Below are positions 1 to 64,000 of a stretch of 64,000 nucleotides of DNA, in pieces; the stretch's first letter is position 1, and every line of letters begins with the position of its first letter. The position numbers and the translations under genes are program-made. Where the stretch lies: NCBI GenBank assembly GCA_003864495.1, contig PEDN01001356.1:496001-560000 (forward strand), written 5' to 3'. This stretch comes from Nemopilema nomurai. Its lineage: Eukaryota; Cnidaria; Scyphozoa; Rhizostomeae; Rhizostomatidae. Below the pieces are notes generated by a model. It saw nothing but the letters and a program-made list of their open reading frames with translations. It made no database searches and was not told the origin of the DNA.

Positions 1-2172
1 CACAGCAGTATCTATATTCGGAAATTCCACACCATTACACATTTGACCAAAGAAACAAAAGGTGGAAAATGAGGCAGCGACAGACAGCACCACTCATTGG
101 TAGGATATACCAAGTGCAGCCATCAGATCCAGAAAGGTTTGCCCTCAGATTGCTTCTTCTCCATCGGAGAGGAGTAACATCCTTTGAAGACATACGAACC
201 ATTGATGGTCATCTACACGAGACATTCAAGGGTGCAGCAAGGGCACTGGGTCTTTTGGAAGATGATGCTGAACATAGACGATGCTTGCAAGAGGCATCAA
301 TCATGAACATGCCTTCACAGATGAGGCAACTATTTGCCACACTCATGGTATTTCAGACACCATCTGACATTAGAGCACTGTTTGAACAATTCAAAGAAGT
401 GATGTCTGAAGATTATGTTAGACATGATCAAGTCAACAATCCAGCCATTGTCTTTGAAGACAGACACATGTATCTTTGCCTCTGGGACATTGACAACAAT
501 CTCAGGATTCATGGTAAGTCAATTACTAATGCTGAATTCTCAGATTTACCCAGCTTCCAGAGGGCTACAATCAGCCACAGAATGCAGATGAAGATATTGA
601 TGTCATCCGTGAGCAAGAACAGGGAGCAGAAATGCTGCAGCTTCTTAATGACAACCAACTTCACATTCACAACACCGTCATGAATGCTATACAAACAGCA
701 TCTGAACAAAACTGCTACTTTGTGGATGGTCCAGCAGGCACAGGTAAGACATTTCTTTACAACACATTAGTGCACAACCTTCAAGCCTTAGGTGTGAAAG
801 TAAAATGTGTTGCATATTCTGGGATAGCTGGCACATTGTTGATTAATGGAGCTACAGCTCATTCAACTTTCCAGATTCCTATTCCATTACTGCCAGATTC
901 CACTTGTAACATTAAACGTCAAAGCGCAAGAGCTCAGAAGCTTTTAGAAACCTCTCTCTTTATCTGGGATGAGGCTTCTATGATTCCTGCAAATGCTTTG
1001 AAAGCAGTTGACATTCTCCTGAGAGATATTACACAAACTGACCAACCTTTTGGAGGTAAGTATATGTTTCTTGGAGGTGATTTCAGACAGGTTCTCCCAG
1101 TTGTTCTTAGAGCAGGTAGAGAACGCATTGTCCAAGAAAGCTTGAAGAATTCTCCTCTGTGGCAACACTTCAACAAATTTCAACTTCATGTAAACATGAG
1201 AGCCACACGTGATGAACAGTACAGGCATTTTGCTGACTGGCTGTTAAGACTTGGCAATGGTGAGGAGCCACATGATGACTTTGACCAAGTCACCTTACCA
1301 GAAAACATATTGCTACCTTCACTCAATGAGCTGGTGAGCTTTTTGTATCCACCAACACAACCAGGACAGCCAAACCTAATGCTAGATCCTGGAACAATGT
1401 CAGAACGCTGCTGCTTGACTCCCAAGAATCAGTTCACTCACCGCATCAATGAGCTGGTGCTTGATAGATTGCAAACACCTATGCACACATACCTCAGTAC
1501 AGACAGGGTAATCAGTGAGGACCCTGTAGAAGCTGCAGCATATCCAATTGAATTTCTCAATGCACAAACACCTGGAGGAATGCCACTTCACAAGTTGCAG
1601 CTCAAGGTATTTTGTCTTCAAATATTTACTTCAAACTCTATTGAGACCTTACTGTTGATAATTTTGCAAATTCAAATGTTTATAAATGTGTCTGTCATTT
1701 TCCATCATAGATAAATCTCCAAATTCAACTTCTAATAAAGAATTTTCTTTTCTAGATTGGTGCAACTGTTATCCTATTAAGGAACATCAATCCAAAAAGA
1801 GGACTCTGTAATGGCACCCGTCTCATAGTAAGAGATTTACAACGCCATGTTATTTGCGCAGAAATTATAGGAAATGAGCATAGAGGTGAGTATGTGATGA
1901 TACCCAAAATCACAATGTCATCACAAGATACAGCCCTACCTATCAATATTGCAAGAGTCCAGTTTCCAGTGAGACTAGCTTACTGTCTCACAATCAACAA
2001 AGCCCAAGGCCAGTCATTAAGGTATGTTGGTGTTTATCTACCTGAGCCTGTCTTCAGTCATGGCCAACTCTACGTTGCCATGTCAAGGGCTAAGTCATTT
2101 GCTGGCATTAAAGTCATGCTACCAGAAGGACAGAAAACAAAGAATGTTGTCTACCGTGAAGTTTTGCAGTAA
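1..2172 (+). pseudogene. Helitron-type PIF1 helicase, 3' part, one intron, one frame change
   Basis: C-terminal part of a Rep/helicase protein of a Helitron rolling-circle transposon; the helicase unwinds DNA during transposition. The reading frame is open from base 3 and enters from outside the window. Visible motifs are Walker A GPAGTGKTFLYNTL near 727-768, Walker B WDEAS near 964-978, the GGDFRQVLPV motif near 1075-1104, LTINKAQGQS near 1990-2020 and YVAMSRA near 2073-2093. An intron at 1607-1755 (AAG|gtattt ... tttctag|ATT) joins the frames in phase 0; the stop is at 2170-2172. The frame changes near 545-560: frame 0 reads HGKSI..FSDLP, then the conserved protein continues one frame over, most simply by loss of one base in the CCC run near 548-551. 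An alternative 47-nt intron (514-560) would also restore frame but removes the conserved HGKS stretch. Family identity is very clear; whether the frame change is mutation or assembly error is not. Confidence 0.88.
1607..1755 (+). other. intron in the Helitron helicase gene
   Basis: The donor AAG|gtattt and the pyrimidine-rich acceptor ttttcttttctag|ATT bound 149 bases with stops in all useful frames. Removing them joins LHKLQLK directly to IGATVILLRNINP, the expected helicase order, in phase 0. Confidence 0.8.
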
Positions 2173-2257
2173 GCCCCATGCCCCATGATCCATTAAACTG
2201 ATAGACCTCCATGCACACATTTTGTTGCACGCCACACTTGGATATCATTTAGGTGAT

Positions 2258-3012
2258 CTAATCCTGATACCCTCAACCCATACTCATATCTTTTCTACTG
2301 AATATAGTGCACTAATTCAAATAAAGTACTCAGTGAGCCTCACATGATCATTATTTATACTTTTCTTCTCTTGATTGTAATTTCTTCTTCTGTATCTATT
2401 TCTTAATAGTTGAGCTACATCTTCCACGCTACTGTTCAGCATGTTCTATCCTTTCATTGCCAGACTACTTGGCTGTAATTCTGATACCTTCTGACCCATA
2501 CTCATATCTTTTCTACTGAATGATAGTGCACTAATTCAAATAAACTACTCAGTGAGCCTCACATGATCATTATTTATACTTTTCTTCTCTTGATTGTAAT
2601 TTCTTCTTCTGTATCTATTTCTTAATAGTTGAGCTACATCTTCCACGCTACTGTTCAGCATGTTCTATCCTTCATTGCCAGACTACTTGGCTGTAATTCT
2701 GATACCTTCTGACCCATACTCATATCTTTTCTACTGAATGATAGTGCACTAATTCAAATAAAGTATAATTTTGATCATCCCAAGATTGATCACTCTTGAT
2801 CAGCCCAACCAGGCGCCTATACATGCCAACCTTGGGGCTCCCGATCCACCGAAATGTATAGGAGGTGAGTGCTACACTGTGTTGCACTCACCCATGGGGT
2901 ATCTTGATCTTTGATCCTGATACCCCTGGATCCATATTTTCTGTCTAAACACTAAAATAGTGTACTCAGTGAGCCCCAACATGATCATTATTTATACTGT
3001 TCTTCTCTTCCT
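2258..3012. repeat. 218-bp tandem repeat, about 2.3 copies plus a diverged fourth
   Basis: The phrase tactcatatcttttctact recurs at 2281, 2499 and 2717, giving a 218-bp period. Copies 1 and 2 are nearly identical (one extra base near 2513, aaagtact against aaactact). Copy 3 stops near 2764. A diverged fragment sharing actcagtgagcc and catgatcattatttatact lies at about 2960-3012, beyond a GC-rich hairpin. The repeat sits directly 3' of the helicase stop and may be subterminal Helitron sequence, but no CTRR end was found. Confidence 0.8.
2864..2892. other. hairpin, 9-bp perfect stem
   Basis: GGTGAGTGC at 2864-2872 pairs with GCACTCACC at 2884-2892 around an 11-nt loop. A second inverted pair, ggggtatc and gatacccc, follows within 30 bases. 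A short 3' hairpin is typical of Helitron ends, but the expected CTRR about 10 nt downstream is absent, so the role is uncertain. Confidence 0.5.
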
Positions 3013-3693
3013 TTCTTTCAACACTAGACTACTCTGTATTTCTACTCCACTTCTACTGCTCTATTCAATACATTTCTTCATGGAACAGTTTTTGAGTTAT
3101 GCTTGACATCTTCCCCGATGTTGCCTATGGGAAGGTGTAGTTCCTTTGCTCAATGGCAGTTTAACTCCCCAACTCCCAAATTTCCCTAACATGGTGTTTA
3201 TAGTTATTAGAAGGAACTATTCAATAGAAAATTTCCCAAATAAACTGCCATTAAAAAAGGAAACCTTGAACAAAGGATGCCCCTTGACGTGGTGTTCAGG
3301 CTTTTCACTAATGCATCCGGCAACAAATTCAACTTTTCTCTGCATATAGACATAAGTAGTTTTGCAAGCTGTATTTCAAACTCTTCTTTGGAAGGAAAAA
3401 AGGTAAGGGTGCACTGTCGAAGGAAAGCAAACAATCCCAACATTCCCAACCATTTCCCAAAAATGTATTGAACAGGATTCAACATATAGTAATAGTTGCC
3501 ATTTTAAAGATTATTCTAGCCAAACTTTGTTTTCCTTCCTAAGAACGAATTTCTTGTGTAACGATTGTTTGTTTCTTTTCAGAACATTTCCTCAGAGTGC
3601 ACCTAGCCAGCGCATCCGTGAAGAGGCAAAAGAACAAACGAGAACTACCTTTTTAAAAACAAAGACACAACTGTTGACATTTTAATATTTATG
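3013..3693. other. no gene recognised; short inverted repeat
   Basis: No coding segment with recognisable motifs. A 12-base inverted repeat is present: aatggcagttta at 3152-3163 and taaactgccatt at 3241-3252. Short open frames here have no protein-like features. Confidence 0.4.
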
Positions 3694-3764
3694 GAGTAGT
3701 TTTAAGGGGCAATTCCTCTCCCACAGAAGGGGATTTAAGCCCGCGCAACAGGGTTTTGGGGGCT
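3694..3764. mobile_element. orphan MITE end, same family as 7999-8369
   Basis: This stretch matches the right terminal repeat of the MITE at 7999-8369 with several substitutions (gtagttttaaggggcaatt, ccacagaagggg, ttaagcccgcgca, gttttgggggc). No matching left arm was found upstream, so it is a truncated or solo end. As in the other copy, the outer border is gggggc followed by TA-rich sequence. Confidence 0.75.
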
Positions 3765-6692
3765 TATGTATTTCTATTGTGTGGTGGATGATGATGAATG
3801 ATCTTTAATTTGGTTTTCCTTCATTCTCACATTGTTCTCTTGTTCACGGTGCCGTTAAAATTTCTAGAACAAGCAAGATCACAAACAAATTAAAGATCGC
3901 TACTGAATATGAGGCGTGATTATGAAAAAGTTTTGACCTGGTATTTCTTTTGTTCCCATTTATAGCCAGTTTTTTTAGGCTAGAAGCAGGGCTCCTCTAA
4001 TAGAGTCAGAACCATTTCAAGAGCAAGTTAGAAATACATTTAGTCTACATAGACGTGAATAGCTGTAAGATGGGTCAATTCATTTGGCCGGGGGTGCTAC
4101 AAAGATGATGACAAAGGATGAGTAAACCGTCAACGAAACATGTGTTTGTCATGTCAACTTTTTCGGACTTGGCAAGCCCGTTGGCAAGTTAGAAGGTGTC
4201 ATGTCGTGTTGTTTGTTTCGTGCCGCGATCGCTTGGCCCGATAACACACTGGCAAGAGTTCCTTTCGCGGTGTTAAGATTGACGAATTGTCAACTTAGTG
4301 GATTACCGCGTCGAGACACCGTCAAACTGCAATCTTGCAATCCTGTGATTGCAACTGCGACACAATACCTTATTTGTCCGGCCGGTACAACAGAAAAACA
4401 ATCTCCCATCACCTTTGAAATATAGCAGTAGCATGCAAACTTTTTTAACAGGTAACATCTGTCATCTAATTGATCATTCCTCCCTAAATAGTAGCACATA
4501 GAATAGAAAAAAGCCTCAGTCAACTTCCCCCGACAAAACCATTGTTTTAACCATATAAAAGGGTAATGACTACCTCACCCTCTTAGACCAGAGCAAGCAT
4601 TTTAAAAATGGAGGACCAAAGAAATACGGTAAAAGTCCTTTTTGGAAAAAGATCAAAAGTAAGACTTCTTTTCATACTTATATACTTATAGATTTGTGTA
4701 GTATAGATTTGTAAAGTTTGCAAATTTTGTCTTTCGAATATATGCGGCGATAGATGTTTGTTTGCAGTGAAACAGTAGTTAAACAGGCAACTTTACTCCG
4801 GTTATCAGTCGTTAGTGGTCCATTACACGGCTATTCATCAACATAATTATCTTTGTAGGACATTCCATACCGGCCATCAATTGGCGTCATCAAATATTTG
4901 ACGGCAAAGGCCTTCAGGTTAAAAAGGGATGAGAAATTTTTTTTCATCAACGAGGAAGGTCATAGAGTAAGGAGCATAAGGTAACTATGGGATCGCCATT
5001 ACCGTCTTTCAGGTTATTTATTTGTTTAAGAATTCAACGGCTTTTAGAAGATATTTTTCTTTTTCATCTATGAATTCATTCATACGAATCTATTCTTTAA
5101 ATACATATCAGATTATCAGCTTGGCAGATCATTTTTCGCAGGCAATTTGAGATGTGAATGATCATTTTTCACCTTTATTTACCACCTGCCTCCGTTCAAA
5201 TGACTTATAAAATATTTTTTATTGTAGACCAGGAGACACAGTCAAAATAAAATTGGTGCCACAGAAAAAAAAAAAGAAAAGACAACGAAAAACAAGGCAC
5301 CAACCAGAATATAACTGGAAAAATTGTTCACATTCATTATTATTAATGTTTTACGTTTTTTTTTATATAAATATAATTTTTTAATCAATATAGTTTAATT
5401 ACATTTCCTACCATAACAGTTGGAGGTTTTACTCTCTCATTCCTTAGCAACGTTTCATAAATCCGGTTCAAAATTTTCGTATACACTTGAAATAACCGAA
5501 GGCTCAAGTTTAAAAAAATATTTCCCTTACCTCAAAAACACTTTTTAAACACTGGAAAAGATTTGAAACTTTCAAACAAATGTTTACCAGCATTAACCTT
5601 CGGCGTACCTGTCTTCCAGATGACATGAAACAAGTAGGCAATCAGGGCAACATTAAATGAAACAACAAGCATACTCGTAAAAGGGGCTTTTAATGGTATT
5701 TGCTTTAGCTAGGCATCTTTGGCTCGATAAGCAACAAATAGAACATCTCTAAACAATGCCCCAGTGCAAAACAAAAAACATTCACCATCTACATAAATCA
5801 AGTATTATGCCAAAAATGCCAGGGAAGATCTATCCAATTTTCAAACAAAAGAGGACCAATTTTAAAGTTTGTGCGTGAAAAATTAAACAAAGACTCCCGT
5901 ATAAAATTCTGGCCTACTTCAATTTTCAGAATTCGACTATTCAAGCCACCCCTAGAAGTATCAATTACAAGCAAATATGACATCCTTCGTCATGATCATC
6001 ATTCAATTCAATCAAACATTAAACAACTGCGTTATAAGGTCTTATCGTTCACCCACACACTAAGTTGCACAACGTCACGAGACAATAAAGATGGCAGTGG
6101 AAATGTCCAGCACAAAAACAAAATGCACATACAAAGCAAATCTCATGGACTTTAGTTCAACTCTTTTTATGGAAAAAACCAAAAGAATAAAATTCGTTTT
6201 GAAACAAACAAACCATAACTAATGTATTTTCAAATAATAAGTAATGTTTTGTCACACAATAGCCCTCAAAACGTACTACGCTGACTCAACTGTTTCAAGA
6301 TAATAGAAGGGTCCATAAATGGCCCCCCAAACAAATGCCCATTGCACGGCCTCAACAGCCTCGGTTAGAAGCGAAGTTTGACGTCATACATAGCCGTCCC
6401 AAAAAGCAACAGCCTCAAATTGAAGCCAAGAATACCATCTCGCGTGAACTTAACTTCAAAGCTGCAGACACCTCAAACAATGGTAGTGTCAAAATTCGTT
6501 TGAAATAACCCGGCCCCATCCTATGCGTGTTTCCTTCATGCCTCGCTGCCAACACAAAGCTTCCGACTTTAGTGTTGTTTTTAAAATTCACATATACCTG
6601 CCAACCAGCCTGAAGAAAATTAATCACACATTACCTTCAATCGCACATTGGCACTATTTCCGTTCCCACAAACACGAATCTACAGGTATCAC
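3765..6692. other. long stretch without a recognised gene
   Basis: AT-rich sequence with only short open frames lacking recognisable domains. One inverted repeat of about 16 bp is present: gatctttaatttggtt at 3800-3815 against aaacaaattaaagatc at 3883-3898. The reading frame of the downstream small gene stays open for at least 17 codons 5' of its first ATG, so upstream exons of that gene could lie here. Confidence 0.4.
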
Positions 6693-7515
6693 ATGACTAG
6701 GTACTCTTTAAAAAGTCCCATCCCAAAACGACGAGACAGATTAACACAAATATTACACGGCGCGTGGACACCTGGTAAGTATCAGTTCTTCACTTTTTAA
6801 GACTTGCACTAAAGTTACTACCAAATTTTAAAAGTTACGATACCTAATAGGGTCGATTTTCTACACTTTCTGAGCATGCATTTCATCCATCATCTTCAAT
6901 TACAACGGCAAACGTTGAACCTTGACCTTACTGTCCGCTTCTGTTTACAGATAGCCAACGTTTCAACAACATAAAACTATTTGCGTAAGTATTGTCATTT
7001 CTTTTTAATTTATTCCTTCACAAATCCTTCAACTCTCCACAAATTTTCAAATGTTAACAACTATCCAGTTTTGTATAAATGAATTGCACAGTGAAATTTT
7101 AAAAGCAAGCCAAAGAACGAAGGCAACCTTTTCATCCCGTGGACAATTTATAATCCCTTTAATTTCATTCCAATGTGAAATTGTAAAAGAAGTCAACTTG
7201 CACACATATCACCGCACACCGCTTTTTTCCAATGTTGTAATTTAAAAATTTCGTACAATCACTAAGCTATATTTTCCTCCTAATAGAATGGACGAGCAAA
7301 CTTTGAAGAGGTTAGAAAAACTGGAGAAATATGCAGAAAAGACAAGCGCCGAATTGCTGCGCATACAAAGAAAGATGGAAGCCGCAGAATGCCGATTAAC
7401 CGTCATTCAAAAAGAAATTCGGGATATCATTATAGACATTAAAAAGCAGAGAAATATAAACAAAAGTTTAGAAGACAATAATATTGATGACGATCTTTTA
7501 AATATGGAAGATTAA
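6693..7515 (+). CDS. small coiled-coil protein gene, three exons (predicted)
   Basis: Three pieces splice into one frame: exon 1 6693-6774 (ATG ... CCTG|gtaagt), exon 2 6951-6984 (tttacag|ATAGCC ... TTTGC|gtaagt) and exon 3 7287-7515 (cctaatag|AATG ... TAA). The lengths 82 + 34 + 229 make 345 nt, 114 residues plus stop, and both junctions fall in compatible phases with consensus donors. The N-terminus is basic (PKRRDRL). Residues from about 40 to 95 form a charged heptad-like coiled coil (TLKRLEKLEKYAEKT and following). The C-terminus is acidic (DNNIDDDLLNMED). No family is recognised; it could be a host gene or part of an unseen transposon. The frame is open upstream of the ATG, so the true start may be earlier. 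Confidence 0.5.
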
Positions 7516-7996
7516 AACTCATGAAAATATCTAGAAAGCGTTCTCTTCTCCTACCTCTTGAAACTTTACAATTGATTGAAGTTGCGTTCGCCTATACGTA
7601 TTACTTTCTTGTGAAATTACCAAAAAGTTAAATTCTGATCACAGAATACGAACAAAATGTAAAAAGCAGCATTTAAGAAATAACGTCTGAACAACTCCAC
7701 AGTTAACCATACCGCACCTTTGAAGCAAATCGAAACCAAAATAATTTAGAGCAACAACTGACAACAAAGTTGAGCAAAAATTAAAAATGGTCGAATACTA
7801 ACAGAACGAAATATAAAAACCTATCAAAAAGACTTAGACGAGCACCATAGATCAGCCTAGCGGAAAACGGACCTGGATGTTTGGTTTGGTTTCAAATTAT
7901 ATCATTTCAGTTTAAATTATAATTATCGAAGCAATTGGAATGTGAATATAAGTAGACCATTATTTTGCTAAAACATACTATGGCACAACAGGAGAC
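7516..7996. other. no gene recognised
   Basis: Intergenic AT-rich sequence between the small coiled-coil gene and the MITE. It shares no visible similarity with the end of the tandem unit, so it is the true left flank of the array plus MITE. Confidence 0.4.
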
Positions 7997-7998
7997 TA

Positions 7999-8369
7999 GC
8001 CCCCAAAACCCCGCTGCGCGGGCTTAAAACCCCTTCTGTGGACATAGAATTGCCCCTTAAAACTACCCCAAAACAAATTAGGCAGATTAGCCACGGGGGA
8101 GCCTTATCCCTTCATCTTTTGCGAACCCCGTCCTAGCGATTGTCACAGGAGTGCGAGTGATGCACGCGAAGGATGGCGAGTCATTTTTTCGTTGACAACT
8201 TTCGTTTCAAATGACCCGTGGCTGGTTGTGGGTGACGTCATTTTCCTTCTCAATGCGAGGCTCTTGTCTTGCCGAGGCTAATCTGCCTAATTTGTTTTGG
8301 GGTAGTTTTAAGGGGCAATTCTATGTCCACAGAAGGGGTTTTAAGCCCGCGCAGCGGGGTTTTGGGGGC
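7999..8369. mobile_element. MITE, 371 bp, perfect 94-bp terminal inverted repeats
   Basis: The left arm 7999-8092 (gcccccaaaaccccgctgcg ... gattagcc) is the reverse complement of the right arm 8276-8369 (ggctaatc ... ggttttgggggc). TA lies on both sides (7997-7998 and 8370-8371), compatible with a 2-bp TA target duplication of the Tc1/mariner or similar type. The inner ~180 bp is non-coding. Perfect arms suggest a recent insertion or repair. The right edge touches the first base of the tandem array at 8372. Confidence 0.88.
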
Positions 8370-8423
8370 TATCTATTTCTCATATGCGTAGAATCAAGGC
8401 ACACACTTCTTGTTTTGTTGCAG

Positions 8424-9142
8424 AGGAGTCAACACGGGTTGCTGGTGGAGGTAAGCACTGACTTAAGTTCTACATGGATTTCAACTTTTGTAGTGTATCA
8501 ATGAAACCTGTTTTGTTTTGAAATGATCTTAGAATTAACAAATACTTTTTGTTCTGTTGCAGAGGAGTCAACGTCGCTGGTTGCTGGTGGAGGTAAGCAC
8601 TGACTTAAGTTTAACATGGATTTTATCTTCTCTTGTGTATCAATAAAATCTGCTTTGTTTTGAAATGATCTTAGAACTAAGAAATGCTTCTTGTTCTGTT
8701 ACAGAAAGAAAGAACCAAAAGTAGCGAGGAGAGGTAACGCTTAGTAGATGTGCAGTATATTTCTACTATTGGTTGTATATAGAACCAATCTTCGATGTTT
8801 TAAAAGATCTTTAGAGTAACACACACTTCTTGTTCTGTTGCAGAGGAGTCAACGTCGCAGGTTGTTCCAGAAGGCAAGCGCTGACTTATGTTTAACATGG
8901 ATTTTATCTTCTGTTTGTATCAATGAAATCTGTTTTGTTTTTGCCCTAACTTCAGATTGACCCTTGATAAAAGTGTGCATTTTTCCATTGCAGGTGTTTC
9001 GTATGTTAGATATGGCGTTTGTGTGGCAGTTGGAGTGCCTCATTATGATCGGCGTGTATTGCATGGTCATGACATACCTCGTGACCATGTCTGCGTGTGG
9101 ATACTTGCAGTATTGGTAACATCAATAGACGAGCGGAACTAA
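8424..9142 (+). other. small-exon cluster, unit 1 (repeated in all eight units)
   Basis: Exon-like pieces: a 8424-8450 (27 nt), b 8563-8592 (30 nt), c 8705-8733 (29 nt), d 8844-8873 (30 nt) and e from 8994 to the stop at 9142. Each has a pyrimidine-rich ...gttgcag or gttacag acceptor and a gtaagc, gtaacg or gcaagc donor. Starts of a-d are 139-142 bp apart and the introns are alike, so they are exon-intron duplications. In phase 1, a reads EESTRVAGG, b EESTSLVAGG, d EESTSQVVPE and e GVSYVRYGVCV... to a stop; c hits an in-frame TAG. A 15-nt piece at the end of part B (13003-13017, EQAR) is also phase 1 and would precede exon a of the next unit. Terminal-exon stops in units 2-8 are at 13995, 18868, 23738, 28604, 33476, 38349 and 49463. 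No protein family is recognised; expression is unknown. Confidence 0.55.
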
Positions 9143-10706
9143 TTGGGCAACTTCAACAGTCATGTGGTTGCGTTTCTGTTTGGCCTATTTCCATCCACAA
9201 CTGGGTATATATACTTCCCAGCGTAGAATTTTTGGTCTATGTTCTGACATTTTATTCTCTGAAGAGTATCAGACGAAAAAGCTTCAGTACACTCAAAAGT
9301 CTGCATTCTTCAAAGCCCTTTTCAATCTTTTTCGTAACACCTTTTTGTAAAATTTGCTATGCTGGGCAATTCTGATCTCTAATAAGCATTTCTTTGTAGT
9401 TTATTAACGTTGCCTCAAAACGAAACACGATTGTTTCGTCGTAGAGTGTTTATTAATTAGATACTTTTGGTTAATACAACTTTTGTAGTTTCTTCATTAT
9501 ATAGAGCCGGACGCATTGAAAATTGTATATTGTAAATGCTTCCTTTTTGTACTCCTAATGCTTTCGCAATTATTATCAATAATAGCTTCTCCACTCGTTT
9601 AAGTATTTGCGCTGCATTTGAGACGTATGAATGAAAACTACTCGAATATTCCAATTATGGAACATTTCAAAACAGTATCATGATTTGCAGTGTTTTTATC
9701 TCCATCGTCAACCTAATTTTTAGAGTGAGCAAAATGTTGAGAGCAGAGTTTATCGCCTAGTAACTTGATAACGATGTATTTGAAAAATGAGTTCAGTGAA
9801 TGCTGTTTTGGATTGAACATATGTGACCTTATCTTCCACTCTAAACAATTGGATTCCTGTTTAGATTCCAGTTTTTATGTAAAATCAACTACGTTCTTCT
9901 TTTACAGCAACAGTTTAGCATTTAATCTATAATACTATATAGAAATATTTTGTTTTTCCATCTATTCTCTTAATTCATACCCTGGTTACAACGTACTTTG
10001 GAAACAACATACTGACACCACTGGTCCCTTAAAGTACGCTTTAACAGAGTTATACTGCATATGGAACTGAAGGTATTCGAATCCAGTAGTCAATGGGAAA
10101 CCAAAGTCTGAAACACCCGATTATACTAAAATGTAATGTAGGAATTTATGTCCAAGTTGCTGGATTCTTCCATCCAATCAAGCTGGATTAGATTTGACTT
10201 TTAGGTCTTATAGGATGTTCAAGATCATGTGTCATCATCATGTTTTACATTGCACATCCACCCAATGCTAGGTCTTCTTTTTGATCCAAAAACTTTATGC
10301 AAAGATTCTTCAACATTTTCAATAGTTTACGGGGAATAATCTGGTCCGTCCTAGCGAATGAACTTACAAACTTCTTATTTACCACGATACTTAGAAATAT
10401 TTAGCTACCGAAGTGTTTCTTTCAATTGCAAAATACATGTATGTCCCTCTCATTGCTCACCTTTTACAAGTGTCCGCTAAAATCTCGTCAGAAATTTTTT
10501 TACAGCAAATCCTCAAATTGCCCTTTACTGCCTCATTCTGCAAGCATACTCATTCTGTAATCTTCACATTGCTAACCCAGTGTATAACAAAACAAATGTG
10601 GCCAAACAGAATACACCTTTCCCGAATTCCATTAGCCTCGTATCCCAATCACCTGGAATCGAGGACAGGCTTGACAAAATTTGTTTGTTTGGTCGTAGCG
10701 GAAATC

Positions 10707-11228
10707 ATGGATGTCGATAATACTTCTGCGGCCAAGTTTCCTCATAAAAACGTCGAAAAAGTTGCAGAATCTCAGGTAGAATCTAATGTAAATATCGTTT
10801 GGGGGAAAAGCTTGAAGGAAATGCCACTTTTCTCCATCAAGGAGATAGAGATCCATAGAAAATCTAGTGGTAAAGGCAGCGCAATTATCAAAACCTTGGA
10901 CCATGGTAGAAAATTCAAAGAGATAAGGTATCTGTCGGCTGATAGTGTTTTCACCACTGTTTCTGAAAACCACTTTAATGTCAAAGCGAAATGTAAGGCT
11001 AGCATGAAAAAAGAAATTCGTAGAGTTTGTGCTTTCTACAGTTGTGCTTTCTACAAAACACCGTTTCCAACAAGGGAAAGCGGTGCGCTCAACTTCTCAA
11101 AGAAGCCAAATGAGACCTTGCAGAAGAGGATTATATCCAAAAGAGTAAGCCTTAGAGTTAATTATGCCATGTATTTCTTTTTATATGATTTATCTTTAGT
11201 TTTTCAGTTAAAAACAGATTATCAATAA
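10707..11228 (+). pseudogene. truncated SWIM/YqaJ gene start, unit 1
   Basis: The ATG at 10707 (A at -3, G at +4) opens the same first 107 codons as the intact gene at 51029 (MDVDNTSAAKF ... KKEIRRV). At 11027 the sequence leaves the gene and runs through 66 unrelated codons of part B to a stop at 11226-11228, giving a 173-residue chimeric frame. The cysteines of the SWIM finger and the whole YqaJ nuclease are missing, so nuclease activity is excluded. The 11042-11144 part of the tail may be an exon. Lys variant as in the intact gene. Confidence 0.8.
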
Positions 11229-13224
11229 GATATTTGTGAAAAAAAATTTGAATTGTACCTTAACTTTTCTTTGTCTACCTGTGAATTGTTTATTTTCCAA
11301 GCTTTATACTAAGGACAATATGGAAAAAATTCATGGAAAAAACAAAACGTTCAAGGAAGGGAATTAGAATAAGAATAATTTGTAAGACTCCCATTTGGAG
11401 TAGTTTTCATCATGTTGTGCAAATTTCTTAGACGTTATACTAGCAGATCGTTTTGTGAGCAGTTTTCACTTTCAAGATTTTCTAGTTTCTGATCTAACCG
11501 TTTTTAGATAAACGCGTTGCACCAATGGCAGAGCACATGCTATTTTTTGTTTGCCAAGAGACACAAGAACGGTTTTTCGGTGGACACACTGTGTACACCA
11601 GGTTTTGGCCAAAGTTTTATGGGTGTCGAGCCAACTGGTAAAGGCGTTTTGGCCTTATTTCTGAAGGATTTCAAGGGTATGCAACTTTTAAGAAATAGTC
11701 GTTTCCTTACTGATACTTTGAAAGCTGTTTTATTACCTAGGCGATTTCGCTGTGACAGTTAGCTTGCATTGCACTTTTTCCGTACAGTACGTTTTTTCAT
11801 GAAGCAAAATTTTTTATCATAGAGCGTAATGCCTACTTAATTTAAAGCAGTTTAAAAGAACTGTGATTGAGAAAAATTCGTATTGTAGTTATAGGAGGAG
11901 TAGTCACGAGTTTTTTGGTAAGAGTAGGAGCGTAGGCTCTGATGAAATTTATTATGGAAAATTGATAGAACTGTGTTTTTTTTGCGTTCACTCTGCGATT
12001 TGATTAAAGCAGTTTCCGGATCAGTTCAAGTCAATACAGTTATACGTAGAAAATTCGTATTGAAGTTATTCTGTTTAAAATTTAAAGCATGGTGCTCTAC
12101 AATCAATCGCAGAGCAGACCAGAAAGGTAGTTACTTGTTATTGACTTACTCTAAAACGACACACAGCTATTTGGTTTGTAGAGCAGGTCTTATAAAGCGT
12201 GAAATACAGACGAGCAACTTAAAACTGTGAACGCAGTAAGCAAAGGACCACAGTAATCTCCAACACATTGTCTCTTCCTAATCTTTTTACCTGATGAAGA
12301 TTTATGTTCGAATTGTCGTTCTTTCATTCGTGTACCAAGTCGTTTTTTAATTGAATTGAATTCTGGTAATAACGCGCACAACACTTGGAACTACGTTGAT
12401 TGTCATGTTGGTATAAATTTTTAATGAATCTCTCAAATGGTGTTGTTATCGCACTAACAACTTCTTTGCGACTCTCCTTCACCTTTACCACTTCACTAAG
12501 CCATTTACTGGTATATAAGTTTTGAAATCAATACAGAATACCAAAAAGTTATTATTTTGTACTTTTTCCCTTTATTTATGGAAAGATTTATGTTCGCTAC
12601 TTGTTTACTATTTGTTTAATACTTGTTTAAGGAGAGGAAAATGAGTTAGATGTGGATGAGGATATTGTTGAGAGCGCCGAAAATGTTTGACATGAAAGCG
12701 TTTGACATTTATAGGGAACAAGGGATATGGTCTTTATTTGACTAAACATTATTCGTACATAGTACAAGCTTGTTCTTTGTCCATTTCAATCGTAATCCTT
12801 TCTCAAAAAAATAGCTGTGACTCAGTTTAAGACACGGACGGCTCTCAGAACCCTCTTTGACGTTGTTAAAAGCAAACTTGCTGGACTTTAAGTTTTCTAT
12901 TTTCGGTTCTAGTTTTCATGTTCAAAGTATTTTCAACTACTTTTCAAAACTGCCAATTGAAAAACAGCTTTGTTTCTGGAAAGTGACTACCACTTTTTCC
13001 AGGAGAGCAGGCTCGGGGTAAGTTTCTAATGAGGAACAAAAACATTCAAGTGACGATTTGTGCTTATAAATGTTTGTTTTTGAAAAAGTAATTTTTCAAT
13101 TAATCTTCTCTTTACTGAAACTGGACAGGATATTTTCTTTGTTGCCAGTTCTGTCACCTCGATAATAACAAAACATAAAATGCAAAATACCAAGTAGATT
13201 TTCTTTTTTTTCAAGAAGCTGATG
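11028..13224 (+). other. part B of unit 1, exon-like remnants
   Basis: About 2.2 kb present in units 1-7 and absent after unit 8. Exon-like pieces on the plus strand are 11042-11144 (ctacag|TTG ... AAAAGA|gtaagc, reading CAFYKTPFPTRESGALNF onward), an acidic stretch from 12632 (reading EENELDVDEDIVESAEN in phase 1) and the 15-nt piece 13003-13017 with strong splice borders. On the minus strand, about 12500 to 12320 reads protein-like (KESRKEVVSAITTPFERF), then stops and continues in another frame. Everything else is short open frames. It may be decayed parts of neighbouring genes carried into the amplified unit. No family is identified. Confidence 0.4.
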
Positions 13225-16200
13225 TCTATTTCTCATATGCGTAGAATCAAGGCACACACTTCTTGTTTTGTTGCAGAGGAGTCAACACGGGTTGCTGGTG
13301 GAGGTAAGCACTGACTTAAGTTCTACATGGATTTCAACTTTTGTAGTGTATCAATGAAACCTGTTTTGTTTTGAAATGATCTTAGAATTAACAAATACTT
13401 TTTGTTCTGTTGCAGAGGAGTCAACGTCGCTGGTTGCTGGTGGAGGTAAGCACTGACTTAAGTTTAACATGGATTTTATCTTCTGTTGTGTATCAATAAA
13501 ATCTGCTTTGTTTTGAAATGATCTTAGAACTAAGAAATGCTTCTTGTTCTGTTACAGAAAGAAAGAACCAAAAGTAGCGAGGAGAGGTAACGCTTAGTAG
13601 ATGTGCAGTATATTTCTACTATTGGTTGTATATAGAACCAATCTTCGATGTTTTAAAAGATCTTTAGAGTAACACACACTTCTTGTTCTGTTGCAGAGGA
13701 GTCAACGTCGCAGGTTGTTCCAGAAGGCAAGCGCTGACTTATGTTTAACATGGATTTTATCTTCTGTTTGTATCCATGAAATCTGTTTTGTTTTTGCCCT
13801 AACTTCAGATTGACCCTTGATAAAAGTGTGCATTTTTCCATTGCAGGTGTTTCGTATGTTAGATATGGCGTTTGTGTGGCAGTTGGAGTGCCTCATTATG
13901 ATCGGCGTGTATTGCATGGTCATGACATACCTCGTGACCATGTCTGCGTGTGGATACTTGCAGTATTGGTAACATCAATAGACGAGCGGAACTAATTGGG
14001 CAACTTCAACAGTCATGTGGTTAGCGTTTCTGTTTGGCCTATTTCCATCCACAACTGGGTATATATACTTCCCAGCGTAGAATTTTTGGTCTATGTTCTG
14101 ACATTTTATTCTCTGAAGAGTATCAGACGAAAAAGCTTCAGTACACTCAAAAGTCTGCATTCTTCAAAGCCCTTTTCAATCTTTTTCGTAACACCTTTTT
14201 GTAAAATTTGCTATGCTGGGCAATTCTGATCTCTAATAAGCATTTCTTTGTAGTTTATTAACGTTGCCTCAAAACGAAACACGATTGTTTCGTCGTAGAG
14301 TGTTTATTAATTAGATACTTTTGGTTAATACAACTTTTGTAGTTTCTTCATTATATAGAGCCGGACGCATTGAAAATTGTATATTGTAAATGCTTCCTTT
14401 TTGTACTCCTAATGCTTTCGCAATTATTATCAATAATAGCTTCTCCACTCGTTTAAGTATTTGCGCTGCATTTGAGACGTATGAATGAAAACTACTCGAA
14501 TATTCCAATTATGGAACATTTCAAAACAGTATCATGATTTGCAGTGTTTTTATCTCCATCGTCAACCTAATTTTTAGAGTGAGCAAAATGTTGAGAGCAG
14601 AGTTTATCGCCTAGTAACTTGATAACGATGTATTTGAAAAATGAGTTCAGTGAATGCTGTTTTGGATTGAACATATGTGACCTTATCTTCCACTCTAAAC
14701 AATTGGATTCCTGTTTAGATTCCAGTTTTTATGTAAATATCAACTACGTTCTTCTTTTACAGCAACAGTTTAGCATTTAATCTATAATACTATATAGAAA
14801 TATTTTGTTTTTCCATCTATTCTCTTAATTCATACCCTGGTTACAACGTACTTTGGAAACAACATACTGACACCACTGGTCCCTTAAAGTACGCTTTAAC
14901 AGAGTTATACTGCATATGGAACTGAAGGTATTCGAATCCAGTAGTCAATGGGAAACCAAAGTCTGAAACACCCGATTATACTAAAATGTAATGTAGGAAT
15001 TTATGTCCAAGTTGCTGGATTCTTCCATCCAATCAAGCTGGATTAGATTTGACTTTTAGGTCTTATAGGATGTTCAAGATCATGTGTCATCATCATGTTT
15101 TACATTGCACATCCACCCAATGCTAGGTCTTCTTTTTGATCCAAAAACTTTATGCAAAGATTCTTCAACATTTTCAATAGTTTACGGGGAATAATCTGGT
15201 CCGTCCTAGCGAATGAACTTACAAACTTCTTATTTACCACGATACTTAGAAATATTTAGCTACCGAAGTGTTTCTTTCAATTGCAAAATACATGTATGTC
15301 CCTCTCATTGCTCACCTTTTACAAGTGTCCGCTAAAATCTCGTCAGAAATTTTTTTACAGCAAATCCTCAAATTGCCCTTTACTGCCTCATTCTGCAAGC
15401 ATACTCATTCTGTAATCTTCACATTGCTAACCCAGTGTATAACAAAACAAATGTGGCCAAACAGAATACACCTTTCCCGAATTCCATTAGCCTCGTATCC
15501 CAATCACCTGGAATCGAGGACAGGCTTGACAAAATTTGTTTGTTTGGTCGTAGCGGAAATCATGGATGTCGATAATACTTCTGCGGCCAAGTTTCCTCAT
15601 AAAAACGTCGAAAAAGTTGCAGAATCTCAGGTAGAATCTAATGTAAATATCGTTTGGGGGAAAAGCTTGAAGGAAATGCCACTTTTCTCCATCAAGGAGA
15701 TAGAGATCCATAGAAAATCTAGTGGTAAAGGCAGCGCAATTATCAAAACCTTGGACCATGGTAGAAAATTCAAAGAGATAAGGTATCTGTCGGCTGATAG
15801 TGTTTTCACCACTGTTTCTGAAAACCACTTTAATGTCAAAGCGAAATGTAGGGCTAGCATGAAAAAAGAAATTCGTAGAGTTTGTGCTTTCTACAGTTGT
15901 GCTTTCTACAAAACACCGTTTCCAACAAGGGAAAGCGGTGCGCTCAACTTCTCAAAGAAGCCAAATGAGACCTTGCAGAAGAGGATTATATCCAAAAGAG
16001 TAAGCCTTAGAGTTAATTATGCCATGTATTTCTTTTTATATGATTTATCTTTAGTTTTTCAGTTAAAAACAGATTATCAATAAGATATTTGTGAAAAAAA
16101 ATTTGAATTGTACCTTAACTTTTCCGTTTGTCTACCTGTGAATTGTTTATTTTCCAAGCTTTATACTAAGGACAATATGGAAAAAATTCATGGAAAAAAC

Positions 16201-18096
16201 AAAACGTTCAAGGAAGGGAATTAGAATAAGAATAATTTGTAAGACTCCCATTTGGAGTAGTTTTCATCATGTTGTGCAAATTTCTTAGACGTTATACTAG
16301 CAGATCGTTTTGTGAGCAGTTTTCACTTTCAAGATTTTCTAGTTTCTGATCTAACCGTTTTTAGATAAACGCGTTGCACCAATGGCAGAGCACATGCTAT
16401 TTTTTTGTTTGCCAAGAGACACAAGAACGGTTTTTCGGTGGACACACTGTGTACACCAGGTTTTGGCCAAAGTTTTATGGGTGTCGAGCCAACAAAACAT
16501 TCGCCATCTGGTAAAGGCGTTTTGGCCTTATTTCTGAAGGATTTCAAGGGTATGCAACTTTTAAGAAATAGTCGTTTCCTTACTGATACTTTGAAAGCTG
16601 TTTTATTACCTAGGCGATTTCGCTGTGACAGTTAGCTTGCATTGCACTTTTTCCGTACAGTACGTTTTTTCATGAAGCAAAATTTTTTATCATAGAGCGT
16701 AATGCCTACTTAATTTAAAGCAGTTTAAAAGAACTGTGATTGAGAAAAATTCGTATTGTAGTTATAGGAGGAGTAGTCACGAGTTTTTTGGTAAGAGTAG
16801 GAGCGTAGGCTCTGATGAAATTTATTATGGAAAATTGATAGAACTGTGTTTTTTTGCGTTCACTCTGCGATTTGATTAAAGCAGTTTCCGGATCAGTTCA
16901 AGTCAATACAGTTATACGTAGAAAATTCGTATTGAAGTTATTCTGTTTAAAATTTAAAGCATGGTGCTCTACAATCAATCGCAGAGCAGACCAGAAAGGT
17001 AGTTACTTGTTATTGACTTACTCTAAAACGACACACAGCTATTTGGTTTGTAGAGCAGGTCTTATAAAGCGTGAAATACAGACGAGCAACTTAAAACTGT
17101 GAACGCAGTAAGCAAAGGACCACAGTAATCTCCAACACATTGTCTCTTCCTAATCTTTTTACCTGATGAAGATTTATGTTCGAATTGTCGTTCTTTCATT
17201 CGTGTACCAAGTCGTTTTTTAATTGAATTGAATTCTGGTAATAACGCGCACAACACTTGGAACTACGTTGATTGTCATGTTGGTATAAATTTTTAATGAA
17301 TCTCTCAAATGGTGTTGTTATCGCACTAACAACTTCTTTGCGACTCTCCTTCACCTTTACCACTTCACTAAGCCATTTACTGGTATATAAGTTTTGAAAT
17401 CAATACAGAATACCAAAAAGTTATTATTTTGTACTTTTTCCCTTTATTTATGGAAAGATTTATGTTCGCTACTTGTTTACTATTTGTTTAATACTTGTTT
17501 AAGGAGAGGAAAATGAGTTAGATGTGGATGAGGATATTGTTGAGAGCGCCGAAAATGTTTGACATGAAAGCGTTTGACATTTATAGGGAACAAGGGATAT
17601 GGTCTTTATTTGACTAAACATTTATTCGTACATAGTACAAGCTTGTTCTTTGTCCATTTCAATCGTAATCCTTTCTCAAAAAAATAGCTGTGACTCAGTT
17701 TAAGACACGGACGGCTCTCAGAACCCTCTTTGACGTTGTTAAAGCAAACTTGCTGGACTTTAAGTTTTCTATTTTCGGTTCTAGTTTTCATGTTCAAAGT
17801 ATTTTCAACTACTTTTCAAAACTGCCAATTGAAAAACAGCTTTGTTTCTGGAAAGTGACTACCACTTTTTCCAGGAGAGCAGGCTCGGGGTAAGTTTCTA
17901 ATGAGGAACAAAAACATTCAAGTGACGATTTGTGCTTATAAATGTTTGTTTTTGAAAAAGTAATTTTTCAATTAATCTTCTCTTTACTGAAACTGGACAG
18001 GATATTTTCTTTGTTGCCAGTTCTGTCACCTCGATAATAACAAAACATAAAATGCAAAATACCAAGTAGATTTTCTTTTTTTTCAAGAAGCTGATG
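13225..18096 (+). repeat. tandem unit 2 (4872 bp)
   Basis: Same content as the other full units. It differs by one extra base (gtggttagcg near 14020), which breaks the open frame that follows the last small exon in other units, and by a missing A near 17742. It carries the G variant (Arg codon) of the truncated SWIM/YqaJ start. Confidence 0.92.
15562..16083 (+). pseudogene. truncated SWIM/YqaJ gene start, unit 2
   Basis: Second copy of the 107-codon gene start fused to part B. One residue differs from unit 1 (Arg for Lys in the KCRASM stretch). Confidence 0.8.
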
Positions 18097-21000
18097 TCTA
18101 TTTCTCATATGCGTAGAATCAAGGCACACACTTCTTGTTTTGTTGCAGAGGAGTCAACACGGGTTGCTGGTGGAGGTAAGCACTGACTTAAGTTCTACAT
18201 GGATTTCAACTTTTGTAGTGTATCAATGAAACCTGTTTTGTTTTGAAATGATCTTAGAATTAACAAATACTTTTTGTTCTGTTGCAGAGGAGTCAACGTC
18301 GCTGGTTGCTGGTGGAGGTAAGCACTGACTTAAGTTTAACATGGATTTTATCTTCTGTTGTGTATCAATAAAATCTGCTTTGTTTTGAAATGATCTTAGA
18401 ACTAAGAAATGCTTCTTGTTCTGTTACAGAAAGAAAGAACCAAAAGTAGCGAGGAGAGGTAACGCTTAGTAGATGTGCAGTATATTTCTACTATTGGTTG
18501 TATATAGAACCAATCTTCGATGTTTTAAAAGATCTTTAGAGTAAACACACACTTCTTGTTCTGTTGCAGAGGAGTCAACGTCGCAGGTTGTTCCAGAAGG
18601 CAAGCGCTGACTTATGTTTAACATGGATTTTATCTTCTGTTTGTATCCATGAAATCTGTTTTGTTTTTGCCCTAACTTCAGATTGACCCTTGATAAAAGT
18701 GTGCATTTTTCCATTGCAGGTGTTTCGTATGTTAGATATGGCGTTTGTGTGGCAGTTGGAGTGCCTCATTATGATCGGCGTGTATTGCATGGTCATGACA
18801 TACCTCGTGACCATGTCTGCGTGTGGATACTTGCAGTATTGGTAACATCAATAGACGAGCGGAACTAATTGGGCAACTTCAACAGTCATGTGGTTGCGTT
18901 TCTGTTTGGCCTATTTCCATCCACAACTGGGTATATATACTTCCCAGCGTAGAATTTTTGGTCTATGTTCTGACATTTTATTCTCTGAAGAGTATCAGAC
19001 GAAAAAGCTTCAGTACACTCAAAAGTCTGCATTCTTCAAAGCCCTTTTCAATCTTTTTCGTAACACCTTTTTGTAAAATTTGCTATGCTGGGCAATTCTG
19101 ATCTCTAATAAGCATTTCTTTGTAGTTTATTAACGTTGCCTCAAAACGAAACACGATTGTTTCGTCGTAGAGTGTTTATTAATTAGATACTTTTGGTTAA
19201 TACAACTTTTGTAGTTTCTTCATTATATAGAGCCGGACGCATTGAAAATTGTATATTGTAAATGCTTCCTTTTTGTACTCCTAATGCTTTCGCAATTATT
19301 ATCAATAATAGCTTCTCCACTCGTTTAAGTATTTGCGCTGCATTTGAGACGTATGAATGAAAACTACTCGAATATTCCAATTATGGAACATTTCAAAACA
19401 GTATCATGATTTGCAGTGTTTTTATCTCCATCGTCAACCTAATTTTTAGAGTGAGCAAAATGTTGAGAGCAGAGTTTATCGCCTAGTAACTTGATAACGA
19501 TGTATTTGAAAAATGAGTTCAGTGAATGCTGTTTTGGATTGAACATATGTGACCTTATCTTCCACTCTAAACAATTGGATTCCTGTTTAGATTCCAGTTT
19601 TTATGTAAATATCAACTACGTTCTTCTTTTACAGCAACAGTTTAGCATTTAATCTATAATACTATATAGAAATATTTTGTTTTTCCATCTATTCTCTTAA
19701 TTCATACCCTGGTTACAACGTACTTTGGAAACAACATACTGACACCACTGGTCCCTTAAAGTACGCTTTAACAGAGTTATACTGCATATGGAACTGAAGG
19801 TATTCGAATCCAGTAGTCAATGGGAAACCAAAGTCTGAAACACCCGATTATACTAAAATGTAATGTAGGAATTTATGTCCAAGTTGCTGGATTCTTCCAT
19901 CCAATCAAGCTGGATTAGATTTGACTTTTAGGTCTTATAGGATGTTCAAGATCATGTGTCATCATCATGTTTTACATTGCACATCCACCCAATGCTAGGT
20001 CTTCTTTTTGATCCAAAAACTTTATGCAAAGATTCTTCAACATTTTCAATAGTTTACGGGGAATAATCTGGTCCGTCCTAGCGAATGAACTTACAAACTT
20101 CTTATTTACCACGATACTTAGAAATATTTAGCTACCGAAGTGTTTCTTTCAATTGCAAAATACATGTATGTCCCTCTCATTGCTCACCTTTTACAAGTGT
20201 CCGCTAAAATCTCGTCAGAAATTTTTTTACAGCAAATCCTCAAATTGCCCTTTACTGCCTCATTCTGCAAGCATACTCATTCTGTAATCTTCACATTGCT
20301 AACCCAGTGTATAACAAAACAAATGTGGCCAAACAGAATACACCTTTCCCGAATTCCATTAGCCTCGTATCCCAATCACCTGGAATCGAGGACAGGCTTG
20401 ACAAAATTTGTTTGTTTGGTCGTAGCGGAAATCATGGATGTCGATAATACTTCTGCGGCCAAGTTTCCTCATAAAAACGTCGAAAAAGTTGCAGAATCTC
20501 AGGTAGAATCTAATGTAAATATCGTTTGGGGGAAAAGCTTGAAGGAAATGCCACTTTTCTCCATCAAGGAGATAGAGATCCATAGAAAATCTAGTGGTAA
20601 AGGCAGCGCAATTATCAAAACCTTGGACCATGGTAGAAAATTCAAAGAGATAAGGTATCTGTCGGCTGATAGTGTTTTCACCACTGTTTCTGAAAACCAC
20701 TTTAATGTCAAAGCGAAATGTAGGGCTAGCATGAAAAAAGAAATTCGTAGAGTTTGTGCTTTCTACAGTTGTGCTTTCTACAAAACACCGTTTCCAACAA
20801 GGGAAAGCGGTGCGCTCAACTTCTCAAAGAAGCCAAATGAGACCTTGCAGAAGAGGATTATATCCAAAAGAGTAAGCCTTAGAGTTAATTATGCCATGTA
20901 TTTCTTTTTATATGATTTATCTTTAGTTTTTCAGTTAAAAACAGATTATCAATAAGATATTTGTGAAAAAAAATTTGAATTGTACCTTAACTTTTCCGTT

Positions 21001-22967
21001 TGTCTACCTGTGAATTGTTTATTTTCCAAGCTTTATACTAAGGACAATATGGAAAAAATTCATGGAAAAAACAAAACGTTCAAGGAAGGGAATTAGAATA
21101 AGAATAATTTGTAAGACTCCCATTTGGAGTAGTTTTCATCATGTTGTGCAAATTTCTTAGACGTTATACTAGCAGATCGTTTTGTGAGCAGTTTTCACTT
21201 TCAAGATTTTCTAGTTTCTGATCTAACCGTTTTTAGATAAACGCGTTGCACCAATGGCAGAGCACATGCTATTTTTTTGTTTGCCAAGAGACACAAGAAC
21301 GGTTTTTCGGTGGACACACTGTGTACACCAGGTTTTGGCCAAAGTTTTATGGGTGTCGAGCCAACAAAACATTCGCCATCTGGTAAAGGCGTTTTGGCCT
21401 TATTTCTGAAGGATTTCAAGGGTATGCAACTTTTAAGAAATAGTCGTTTCCTTACTGATACTTTGAAAGCTGTTTTATTACCTAGGCGATTTCGCTGTGA
21501 CAGTTAGCTTGCATTGCACTTTTTCCGTACAGTACGTTTTTTCATGAAGCAAAATTTTTTATCATAGAGCGTAATGCCTACTTAATTTAAAGCAGTTTAA
21601 AAGAACTGTGATTGAGAAAAATTCGTATTGTAGTTATAGGAGGAGTAGTCACGAGTTTTTTGGTAAGAGTAGGAGCGTAGGCTCTGATGAAATTTATTAT
21701 GGAAAATTGATAGAACTGTGTTTTTTTGCGTTCACTCTGCGATTTGATTAAAGCAGTTTCCGGATCAGTTCAAGTCAATACAGTTATACGTAGAAAATTC
21801 GTATTGAAGTTATTCTGTTTAAAATTTAAAGCATGGTGCTCTACAATCAATCGCAGAGCAGACCAGAAAGGTAGTTACTTGTTATTGACTTACTCTAAAA
21901 CGACACACAGCTATTTGTTTGTAGGCAGGTCTTATAAAGCGTGAAATACAGACGAGCAACTTAAAACTGTGAACGCAGTAAGCAAAGGACCACAGTAATC
22001 TCCAACACATTGTCTCTTCCTAATCTTTTTACCTGATGAAGATTTATGTTCGAATTGTCGTTCTTTCATTCGTGTACCAAGTCGTTTTTTAATTGAATTG
22101 AATTCTGGTAATAACGCGCACAACACTTGGAACTACGTTGATTGTCATGTTGGTATAAATTTTTAATGAATCTCTCAAATGGTGTTGTTATCGCACTAAC
22201 AACTTCTTTGCGACTCTCCTTCACCTTTACCACTTCACTAAGCCATTTACTGGTATATAAGTTTTGAAATCAATACAGAATACCAAAAAGTTATTATTTT
22301 GTACTTTTTCCCTTTATTTATGGAAAGATTTATGTTCGCTACTTGTTTACTATTTGTTTAATACTTGTTTAAGGAGAGGAAAATGAGTTAGATGTGGATG
22401 AGGATATTGTTGAGAGCGCCGAAAATGTTTGACATGAAAGCGTTTGACATTTATAGGGAACAAGGGATATGGTCTTTATTTGACTAAACATTTATTCGTA
22501 CATAGTACAAGCTTGTTCTTTGTCCATTTCAATCGTAATCCTTTCTCAAAAAAATAGCTGTGACTCAGTTTAAGACACGGACGGCTCTCAGAACCCTCTT
22601 TGACGTTGTTAAAAGCAAACTTGCTGGACTTTAAGTTTTCTATTTTCGGTTCTAGTTTTCATGTTCAAAGTATTTTCAACTACTTTTCAAAACTGCCAAT
22701 TGAAAAACAGCTTTGTTTCTGGAAAGTGACTACCACTTTTTCCAGGAGAGCAGGCTCGGGGTAAGTTTCTAATGAGGAACAAAAACATTCAAGTGACGAT
22801 TTGTGCTTATAAATGTTTGTTTTTGAAAAAGTAATTTTTCAATTAATCTTCTCTTTACTGAAACTGGACAGGATATTTTCTTTGTTGCCAGTTCTGTCAC
22901 CTCGATAATAACAAAACATAAAATGCAAAATACCAAGTAGATTTTCTTTTTTTTCAAGAAGCTGATG
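18097..22967 (+). repeat. tandem unit 3 (4871 bp)
   Basis: Full unit. Private differences are an extra A near 18544 (gtaaacacac) and two lost bases near 21916-21925 (tttgtttgtaggcagg), which alter a short open frame there. G variant of the truncated gene start. Confidence 0.92.
20434..20955 (+). pseudogene. truncated SWIM/YqaJ gene start, unit 3
   Basis: Third copy, same protein as unit 2 and the same truncation point. Confidence 0.8.
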
Positions 22968-25900
22968 TCTATTTCTCATATGCGTAGAATCAAGGCACAC
23001 ACTTCTTGTTTTGTTGCAGAGGAGTCAACACGGGTTGCTGGTGGAGGTAAGCACTGACTTAAGTTCTACATGGATTTCAACTTTTGTAGTGTATCAATGA
23101 AACCTGTTTTGTTTTGAAATGATCTTAGAATTAACAAATACTTTTTGTTCTGTTGCAGAGGAGTCAACGTCGCTGGTTGCTGGTGGAGGTAAGCACTGAC
23201 TTAAGTTTAACATGGATTTTATCTTCTGTTGTGTATCAATAAAATCTGCTTTGTTTTGAAATGATCTTAGAACTAAGAAATGCTTCTTGTTCTGTTACAG
23301 AAAGAAAGAACCAAAAGTAGCGAGGAGAGGTAACGCTTAGTAGATGTGCAGTATATTTCTACTATTGGTTGTATATAGAACCAATCTTCGATGTTTTAAA
23401 AGATCTTTAGAGTAACACACACTTCTTGTTCTGTTGCAGAGGAGTCAACGTCGCAGGTTGTTCCAGAAGGCAAGCGCTGACTTATGTTTAACATGGATTT
23501 TATCTTCTGTTTGTATCCATGAAATCTGTTTTGTTTTTGCCCTAACTTCAGATTGACCCTTGATAAAAGTGTGCATTTTTCCATTGCAGGTGTTTCGTAT
23601 GTTAGATATGGCGTTTGTGTGGCAGTTGGAGTGCCTCATTATGATCGGCGTGTATTGCATGGTCATGACATACCTCGTGACCATGTCTGCGTGTGGATAC
23701 TTGCAGTATTGGTAACATCAATAGACGAGCGGAACTAATTGGGCAACTTCAACAGTCATGTGGTTGCGTTTCTGTTTGGCCTATTTCCATCCACAACTGG
23801 GTATATATACTTCCCAGCGTAGAATTTTTGGTCTATGTTCTGACATTTTATTCTCTGAAGAGTATCAGACGAAAAAGCTTCAGTACACTCAAAAGTCTGC
23901 ATTCTTCAAAGCCCTTTTCAATCTTTTTCGTAACACCTTTTTGTAAAATTTGCTATGCTGGGCAATTCTGATCTCTAATAAGCATTTCTTTGTAGTTTAT
24001 TAACGTTGCCTCAAAACGAAACACGATTGTTTCGTCGTAGAGTGTTTATTAATTAGATACTTTTGGTTAATACAACTTTTGTAGTTTCTTCATTATATAG
24101 AGCCGGACGCATTGAAAATTGTATATTGTAAATGCTTCCTTTTTGTACTCCTAATGCTTTCGCAATTATTATCAATAATAGCTTCTCCACTCGTTTAAGT
24201 ATTTGCGCTGCATTTGAGACGTATGAATGAAAACTACTCGAATATTCCAATTATGGAACATTTCAAAACAGTATCATGATTTGCAGTGTTTTTATCTCCA
24301 TCGTCAACCTAATTTTTAGAGTGAGCAAAATGTTGAGAGCAGAGTTTATCGCCTAGTAACTTGATAACGATGTATTTGAAAAATGAGTTCAGTGAATGCT
24401 GTTTTGGATTGAACATATGTGACCTTATCTTCCACTCTAAACAATTGGATTCCTGTTTAGATTCCAGTTTTTATGTAAATATCAACTACGTTCTTCTTTT
24501 ACAGCAACAGTTTAGCATTTAATCTATAATACTATATAGAAATATTTTGTTTTTCCATCTATTCTCTTAATTCATACCCTGGTTACAACGTACTTTGGAA
24601 ACAACATACTGACACCACTGGTCCCTTAAAGTACGCTTTAACAGAGTTATACTGCATATGGAACTGAAGGTATTCGAATCCAGTAGTCAATGGGAAACCA
24701 AAGTCTGAAACACCCGATTATACTAAAATGTAATGTAGGAATTTATGTCCAAGTTGCTGGATTCTTCCATCCAATCAAGCTGGATTAGATTTGACTTTTA
24801 GGTCTTATAGGATGTTCAAGATCATGTGTCATCATCATGTTTTACATTGCACATCCACCCAATGCTAGGTCTTCTTTTTGATCCAAAAACTTTATGCAAA
24901 GATTCTTCAACATTTTCAATAGTTTACGGGGAATAATCTGGTCCGTCCTAGCGAATGAACTTACAAACTTCTTATTTACCACGATACTTAGAAATATTTA
25001 GCTACCGAAGTGTTTCTTTCAATTGCAAAATACATGTATGTCCCTCTCATTGCTCACCTTTTACAAGTGTCCGCTAAAATCTCGTCAGAAATTTTTTTAC
25101 AGCAAATCCTCAAATTGCCCTTTACTGCCTCATTCTGCAAGCATACTCATTCTGTAATCTTCACATTGCTAACCCAGTGTATAACAAAACAAATGTGGCC
25201 AAACAGAATACACCTTTCCCGAATTCCATTAGCCTCGTATCCCAATCACCTGGAATCGAGGACAGGCTTGACAAAATTTGTTTGTTTGGTCGTAGCGGAA
25301 ATCATGGATGTCGATAATACTTCTGCGGCCAAGTTTCCTCATAAAAACGTCGAAAAAGTTGCAGAATCTCAGGTAGAATCTAATGTAAATATCGTTTGGG
25401 GGAAAAGCTTGAAGGAAATGCCACTTTTCTCCATCAAGGAGATAGAGATCCATAGAAAATCTAGTGGTAAAGGCAGCGCAATTATCAAAACCTTGGACCA
25501 TGGTAGAAAATTCAAAGAGATAAGGTATCTGTCGGCTGATAGTGTTTTCACCACTGTTTCTGAAAACCACTTTAATGTCAAAGCGAAATGTAGGGCTAGC
25601 ATGAAAAAAGAAATTCGTAGAGTTTGTGCTTTCTACAGTTGTGCTTTCTACAAAACACCGTTTCCAACAAGGGAAAGCGGTGCGCTCAACTTCTCAAAGA
25701 AGCCAAATGAGACCTTGCAGAAGAGGATTATATCCAAAAGAGTAAGCCTTAGAGTTAATTATGCCATGTATTTCTTTTTATATGATTTATCTTTAGTTTT
25801 TCAGTTAAAAACAGATTATCAATAAGATATTTGTGAAAAAAAATTTGAATTGTACCTTAACTTTTCCGTTTGTCTACCTGTGAATTGTTTATTTTCCAAG

Positions 25901-27833
25901 CTTTATACTAAGGACAATATGGAAAAAATTCATGGAAAAAAAAAACGTTCAAGGAAGGGAATTAGAATAAGAATAATTTGTAAGACTCCCATTTGGAGTA
26001 GTTTTCATCATGTTGTGCAAATTTCTTAGACGTTATACTAGCAGATCGTTTTGTGAGCAGTTTTCACTTTCAAGATTTTCTAGTTTCTGATCTAACCGTT
26101 TTTAGATAAACGCGTTGCACCAATGGCAGAGCACATGCTATTTTTTTGTTTGCCAAGAGACACAAGAACGGTTTTTCGGTGGACACACTGTGTACACCAG
26201 GTTTTGGCCAAAGTTTTATGGGTGTCGAGCCAACAAAACATTCGCCATCTGGTAAAGGCGTTTTGGCCTTATTTCTGAAGGATTTCAAGGGTATGCAACT
26301 TTTAAGAAATAGTCGTTTCCTTACTGATACTTTGAAAGCTGTTTTATTACCTAGGCGATTTCGCTGTGACAGTTAGCTTGCATTGCACTTTTTCCGTACA
26401 GTACGTTTTTTCATGAAGCAAAATTTTTTATCATAGAGCGTAATGCCTACTTAATTTAAAGCAGTTTAAAAGAACTGTGATTGAGAAAAATTCGTATTGT
26501 AGTTATAGGAGGAGTAGTCACGAGTTTTTTGGTAAGAGTAGGAGCGTAGGCTCTGATGAAATTTATTATGGAAAATTGATAGAACTGTGTTTTTTTGCGT
26601 TCACTCTGCGATTTGATTAAAGCAGTTTCCGGATCAGTTCAAGTCAATACAGTTATACGTAGAAAATTCGTATTGAAGTTATTCTGTTTAAAATTTAAAG
26701 CATGGTGCTCTACAATCAATCGCAGAGCAGACCAGAAAGGTAGTTACTTGTTATTGACTTACTCTAAAACGACACACAGCTATTTGGTTTGTAGAGCAGG
26801 TCTTATAAAGCGTGAAATACAGACGAGCAACTTAAAACTGTGAACGCAGTAAGCAAAGGACCACAGTAATCTCCAACACATTGTCTCTTCCTAATCTTTT
26901 TACCTGATGAAGATTTATGTTCGAATTGTCGTTCTTTCATTCGTGTACCAAGTCGTTTTTTAATTGAATTGAATTCTGGTAATAACGCGCACAACACTTG
27001 GAACTACGTTGATTGTCATGTTGGTATAAATTTTTAATGAATCTCTCAAATGGTGTTGTTATCGCACTAACAACTTCTTTGCGACTCTCCTTCACCTTTA
27101 CCACTTCACTAAGCCATTTACTGGTATATAAGTTTTGAAATCAATACAGAATACCAAAAAGTTATTATTTTGTACTTTTTCCCTTTATTTATGGAAAGAT
27201 TTATGTTCGCTACTTGTTTACTATTTGTTTAATACTTGTTTAAGGAGAGGAAAATGAGTTAGATGTGGATGAGGATATTGTTGAGAGCGCCGAAAATACA
27301 TGAAAGCGTTTGACATTTATAGGGAACAAGGGATATGGTCTTTATTTGACTAAACATTTATTCGTACATAGTACAAGCTTGTTCTTTGTCCATTTCAATC
27401 GTAATCCTTTCTCAAAAAAATAGCTGTGACTCAGTTTAAGACACGGACGGCTCTCAGAACCCTCTTTGACGTTGTTAAAAGCAAACTTGCTGGACTTTAA
27501 GTTTTCTATTTTCGGTTCTAGTTTTCATGTTCAAAGTATTTTCAACTACTTTTCAAAACTGCCAATTGAAAAACAGCTTTGTTTCTGGAAAGTGACTACC
27601 ACTTTTTCCAGGAGAGCAGGCTCGGGGTAAGTTTCTAATGAGGAACAAAAACATTCAAGTGACGATTTGTGCTTATAAATGTTTGTTTTTGAAAAAGTAA
27701 TTTTTCAATTAATCTTCTCTTTACTGAAACTGGACAGGATATTTTCTTTGTTGCCAGTTCTGTCACCTCGATAATAACAAAACATAAAATGCAAAATACC
27801 AAGTAGATTTTCTTTTTTTTCAAGAAGCTGATG
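22968..27833 (+). repeat. tandem unit 4 (4866 bp)
   Basis: Full unit with a private deletion of a few bases near 27297 (gaaaatacatgaaag in place of gaaaatgtttgacatgaaag). G variant of the truncated gene start. Confidence 0.92.
25304..25825 (+). pseudogene. truncated SWIM/YqaJ gene start, unit 4
   Basis: Fourth copy, same protein as unit 2. Confidence 0.8.
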
Positions 27834-30800
27834 TCTATTTCTCATATGCGTAGAATCAAGGCACACACTTCTTGTTTTGTTGCAGAGGAGTCAACACGGG
27901 TTGCTGGTGGAGGTAAGCACTGACTTAAGTTCTACATGGATTTCAACTTTTGTAGTGTATCAATGAAACCTGTTTTGTTTTGAAATGATCTTAGAATTAA
28001 CAAATACTTTTTGTTCTGTTGCAGAGGAGTCAACGTCGCTGGTTGCTGGTGGAGGTAAGCACTGACTTAAGTTTAACATGGATTTTATCTTCTGTTGTGT
28101 ATCAATAAAATCTGCTTTGTTTTGAAATGATCTTAGAACTAAGAAATGCTTCTTGTTCTGTTACAGAAAGAAAGAACCAAAAGTAGCGAGGAGAGGTAAC
28201 GCTTAGTAGATGTGCAGTATATTTCTACTATTGGTTGTATATAGAACCAATCTTCGATGTTTTAAAAGATCTTTAGAGTAACACACACTTCTTGTTCTGT
28301 TGCAGAGGAGTCAACGTCGCAGGTTGTTCCAGAAGGCAAGCGCTGACTTATGTTTAACATGGATTTTATCTTCTGTTTGTATCCATGAAATCTGTTTTGT
28401 TTTTGCCCTAACTTCAGATTGACCCTTGATAAAAGTGTGCATTTTTCCATTGCAGGTGTTTCGTATGTTAGATATGGCGTTTGTGTGGCAGTTGGAGTGC
28501 CTCATTATGATCGGCGTGTATTGCATGGTCATGACATACCTCGTGACCATGTCTGCGTGTGGATACTTGCAGTATTGGTAACATCAATAGACGAGCGGAA
28601 CTAATTGGGCAACTTCAACAGTCATGTGGTTGCGTTTCTGTTTGGCCTATTTCCATCCACAACTGGGTATATATACTTCCCAGCGTAGAATTTTTGGTCT
28701 ATGTTCTGACATTTTATTCTCTGAAGAGTATCAGACGAAAAAGCTTCAGTACACTCAAAAGTCTGCATTCTTCAAAGCCCTTTTCAATCTTTTTCGTAAC
28801 ACCTTTTTGTAAAATTTGCTATGCTGGGCAATTCTGATCTCTAATAAGCATTTCTTTGTAGTTTATTAACGTTGCCTCAAAACGAAACACGATTGTTTCG
28901 TCGTAGAGTGTTTATTAATTAGATACTTTTGGTTAATACAACTTTTGTAGTTTCTTCATTATATAGAGCCGGACGCATTGAAAATTGTATATTGTAAATG
29001 CTTCCTTTTTGTACTCCTAATGCTTTCGCAATTATTATCAATAATAGCTTCTCCACTCGTTTAAGTATTTGCGCTGCATTTGAGACGTATGAATGAAAAC
29101 TACTCGAATATTCCAATTATGGAACATTTCAAAACAGTATCATGATTTGCAGTGTTTTTATCTCCATCGTCAACCTAATTTTTAGAGTGAGCAAAATGTT
29201 GAGAGCAGAGTTTATCGCCTAGTAACTTGATAACGATGTATTTGAAAAATGAGTTCAGTGAATGCTGTTTTGGATTGAACATATGTGACCTTATCTTCCA
29301 CTCTAAACAATTGGATTCCTGTTTAGATTCCAGTTTTTATGTAAATATCAACTACGTTCTTCTTTTACAGCAACAGTTTAGCATTTAATCTATAATACTA
29401 TATAGAAATATTTTGTTTTTCCATCTATTCTCTTAATTCATACCCTGGTTACAACGTACTTTGGAAACAACATACTGACACCACTGGTCCCTTAAAGTAC
29501 GCTTTAACAGAGTTATACTGCATATGGAACTGAAGGTATTCGAATCCAGTAGTCAATGGGAAACCAAAGTCTGAAACACCCGATTATACTAAAATGTAAT
29601 GTAGGAATTTATGTCCAAGTTGCTGGATTCTTCCATCCAATCAAGCTGGATTAGATTTGACTTTTAGGTCTTATAGGATGTTCAAGATCATGTGTCATCA
29701 TCATGTTTTACATTGCACATCCACCCAATGCTAGGTCTTCTTTTTGATCCAAAAACTTTATGCAAAGATTCTTCAACATTTTCAATAGTTTACGGGGAAT
29801 AATCTGGTCCGTCCTAGCGAATGAACTTACAAACTTCTTATTTACCACGATACTTAGAAATATTTAGCTACCGAAGTGTTTCTTTCAATTGCAAAATACA
29901 TGTATGTCCCTCTCATTGCTCACCTTTTACAAGTGTCCGCTAAAATCTCGTCAGAAATTTTTTTACAGCAAATCCTCAAATTGCCCTTTACTGCCTCATT
30001 CTGCAAGCATACTCATTCTGTAATCTTCACATTGCTAACCCAGTGTATAACAAAACAAATGTGGCCAAACAGAATACACCTTTCCCGAATTCCATTAGCC
30101 TCGTATCCCAATCACCTGGAATCGAGGACAGGCTTGACAAAATTTGTTTGTTTGGTCGTAGCGGAAATCATGGATGTCGATAATACTTCTGCGGCCAAGT
30201 TTCCTCATAAAAACGTCGAAAAAGTTGCAGAATCTCAGGTAGAATCTAATGTAAATATCGTTTGGGGGAAAAGCTTGAAGGAAATGCCACTTTTCTCCAT
30301 CAAGGAGATAGAGATCCATAGAAAATCTAGTGGTAAAGGCAGCGCAATTATCAAAACCTTGGACCATGGTAGAAAATTCAAAGAGATAAGGTATCTGTCG
30401 GCTGATAGTGTTTTCACCACTGTTTCTGAAAACCACTTTAATGTCAAAGCGAAATGTAGGGCTAGCATGAAAAAAGAAATTCGTAGAGTTTGTGCTTTCT
30501 ACAGTTGTGCTTTCTACAAAACACCGTTTCCAACAAGGGAAAGCGGTGCGCTCAACTTCTCAAAGAAGCCAAATGAGACCTTGCAGAAGAGGATTATATC
30601 CAAAAGAGTAAGCCTTAGAGTTAATTATGCCATGTATTTCTTTTTATATGATTTATCTTTAGTTTTTCAGTTAAAAACAGATTATCAATAAGATATTTGT
30701 GAAAAAAAATTTGAATTGTACCTTAACTTTTCCGTTTGTCTACCTGTGAATTGTTTATTTTCCAAGCTTTATACTAAGGACAATATGGAAAAAATTCATG

Positions 30801-32705
30801 GAAAAAACAAAACGTTCAAGGAAGGGAATTAGAATAAGAATAATTTGTAAGACTCCCATTTGGAGTAGTTTTCATCATGTTGTGCAAATTTCTTAGACGT
30901 TATACTAGCAGATCGTTTTGTGAGCAGTTTTCACTTTCAAGATTTTCTAGTTTCTGATCTAACCGTTTTTAGATAAACGCGTTGCACCAATGGCAGAGCA
31001 CATGCTATTTTTTTGTTTGCCAAGAGACACAAGAACGGTTTTTCGGTGGACACACTGTGTACACCAGGTTTTGGCCAAAGTTTTATGGGTGTCGAGCCAA
31101 CAAAACATTCGCCATCTGGTAAAGGCGTTTTGGCCTTATTTCTGAAGGATTTCAAGGGTATGCAACTTTTAAGAAATAGTCGTTTCCTTACTGATACTTT
31201 GAAAGCTGTTTTATTACCTAGGCGATTTCGCTGTGACAGTTAGCTTGCATTGCACTTTTTCCGTACAGTACGTTTTTTCATGAAGCAAAATTTTTTATCA
31301 TAGAGCGTAATGCCTACTTAATTTAAAGCAGTTTAAAAGAACTGTGATTGAGAAAAATTCGTATTGTAGTTATAGGAGGAGTAGTCACGAGTTTTTTGGT
31401 AAGAGTAGGAGCGTAGGCTCTGATGAAATTTATTATGGAAAATTGATAGAACTGTGTTTTTTTGCGTTCACTCTGCGATTTGATTAAAGCAGTTTCCGGA
31501 TCAGTTCAAGTCAATACAGTTATACGTAGAAAATTCGTATTGAAGTTATTCTGTTTAAAATTTAAAGCATGGTGCTCTACAATCAATCGCAGAGCAGACC
31601 AGAAAGGTAGTTACTTGTTATTGACTTACTCTAAAACGACACACAGCTATTTGGTTTGTAGAGCAGGTCTTATAAAGCGTGAAATACAGACGAGCAACTT
31701 AAAACTGTGAACGCAGTAAGCAAAGGACCACAGTAATCTCCAACACATTGTCTCTTCCTAATCTTTTTACCTGATGAAGATTTATGTTCGAATTGTCGTT
31801 CTTTCATTCGTGTACCAAGTCGTTTTTTAATTGAATTGAATTCTGGTAATAACGCGCACAACACTTGGAACTACGTTGATTGTCATGTTGGTATAAATTT
31901 TTAATGAATCTCTCAAATGGTGTTGTTATCGCACTAACAACTTCTTTGCGACTCTCCTTCACCTTTACCACTTCACTAAGCCATTTACTGGTATATAAGT
32001 TTTGAAATCAATACAGAATACCAAAAAGTTATTATTTTGTACTTTTTCCCTTTATTTATGGAAAGATTTATGTTCGCTACTTGTTTACTATTTGTTTAAT
32101 ACTTGTTTAAGGAGAGGAAAATGAGTTAGATGTGGATGAGGATATTGTTGAGAGCGCCGAAAATGTTTGACATGAAAGCGTTTGACATTTATAGGGAACA
32201 AGGGATATGGTCTTTATTTGACTAAACATTTATTCGTACATAGTACAAGCTTGTTCTTTGTCCATTTCAATCGTAATCCTTTCTCAAAAAAATAGCTGTG
32301 ACTCAGTTTAAGACACGGACGGCTCTCAGAACCCTCTTTGACGTTGTTAAAAGCAAACTTGCTGGACTTTAAGTTTTCTATTTTCGGTTCTAGTTTTCAT
32401 GTTCAAAGTATTTTCAACTACTTTTCAAAACTGCCAATTGAAAAACAGCTTTGTTTCTGGAAAGTGACTACCACTTTTTCCAGGAGAGCAGGCTCGGGGT
32501 AAGTTTCTAATGAGGAACAAAAACATTCAAGTGACGATTTGTGCTTATAAATGTTTGTTTTTGAAAAAGTAATTTTTCAATTAATCTTCTCTTTACTGAA
32601 ACTGGACAGGATATTTTCTTTGTTGCCAGTTCTGTCACCTCGATAATAACAAAACATAAAATGCAAAATACCAAGTAGATTTTCTTTTTTTTCAAGAAGC
32701 TGATG
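27834..32705 (+). repeat. tandem unit 5 (4872 bp)
   Basis: Full unit that best represents the array consensus; no private indel was noticed. G variant of the truncated gene start. Confidence 0.92.
30170..30691 (+). pseudogene. truncated SWIM/YqaJ gene start, unit 5
   Basis: Fifth copy, same protein as unit 2. Confidence 0.8.
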
Positions 32706-35700
32706 TCTATTTCTCATATGCGTAGAATCAAGGCACACACTTCTTGTTTTGTTGCAGAGGAGTCAACACGGGTTGCTGGTGGAGGTAAGCACTGACTTAA
32801 GTTCTACATGGATTTCAACTTTTGTAGTGTATCAATGAAACCTGTTTTGTTTTGAAATGATCTTAGAATTAACAAATACTTTTTGTTCTGTTGCAGAGGA
32901 GTCAACGTCGCTGGTTGCTGGTGGAGGTAAGCACTGACTTAAGTTTAACATGGATTTTATCTTCTGTTGTGTATCAATAAAATCTGCTTTGTTTTGAAAT
33001 GATCTTAGAACTAAGAAATGCTTCTTGTTCTGTTACAGAAAGAAAGAACCAAAAGTAGCGAGGAGAGGTAACGCTTAGTAGATGTGCAGTATATTTCTAC
33101 TATTGGTTGTATATAGAACCAATCTTCGATGTTTTAAAAGATCTTTAGAGTAACACACACTTCTTGTTCTGTTGCAGAGGAGTCAACGTCGCAGGTTGTT
33201 CCAGAAGGCAAGCGCTGACTTATGTTTAACATGGATTTTATCTTCTGTTTGTATCCATGAAATCTGTTTTGTTTTTGCCCTAACTTCAGATTGACCCTTG
33301 ATAAAAGTGTGCATTTTTCCATTGCAGGTGTTTCGTATGTTAGATATGGCGTTTGTGTGGCAGTTGGAGTGCCTCATTATGATCGGCGTGTATTGCATGG
33401 TCATGACATACCTCGTGACCATGTCTGCGTGTGGATACTTGCAGTATTGGTAACATCAATAGACGAGCGGAACTAATTGGGCAACTTCAACAGTCATGTG
33501 GTTGCGTTTCTGTTTGGCCTATTTCCATCCACAACTGGGTATATATACTTCCCAGCGTAGAATTTTTGGTCTATGTTCTGACATTTTATTCTCTGAAGAG
33601 TATCAGACGAAAAAGCTTCAGTACACTCAAAAGTCTGCATTCTTCAAAGCCCTTTTCAATCTTTTTCGTAACACCTTTTTGTAAAATTTGCTATGCTGGG
33701 CAATTCTGATCTCTAATAAGCATTTCTTTGTAGTTTATTAACGTTGCCTCAAAACGAAACACGATTGTTTCGTCGTAGAGTGTTTATTAATTAGATACTT
33801 TTGGTTAATACAACTTTTGTAGTTTCTTCATTATATAGAGCCGGACGCATTGAAAATTGTATATTGTAAATGCTTCCTTTTTGTACTCCTAATGCTTTCG
33901 CAATTATTATCAATAATAGCTTCTCCACTCGTTTAAGTATTTGCGCTGCATTTGAGACGTATGAGATGAAAACTACTCGAATATTCCAATTATGGAACAT
34001 TTCAAAACAGTATCATGATTTGCAGTGTTTTTATCTCCATCGTCAACCTAATTTTTAGAGTGAGCAAAATGTTGAGAGCAGAGTTTATCGCCTAGTAACT
34101 TGATAACGATGTATTTGAAAAATGAGTTCAGTGAATGCTGTTTTGGATTGAACATATGTGACCTTATCTTCCACTCTAAACAATTGGATTCCTGTTTAGA
34201 TTCCAGTTTTTATGTAAATATCAACTACGTTCTTCTTTTACAGCAACAGTTTAGCATTTAATCTATAATACTATATAGAAATATTTTGTTTTTCCATCTA
34301 TTCTCTTAATTCATACCCTGGTTACAACGTACTTTGGAAACAACATACTGACACCACTGGTCCCTTAAAGTACGCTTTAACAGAGTTATACTGCATATGG
34401 AACTGAAGGTATTCGAATCCAGTAGTCAATGGGAAACCAAAGTCTGAAACACCCGATTATACTAAAATGTAATGTAGGAATTTATGTCCAAGTTGCTGGA
34501 TTCTTCCATCCAATCAAGCTGGATTAGATTTGACTTTTAGGTCTTATAGGATGTTCAAGATCATGTGTCATCATCATGTTTTACATTGCACATCCACCCA
34601 ATGCTAGGTCTTCTTTTTGATCCAAAAACTTTATGCAAAGATTCTTCAACATTTTCAATAGTTTACGGGGAATAATCTGGTCCGTCCTAGCGAATGAACT
34701 TACAAACTTCTTATTTACCACGATACTTAGAAATATTTAGCTACCGAAGTGTTTCTTTCAATTGCAAAATACATGTATGTCCCTCTCATTGCTCACCTTT
34801 TACAAGTGTCCGCTAAAATCTCGTCAGAAATTTTTTTACAGCAAATCCTCAAATTGCCCTTTACTGCCTCATTCTGCAAGCATACTCATTCTGTAATCTT
34901 CACATTGCTAACCCAGTGTATAACAAAACAAATGTGGCCAAACAGAATACACCTTTCCCGAATTCCATTAGCCTCGTATCCCAATCACCTGGAATCGAGG
35001 ACAGGCTTGACAAAATTTGTTTGTTTGGTCGTAGCGGAAATCATGGATGTCGATAATACTTCTGCGGCCAAGTTTCCTCATAAAAACGTCGAAAAAGTTG
35101 CAGAATCTCAGGTAGAATCTAATGTAAATATCGTTTGGGGGAAAAGCTTGAAGGAAATGCCACTTTTCTCCATCAAGGAGATAGAGATCCATAGAAAATC
35201 TAGTGGTAAAGGCAGCGCAATTATCAAAACCTTGGACCATGGTAGAAAATTCAAAGAGATAAGGTATCTGTCGGCTGATAGTGTTTTCACCACTGTTTCT
35301 GAAAACCACTTTAATGTCAAAGCGAAATGTAGGGCTAGCATGAAAAAAGAAATTCGTAGAGTTTGTGCTTTCTACAGTTGTGCTTTCTACAAAACACCGT
35401 TTCCAACAAGGGAAAGCGGTGCGCTCAACTTCTCAAAGAAGCCAAATGAGACCTTGCAGAAGAGGATTATATCCAAAAGAGTAAGCCTTAGAGTTAATTA
35501 TGCCATGTATTTCTTTTTATATGATTTATCTTTAGTTTTTCAGTTAAAAACAGATTATCAATAAGATATTTGTGAAAAAAAATTTGAATTGTACCTTAAC
35601 TTTTCCGTTTGTCTACCTGTGAATTGTTTATTTTCCAAGCTTTATACTAAGGACAATATGGAAAAAATTCATGGAAAAAAAAAAACGTTCAAGGAAGGGA

Positions 35701-37579
35701 ATTAGAATAAGAATAATTTGTAAGACTCCCATTTGGAGTAGTTTTCATCATGTTGTGCAAATTTCTTAGACGTTATACTAGCAGATCGTTTTGTGAGCAG
35801 TTTTCACTTTCAAGATTTTCTAGTTTCTGATCTAACCGTTTTTAGATAAACGCGTTGCACCAATGGCAGAGCACATGCTATTTTTTTGTTTGCCAAGAGA
35901 CACAAGAACGGTTTTTCGGTGGACACACTGTGTACACCAGGTTTTGGCCAAAGTTTTATGGGTGTCGAGCCAACAAAACATTCGCCATCTGGTAAAGGCG
36001 TTTTGGCCTTATTTCTGAAGGATTTCAAGGGTATGCAACTTTTAAGAAATAGTCGTTTCCTTACTGATACTTTGAAAGCTGTTTTATTACCTAGGCGATT
36101 TCGCTGTGACAGTTAGCTTGCATTGCACTTTTTCCGTACAGTACGTTTTTTCATGAAGCAAAATTTTTTATCATAGAGCGTAATGCCTACTTAATTTAAA
36201 GCAGTTTAAAAGAACTGTGATTGAGAAAAATTCGTATTGTAGTTATAGGAGGAGTAGTCAACGAGTTTTTTGGTAAGAGTAGGAGCGTAGGCTCTGATGA
36301 AATTTATTATGGAAAATTGATAGAACTGTGTTTTTTTGCGTTCACTCTGCGATTTGATTAAAGCAGTTTCCGGATCAGTTCAAGTCAATACAGTTATACG
36401 TAGAAAATTCGTATTGAAGTTATTCTGTTTAAAATTTAAAGCATGGTGCTCTACAATCAATCGCAGAGCAGACCAGAAAGGTAGTTACTTGTTATTGACT
36501 TACTCTAAAACGACACACAGCTATTTGGTTTGTAGAGCAGGTCTTATAAAGCGTGAAATACAGACGAGCAACTTAAAACTGTGAACGCAGTAAGCAAAGG
36601 ACCACAGTAATCTCCAACACATTGTCTCTTCCTAATCTTTTTACCTGATGAAGATTTATGTTCGAATTGTCGTTCTTTCATTCGTGTACCAAGTCGTTTT
36701 TTAATTGAATTGAATTCTGGTAATAACGCGCACAACACTTGGAACTACGTTGATTGTCATGTTGGTATAAATTTTTAATGAATCTCTCAAATGGTGTTGT
36801 TATCGCACTAACAACTTCTTTGCGACTCTCCTTCACCTTTACCACTTCACTAAGCCATTTACTGGTATATAAGTTTTGAAATCAATACAGAATACCAAAA
36901 AGTTATTATTTTGTACTTTTTCCCTTTATTTATGGAAAGATTTATGTTCGCTACTTGTTTACTATTTGTTTAATACTTGTTTAAGGAGAGGAAAATGAGT
37001 TAGATGTGGATGAGGATATTGTTGAGAGCGCCGAAAATGTTTGACATGAAAGCGTTTGACATTTATAGGGAACAAGGGATATGGTCTTTATTTGACTAAA
37101 CATTTATTCGTACATAGTACAAGCTTGTTCTTTGTCCATTTCAATCGTAATCCTTTCTCAAAAAAATAGCTGTGACTCAGTTTAAGACACGGACGGCTCT
37201 CAGAACCCTCTTTGACGTTGTTAAAAGCAAACTTGCTGGACTTTAAGTTTTCTATTTTCGGTTCTAGTTTTCATGTTCAAAGTATTTTCAACTACTTTTC
37301 AAAACTGCCAATTGAAAAACAGCTTTGTTTCTGGAAAGTGACTACCACTTTTTCCAGGAGAGCAGGCTCGGGGTAAGTTTCTAATGAGGAACAAAAACAT
37401 TCAAGTGACGATTTGTGCTTATAAATGTTTGTTTTTGAAAAAGTAATTTTTCAATTAATCTTCTCTTTACTGAAACTGGACAGGATATTTTCTTTGTTGC
37501 CAGTTCTGTCACCTCGATAATAACAAAACATAAAATGCAAAATACCAAGTAGATTTTCTTTTTTTTCAAGAAGCTGATG
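32706..37579 (+). repeat. tandem unit 6 (4874 bp)
   Basis: Full unit. Private differences are atgagatgaaaac near 33961 and an extra A near 36260 (agtcaacgag). G variant of the truncated gene start. Confidence 0.92.
35043..35564 (+). pseudogene. truncated SWIM/YqaJ gene start, unit 6
   Basis: Sixth copy, same protein as unit 2. Confidence 0.8.
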
Positions 37580-39270
37580 TCTATTTCTCATATGCGTAGA
37601 ATCAAGGCACACACTTCTTGTTTTGTTGCAGAGGAGTCAACACGGGTTGCTGGTGGAGGTAAGCACTGACTTAAGTTCTACATGGATTTCAACTTTTGTA
37701 GTGTATCAATGAAACCTGTTTTGTTTTGAAATGATCTTAGAATTAACAAATACTTTTTGTTCTGTTGCAGAGGAGTCAACGTCGCTGGTTGCTGGTGGAG
37801 GTAAGCACTGACTTAAGTTTAACATGGATTTTATCTTCTGTTGTGTATCAATAAAATCTGCTTTGTTTTGAAATGATCTTAGAACTAAGAAATGCTTCTT
37901 GTTCTGTTACAGAAAGAAAGAACCAAAAGTAGCGAGGAGAGGTAACGCTTAGTAGATTGCAGTATATTTCTACTATTGGTTGTATATAGAACCAATCTTC
38001 GATGTTTTAAAAGATCTTTAGAGTAACACACACTTCTTGTTCTGTTGCAGAGGAGTCAACGTCGCAGGTTGTTCCAGAAGGCAAGCGCTGACTTATGTTT
38101 AACATGGATTTTATCTTCTGTTTGTATCCATGAAATCTGTTTTGTTTTTGCCCTAACTTCAGATTGACCCTTGATAAAAGTGTGCATTTTTCCATTGCAG
38201 GTGTTTCGTATGTTAGATATGGCGTTTGTGTGGCAGTTGGAGTGCCTCATTATGATCGGCGTGTATTGCATGGTCATGACATACCTCGTGACCATGTCTG
38301 CGTGTGGATACTTGCAGTATTGGTAACATCAATAGACGAGCGGAACTAATTGGGCAACTTCAACAGTCATGTGGTTGCGTTTCTGTTTGGCCTATTTCCA
38401 TCCACAACTGGGTATATATACTTCCCAGCGTAGAATTTTTGGTCTATGTTCTGACATTTTATTCTCTGAAGAGTATCAGACGAAAAAGCTTCAGTACACT
38501 CAAAAGTCTGCATTCTTCAAAGCCCTTTTCAATCTTTTTCGTAACACCTTTTTGTAAAATTTGCTATGCTGGGCAATTCTGATCTCTAATAAGCATTTCT
38601 TTGTAGTTTATTAACGTTGCCTCAAAACGAAACACGATTGTTTCGTCGTAGAGTGTTTATTAATTAGATACTTTTGGTTAATACAACTTTTGTAGTTTCT
38701 TCATTATATAGAGCCGGACGCATTGAAAATTGTATATTGTAAATGCTTCCTTTTTGTACTCCTAATGCTTTCGCAATTATTATCAATAATAGCTTCTCCA
38801 CTCGTTTAAGTATTTGCGCTGCATTTGAGACGTATGAATGAAAACTACTCGAATATTCCAATTATGGAACATTTCAAAACAGTATCATGATTTGCAGTGT
38901 TTTTATCTCCATCGTCAACCTAATTTTTAGAGTGAGCAAAATGTTGAGAGCAGAGTTTATCGCCTAGTAACTTGATAACGATGTATTTGAAAAATGAGTT
39001 CAGTGAATGCTGTTTTGGATTGAACATATGTGACCTTATCTTCCACTCTAAACAATTGGATTCCTGTTTAGATTCCAGTTTTTATGTAAATATCAACTAC
39101 GTTCTTCTTTTACAGCAACAGTTTAGCATTTAATCTATAATACTATATAGAAATATTTTGTTTTTCCATCTATTCTCTTAATTCATACCCTGGTTACAAC
39201 GTACTTTGGAAACAACATACTGACACCACTGGTCCCTTAAAGTACGCTTTAACAGAGTTATACTGCATAT

Positions 39271-39684
39271 TGTTGTATAGTGAGGCTCCTCCGCATAGCG
39301 TTGCATAATTACTATGCAATCGACACATGAGTTACTATTGCACCACTATTGCATCGATTGCACCATGTAGAATTAACTGACTCTGATTGGACATTTATTT
39401 CATCATCTCTCTTTTTATTGGACATTTATTTCATCATCCTTATTTTCATTGGACATTTTGCTATTGCACCATCTATTGTTTTGTATGTATAAAAATGTAG
39501 CTTGGCTGTAGACACATATATATATACACAGATACAGAGTTTTGAAAGAAGTAGAATTAGACGCCAGACGAGAAGTAAGACGCAAGAAAAGATTTAGCCG
39601 TGTTTCAAGGTCGTAAGTTTCTTTTAATTTACCTTTCGATTAACTCACGCAATTTATGTTAAATCGCCAGTGTAAGATTTAACA
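39271..39684 (+). repeat. 5' LTR, 414 bp
   Basis: Runs from TGTTGTATAG to TTTAACA. It contains a promoter region with three ATTGG (inverted CCAAT) boxes and a TATA box, and several attgcacc repeats near 39338-39365. Confidence 0.95.
39386..39495 (+). promoter_or_regulatory. LTR promoter: three ATTGG boxes and a TATA box
   Basis: ATTGG occurs at 39386-39390, 39417-39421 and 39448-39452, exactly 31 bases apart, within a ~31-bp repeat (attggacatttatttcatca). TATAAAAA follows at 39488-39495. Transcription would start around 39515-39525. The 3' LTR carries the same set 5843 bases downstream. Inferred from motif spacing only. Confidence 0.55.
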
Positions 39685-39686
39685 TC

Positions 39687-39706
39687 TGGTGCCCCGTGTG
39701 AGGAAC
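39687..39706 (+). other. primer-binding site (candidate)
   Basis: TGGTGCCCCGTGTGAGGAAC starts two bases after the 5' LTR. TGG is the complement of the tRNA CCA end, as expected for a retrotransposon primer site. The tRNA was not identified. Confidence 0.6.
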
Positions 39707-40007
39707 ATAGAAGAAGCTTTGGAAACTTTTAGTCGAGATCAGTCATTCTTAATTTTAAAGCCGCATAGTGCAGAACCGAAGAAGAAGTCGCCGACAGAAG
39801 AAAACAAAAAAAAATCGAAGACGAACTTTCAGAGACGTTGTAATAGAACATTGGTATCAAATTCAATATTTGCAGTTAGAAGAGTTACCAGTTTTGCTGC
39901 AAAACTTTCATTTGTGGTGTCCACGAGTGTTCTTTGTAGATTTTATTGCGTCATCATACGTAATCCCGTCGTCGTCGTGAAAATTGTAGTTGTAGAAGTA
40001 ATTCAGG

Positions 40008-41129
40008 ATGTCCGTTGAAGAAGCTCAGAACACCGCCGTACACGAATTGCAGCACCAAATGACTGCCATGCAAGCAGCCTTGGAAGGAAATTCGCAGGCC
40101 AGTCTTTTTAAACCAAAAATGTTTAATGGGTTCCCAAACGAAGATGTCAACGAGTGGCTCCTCCAGTTTGAACGTTACTCCAAATTCTATAACTGGACAA
40201 ATCAAAAACGATTAAATGCCCTTTCTTTGCTCCTGGGTGGATCTGCCCTCGCCTGGTATCGTACTTTACCAAATGGAGTAACTTCCGATTTCCACGAATT
40301 AGTGGAAGAACTCAAAAAGCGTTTTGGCTGTCAGAGTCTCGAATTCCTGTTCCGACAAGAATTGTATAGCCGCAAACAGGGTCCAAATGAGCCACTTGCC
40401 CTGTACACCGAAGACATAATACGCAAATGTCAACGTTTGTCCTTGTCCGATACGGACATGATGAACATTTTTGTTAATGGCCTAAATGATTCCATCAAAA
40501 CACACGTGATTTTGAACCAGCCAAAATCGTTTGCTGAGGCAGAAAATCTTGCGCGCCTTCGTGATTCTGTATTTAACGCCAGCCTCCATAGTCCTCCACA
40601 GCTAACTAGTACCATGCCAGCACAAGACCAGCGCATTAAAGAGCTCGAAGGCCAAGTAAATCGTTTGCTTTCACTCGCAAGTCAGAATGTGCGCCCTGAT
40701 ACCACAGCCATGTCGCCCGCTGCCCCTTATTCAACGGTAAACAATACTGTCGCTGCACCTATTCATGCCGTTAATCCTTCTAACGATTTGTTTGCTTTCA
40801 AAAACGACATCATAGCAGCTATCCAGACGGGGTTCCAAGGTGCGCACCGAAACAACCAAAGCATGCATGAAACGAACTTCCGGCCTCCCAACACTTTCGT
40901 TAGGGGCAGAAATTTACGAAGTACCGATGGCCGACCAATATGCAACAACTGTAATCGCGTAGGTCATGTGGCTCGCTATTGTTGGGAGAATATGCAGAGA
41001 GGCCAGCAGCCCCAGTTTCGTGCACGCCCCCGTGATTTTGCAGGTCAACAGCCACAGCCCCAAACTCGTCAACAGGAACGCGGTTCGTATCCTTTAAACG
41101 GGAGAGGGCCCTCACAATGGGGACACTGA
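40008..41129 (+). CDS. gag: Gag polyprotein of the Ty3/Gypsy element
   Basis: Structural protein of the particle that packages the element RNA; 373 residues. Residues about 46-90 show the retrotransposon Gag capsid pattern (VNEWLLQFERYSKFY ... GGSALAWYRTLP). A CCHC zinc knuckle CNNCNRVGHVARYC lies near residues 312-325 and would bind RNA. The start ATG at 40008 is the first in this frame that covers the whole capsid region. The frame ends at 41127-41129, just after a slippery site at 41093-41099 and inside the following stem, so a fraction of ribosomes would continue into pol. Confidence 0.93.
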   Translation: MSVEEAQNTAVHELQHQMTAMQAALEGNSQASLFKPKMFNGFPNEDVNEWLLQFERYSKFYNWTNQKRLNALSLLLGGSALAWYRTLPNGVTSDFHELVEELKKRFGCQSLEFLFRQELYSRKQGPNEPLALYTEDIIRKCQRLSLSDTDMMNIFVNGLNDSIKTHVILNQPKSFAEAENLARLRDSVFNASLHSPPQLTSTMPAQDQRIKELEGQVNRLLSLASQNVRPDTTAMSPAAPYSTVNNTVAAPIHAVNPSNDLFAFKNDIIAAIQTGFQGAHRNNQSMHETNFRPPNTFVRGRNLRSTDGRPICNNCNRVGHVARYCWENMQRGQQPQFRARPRDFAGQQPQPQTRQQERGSYPLNGRGPSQWGH

Positions 41130-41135
41130 GGGCCC
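41093..41135 (+). promoter_or_regulatory. programmed -1 ribosomal frameshift signal, gag/pol
   Basis: The heptamer T TTA AAC (41093-41099) lies exactly in the gag frame. After a 6-nt spacer comes a perfect 9-bp stem, GGGCCCTCA (41106-41114) with TGAGGGCCC (41127-41135), loop 12 nt. A -1 slip enters the frame that continues into protease with no stop, while the gag stop is only 28 nt downstream. Heptamer, frame, spacer and stem all meet the rules known from retroviruses and coronaviruses. Confidence 0.8.
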
Positions 41136-42103
41136 CAGAATCACCCAACCGAAATCATATAGCCCCGATAGTCCCTCCCAGTCATGACCCAGAATTTGAA
41201 TCCTGGGTCCGCCGAAGAACAACGTCGAAAGAGACCCAAACTGAGCCTCTTGAAGTGCTCCCTAGCCCCGTCAAGGATACAAGTTCTCCACTTAATGCCG
41301 AGACATTGCATGCCATTTCCATCCCATCTAATGTTTTAATTTGGGGAACCGTTCTCAAGCAACCTGTCAAACTGCTAGTGGACACTGGCGCAGCAGTAAC
41401 TGTTGTCAGTGAAAGGTATTTTCACGACGTTTTGCGAATAAAATACCCGTTGACGCAGAAACAGCATTTTGACACCATTAAAACAGCGAACGGGAGCACA
41501 GTGCCCGTCACCGGCGCAACTTCGTTTGATATTTCCGTCGGTCTCCGTGACTACCTTTGCGACGCAATAGTGGTCCCCAATTTGTCTTATAATGTTGTCC
41601 TTGGGAGAGACTTTTTGCATAAATACCGTGCAGTAATAGATGTTGGACATGAACAAGTGACCTTTGCCGAAAATAACACTGTCCCTTTTGCCACTGGTGA
41701 TTCCCCACCGAACATTTCTGAAGTTCGATTAGCAAACACATTTGTTATAGACGGCAGTAGTGAAGTCATAATTCCTGCCTTTTTGACGTCATTTCCCTCT
41801 GAGCCCGTGATTGGTTTAATTGAAGGGATACCAAAGCTTTCCGATCGTTACCATTTGTTGTGTGCGTCCACTCTCTGCAAGCCCGATGCTGACGGTAGGG
41901 TTACTCTTCGTCTGTTAAACCCGTCCGATAGTCCGGTGTTACTTCACAAAGGTACCACTGTGGGAGAATTTACAGCAACGTCCACCACCGATGAAGTTAT
42001 CACCCTTCAGTCTGATCCCTCTGTTTCAGTTGTTGACTTGTCCGCAGTTCCACCTTCAACGATGCTCCTAACAAATATCGTGGGTTGCCAAGTCCCAACC
42101 TAA
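41117..42103 (+). CDS. pro: aspartic protease and linker region of Pol
   Basis: Retropepsin-type protease that would cut Gag-Pol. The active-site pattern LVDTGAAVTVVSE is near residues 88-100 counted from the ATG at 41117, and a second-half motif VVLGRDFL near residues 160-167. In the element the frame is probably entered by -1 frameshifting from gag rather than at this ATG. The last ~15 codons (from about 42056) leave the expected protein: the homologous Pol sequence continues one frame back, implying a lost base in the ccttcaac region near 42053-42058. A stop in the wrong frame follows at 42101-42103. Confidence 0.85.
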   Translation: MGTLRAPESPNRNHIAPIVPPSHDPEFESWVRRRTTSKETQTEPLEVLPSPVKDTSSPLNAETLHAISIPSNVLIWGTVLKQPVKLLVDTGAAVTVVSERYFHDVLRIKYPLTQKQHFDTIKTANGSTVPVTGATSFDISVGLRDYLCDAIVVPNLSYNVVLGRDFLHKYRAVIDVGHEQVTFAENNTVPFATGDSPPNISEVRLANTFVIDGSSEVIIPAFLTSFPSEPVIGLIEGIPKLSDRYHLLCASTLCKPDADGRVTLRLLNPSDSPVLLHKGTTVGEFTATSTTDEVITLQSDPSVSVVDLSAVPPSTMLLTNIVGCQVPT

Positions 42104-43710
42104 CCTCCGAAGAAAATCAGCAGCTCGAAACCCTGTTAGCTCAATATGAAGATATTTTTGCTAAATCTAGTCTAGATTTAGGCAATACAACAATCATTCA
42201 GCACCAAATTGATACGGGTGATGCCTTGCCTATTAAACAGCAACCCTATCGTGTCTCCCAGTCTCAAAAAGCGTCAATTGAAAGTCACATCAAGGACATG
42301 CTACATCAAGGTATCATTGAAGTTTCTTCCAGTCCCTGGAGTTCCCCCGTGGTGCTTGTCAAGAAGAAAGATGGTGGTACTCGCTTTTGCATAGATTATC
42401 GCCGCCTTAACGCAGTTACCCGTAAGGACAGTTATCCGCTGCCTCGAATAGACGATGCTTTAGATTCTCTCGCTGGATCAAAATATTTTTCCACCTTAGA
42501 TCTTCAGTCAGGGTATCATCAAGTCACTATGCATCCAGATTCCAAAGAAAAAACTGCTTTTATTTCACACGCTGGGTTGTATCATTTTAATGTACTCAGT
42601 TTCGGATTAACCAATGCGCCTCCACAGTTTCAAAGGCTGATGTCTCGCGTTCTTCATGGTCTCGAATGGAAGGTGTGCCTCGTATACATCGATGACGTCA
42701 TCATTTACTCTTCCAGTTTTGAAGAACATTTATCTCGCTTGCAGCTTGTTTTCGATCGTTTGCGTGCTGCTAATCTCAAGCTGAAACCTTCAAAATGTCA
42801 TTTTGCTTGTGATGCTGTTAATTATCTTGGTTTTATTGTTTCATCAGAGGGTATCGCGCCAGACCCTTCCAAATTAGACGCTGTACGGTCGTTTCCGACA
42901 CCACGTACCGTTAAAGATGTCCGCAGTTTCCTCGGCTTATGCAATTATTATCGTCGTTTTGTTAAAGACTTTGCACAGATCGCCTCGCCTCTTAATCGTT
43001 TAACGAGAAAAGATGTTCGTTTCTCGTGGGATTCTGATTGCGACCACGCTTTTTCTGAACTGAAAAATCGTTTATGTTCGCCGCCGATTCTCGCTTATCC
43101 CAATTTTGAGTTGCCATTCCATCTCTATACTGATGCCAGTCAGTACAGTCTTGGTTATGTTCTGGGTCAAGTCGTTGATGGCAGAGAAGTTGTTCTTGCC
43201 TATGGCGGTCGCGAGCTTAGCGATACGGAGACGCGGTATAGCACCACTGAACGAGAAGCTTTAGCCGTTGTAGATGGTATTAAACGCTATCAGCCTTACC
43301 TCACTGGTCAATCATTTCTCGTCCATACTGATCATGGCAGTTTGTCATGGTTGATGAAAGTTAAAGATCCTACAGGTCGACTCGCTCGTTGGGCATTGCA
43401 GCTCCAGCAGTATGATTTCCAAATCATTCATCGCTCTGGTTCTTCTAACGGTAATGCAGATGCTCTTTCCCGCCGCTCTTATTCCAAGCCTGCCCCCGCG
43501 TTATCATCTGTTAATATGGTTGCTGTTACCGAAATAGCCACGTCTGTTGCAGCTCTCGATCATCCTTGCCCACCACCTGAAACTTTGTACAAACTTCAAC
43601 GGGAAGATTCCAATCTCATAGATATTATTCGTTATCTCGAGTCCAGCGATTTGCCATCCGATGATAAAGCGCGCGTTCCTTGCTCTTGTCTATCGATTCG
43701 TTCTTCTTAA
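42085..43710 (+). CDS. pol: reverse transcriptase and RNase H part of Pol
   Basis: Copies element RNA into DNA. Reverse transcriptase motifs in order: FCIDYRRLN, STLDLQSGYHQ, SFGLTNAPPQFQRLM and the catalytic YIDDVIIYS near residues 200-208. The RNase H core begins with LYTDASQYSLGYVLG, followed by STTEREALAVV and HTDHGSLSWLM, and ends near NADALSRR. The open frame begins in a non-ATG codon and continues an upstream Pol frame, so it is a segment of the polyprotein, not a separate gene. Its end (from about 43670) again departs from the expected protein by one base. Confidence 0.93.
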   Translation: MPSPNLTSEENQQLETLLAQYEDIFAKSSLDLGNTTIIQHQIDTGDALPIKQQPYRVSQSQKASIESHIKDMLHQGIIEVSSSPWSSPVVLVKKKDGGTRFCIDYRRLNAVTRKDSYPLPRIDDALDSLAGSKYFSTLDLQSGYHQVTMHPDSKEKTAFISHAGLYHFNVLSFGLTNAPPQFQRLMSRVLHGLEWKVCLVYIDDVIIYSSSFEEHLSRLQLVFDRLRAANLKLKPSKCHFACDAVNYLGFIVSSEGIAPDPSKLDAVRSFPTPRTVKDVRSFLGLCNYYRRFVKDFAQIASPLNRLTRKDVRFSWDSDCDHAFSELKNRLCSPPILAYPNFELPFHLYTDASQYSLGYVLGQVVDGREVVLAYGGRELSDTETRYSTTEREALAVVDGIKRYQPYLTGQSFLVHTDHGSLSWLMKVKDPTGRLARWALQLQQYDFQIIHRSGSSNGNADALSRRSYSKPAPALSSVNMVAVTEIATSVAALDHPCPPPETLYKLQREDSNLIDIIRYLESSDLPSDDKARVPCSCLSIRSS

Positions 43711-44840
43711 ATGAACACGGTATCCTTTGCCATCTCTGGAGTCCCGGTAAACGTCGTGTTCAACAATTATGCGTTCAAGTCGTCATTCCAGCGTCCTTAC
43801 GCCATGAACTTCTTGTTGCCTGTCATGACCACTGCACAGCAAGCCACCTCGGTATTACCAAAACATACGACAAGATACGTACCCGCTATTATTTGGCGAA
43901 CATGTTTAAGGACATAGAACACTGGTGTAATTCATGTGTTGACTGTTCTATGAAGAAGATTCCTCGTGGACGTCGTCGAGCTCCATTGTTGCCAATTCCA
44001 GTTGAAGGTGCTTTTGATAGAATTGCCATGGATATTCTCGGTCCTTTTCCGGAAACTCACGATGGAAATCGGTATATTATCGTCTTCTCCGACTATTATA
44101 CGCGATGGCCCGAAGCCTTTGCCTTGCCTTCTACCGAAGCTCCACGTGTCGCCCAAATTCTCATTGATGAAATTCTCGCTCGCCACGGTGCTCCACGTGC
44201 CTTGCTCTCTGATCGCGGGCCTAACTTTCTAGCGTCCATCGTTAAGGAAGTGTGCAAGATTATGAACACCCGTCGTCAGCTAACAACGGCCTATCACCCT
44301 CAAACCGATGGTCTTGTTGAGCGATTTAATGCCACTTTAGCGGAAGGCCTATCTATGTACGTCAGCGCTAACCAGAAGGATTGGGACAAGCATATTCCCA
44401 TGGTCTTGTTTGCCTATCGCGTTTCTCCTAATGCCACCACCGGAGAGTCTCCGTTCTATCTCCTGTACGGACGAGAGCCACGTTTGCCAATCGACGCTGC
44501 GCTGATTTTACCGGATTCTAAATTATCGTCGTCCGTTGCCAAACTTCGCGCTGAAATTGTCCACAACTTGGAAAACGCGCAATCTATCATTAAGTCCAAT
44601 ACGCAACTTGCACAGCAGAAGATGAAAGCCTACTACGATTTGAAAGCGACTCCTGTTCCCTACGATGTTGGTTCGCGAGTTTGGGTTTATACGCCTAAGA
44701 GCGAAAAGGTCTTTCGAAGAAATTACAGCACAATTATCATGGTCCGTATCGTATCGTCGCCAAGCTCTCACCAGTGCACTTCAAACTACGTACCCTTGAT
44801 AATCGCCCGGTGTCTGTTCCCGTACATGCCAATCGTTTAA
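43680..44840 (+). CDS. pol: integrase part of Pol
   Basis: Inserts element DNA into the genome. A zinc-binding HHCC region comes first ([17 protein letters not shown] ... CNSCVDC). The catalytic core has its three acids at [22 protein letters not shown] and [13 protein letters not shown]. The frame is -1 relative to the RT segment. Near 44703-44710 (gcgaaaagg) the correct protein moves another frame back, probably by loss of an A in the run; the reading after that in this frame to the stop at 44840 is not integrase. Confidence 0.92.
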
Positions 44841-45123
44841 AGCCTTTTTATGATCCTGCTGATCGCCCTATTGACCCGCCCGCCGAAGACCTTCCCTCCC
44901 AGATCTCATCGATTCCGATTTGCCTCCGGACAGTTTTCAGCCCACTGATGCGTCGTTGCCGCCACCGAATCGTTCTGACCCGCCTGTTCCCTCTGTCTCG
45001 GATGAACCTCCGATTACACGACCTGAGGACACCCACCCTCCGCAAATCATTCGTGACGCCCCGGATCTGCTCAATCGTCAAGCCCGGAGGCTTGCTCTCA
45101 AAGGGGGGAGCTATGTTGTATAG
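44709..45123 (+). CDS. pol: integrase C-terminal tail of Pol, with one more frame change
   Basis: From about 44709 the -1 frame reads the GLSKKL ... HGPYRIV pattern of Gypsy integrase C-termini, then a proline-rich tail ([16 protein letters not shown]). Near 44905-44915 the frame changes once more and the protein continues as [17 protein letters not shown] to a TAG at 45121-45123, seven bases inside the 3' LTR. No chromodomain was seen. Confidence 0.75.
45100..45110 (+). other. polypurine tract
   Basis: AAAGGGGGGAG ends three bases before the 3' LTR and is the expected primer for plus-strand DNA synthesis. Confidence 0.8.
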
Positions 45124-45527
45124 TGAGGCTCCTCCGCATAGCGTTGCATAATTACTATGCAATCGACACATGAGTTACTATTGCACCACTATTGCATCGA
45201 TTGCACCATGTAGAATTAACTGACTCTGATTGGACATTTATTTCATCATCTCTCTTTTTATTGGACATTTATTTCATCATCCTTATTTTCATTGGACATT
45301 TTGCTATTGCACCATCTATTGTTTTGTATGTATAAAAATGTAGCTTGGCTGTAGACACATATATATATACACAGATACAGAGTTTTGAAAGAAGTAGAAT
45401 TAGACGCCAGACGAGAAGTAAGACGCAAGAAAAGATTTAGCCGTGTTTCAAGGTCGTAAGTTTCTTTTAATTTACCTTTCGATTAACTCACGCAATTTAT
45501 GTTAAATCGCCAGTGTAAGATTTAACA
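45114..45527 (+). repeat. 3' LTR, 414 bp
   Basis: Same length as the 5' LTR and no difference found on reading. Followed directly by the ATAT target duplication. Confidence 0.95.
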
Positions 45528-46156
45528 ATATGGAACTGAAGGTATTCGAATCCAGTAGTCAATGGGAAACCAAAGTCTGAAACACCCGATTATACTAAAA
45601 TGTAATGTAGGAATTTATGTCCAAGTTGCTGGATTCTTCCATCCACTCAAGCTGGATTAGATTTGACTTTTAGGTCTTATAGGATGTTCAAGATCATGTG
45701 TCATCATCATGTTTTACATTGCACATCCACCCAATGCTAGGTCTTTATGCAAAGATTCTTCAACATTTTCAATAGTTTACGGGGAATAATCTGGTCCGTC
45801 CTAGCGAATGAACTTACAAACTTCTTATTTACCACGATACTTAGAAATATTTAGCTACCGAAGTGTTTCTTTCAATTGCAAAATACATGTATGTCCCTCT
45901 CATTGCTCACCTTTTACAAGTGTCCGCTAAAATCTCGTCAGAAATTTTTTTACAGCAAATCCTCAAATTGCCCTTTACTGCCTCATTCTGCAAGCATACT
46001 CATTCTGTTATCTTCACATTGCTAACCCAGTGTATAACAAAACAAATGTGGCCAAACAGAATACACCTTTCCCGAATTCCATTAGCCTCGTATCCCAATC
46101 ACCTGGAATCGAGGACAGGCTTGACAAAATTTGTTTGTTTGGTCGTAGCGGAAATC

Positions 46157-46678
46157 ATGGATGTCGATAATACTTCTGCGGCCAAGTTTCCTCATAAAAA
46201 CGTCGAAAAAGTTGCAGAATCTCAGGTAGAATCTAATGTAAATATCGTTTGGGGGAAAAGCTTGAAGGAAATGCCACTTTTCTCCATCAAGGAGATAGAG
46301 ATCCATAGAAAATCTAGTGGTAAAGGCAGCGCAATTATCAAAACCTTGGACCATGGTAGAAAATTCAAAGAGATAAGGTATCTGTCGGCTGATAGTGTTT
46401 TCACCACTGTTTCTGAAAACCACTTTAATGTCAAAGCGAAATGTAGGGCTAGCATGAAAAAAGAAATTCGTAGAGTTTGTGCTTTCTACAGTTGTGCTTT
46501 CTACAAAACACCGTTTCCAACAAGGGAAAGCGGTGCGCTCAACTTCTCAAAGAAGCCAAATGAGACCTTGCAGAAGAGGATTATATCCAAAAGAGTAAGC
46601 CTTAGAGTTAATTATGCCATGTATTTCTTTTTATATGATTTATCTTTAGTTTTTCAGTTAAAAACAGATTATCAATAA
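46157..46678 (+). pseudogene. truncated SWIM/YqaJ gene start, unit 7
   Basis: Seventh copy, same protein as unit 2. The retrotransposon inserted about 0.6 kb upstream of its ATG, so any upstream promoter of this copy is now separated by 6.3 kb. Confidence 0.8.
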
Positions 46679-48692
46679 GATATTTGTGAAAAAAAATTTG
46701 AATTGTACCTTAACTTTTCCGTTTGTCTACCTGTGAATTGTTTATTTTCCAAGCTTTATACTAAGGACAATATGGAAAAAATTCATGGAAAAAACAAAAC
46801 GTTCAAGGAAGGGAATTAGAATAAGAATAATTTGTAAGACTCCCATTTGGAGTAGTTTTCATCATGTTGTGCAAATTTCTTAGACGTTATACTAGCAGAT
46901 CGTTTTGTGAGCAGTTTTCACTTTCAAGATTTTCTAGTTTCTGATCTAACCGTTTTTAGATAAACGCGTTGCACCAATGGCAGAGCACATGCTATTTTTT
47001 TGTTTGCCAAGAGACACAAGAACGGTTTTTCGGTGGACACACTGTGTACACCAGGTTTTGGCCAAAGTTTTATGGGTGTCGAGCCAACAAAACATTCGCC
47101 ATCTGGTAAAGGCGTTTTGGCCTTATTTCTGAAGGATTTCAAGGGTATGCAACTTTTAAGAAATAGTCGTTTCCTTACTGATACTTTGAAAGCTGTTTTA
47201 TTACCTAGGCGATTTCGCTGTGACAGTTAGCTTGCATTGCACTTTTTCCGTACAGTACGTTTTTTCATGAAGCAAAATTTTTTATCATAGAGCGTAATGC
47301 CTACTTAATTTAAAGCAGTTTAAAAGAACTGTGATTGAGAAAAATTCGTATTGTAGTTATAGGAGGAGTAGTCACGAGTTTTTTGGTAAGAGTAGGAGCG
47401 TAGGCTCTGATGAAATTTATTATGGAAAATTGATAGAACTGTGTTTTTTTGCGTTCACTCTGCGATTTGATTAAAGCAGTTTCCGGATCAGTTCAAGTCA
47501 ATACAGTTATACGTAGAAAATTCGTATTGAAGTTATTCTGTTTAAAATTTAAAGCATGGTGCTCTACAATCAATCGCAGAGCAGACCAGAAAGGTAGTTA
47601 CTTGTTATTGACTTACTCTAAAACGACACACAGCTATTTGGTTTGTAGAGCAGGTCTTATAAAGCGTGAAATACAGACGAGCAACTTAAAACTGTGAACG
47701 CAGTAAGCAAAGGACCACAGTAATCTCCAACACATTGTCTCTTCCTAATCTTTTTACCTGATGAAGATTTATGTTCGAATTGTCGTTCTTTCATTCGTGT
47801 ACCAAGTCGTTTTTTAATTGAATTGAATTCTGGTAATAACGCGCACAACACTTGGAACTACGTTGATTGTCATGTTGGTATAAATTTTTAATGAATCTCT
47901 CAAATGGTGTTGTTATCGCACTAACAACTTCTTTGCGACTCTCCTTCACCTTTACCACTTCACTAAGCCATTTACTGGTATATAAGTTTTGAAATCAATA
48001 CAGAATACCAAAAAGTTATTATTTTGTACTTTTTCCCTTTATTTATGGAAAGATTTATGTTCGCTACTTGTTTACTATTTGTTTAATACTTGTTTAAGGA
48101 GAGGAAAATGAGTTAGATGTGGATGAGGATATTGTTGAGAGCGCCGAAAATGTTTGACATGAAAGCGTTTGACATTTATAGGGAACAAGGGATATGGTCT
48201 TTATTTGACTAAACATTTATTCGTACATAGTACAAGCTTGTTCTTTGTCCATTTCAATCGTAATCCTTTCTCAAAAAAATAGCTGTGACTCAGTTTAAGA
48301 CACGGACGGCTCTCAGAACCCTCTTTGACGTTGTTAAAAGCAAACTTGCTGGACTTTAAGTTTTCTATTTTCGGTTCTAGTTTTCATGTTCAAAGTATTT
48401 TCAACTACTTTTCAAAACTGCCAATTGAAAAACAGCTTTGTTTCTGGAAAGTGACTACCACTTTTTCCAGGAGAGCAGGCTCGGGGTAAGTTTCTAATGA
48501 GGAACAAAAACATTCAAGTGACGATTTGTGCTTATAAATGTTTGTTTTTGAAAAAGTAATTTTTCAATTAATCTTCTCTTTACTGAAACTGGACAGGATA
48601 TTTTCTTTGTTGCCAGTTCTGTCACCTCGATAATAACAAAACATAAAATGCAAAATACCAAGTAGATTTTCTTTTTTTTCAAGAAGCTGATG

Positions 48693-51349
48693 TCTATTTC
48701 TCATATGCGTAGAATCAAGGCACACACTTCTTGTTTTGTTGCAGAGGAGTCAACACGGGTTGCTGGTGGAGGTAAGCACTGACTTAAGTTCTACATGGAT
48801 TTCAACTTTTGTAGTGTATCAATGAAACCTGTTTTGTTTTGAAATGATCTTAGAATTAACAAATACTTTTTGTTCTGTTGCAGAGGAGTCAACGTCGCTG
48901 GTTGCTGGTGGAGGTAAGCACTGACTTAAGTTTAACATGGATTTTATCTTCTGTTGTGTATCAATAAAATCTGCTTTGTTTTGAAATGATCTTAGAACTA
49001 AGAAATGCTTCTTGTTCTGTTACAGAAAGAAAGAACCAAAAGTAGCGAGGAGAGGTAACGCTTAGTAGATGTGCAGTATATTTCTACTATTGGTTGTATA
49101 TAGAACCAATCTTCGATGTTTTAAAAGATCTTTAGAGTAACACACACTTCTTGTTCTGTTGCAGAGGAGTCAACGTCGCAGGTTGTTCCAGAAGGCAAGC
49201 GCTGACTTATGTTTAACATGGATTTTATCTTCTGTTTGTATCCATGAAATCTGTTTTGTTTTTGCCCTAACTTCAGATTGACCCTTGATAAAAGTGTGCA
49301 TTTTTCCATTGCAGGTGTTTCGTATGTTAGATATGGCGTTTGTGTGGCAGTTGGAGTGCCTCATTATGATCGGCGTGTATTGCATGGTCATGACATACCT
49401 CGTGACCATGTCTGCGTGTGGATACTTGCAGTATTGGTAACATCAATAGACGAGCGGAACTAATTGGGCAACTTCAACAGTCATGTGGTTGCGTTTCTGT
49501 TTGGCCTATTTCCATCCACAACTGGGTATATATACTTCCCAGCGTAGAATTTTTGGTCTATGTTCTGACATTTTATTCTCTGAAGAGTATCAGACGAAAA
49601 AGCTTCAGTACACTCAAAAGTCTGCATTCTTCAAAGCCCTTTTCAATCTTTTTCGTAACACCTTTTTGTAAAATTTGCTATGCTGGGCAATTCTGATCTC
49701 TAATAAGCATTTCTTTGTAGTTTATTAACGTTGCCTCAAAACGAAACACGATTGTTTCGTCGTAGAGTGTTTATTAATTAGATACTTTTGGTTAATACAA
49801 CTTTTGTAGTTTCTTCATTATATAGAGCCGGACGCATTGAAAATTGTATATTGTAAATGCTTCCTTTTTGTACTCCTAATGCTTTCGCAATTATTATCAA
49901 TAATAGCTTCTCCACTCGTTTAAGTATTTGCGCTGCATTTGAGACGTATGAATGAAAACTACTCGAATATTCCAATTATGGAACATTTCAAAACAGTATC
50001 ATGATTTGCAGTGTTTTTATCTCCATCGTCAACCTAATTTTTAGAGTGAGCAAAATGTTGAGAGCAGAGTTTATCGCCTAGTAACTTGATAACGATGTAT
50101 TTGAAAAATGAGTTCAGTGAATGCTGTTTTGGATTGAACATATGTGACCTTATCTTCCACTCTAAACAATTGGATTCCTGTTTAGATTCCAGTTTTTATG
50201 TAAATATCAACTACGTTCTTCTTTTACAGCAACAGTTTAGCATTTAATCTATAATACTATATAGAAATATTTTGTTTTTCCATCTATTCTCTTAATTCAT
50301 ACCCTGGTTACAACGTACTTTGGAAACAACATACTGACACCACTGGTCCCTTAAAGTACGCTTTAACAGAGTTATACTGCATATGGAACTGAAGGTATTC
50401 GAATCCAGTAGTCAATGGGAAACCAAAGTCTGAAACACCCGATTATACTAAAATGTAATGTAGGAATTTATGTCCAAGTTGCTGGATTCTTCCATCCAAT
50501 CAAGCTGGATTAGATTTGACTTTTAGGTCTTATAGGATGTTCAAGATCATGTGTCATCATCATGTTTTACATTGCACATCCACCCAATGCTAGGTCTTCT
50601 TTTTGATCCAAAAACTTTATGCAAAGATTCTTCAACATTTTCAATAGTTTACGGGGAATAATCTGGTCCGTCCTAGCGAATGAACTTACAAACTTCTTAT
50701 TTACCACGATACTTAGAAATATTTAGCTACCGAAGTGTTTCTTTCAATTGCAAAATACATGTATGTCCCTCTCATTGCTCACCTTTTACAAGTGTCCGCT
50801 AAAATCTCGTCAGAAATTTTTTTACAGCAAATCCTCAAATTGCCCTTTACTGCCTCATTCTGCAAGCATACTCATTCTGTAATCTTCACATTGCTAACCC
50901 AGTGTATAACAAAACAAATGTGGCCAAACAGAATACACCTTTCCCGAATTCCATTAGCCTCGTATCCCAATCACCTGGAATCGAGGACAGGCTTGACAAA
51001 ATTTGTTTGTTTGGTCGTAGCGGAAATCATGGATGTCGATAATACTTCTGCGGCCAAGTTTCCTCATAAAAACGTCGAAAAAGTTGCAGAATCTCAGGTA
51101 GAATCTAATGTAAATATCGTTTGGGGGAAAAGCTTGAAGGAAATGCCACTTTTCTCCATCAAGGAGATAGAGATCCATAGAAAATCTAGTGGTAAAGGCA
51201 GCGCAATTATCAAAACCTTGGACCATGGTAGAAAATTCAAAGAGATAAGGTATCTGTCGGCTGATAGTGTTTTCACCACTGTTTCTGAAAACCACTTTAA
51301 TGTCAAAGCGAAATGTAAGGCTAGCATGAAAAAAGAAATTCGTAGAGTT
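48693..51349 (+). repeat. tandem unit 8, part A only, continuing into the intact gene
   Basis: The match to the other units stops after cgtagagtt at 51349. Beyond it the sequence is the rest of the SWIM/YqaJ coding region instead of part B. It carries the A (Lys) variant shared only with unit 1. This is the presumptive original gene copy. Confidence 0.93.
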
Positions 51350-52678
51350 GAAGTTTCGCTGGACCGGGAAACTGGCCTTGTTGTTTCATCAAAGTGCTCT
51401 TGTCCTGCCGGAAAGAGCGGATATTGCAACCACGTTATGGCCTTACTTTTTGAATTGGCAGATTACTCGTTGAATCAATTGATAATTGTGCCAGAAGAGA
51501 TAGCGTGTACCAGTAAGACAAGACAGTGGGGAATTCCTGAAGAAAATGGTGCCACAAAAGAGCCAGTCATGACAAAAACTGTTAAAAAGTTGGGAGATAA
51601 GAGGGGAATATCATGCACAGTATATGATGCAAGATTGAACGAAAGCAAGTCTGATCTAAAGATGAGAGCATTGGACATGGAAGCAAAGCTTGCTGAGAAA
51701 GATGAAAAAATTGGTTTTGCTCACTGCATTGATTTTTCCCTGAGTGAAATGAGCAATACAAGGCTCGGTGAGTTTTTAGTTGGATCCACTTTAGCTCATC
51801 AACTAGCACCTGTGCATTCTTCAACTATTACAGTTGTTACAAATATCCCTCGCTCTGAATATTGTGAATACACAACACATTCTTATACCCCATTACCTTT
51901 AAAGATCTTACCACCAGATCATCTTGTTGTGCCAAGTGAATGGGGAACACTTACAGAGGAAGAAATTGAGTTTCTTGATGAAATACGAATTTCAGAAGCA
52001 GATTCATACCAAATAGAAAAAGACACTGTTTCGCAAAGTCAGTGCAAAAAGTGGCATGAAATTCGAATGGGGCGTTATACCTCTAGCAATGCAAGCAAAG
52101 TTTTAATTCGCAAACGGAACTTTGAAGCTTTGGCAAATCAGCTTCTAAATCCGAAGCCAGAAACAGAACTTCCACAACTGATGAAAGATGCCTTCAAGCA
52201 TGGGATAATGTATGAACCTGTGGCCAGAAAGCAGTATGATGAGTACTTAAAATATAATTTGAGGCATGATGCAGCAGTACGTGAGACTGGTATTGTTGTA
52301 CAACCCTATTTGTTCTGGCTTGCTGCTAGTCCTGACGGACTTGTCAGTGATAAAACAGAGGCTGGTACTGGTCTCTTGGAAATCAAATGTCCTAAAACCA
52401 AGAGGAAGAGTAACCCAGATGACCTGATTGCTGATGAAAGCTTTTACGTTTCATTGGTAAATGGAAAGCCAGAGCTTAAAAGAGAACATGGCTATTACAC
52501 ACAAATCCAAATGGCAATGGGACTATCTGGTGCTCTTTATTGTGACTTTATTGTATATACATTTAAAGGTTTGATAATTGTCAGAACTCCGTTTAATAAT
52601 GAATATTTTGTGAATGTGATTCAGAAACTAAACATCTTTTATAGAAAATACATGCTACCGTTATTAATTTCAAAGTAA
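51029..52678 (+). CDS. SWIM zinc-finger / YqaJ-type nuclease protein, intact
   Basis: Protein of 549 residues combining a SWIM zinc finger with a YqaJ (PD-(D/E)XK, lambda-exonuclease-like) nuclease domain. SWIM ligands are C123, C125, C133 and H135 (CSCPAGKSGYCNH). Nuclease motifs are EIRMGRYTSSNASKVL near residue 345, KHGIMYEPVARKQY near 390-405, AASPDGLV (catalytic Asp near 435), LLEIKCPK (Glu-x-Lys near 450) and HGYYTQIQMAMG near 490. I chose the ATG at 51029 (A at -3, G at +4); the longer open frame from 50735 starts with GTG and its first 98 codons look untranslated. The first 107 codons lie in the last array unit and are duplicated seven times upstream. Such genes are common in invertebrates and often transposon-associated; here a THAP/DDE transposase is convergent, 694 bp away. 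A role in DNA end processing is inferred from the fold. Confidence 0.88.
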   Translation: MDVDNTSAAKFPHKNVEKVAESQVESNVNIVWGKSLKEMPLFSIKEIEIHRKSSGKGSAIIKTLDHGRKFKEIRYLSADSVFTTVSENHFNVKAKCKASMKKEIRRVEVSLDRETGLVVSSKCSCPAGKSGYCNHVMALLFELADYSLNQLIIVPEEIACTSKTRQWGIPEENGATKEPVMTKTVKKLGDKRGISCTVYDARLNESKSDLKMRALDMEAKLAEKDEKIGFAHCIDFSLSEMSNTRLGEFLVGSTLAHQLAPVHSSTITVVTNIPRSEYCEYTTHSYTPLPLKILPPDHLVVPSEWGTLTEEEIEFLDEIRISEADSYQIEKDTVSQSQCKKWHEIRMGRYTSSNASKVLIRKRNFEALANQLLNPKPETELPQLMKDAFKHGIMYEPVARKQYDEYLKYNLRHDAAVRETGIVVQPYLFWLAASPDGLVSDKTEAGTGLLEIKCPKTKRKSNPDDLIADESFYVSLVNGKPELKREHGYYTQIQMAMGLSGALYCDFIVYTFKGLIIVRTPFNNEYFVNVIQKLNIFYRKYMLPLLISK

Positions 52679-52916
52679 GTTAGATTTTGATGCAAGTAAG
52701 TGAATGCAGGTACTTGATATAAATATATATTCCATAACTAATATTTTCTATTTGTATTCAATAGCTTCAATAATATAGTTTTTTAATGAATTAGATGCTC
52801 AGTAAAAAACAACCTGTTTGATTGATGAATTTATACAAAGAGATCAAGATTTATCGTGAAAATTTAAGCTTGATATTTTTACAACACATGTGATATATAT
52901 AACATACCGTAAATCT

Positions 52917-53326
52917 TTGAATTAGCACCTTGGGGGCTTATTTATTTTTGATATTTTTAGATGAGGGCCTATTCGAGGGGGGGGGGCTTATAGTATGAGG
53001 GGAACTTATAGTATGAGGGGAGCTTATAAAATTATTGTACACATTAAGAAGATATCATTAACAGACCTTGTTTATTTTTATTAGGAGTTTCTTTATGAGC
53101 ATTTAATTAATTATTACCAAAATCATGAATTTGTTGTGGTAATTCAATAAAATGCCATAGGCATCCTCAAATGGCAAAAATCATCAAATTGAGGGGTCCA
53201 ATTCGAGAATTTAGGGTAACAATGGGGCTTATTTAAGGGGGGGGCTTATGACAATTTGTAGTTCTAGGATGGGGGCTATTCAGGGGTGGCTTTTTCAAGG
53301 GGGGGGGGCAATTTGAGGATTTACGG
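52917..53326. mobile_element. MITE with G-rich interior, 410 bp, between two convergent genes
   Basis: Ends are imperfect inverted repeats: ccgtaaatctttgaatta at 52917 and the reverse complement of caatttgaggatttacgg ending at 53326. TA is on both sides (52915-52916, 53327-53328). The interior has many gggggctta and aggggggg runs, and at about 53190-53220 an internal copy of the end (gaggggtccaattcgagaatttagggta), as if one element lies beside or inside another. No coding capacity. Confidence 0.75.
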
Positions 53327-53372
53327 TAGTGTTAAAACAATATTTACAGTAATTTTAACTTGAGAACTTATA

Positions 53373-54994
53373 TTAAGATAAATCCTTATTTTGTATCAAG
53401 GGGGGCATAAAGTTACACAACAGACAACAGACAGTCCAAATTTGATTTACTGAGCCATGCAAAACCAATGGTATTTCATTTCTGATAAGCCTTAATTTTT
53501 TGACCCGTTGTATTGCCCTCTCCACATGAATGCGCAGAGATGCAATAGTTTGGCTGTTCAAGACTTCTTCTTCAGATAACTGGTCTCTTCCACCAAGAAA
53601 TGCAAGTATATTTAACTGCACTTTTAAAGGTTTCAAGTCTTCAGATATTGTAAAGCCTCTGTCTGCCATCAGGCTATCTCCTTCATCCCACAGTGAACTA
53701 TTGAGAATACCACTTCTCTTAACAATTTCCCTATCAGAAATGGAACCATCAAAGAGCTGGCCAACAAATGTTATAGCACCAGAAGGAGCAATGCCAATTA
53801 ATGCTTTGTAGGTGACATGGTGTTTATAGGAGGAGTAGAGACTACTTTGAATGGCAAGTGATGAAGGTCTTTGAAAAAATAGCTCTGTACAGTCTATTAT
53901 GCAGCGTGTTGATGGAAATGTTTTTTAAAGGATGCAGGCATTTACTTTTAGACCATTTCTTTTGATGGCCAGATTGGAAGACTACCAAGAGAGAAATAGA
54001 GAAAATTTGTCCAAGATATTAGATGTCGAGAAATTGTAGATTCTGGCAACTGGAACAACCAAGACATGTGTGACAAAGTAAACCCATTTTTTAACCATGT
54101 CAAACACATAAATAGTTGATCTATTGGTTCAGATTTTGGTTTTGGGCCACGTTTCTTTCCTGGGAATGCTGATGTGGGTCCTGCTGTGGCATTGTTTTCG
54201 GTCTCTGCAAGTTTTATAGTTTCATAAAATTTAATGTTGTTGCAATTTTCTCCAGGTTTTAAAAAAACAAACAAATCTTGAAAAGCTTTCACTTCTAGGC
54301 CAGTAGCTTTAACAAATAATTCAGGACAGCTTGAAATGTTATTGAAATTGTAAATAGAATTAGTTCTCAAAGATTCCAATTCTTCTTTAATGGAAATGTT
54401 CTCTCTTCGCAATTCATGCAGCTCTTCTTCTAGAAAGGATATCTTTTTTTGCAATTTTTCAATTCCTTGTTCGTGACATGCACAATTTGAACAACCGGGA
54501 ACATTGCCGGTCTCTAGAAGCTCCACTTCCATTTCTTCTGATGTTAGATTATCTGATGACTCATTCGAAACTGGCCTACTGGAACTTGGCATGTTACTGC
54601 GGTCAAGTGGGGCTTTGCGTGCCTTGCTAATCTTTGGCTTGAACGTGAAAATAGTTGGAACAGCACCAGACCCCAAGGACTTTTTTCCGTAAGCAGAGGA
54701 AACTTTTATCTCACTGGTTTTAAAGTGAAATTCACATACTACAGTCGAGCTTGTCACTTTAAACGTATCAGCACCTCCGCTTCGTCGAAATCGTTTTATT
54801 ATGTTTATCCATTTAACTTTCATTTCTTTATCCTTCGGGAATCTGAAAAAACCGATACCTGACTTCTGCTTTTCTCGGTTGTATGTAGCGTTTTTACAGA
54901 GTGGGATGCAACAGTATATGCCTGACCCGCCACCATCAAGTTCAGCCGGGCGACATTGCGAGGTACCAGGATAGACATTTGAACCTTCTGCCAT
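53373..54994 (-). pseudogene. THAP-domain DDE_Tnp_4 transposase, broken
   Basis: Transposase of a THAP/DDE cut-and-paste transposon. The ATG is at 54994. The THAP finger spans about residues 28-115 (CC..LC, then CEFHF, then GAVPTIF). A coiled coil lies near 177-212 (LQKKISFLEEELHELRREN) and a helix-turn-helix in LTWLKNGFTLSHMSWLF and following. The frame stops at 53948-53950; a second TAA follows at 53942-53944 and a one-base frame change near 53926. The catalytic region then continues in the new frame: first Asp in IIDCTE near 53895, second in MADRGF at 53669, and Glu in HVERAI near 53580. Two stops plus a frame change make it a pseudogene. Convergent with the SWIM/YqaJ gene. Confidence 0.85.
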
Positions 54995-55284
54995 AACTTT
55001 GTTTTAGTTTTTTTAAGATAATGATTCTTCCAAATCAAATCTATAGCGTTTGAGAGAAAAGAACAAGATCACGCACCACACTACTCACCAGACAACCTAT
55101 TAAACTTCCGCGGAAGTCGGGCTTGAGTTTATCAAGCTTGTCCCCGATTTCAGCTGACTTGAGTACGAGGTCACTGAAATTCGGGAAAGGTGTATTGCTT
55201 AAAATCTCCATTGATCAACAACCCTTATTTTCAAATAGAATGGTATTTCTCAATATAAATCTCAACTCCTTCGGCGTCCATATA
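54995..55284. other. 5' flank of the THAP transposase
   Basis: No gene recognised. It contains a small palindrome (cttccgcggaag) near 55112. The outer end of this transposon should be here or further right, but no inverted partner to the left was found. Confidence 0.35.
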
Positions 55285-55617
55285 ACCCGAACCATTTTTT
55301 AAGTTCACCTTACTGGGTACACCCATGTTTGGCTTCGTAAAATCGAAAATCCAAATGTTTAGACAGGTTTTTTTCGTCAATTCACTTTCTGAGATGATTT
55401 TGTCACCCGAACCATTTTTTCAAGTTCACCATACAGGGTACACCCATGTTTCGCTTCGTAAAATCGGAAATCCTTATATTTAGACAGGTTTTTTTCGTCA
55501 ATTCACTTTCTGAGATGATTTTGTCACCCGAACCATTTTTTGAAGTTCACCATACAGGGTACACCCATGTTTCGTTTCGTAAAATCGGAAATCCGCATAT
55601 TTAGACAGGTTTTTTCC
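55285..55617. repeat. 120-bp tandem repeat, about 2.8 copies
   Basis: acccgaaccattttt recurs at 55285, 55405 and 55526, giving a 120-121 bp period. Copies share gggtacacccatgtttcgcttcg and gacaggtttttttcgtcaat, and differ by a few bases. Non-coding; family not recognised. Confidence 0.85.
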
Positions 55618-56202
55618 AATGGAATCAGCTTATCTACAAAGTCAAATGGAAATTGATATCTTTAATTCGAGTTAATACCCGCGGGGAAGGCCCTCACAAC
55701 TATTTTGAGGTTCGTGTCGTGCATGCACGTCCACCTCCACAAGACAGTCAATCATAATTTGCTAACTATTGTTATACTAATTACCTTGTGGTAACGCACA
55801 AGGCAGTGCCCTAGCATATCTGGTTATTGACCGGTACACAGCACGTGGATCACACCACGTATATGCATTTTTCGACTCGGAATTACAACTTTTGGTTGAT
55901 TTCAGCGGTCTTTCATTCGTTGTTTGGTTCCTGGTTAAGATGAATTTCAAGCTTGGAACGCTGTTAGCTGAGCTGCAGATATTCTCCACTCTGGCCGACG
56001 TACGCCTAGGCGGGCCTAAATCCAGAACTCTGCGCAGCCCCCCTCTTTGGCTCAAACGCCAATTAGCCCTCAACACCTTGCCACAAATCTCGGCTCGATT
56101 ATTGCCTCCAATCAATTGCCCCCGCTATTAGAGGAAAATGCCACGCAGGCATTTTTCCTTCTTTTTTCGATAGCAGCTCGTGACTTCAAGGGGTTTGGAT
56201 GA
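55618..56202. other. no gene recognised; hairpin near the right end
   Basis: Short frames only. A hairpin GGAAAATGCC / GGCATTTTTCC lies at 56133-56158 (loop acgca, one bulged T), just before a DIRS-like relic. It may be part of that element's leader. Confidence 0.35.
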
Positions 56203-56978
56203 TATGAATACGATGCTACTTTTCGAAGGTTTGTTGCTGAAGACCCTCAAGCAGAGTGGGGTGAAGTTCTCCCCACTTTGTGGATTACAACCATGTTTTC
56301 CGAGGGTGTTAACAGCCAACAACAGGTTTCTAAGCCAGCATGCCACCTATGGAATCGCGGCAGTTGTTCGCTAGTTAACTGCCGTTTTGAGCATGTTTGC
56401 TCCAAGTGTGGGGGGGGGGGGGGGGACATAAGCTCCGCTTTTGATTTCCGTGCATCAAAGCCAGCTAGGGCAGTAAGGCAAAATATACAAAAAGTGACTT
56501 ACACCGGATCGTAAAGTACCTGTATGTAGTAATTTAATCGAACCTTGTAAGGTTACTGGCATCAATATCCCCTTATGGGAAGTACTTAGCGTGCAAACTG
56601 GAAACATTGATTCTGCCTGGTCTTGTGATGGGCTCAAAGCTGGGTTTACTTTAGGGTCCCTTACAATATGTATCATGGAACTGTGTTACGGCATATCAAC
56701 AACCAACTGTTGTCTCAGAGTAAATATTGGAAGAGCTCCGTTTTAAGTCCATTGCAGGTTTGTTTACAAGTCTCCCACTTTCTGGACTCCAGCTAAATCG
56801 CTTTGGGGTAATTCCGAAGTCTACCCCAGGGAAGTTTCATCTGATTTCAATTGGAGTTCAGATGGAGCTTTCGATGCTTTATTTTGAAAACCTGAAGCAA
56901 AACTGGTCTTTGTTGGTGAACAAAAAATCATTGTCTAAAAGAAAAGATAATTTCTATGAAACCAATCGATATTTTTAG
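56203..56978 (+). pseudogene. DIRS-like retroelement relic (Gag-like zinc finger, linker, start of RT)
   Basis: Three adjacent pieces in shifting frames look like the front of a tyrosine-recombinase (DIRS-type) retroelement. 56203-56514 reads YEYDATFRRFVAEDP, LPTLWITTMF and a cysteine-histidine finger (CHLWNRGSCSLVNC, FEHVCSKCGG) with a G16 run inside. 56515-56650 reads INIPLWEVLS and GLKAGFTLG, the usual linker before the polymerase. 56800-56870 reads NRFGVIPKSTPGKFHLI, the conserved entry to a DIRS reverse transcriptase. The catalytic polymerase motifs and the tyrosine recombinase are missing. Assignment rests on motif recall, not a search. Confidence 0.6.
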
Positions 56979-57064
56979 ACTGCAACAGGATAACGTAAAG
57001 TTTCTTTTCTAACCAGTTTGTCCAGTTGTGTCTTGCTGACATCAGTGATTTCATTTCATTTCAG

Positions 57065-57730
57065 GAGTTTTTGCTTGCTTTGATGAGACTCAGGTTAAAC
57101 TCAACATTTCAGGATTTGGCCTATCGTTATAATATTTCAAAGTCAACGGCTTCAAGAAATTTTGATAAATGGATCGATGCCATGGCTACATAGGTTAATT
57201 TTCTCATAAAGTGGCCAGACAGAGTAGAGCTCCAAAAGACTATGCCTCATGATTACGTTCAAGCTTATGGTCGTAAAGTAGTTGTTGTGATCGACTGCTT
57301 TGAAGTATTTATTGAGCGTCCAGGTGATTTTTTGCCCTGTGCATGCACTTGGAGCAATGAAAAACATCAAAACATAGTAAAGTACATATTGATTGGTATT
57401 TGTCTACAAGATGTCATTTCTTTCATTTTCAAGGCATGGGGAGGTCGAACGAGTGACAAATATTTGACAGAAAACTGTCACATCTTAATTAGACTGCTTC
57501 TAGGTGACATTGTATTGGCAGACAATGGCTTCAATACCAGCGAAAGTGTGGTACTAAAGGGGCGAAATTGGAAATACCAGGCTTTACCAAAGGAAAAGAC
57601 CATTTATCATCCCTTGAGGTTGAAAAGACTTCATGTTGAACGAGTTTTAGGCCTGGTATGTCAAAAATTCCAAATCCTCAGTGGTATTCTTCCAATTGAA
57701 GCATTGTATAGTCAACATTCTAGTCCCTAG
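57065..57730 (+). pseudogene. DDE_Tnp_4 transposase fragment, broken
   Basis: Catalytic part of a second THAP/DDE-type transposase, preceded by a good acceptor (tttcatttcag|GAG). It begins EFLLALMRLRLNSTFQDLA (helix-turn-helix region). An in-frame TAG occurs at 57191-57193. The three catalytic acids remain recognisable: Asp in VVIDCFEVF, Asp in ADNGFN and Glu in HVERVLG. The THAP part is not present upstream, where the DIRS relic lies. The frame ends at 57728-57730. It differs clearly from the transposase at 53373-54994, so it is another family member, not a copy. Convergent with a YqaJ pseudogene. Confidence 0.8.
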
Positions 57731-58148
57731 ATAGACAAGATAGCAGTGGTGTGCTGTCTTACAAACATATGTGATTCTGTTGACCCATTTAATTAATTTT
57801 CTTGCTGTATATTTTTCATTTTAATTAGATCTTTACCTTCAGTTAACTTATATTCACAGCTGCTTCTTCATTTAGTTTTCATAGGACCTTCCTGCAAATG
57901 GAAAAATGCCTTTTTCTATCGAGACAGAAATAGTTTTCCATCCACTTTCTGAATCTAATAGACTGGCAAAATATAAATGAGTAAAAAATTGTCAATCGTT
58001 GTTTTCCAAATGGCTTTTGGTAACTAAAATGCAGCCACATGCTTTTGTACATTAAATACTAATAATCTCTTGGTTTGTCCCTTACTATTATTATGTAGAA
58101 AACTGTTTTGTTTGCACACCAAATTATGTATGTCCTTCCATGTCACCT
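57731..58148. other. spacer between two convergent pseudogenes
   Basis: AT-rich, no coding signal seen; probably 3' untranslated sequence of both flanking relics. Confidence 0.4.
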
Positions 58149-58725
58149 TTAAGCTTTTATTACCAAATGTCTGATGGTTAATTTGATATTATTATAACAA
58201 TCACAGAGATAAGTAAGACAGAAAATACTTTTTGTAAATACATTTTTTGTAAAGTATTTTCCAAGTTGTTCTGGTAGGACACATAGGTAAAATAATTTTT
58301 CTACATTACTAATATTAACATCAAAGAAAGATTGGTTGGGATAGATTATCTCAGTATGTGTTTCCTTTGGTGTCCATACTACAAAATGCGCATAATTTGC
58401 CCTAGACATTGCTAGTTGGCATTGTACTTGAAAATAATATTGATGCTCATGCTCGAGTGCAAATGAGTGGCGTAAAGGCACTAGCATTCAATCAGCTTTG
58501 CAATCATATTCATTCAAAGAAATTTCTCTGCAGCTGTAAGGACATTTGACTTCATGAACACCTTCCTCGCAGCATTTGCAACATATCAAACCATCTGGGG
58601 AAGCTCCTAAAAAATGGCCATTGGTTGTTTAAAATCAACCCTGCCATGAAAAACTGAAAAATATCTGTGTTCTTCTTGCATGGCTTTGCCATAGTGAGCA
58701 ACATCTGGCTGAGATTTGCTATATT
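58149..58725 (-). pseudogene. YqaJ-type nuclease fragment, broken
   Basis: Minus-strand remnant of a second YqaJ nuclease. From right to left it reads PDVAHYGKAMQEEHRYFSVF (helical motif before the active site), then after a frame change in the T run near 58603 FLGASPDGLI (catalytic Asp), VHEVKCPYSCREISL (Glu-x-Lys), an in-frame TGA at about 58488-58490, and finally YYFQVQCQLAMS and FVVWTPKETHTEIIY. The frame stops at 58149. Different in sequence from the intact nuclease at 51029. Convergent with the DDE_Tnp_4 relic, 418 bp apart. Confidence 0.8.
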
Positions 58726-59248
58726 TATACTAACAGAATCGTATTAACTTCTTATCAAGAACATTTGTAATGTCCATGCACATTTGTTTGTAATTAGAAA
58801 TGTTCTTAATTCAAGTGTTCTTACATTCTAAAGTTTTCTTTTCAACCCATAACATACTAAATGCACATTTATGTACTGTCACATTTTGCACCGAATTCTT
58901 TGTTATATACCACTTTTCAGTATTTTTCTGATATTCAAAGCTTAGTTGTGTAATATAGTTCAAAACTTGTTTTAAAGTGCCTGTGACATGATTTTTTTTA
59001 TTCTCTTAAATGAAGCGTTGCGCTGCTCTTATAGTAGATCTGAACTTTTTTTTTGAAATAAAAGCGTTTTGATATTGAAATTAAGCAAAATAGTGCGGCC
59101 TAGCCAAGTCGCTTTATCATCATTCGCCGTTCTCTTGTGACGTCATGGGAGGAACTCGTTATCGAGGCTGTTACTTGCTATCAGCTGATATCACGGACGA
59201 GTACGCTAATATTCTTTAGTTTAAGCTTTTACACCAAGATAACAAACA
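58726..59248. other. flank between YqaJ relic and Kolobok gene
   Basis: No gene recognised. It contains the presumed promoter and left end of the Kolobok element. Kolobok elements are known for TTAA target sites, but a terminal repeat could not be assigned because the right end lies outside the window. Confidence 0.35.
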
Positions 59249-62200
59249 ATGCCAAATCGATGTGTTGTTGGGAAATGCGGGGCAGTATTTAGCGATGGTG
59301 TTTCGCTTCATAAATTTCCTAAAGACGAGAAGATAATTAAGTTATGGGTGAAGTTCGTCCAGTGCACAAGGAAGGACTTTATGAAACACTCGGCGTCTAG
59401 TTGCATTTGCAGCCTGCATTTCACCCAAGATTGCTTCAAAAAAAACCCGGTTGCTGATTCTCTTGGCTTTGGTAAAAGGTAAGTTACATATATATATATT
59501 TCTAACTTATTAATCTAACGTCTGAATGTATAGCTATTTTGCGCATAGTTTTTAGGCCAATGCCAAACTCACGATAGGCCACATTGTCAAAGATGTGCTC
59601 ACAGAAACGTCAGCTTAGCCGTCTAAAGTAGTAAAAATGACGAAAAATATGTTCATCTGTTTTAGATCTTCACAGTTAGAAAAGGGTGCCGTTCCGACGT
59701 TAAAGAGGGGGCTTGACAAGGAGTGCCCCATGCCTGGACCATCGAAATCAACAGCAGGAACTCGTGGAGCAGTAATAAAACTTGAGCGTGTCAGGGTAAT
59801 ATTATCATTGTTGCATTATAAGCCATAACTGTTAAAATATAATTTTTTTGCTGTGAATTTTAATATTAATGTTCATTAAATGAGGACATATTGTTTTACT
59901 AATTCCAGGCTGTGGCAGCCGCTTGTGCGCATACAGACGTGGACGAGGAATTCCCACAAGAGTCTGATGTAGGCACCCCATTATCTACAAAAGATTCTAC
60001 CAGATCAGTAAAAACTCAAGCATTTGTGAAAGGAAGAAGCTTAAGTAATTATCACCCTTTCGCTGTTACGTTTCATTGATATATGTTTGCATTTACAGTT
60101 CATTTTATGTTTTCAGTATCATCCCCTAGTAGCAACAACACTAGAATTGCTTCACTAAAAACTTCTAATTTATTTTAGAAATTCAAGCTTCACCAAATAT
60201 GGTGGATAAAGGTGTCCAATGTAACCTGATTAGGTTTGACTCTTCAACCCCTGTAAATAGCGATGATGAGGATGATGTAGAAAATTATGGAATTAATGAT
60301 CAAACATACAATCCAGAAGATGTTACAATGGATATTTCAGACGATGATAGCTTAATGGATATAGAAGAAGGGTGGGTGTGTTTCTGTCTGTGTGCGTGTC
60401 TGTCTGTTGGTGCATCTTTTTGTATGTGTGTGTGTGTGTGTGTGTGTGTTGTGGTTTTATCTACTTTTAACAAATGTATGATCACCATACTGAACTTATA
60501 AAAACAATGCAGATATTATCTTAAGTATTGTTCAATATCATGATATAATCATTTTACTCTTAATAGGATTTTTATCAAATAAGTGCAATTTTAATTAATC
60601 TAGCCACTGTGTTTATAGACTGTGCATTGTGCTCACTGCCAATATATTATTTTTACCTACAGGCCCTCTCTTGAGCAGTTTGGGGATCATGAGAGAAAAT
60701 TCCTCGTTCATGAGAGCAAATTGATGGAACTTTTTGCATTGTGCACCTTCTGCTTGTCACCTGGATGCAAAGCAACAATCACATCTATCATTGGAGCCAT
60801 GATCATTATAAGTCAGATGTGTGAAAAATGTGGTGAAACCAGAATATGGTGTAATTCACCCTACATTGGAGCTGTACCTTCTTGTAATTTGTTACTGTCT
60901 GGTGCTATACTCTTTTCTGGTGGGCTTCCTGGAAAAATTCTGAAATTTCTCAGATTTTTTGGTGCAGTGACATACAGGTAACCAATACAATTATATATAA
61001 GTACATAATGATATAGATATATGTTTTAAAGGCCACCCTCTGAATGGTCACATTTTACTACACCATATATGTTCTTGTGTAAAAATTCGGTTTGCAAGAA
61101 ACCTAATTGCAAGTCATTGGGTTCTACACATTTACATTCCCACGGTCTTGCTTGGTAGTAGATAATAATCTGGGCTTCCATGAATCAGGATTTCAAATAT
61201 TTCTATATTTTCTTAGTCATAGAACCTACTTCAGGCACCAGAAAGCATATCTTTGCCCAGCAGTGCAGAGTATTTGGCAAAATGAGATTGCAGCTATCCA
61301 GCAAGAAATTCGTAAAAACCAGCATTACACTGTTGTAGGAGGTGATGCACGTTGCGATTCAATGGGTCACTCTGCTAAATACGGTAGCTACACTTTTGTG
61401 GAGCTTGGCCTGAACAAAGTCTTGGATCTTGAACTTGTCCAGGTGATAATTATATGTACTTGCATAGTTAGCAAAGAATATAAAATCTAAATTGTACTGT
61501 AAGTTCAACAGCCAACAATTTGTGCTTACTGCTTTTATATTTATGTTTATCTTTATACATCTAATTGTCATTGTTATACTTGTATTTTAGTATTGTAGTA
61601 TATAGTATTAGTTTAGTTGAATTTTGAATATTCATAAATATGAATATGAATAAGATCATGTTGCTTTATTATTCTACTAATAGTCCAATGAAGTTGGTAG
61701 TAGTTATCATATGGAGCAAGAAGGGCTTAAAAGGATCATGAACCGCATGCAAGAAAATTCTATCAATATCTCCGCCATTGTAACAGATGGTCATAAATCA
61801 ATCCAAAAGTGGCTTAGGGAGAATTGTAAAGATACAAAGCATTTCTTGGATGTGTGGCATGTTGCAAAAGGTGGGTGTTATATGCTTATGCACTCACTAT
61901 TATAATTTTCATTATTGTTCGATTTCTGATACCTTATAACTATATGAAGAACATATTTGTACCTCCATCTAGATTTATCTAGATATTATCAATACACCCT
62001 TCAAATTCAAAAACTCATAAATTGGTATCAAGATTTTTAACTCTGATTTTGCTTCCTCTTTTCCATAGGTCTTGCAAAAAAGATGGATGCTTTGGGAAAA
62101 AGACCCAATTGCTCTCTTGTAAATAGATTGAGCAGAAGTATAATCAACCACCTCTATTGGTGCGCAGTTAGCTCTGGGGTAATGGTGACTTAATGCTTGC

Positions 62201-63324
62201 AAAATGGAACTCTGTAGCAAATCATATCTGTAATATTCATGAAGGACATTCAGATTTATACCCAAAATGTAGTCATAAATCGTTGGATGATGATCCAAGG
62301 GAATGGTTTGAAGCTGGTAAGTCCATTGGTGGTTGCAAATTTGTGCACTAAATTTGTGAAATTTACTCCTGAATTTTTAATCTCTACTTCTAGGAAGTGA
62401 ATTCTATGACATCTGGTAGGTATATTTCTTGTTTCCAGGCATGTGCATTACATTTGTGATATGCAAACTTGAATTTTTTGCTACTTTCAGGAACTGCAGT
62501 ATATGAACGACTGAGTGAGCTGCTGCAGAGCACCCATTTGCAAGCAAGTGTACGTAAATTATCCCCATGCGGCCAAACATCTGCTGTAGAGGGCTACCAC
62601 AGTCTGGTCAACCAGTTCGCGCCAAAGATGTTCCATTTCTCATTTCAAAGTATGAAAGCAAGGTAAACTTATAATTTTCTAATGCTAAAATTTCCTTCAA
62701 ATCTTGTTATGTCTGTAACATTGCCATACCCTAGTTCCCAAAGTTTTTTGTAAGTAATGCATACTATTTTCTTCCATGAAAAACTTGGTTCAATTAAATT
62801 ACAGGCTTATGACTGCTGCTCTACACTTCAATGAAAACACAGGTCGTGAGCAGGCTGTGAACAGGGAAGGTAATCTTGAATACAAGATTGTATTCCCAAA
62901 GTACAAGAAAGGTGGTTTTATTGTTAGAAAAATAACAACTGATTGCACATATGGTAGGTAAAAATAATATTCTAACTAATTAATATATTCTTCTACTATT
63001 TCAAACTATGGATTCAAGATGCATAGCACTGATAAAAAGAAATTCAACATACACAGTACACAGTGCGATTGCAGATTCAATAAGAAACATTTGCTTTGAG
63101 TACCCCCTTCCTGGTGGCAGTTGTGGTGACATGAATGTTTTATTAAAACATCTGCCTTCCCTTTTATAGATTATGTGAGAAAAATATTTGATGAATTCAT
63201 GAGACGAGCAGAGAACAGCATTGTAGAGTTCGAAGAAGAGCATCCACAGCCATTATCCAGTCAATATGAGCGACCATCTAAAGATGATGCCATCCAATCA
63301 ATGCTGTCTCGATTCCAAAAATAG
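59249..63324 (+). CDS. Kolobok-type THAP transposase, 11 exons, one missing base
   Basis: Cut-and-paste transposase. Exons: 59249-59478, 59666-59795, 59909-60044, 60179-60371, 60663-60977, 61217-61442, 61684-61870, 62069-62316, 62491-62662, 62805-62953, 63170-63324, all with GT-AG borders and matching phases. They total 2141 nt; one base is lacking in the G run near 62176-62179 of exon 8, beyond which the frame moves and then stays conserved to the TAG. With it the protein would be 713 residues. The THAP finger is in exons 1-2 (MPNRCVVGKC, CSLHF, EKGAVPT), followed by a linker with VDKGVQC and acidic runs. The DDE core has GGDARCDSMGHSAKYG, IVTDGHKSI with DVWHVAK, and SAVEGYHSLVNQFAPK. Family assignment comes from these motifs. 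A convergent gene ends 83 bp downstream. Confidence 0.87.
60425..60449. repeat. (TG)n microsatellite in a Kolobok intron
   Basis: About 12 TG units shortly after the exon 4 donor of the transposase gene, preceded by degenerate tgtctg repeats. Confidence 0.8.
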
Positions 63325-63407
63325 ATTATGTAGATATAAGTATTTGTAATGGGTATTTTTCTACATTTATAAGTGTATGTGTATATGTAAATAGGTCTTG
63401 AAGCCCC

Positions 63408-64000
63408 TTAAATGTCTGGAAGCTTAAAACCCTCAAATACATAATCCTCCTCGTCACCAGGAGGTGGGAAGTGTGCCCGAATGCAGGATACAGCACAACT
63501 TGGTAGAACAACTCTTACATGTCTGCCAAGGTAGTGCCAAATCCATTGCACAAATTGCCTGTAAGCAACATGCCGGAATTTTTTATGCCTTGGACCTTCG
63601 TAGGCATCTTCACATTGCTGTTTGTAGTAATACCAAGCTGTTTCAAGGGCCCAGACATTTGTACAAACAGCAATAAACCCAGGGTGATCTGTAATACAGG
63701 CTAGTGGTTTGTCTGCTCTTTCACTCAATTTCTCCATAACATTTGGGATAGAGTTACAGCAAATGTTCTCTCTTTTCTTATTTTGTGGCTGGCAATGCCC
63801 ACACAAACACCTGTGGAAATAAATTGAAGAAAAACTTGCATAAATATACTATTTAATCAGCATAGACGTATCTTAGTCCACAATAGCGTGATAAAATTTG
63901 ACGATATGTATGTCATATAATCATTTTTCACGTATTAAATAGCTTTCTTACCATTGATCTTCAAGTTCCTGCTCTGATGGAATTTCTTTGCGAGGTTGGT
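63408..64000 (-). CDS. protein with P2X7-C-terminal-like cysteine domain, 5' end outside window
   Basis: Two exons are visible on the minus strand: 64000-63952 (partial, ending CAATG|gtaaga) and 63810-63408 (ttccacag|GTG ... stop). Joined, they read QELEDQW then CLCGHC and ENICC, a cysteine cluster, then ACITDHPGFIAVC, AYRQFVQWIWHYLG, RVVLPSCAVSCIRAHFPPP and a short tail. This order (W-C-x-C-x2-C, CC, CITDHPGF, YRQF..W..G.LG....R.V.PSC....IR..FP) is that of the cytoplasmic zinc-binding C-terminal domain of P2X7 receptors, which also occurs outside P2X receptors in many invertebrate proteins. No channel part is seen. The stop is 83 bp from the convergent Kolobok stop, suggesting a shared element. 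Function unknown. Confidence 0.75.

Follow-up and report, generated by a model that had tools for sequence, protein, structure and literature searches.

Tandem repeats that join a gene-like piece to a piece of a transposon are familiar from Drosophila, where the Su(Ste) repeats silence Stellate, and the array described here resembles them in this respect, but neither antisense transcription nor a target array is apparent here. Unequal crossover and microhomology-mediated joining are named as routes to transposon-bearing tandem arrays in PMC9659126. For ISL2EU elements, a group of the PHIS or Harbinger-like superfamily, PMC4482050 describes a THAP-HTH-DDE transposase together with a YqaJ ORF, and terminal inverted repeats of 6-259 bp that usually, though not obligatorily, start with GG.

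We analyzed a 64-kb stretch of Nemopilema nomurai DNA (the window), which contains a two-gene element that appears to belong to the described ISL2EU group, by anatomy rather than by tree placement. It shares the AT duplication and the ORFs for a THAP-HTH-DDE transposase and a YqaJ exonuclease with ISL2EU, and its length of 4.26 kb compares with a mean of ~4.84 kb (PMC4482050, PMC9179366). In contrast to ISL2EU, its inverted repeats start with AC rather than with the usual GG (PMC4482050), its transposase frame is interrupted, and its nuclease carries a SWIM finger, a word that does not occur in the main text of PMC4482050. The ISL2EU target context is A-AT-T; the window copy has an A before its left AT and a T after its right AT, whereas four empty copies read G-AT-T. 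As in transposon-incorporating arrays and satellites, a transposon piece lies within a locally multiplied tandem unit (PMC9659126), but only ~9% of this unit is transposon and its eight copies occupy a single locus instead of being spread genome-wide, so that the term satellite DNA, which implies monomer arrays at many sites, would not apply. The first-pass annotation knew of no described system of this form. For the gene this is not so, since it matches a known transposon group (PMC4482050), while for the array a limited literature search (similar arrays, transposon-derived satellites, ISL2EU tandems) showed nothing comparable among the papers listed.

Results

The intact nuclease gene belongs to a transposon inserted in a low-copy locus, which we call X:

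50935-55193, ISL2EU-type DNA transposon, 4259 bp, with inverted repeats, AT duplication and empty sites
51029-52678, plus strand, intact 549-codon SWIM and YqaJ nuclease ORF, transposon ORF 2 (Pfam)
53373-55003, minus strand, transposase, with THAP and HTH_Tnp_4 at 53948-55003 and DDE_Tnp_4 at 53373-53924 (Pfam)

The terminal inverted repeats are imperfect (~69 bp, 81% alike), and AT is duplicated at 50933-50934 and 55194-55195. X has copies elsewhere in the genome, and in the fetched stretches all four that reach the insertion point (on C70, on C67 and two on C2) have an empty site with a single AT. The nuclease matches YqaJ (PF09588, E 2.2e-16) and SWIM (E 5.5e-4, just over its cut-off), the exonuclease 3syy by sequence and the lambda-exonuclease fold by structure, with lambda exonuclease as the best match (E 4.7e-8). 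Its relatives indicate a scyphozoan jellyfish, with a Rhopilema esculentum protein matching 67% of the query at 92% identity. The transposase (PF05485, PF13613 and PF13359), encoded on the opposite strand, is interrupted between its THAP-HTH and DDE pieces. Among 57 matches from the best 40 of 951 candidates, at least one further YqaJ-bearing copy is found, on C45, and the transposon looks low copy in the genome.

As the first-pass annotation had reported, the assembly has eight near-identical units of ~4.87 kb in the window. They lie in direct head-to-tail orientation, with a spacing of 4853-4874 bp except for 11113-11114 bp at unit 7, which bears an LTR retrotransposon:

8372-11027, plus strand, unit 1 A part: locus X with the initial 415 bp of the transposon at 10613-11027
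11028-15882, plus strand, repeat 1, measured from joint to joint and made up of the B part of X, the A part of X and the 5' piece of the transposon, 4855 bp
15883-20754, plus strand, repeat 2, 4872 bp
20755-25624, plus strand, repeat 3, 4870 bp
25625-30490, plus strand, repeat 4, 4866 bp
30491-35363, plus strand, repeat 5, 4873 bp
35364-46477, plus strand, repeat 6, 11114 bp, with the LTR retrotransposon inside its A part (A7)
46478-51349, plus strand, repeat 7, 4872 bp, continuing into the complete transposon

The earlier observation that the last copy alone is intact also stands: only unit 8 continues past the break into the nuclease ORF and reaches its stop at 52678. The unit is not, however, the nuclease gene with its upstream exons. 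Because each unit is ~91% X, the remaining ~9% being the 415 bp at the left end of the transposon, which ride along as a passenger, the proposed upstream exons are not those of the nuclease. They are ruled out, as the ORF lies wholly within the transposon (its ATG at 51029 is 94 bp inside the left end at 50935, and no upstream exon is required) and the DNA upstream is X. Among the best 40 of 951 candidates (weakest reported match E 1e-5), the seven joined transposon 5' pieces occur at the array locus only. No inverted copies of at least 150 bp were found among the units, and the window contains no N.

Position 8372, previously taken as the array start, is not its true left end. The first unit's B part (B0) is located outside the window at C143:486789-488999, ~9.2 kb to the left, and is parted from 8372 by one of two large insertions:

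1-8371, right part of a ~15.4-kb insertion splitting the first unit (whole: C143:489000-504371), target-site duplication TCTA
39271-45527, plus strand, Gypsy-type LTR retrotransposon in A7, with gag, RT, RNase H and integrase Pfam matches

The ~15.4-kb insertion has TCTA on both sides and contains ORFs for a Helitron Rep-like protein and a PIF1 helicase (PIF1 pieces at 536-2172; Pfam matches PIF1, Pif1_2B and Helitron_like_N). Helitrons are not known to make a target duplication, and with its 4-bp duplication this stretch probably consists of several elements nested in one another. The LTRs of the retrotransposon (39271-39684 and 45114-45527) are identical over 414 bp and flanked by ATAT; this insertion is fresh and later than the founding of the array.

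All seven inner joints are identical, with the break after nuclease codon 107, inside the ORF and 415 bp from the transposon end, and with a small, templated filler that repeats adjacent X sequence. This identity points to one founding tandem duplication followed by homologous expansion. X without the joint is found at B0 and at C143:417866. As noted in the first-pass annotation, every inner unit retains the ATG and a 173-codon frame:

10707-11228, plus strand, first chimeric frame, 173 codons (107 nuclease, 66 joint and X), open
Starts at 15562, 20434, 25304, 30170, 35043 and 46157, plus strand, six other 173-codon chimeric frames, open

The break lies within a SWIM-domain strand, splitting the SWIM sheet and removing the conserved C-x-C and C-x-H residues, and a Pfam scan of the first frame (10707-11228) found no domain. 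The break thus speaks against a folded decoy protein. The chimeric frames share the reading frame of an exon-like X segment whose end is marked by a GT donor-like site, and that seven of seven are open in this manner counts against the explanation we prefer below. An open run of at least 66 codons starts from just 50 of 1997 overlapping offsets in the X stretch, and since such runs are rare the nuclease-X fusion could exceed chance.

Pairwise, the A parts other than A7 differ by 0-3 substitutions per ~2657 bp, pairs involving A7 by 2-5, and B1-B7 by 0-1 per ~2.2 kb, which supports the earlier suggestion that the amplification is recent. A2-A6 show no substitution in 10 of 10 pairs; from each of them A1 differs by 3, A8 by 1 and the inner A7 by 2. 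The end units A1 and A8 are thus distinct from A2-A6, but A7 is more so than unit 8, which also counts against our preferred explanation. At one site, units 1 and 8 share an A with the C45 transposon copy where units 2-7 have G, and at two homopolymer sites B1 agrees with B0 against B2-B7; these sites show the pattern predicted by inner expansion. Many inter-unit differences are 1-bp indels of a kind typical of long-read error, and the inferred order is weakened because they may be sequencing errors. Unit-specific marks comprise a 15-bp deletion in B1, a 5-bp deletion in B4, substitutions seen in no unit but A1, and in A7 a 19-bp deletion alongside the 6.26-kb LTR insertion.

X is exon-like and includes segments of 27-30 nt that lie between AG and GT, but does not reach the status of a proven gene: none of 257 candidates was a protein homologue at E <= 0.01, there was no Pfam match, and the third-position lean is at most weak and uneven (several copy comparisons show it, others do not). 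Inside the array, its second segment has a frame change (B2-B7) and its last segment is truncated. A relative, X', forms its own array of six ~2.9-kb units at C143:335477-353294 with different breakpoints, and searches with the transposon query and with the inverted-repeat motif found no match inside it. This independent array nearby shows that X is amplification-prone. The right end of a related transposon is also present ~6 kb beyond the X' array, again counting against our preferred explanation. It had raised the idea that the array is a built-in part of the transposon, which we dropped because the X'-side flank differs from that of the window transposon and the empty sites show plain insertion.

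Discussion

We consider it very likely that the array arose by transposon insertion in X, one faulty joint and homologous expansion. An ISL2EU-type transposon would have entered X at an AT site lying downstream of its exon-like part. Later, a single error-prone repair or template switch may have joined the nuclease ORF after codon 107 to an upstream point in X, the founding product being a direct tandem duplication of the X 3' part together with the 415 bp at the left end of the transposon. Unequal homologous exchange would then have multiplied the inner units to the eight assembled copies and kept them uniform, carrying the seven truncated nuclease starts along as passengers, presumably without function.

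Among other explanations, an assembly artefact, with fewer or more units at the true locus, is unlikely. Near-identical 4.87-kb units are hard to assemble and the 1-bp indels resemble long-read error, but the window lacks N and the unit-specific deletions, substitutions and LTR insertion indicate that several separate copies probably exist. It is improbable that the array encodes chimeric genes, in which the 94-bp leader and 107 nuclease codons, placed in sense and in frame before X segments, would give spliced fusion RNAs or proteins. The open frames, their rarity by chance, the GT donor-like site, the AG/GT-flanked segments and the weak third-position lean would fit such genes; the cut SWIM domain, the frame change and truncation in X, its lack of a homologue or Pfam domain and the comparisons without lean argue against them. 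We give equally little weight to the broader idea that the units form a recently arisen family of chimeric transcription units, in which a transposon promoter and 107 nuclease codons, fused in frame to exon-like segments of a fast-changing host X and multiplied, would yield fusion proteins or RNAs acting on the intact transposon. In the array, eight left transposon ends also precede one right end, and a working transposase could in principle mobilize X segments of graded length.

Slimmer still are the prospects of a regulatory array, whose antisense or small RNAs would silence the intact transposon or X. The units are tandem and near-identical and include the transposon 5' end with its inverted repeat, and the title of PMC7305137 mentions conserved small-RNA processing in jellyfish; against this, inverted copies were not found among the units at the length searched, and with the transposon apparently low copy (at least one further YqaJ copy in the best 40 of 951 candidates) there is possibly little to silence. 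Least probable of all, in our estimate, is amplification by transposition, through alternative transposon ends or a rolling-circle element. Every unit contains a transposon end, and the first-unit insertion carries Helitron genes, but the joint is inside the nuclease ORF, 415 bp from the transposon end, the Helitron-bearing insertion parts B0 from A1 only, and the breakpoints of the X' array are different.

Taken together, the locus looks like an ordinary recent DNA duplication rather than a decoy gene system. It shows, in a young and clean case, how a single faulty joint within a transposon gene can give rise to a tandem array: the scar of the founding event, the empty sites, the subsequent LTR insertion and another, independent array of the same kind of locus can all still be read. 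It also illustrates that a transposon passenger can mimic an amplified gene. If the units are transcribed, they would offer a direct test case for the birth of transposon-host fusion genes by amplification.

Results

Self-comparison of the window (C143:496001-560000 of the 212.9-Mb eukaryotic assembly; coordinates without a contig name are window positions) reveals eight direct copies. In each unit a B part, formed by one piece of a low-copy, exon-like locus (X), precedes an A part consisting of another piece of X and the first 415 bp of a transposon.

Array layout (L017, a separately read stretch)
8372, 13225, 18097, 22968, 27834, 32706, 37580, 48693: A-part starts, units 1-8
C143:486789-488999: first B part (B0), left of the window
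L017:3598-5661 and 536-2172: Helitron Rep-like and PIF1 helicase ORFs in the insertion splitting unit 1
39271-45527: gypsy-type LTR retrotransposon, 6257 bp, identical 414-bp LTRs, ATAT duplication

The seven repeats measure 4855, 4872, 4870, 4866, 4873, 11114 and 4872 bp from joint to joint, the sixth being longer because it contains the LTR retrotransposon. A-part pairs differ by 0-3 substitutions per ~2657 bp, or by 2-5 when A7 is included, and B1-B7 by 0-1 per ~2.2 kb; B0, which lies in the native left context, is 11-13 substitutions away from B1-B7. The 1-bp indels between units may be sequencing errors. An insertion of ~15.4 kb, flanked by a TCTA duplication and carrying Helitron_like_N and PIF1 ORFs, parts B0 from the A part at 8372. 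Since the first B part was thereby cut off to the left of the window, the array spans about C143:486.8-547.3 kb, insertions counted. The eight copies of the first-pass annotation are thus borne out, but its boundaries are not. A DUF6589 ORF (L016:619-1857, minus strand) lies ~14-15 kb left of the window.

That annotation had taken the unit for the 5' part and upstream exons of a SWIM/YqaJ nuclease gene, intact in the last copy. This gene reading does not hold: the nuclease lies inside a transposon, and ~91% of the unit (all except 415 bp) is X DNA.

Coding regions of the transposon and of its right-hand neighbor
51029-52678: intact nuclease ORF from its ATG, 549 codons, SWIM and YqaJ by Pfam
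53373-55003, strand opposite to the nuclease: THAP, HTH_Tnp_4 and DDE_Tnp_4, frame interrupted between two pieces
57194-57730, plus strand: DDE_Tnp_4 ORF of a degenerate ISL2EU-like element
58371-58613, minus strand: YqaJ remnant of the same element

The nuclease gene is part of a transposon (50935-55193) that encloses both ORFs; inverted repeats of ~69 bp, 81% alike, and AT duplications mark its ends. All four other X copies reaching this point in the stretches read (contigs C70, C67 and, twice, C2) have an empty site, reading uninterrupted GGCCAAACAGG-AT-TGCTTAAAAT. Among PDB sequences the nuclease has a single match, exonuclease 3syy, and its predicted structure (mean pLDDT 81) best matches lambda exonuclease. 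The ISL2EU features given in PMC4482050 match the anatomy of this element with two reservations: inverted repeats are described there as usually beginning with GG, whereas ours begin with AC, and the target context as A-AT-T, whereas the empty X copies read G-AT-T. A second YqaJ-bearing copy (C45:679198-683097) is 96% identical across its match, its nuclease frame containing indels relative to the window copy; the search scored the best 40 of 951 candidates, and copy counts are therefore lower bounds. The inter-ORF stretch 52902-53331 has at least 28 other genomic matches (70-87% identity), so the transposon contains a dispersed repeat there. The degenerate ISL2EU-like element (57194-58613) lies directly right of the array.

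Further copies of X are found elsewhere on C143, on C70, twice on C2 and on C67, where the stretch read yielded just the A part. X holds three longer exon-like segments and 142-bp repeats (8405-8941, the equivalent place in each unit, and stretch L020) with mini-exon-like segments of 27-30 nt bordered by AG and GT. The E-type pattern of these repeats has 12 matches in the C70 stretch and 16 in the window array (two per unit). A 215-residue composite of X had no homologue among 257 candidates, and a Pfam scan of X returned no match. When differences from the C70 copy are counted at codon positions one to three, some comparisons show a weak lean to third positions (0/2/4, 0/2/5, 10/11/16); others show none (3/2/2, 5/5/5, 2/3/3). 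In B2-B7, but not in B0 or B1, the second exon-like segment changes frame at a T-run difference that may be an error; the last segment is truncated within the array. A 121-bp minisatellite right of the transposon (55285-55615) has additional copies in the C67 and C70 X loci.

Origin of the array

In all seven inner units the transposon sequence ends after nuclease codon 107 and X follows. A short insert at the joint copies neighboring X sequence and thereby doubles a ~15-bp motif; X lacks this insert in B0 and at C143:417866. One scar common to all joints implies a single founding event, presumably by template switching or microhomology-guided end joining. The inner units would then have grown from one altered copy through unequal exchange. 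This fits the sequence pattern at one transposon-piece site (A in units 1 and 8 and the C45 copy, G in units 2-7) and at two homopolymer sites, where B1 equals B0, unlike B2-B7; the two substitutions separating A7 from A2-A6 fit it less well.

All seven 173-codon frames of the truncated nuclease starts are open, and a Pfam scan of one returned no match. A folded SWIM decoy is unlikely, because in the predicted structure the break at residue 107 interrupts a SWIM-sheet strand (104-112), and the conserved C123, C125, C133 and H135, which we take from the SWIM motif to be zinc ligands, all follow it. As a less likely alternative, the units could yield a chimeric nuclease-X transcript: the nuclease piece is fused in frame with an exon-like X segment, and in that X stretch just 50 of 1997 overlapping offsets give 66 or more open codons in a row.

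X is amplification-prone. Its relative X' forms an independent array of six tandem ~2.9-kb units (C143:335477-353294, L009-L011), with breakpoints unlike those of the window array; each unit begins ~490 bp before the first exon-like segment and ends 334 bp beyond the last. Neither the transposon query (best 40 of 951 candidates scored) nor the transposon end motif had a match inside it. Its copies are 98-99% alike, and it is therefore probably older than the window array. Four matching pieces (98.5-99.2%) between C143:410-420 kb and 470-489 kb point to regional duplication at several scales.

The first-pass observation was thus largely right, apart from its boundaries and gene reading; most likely, a repeat-prone locus carrying a transposon fragment was recently duplicated in tandem. 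The array is instructive, yet an ordinary kind of event.
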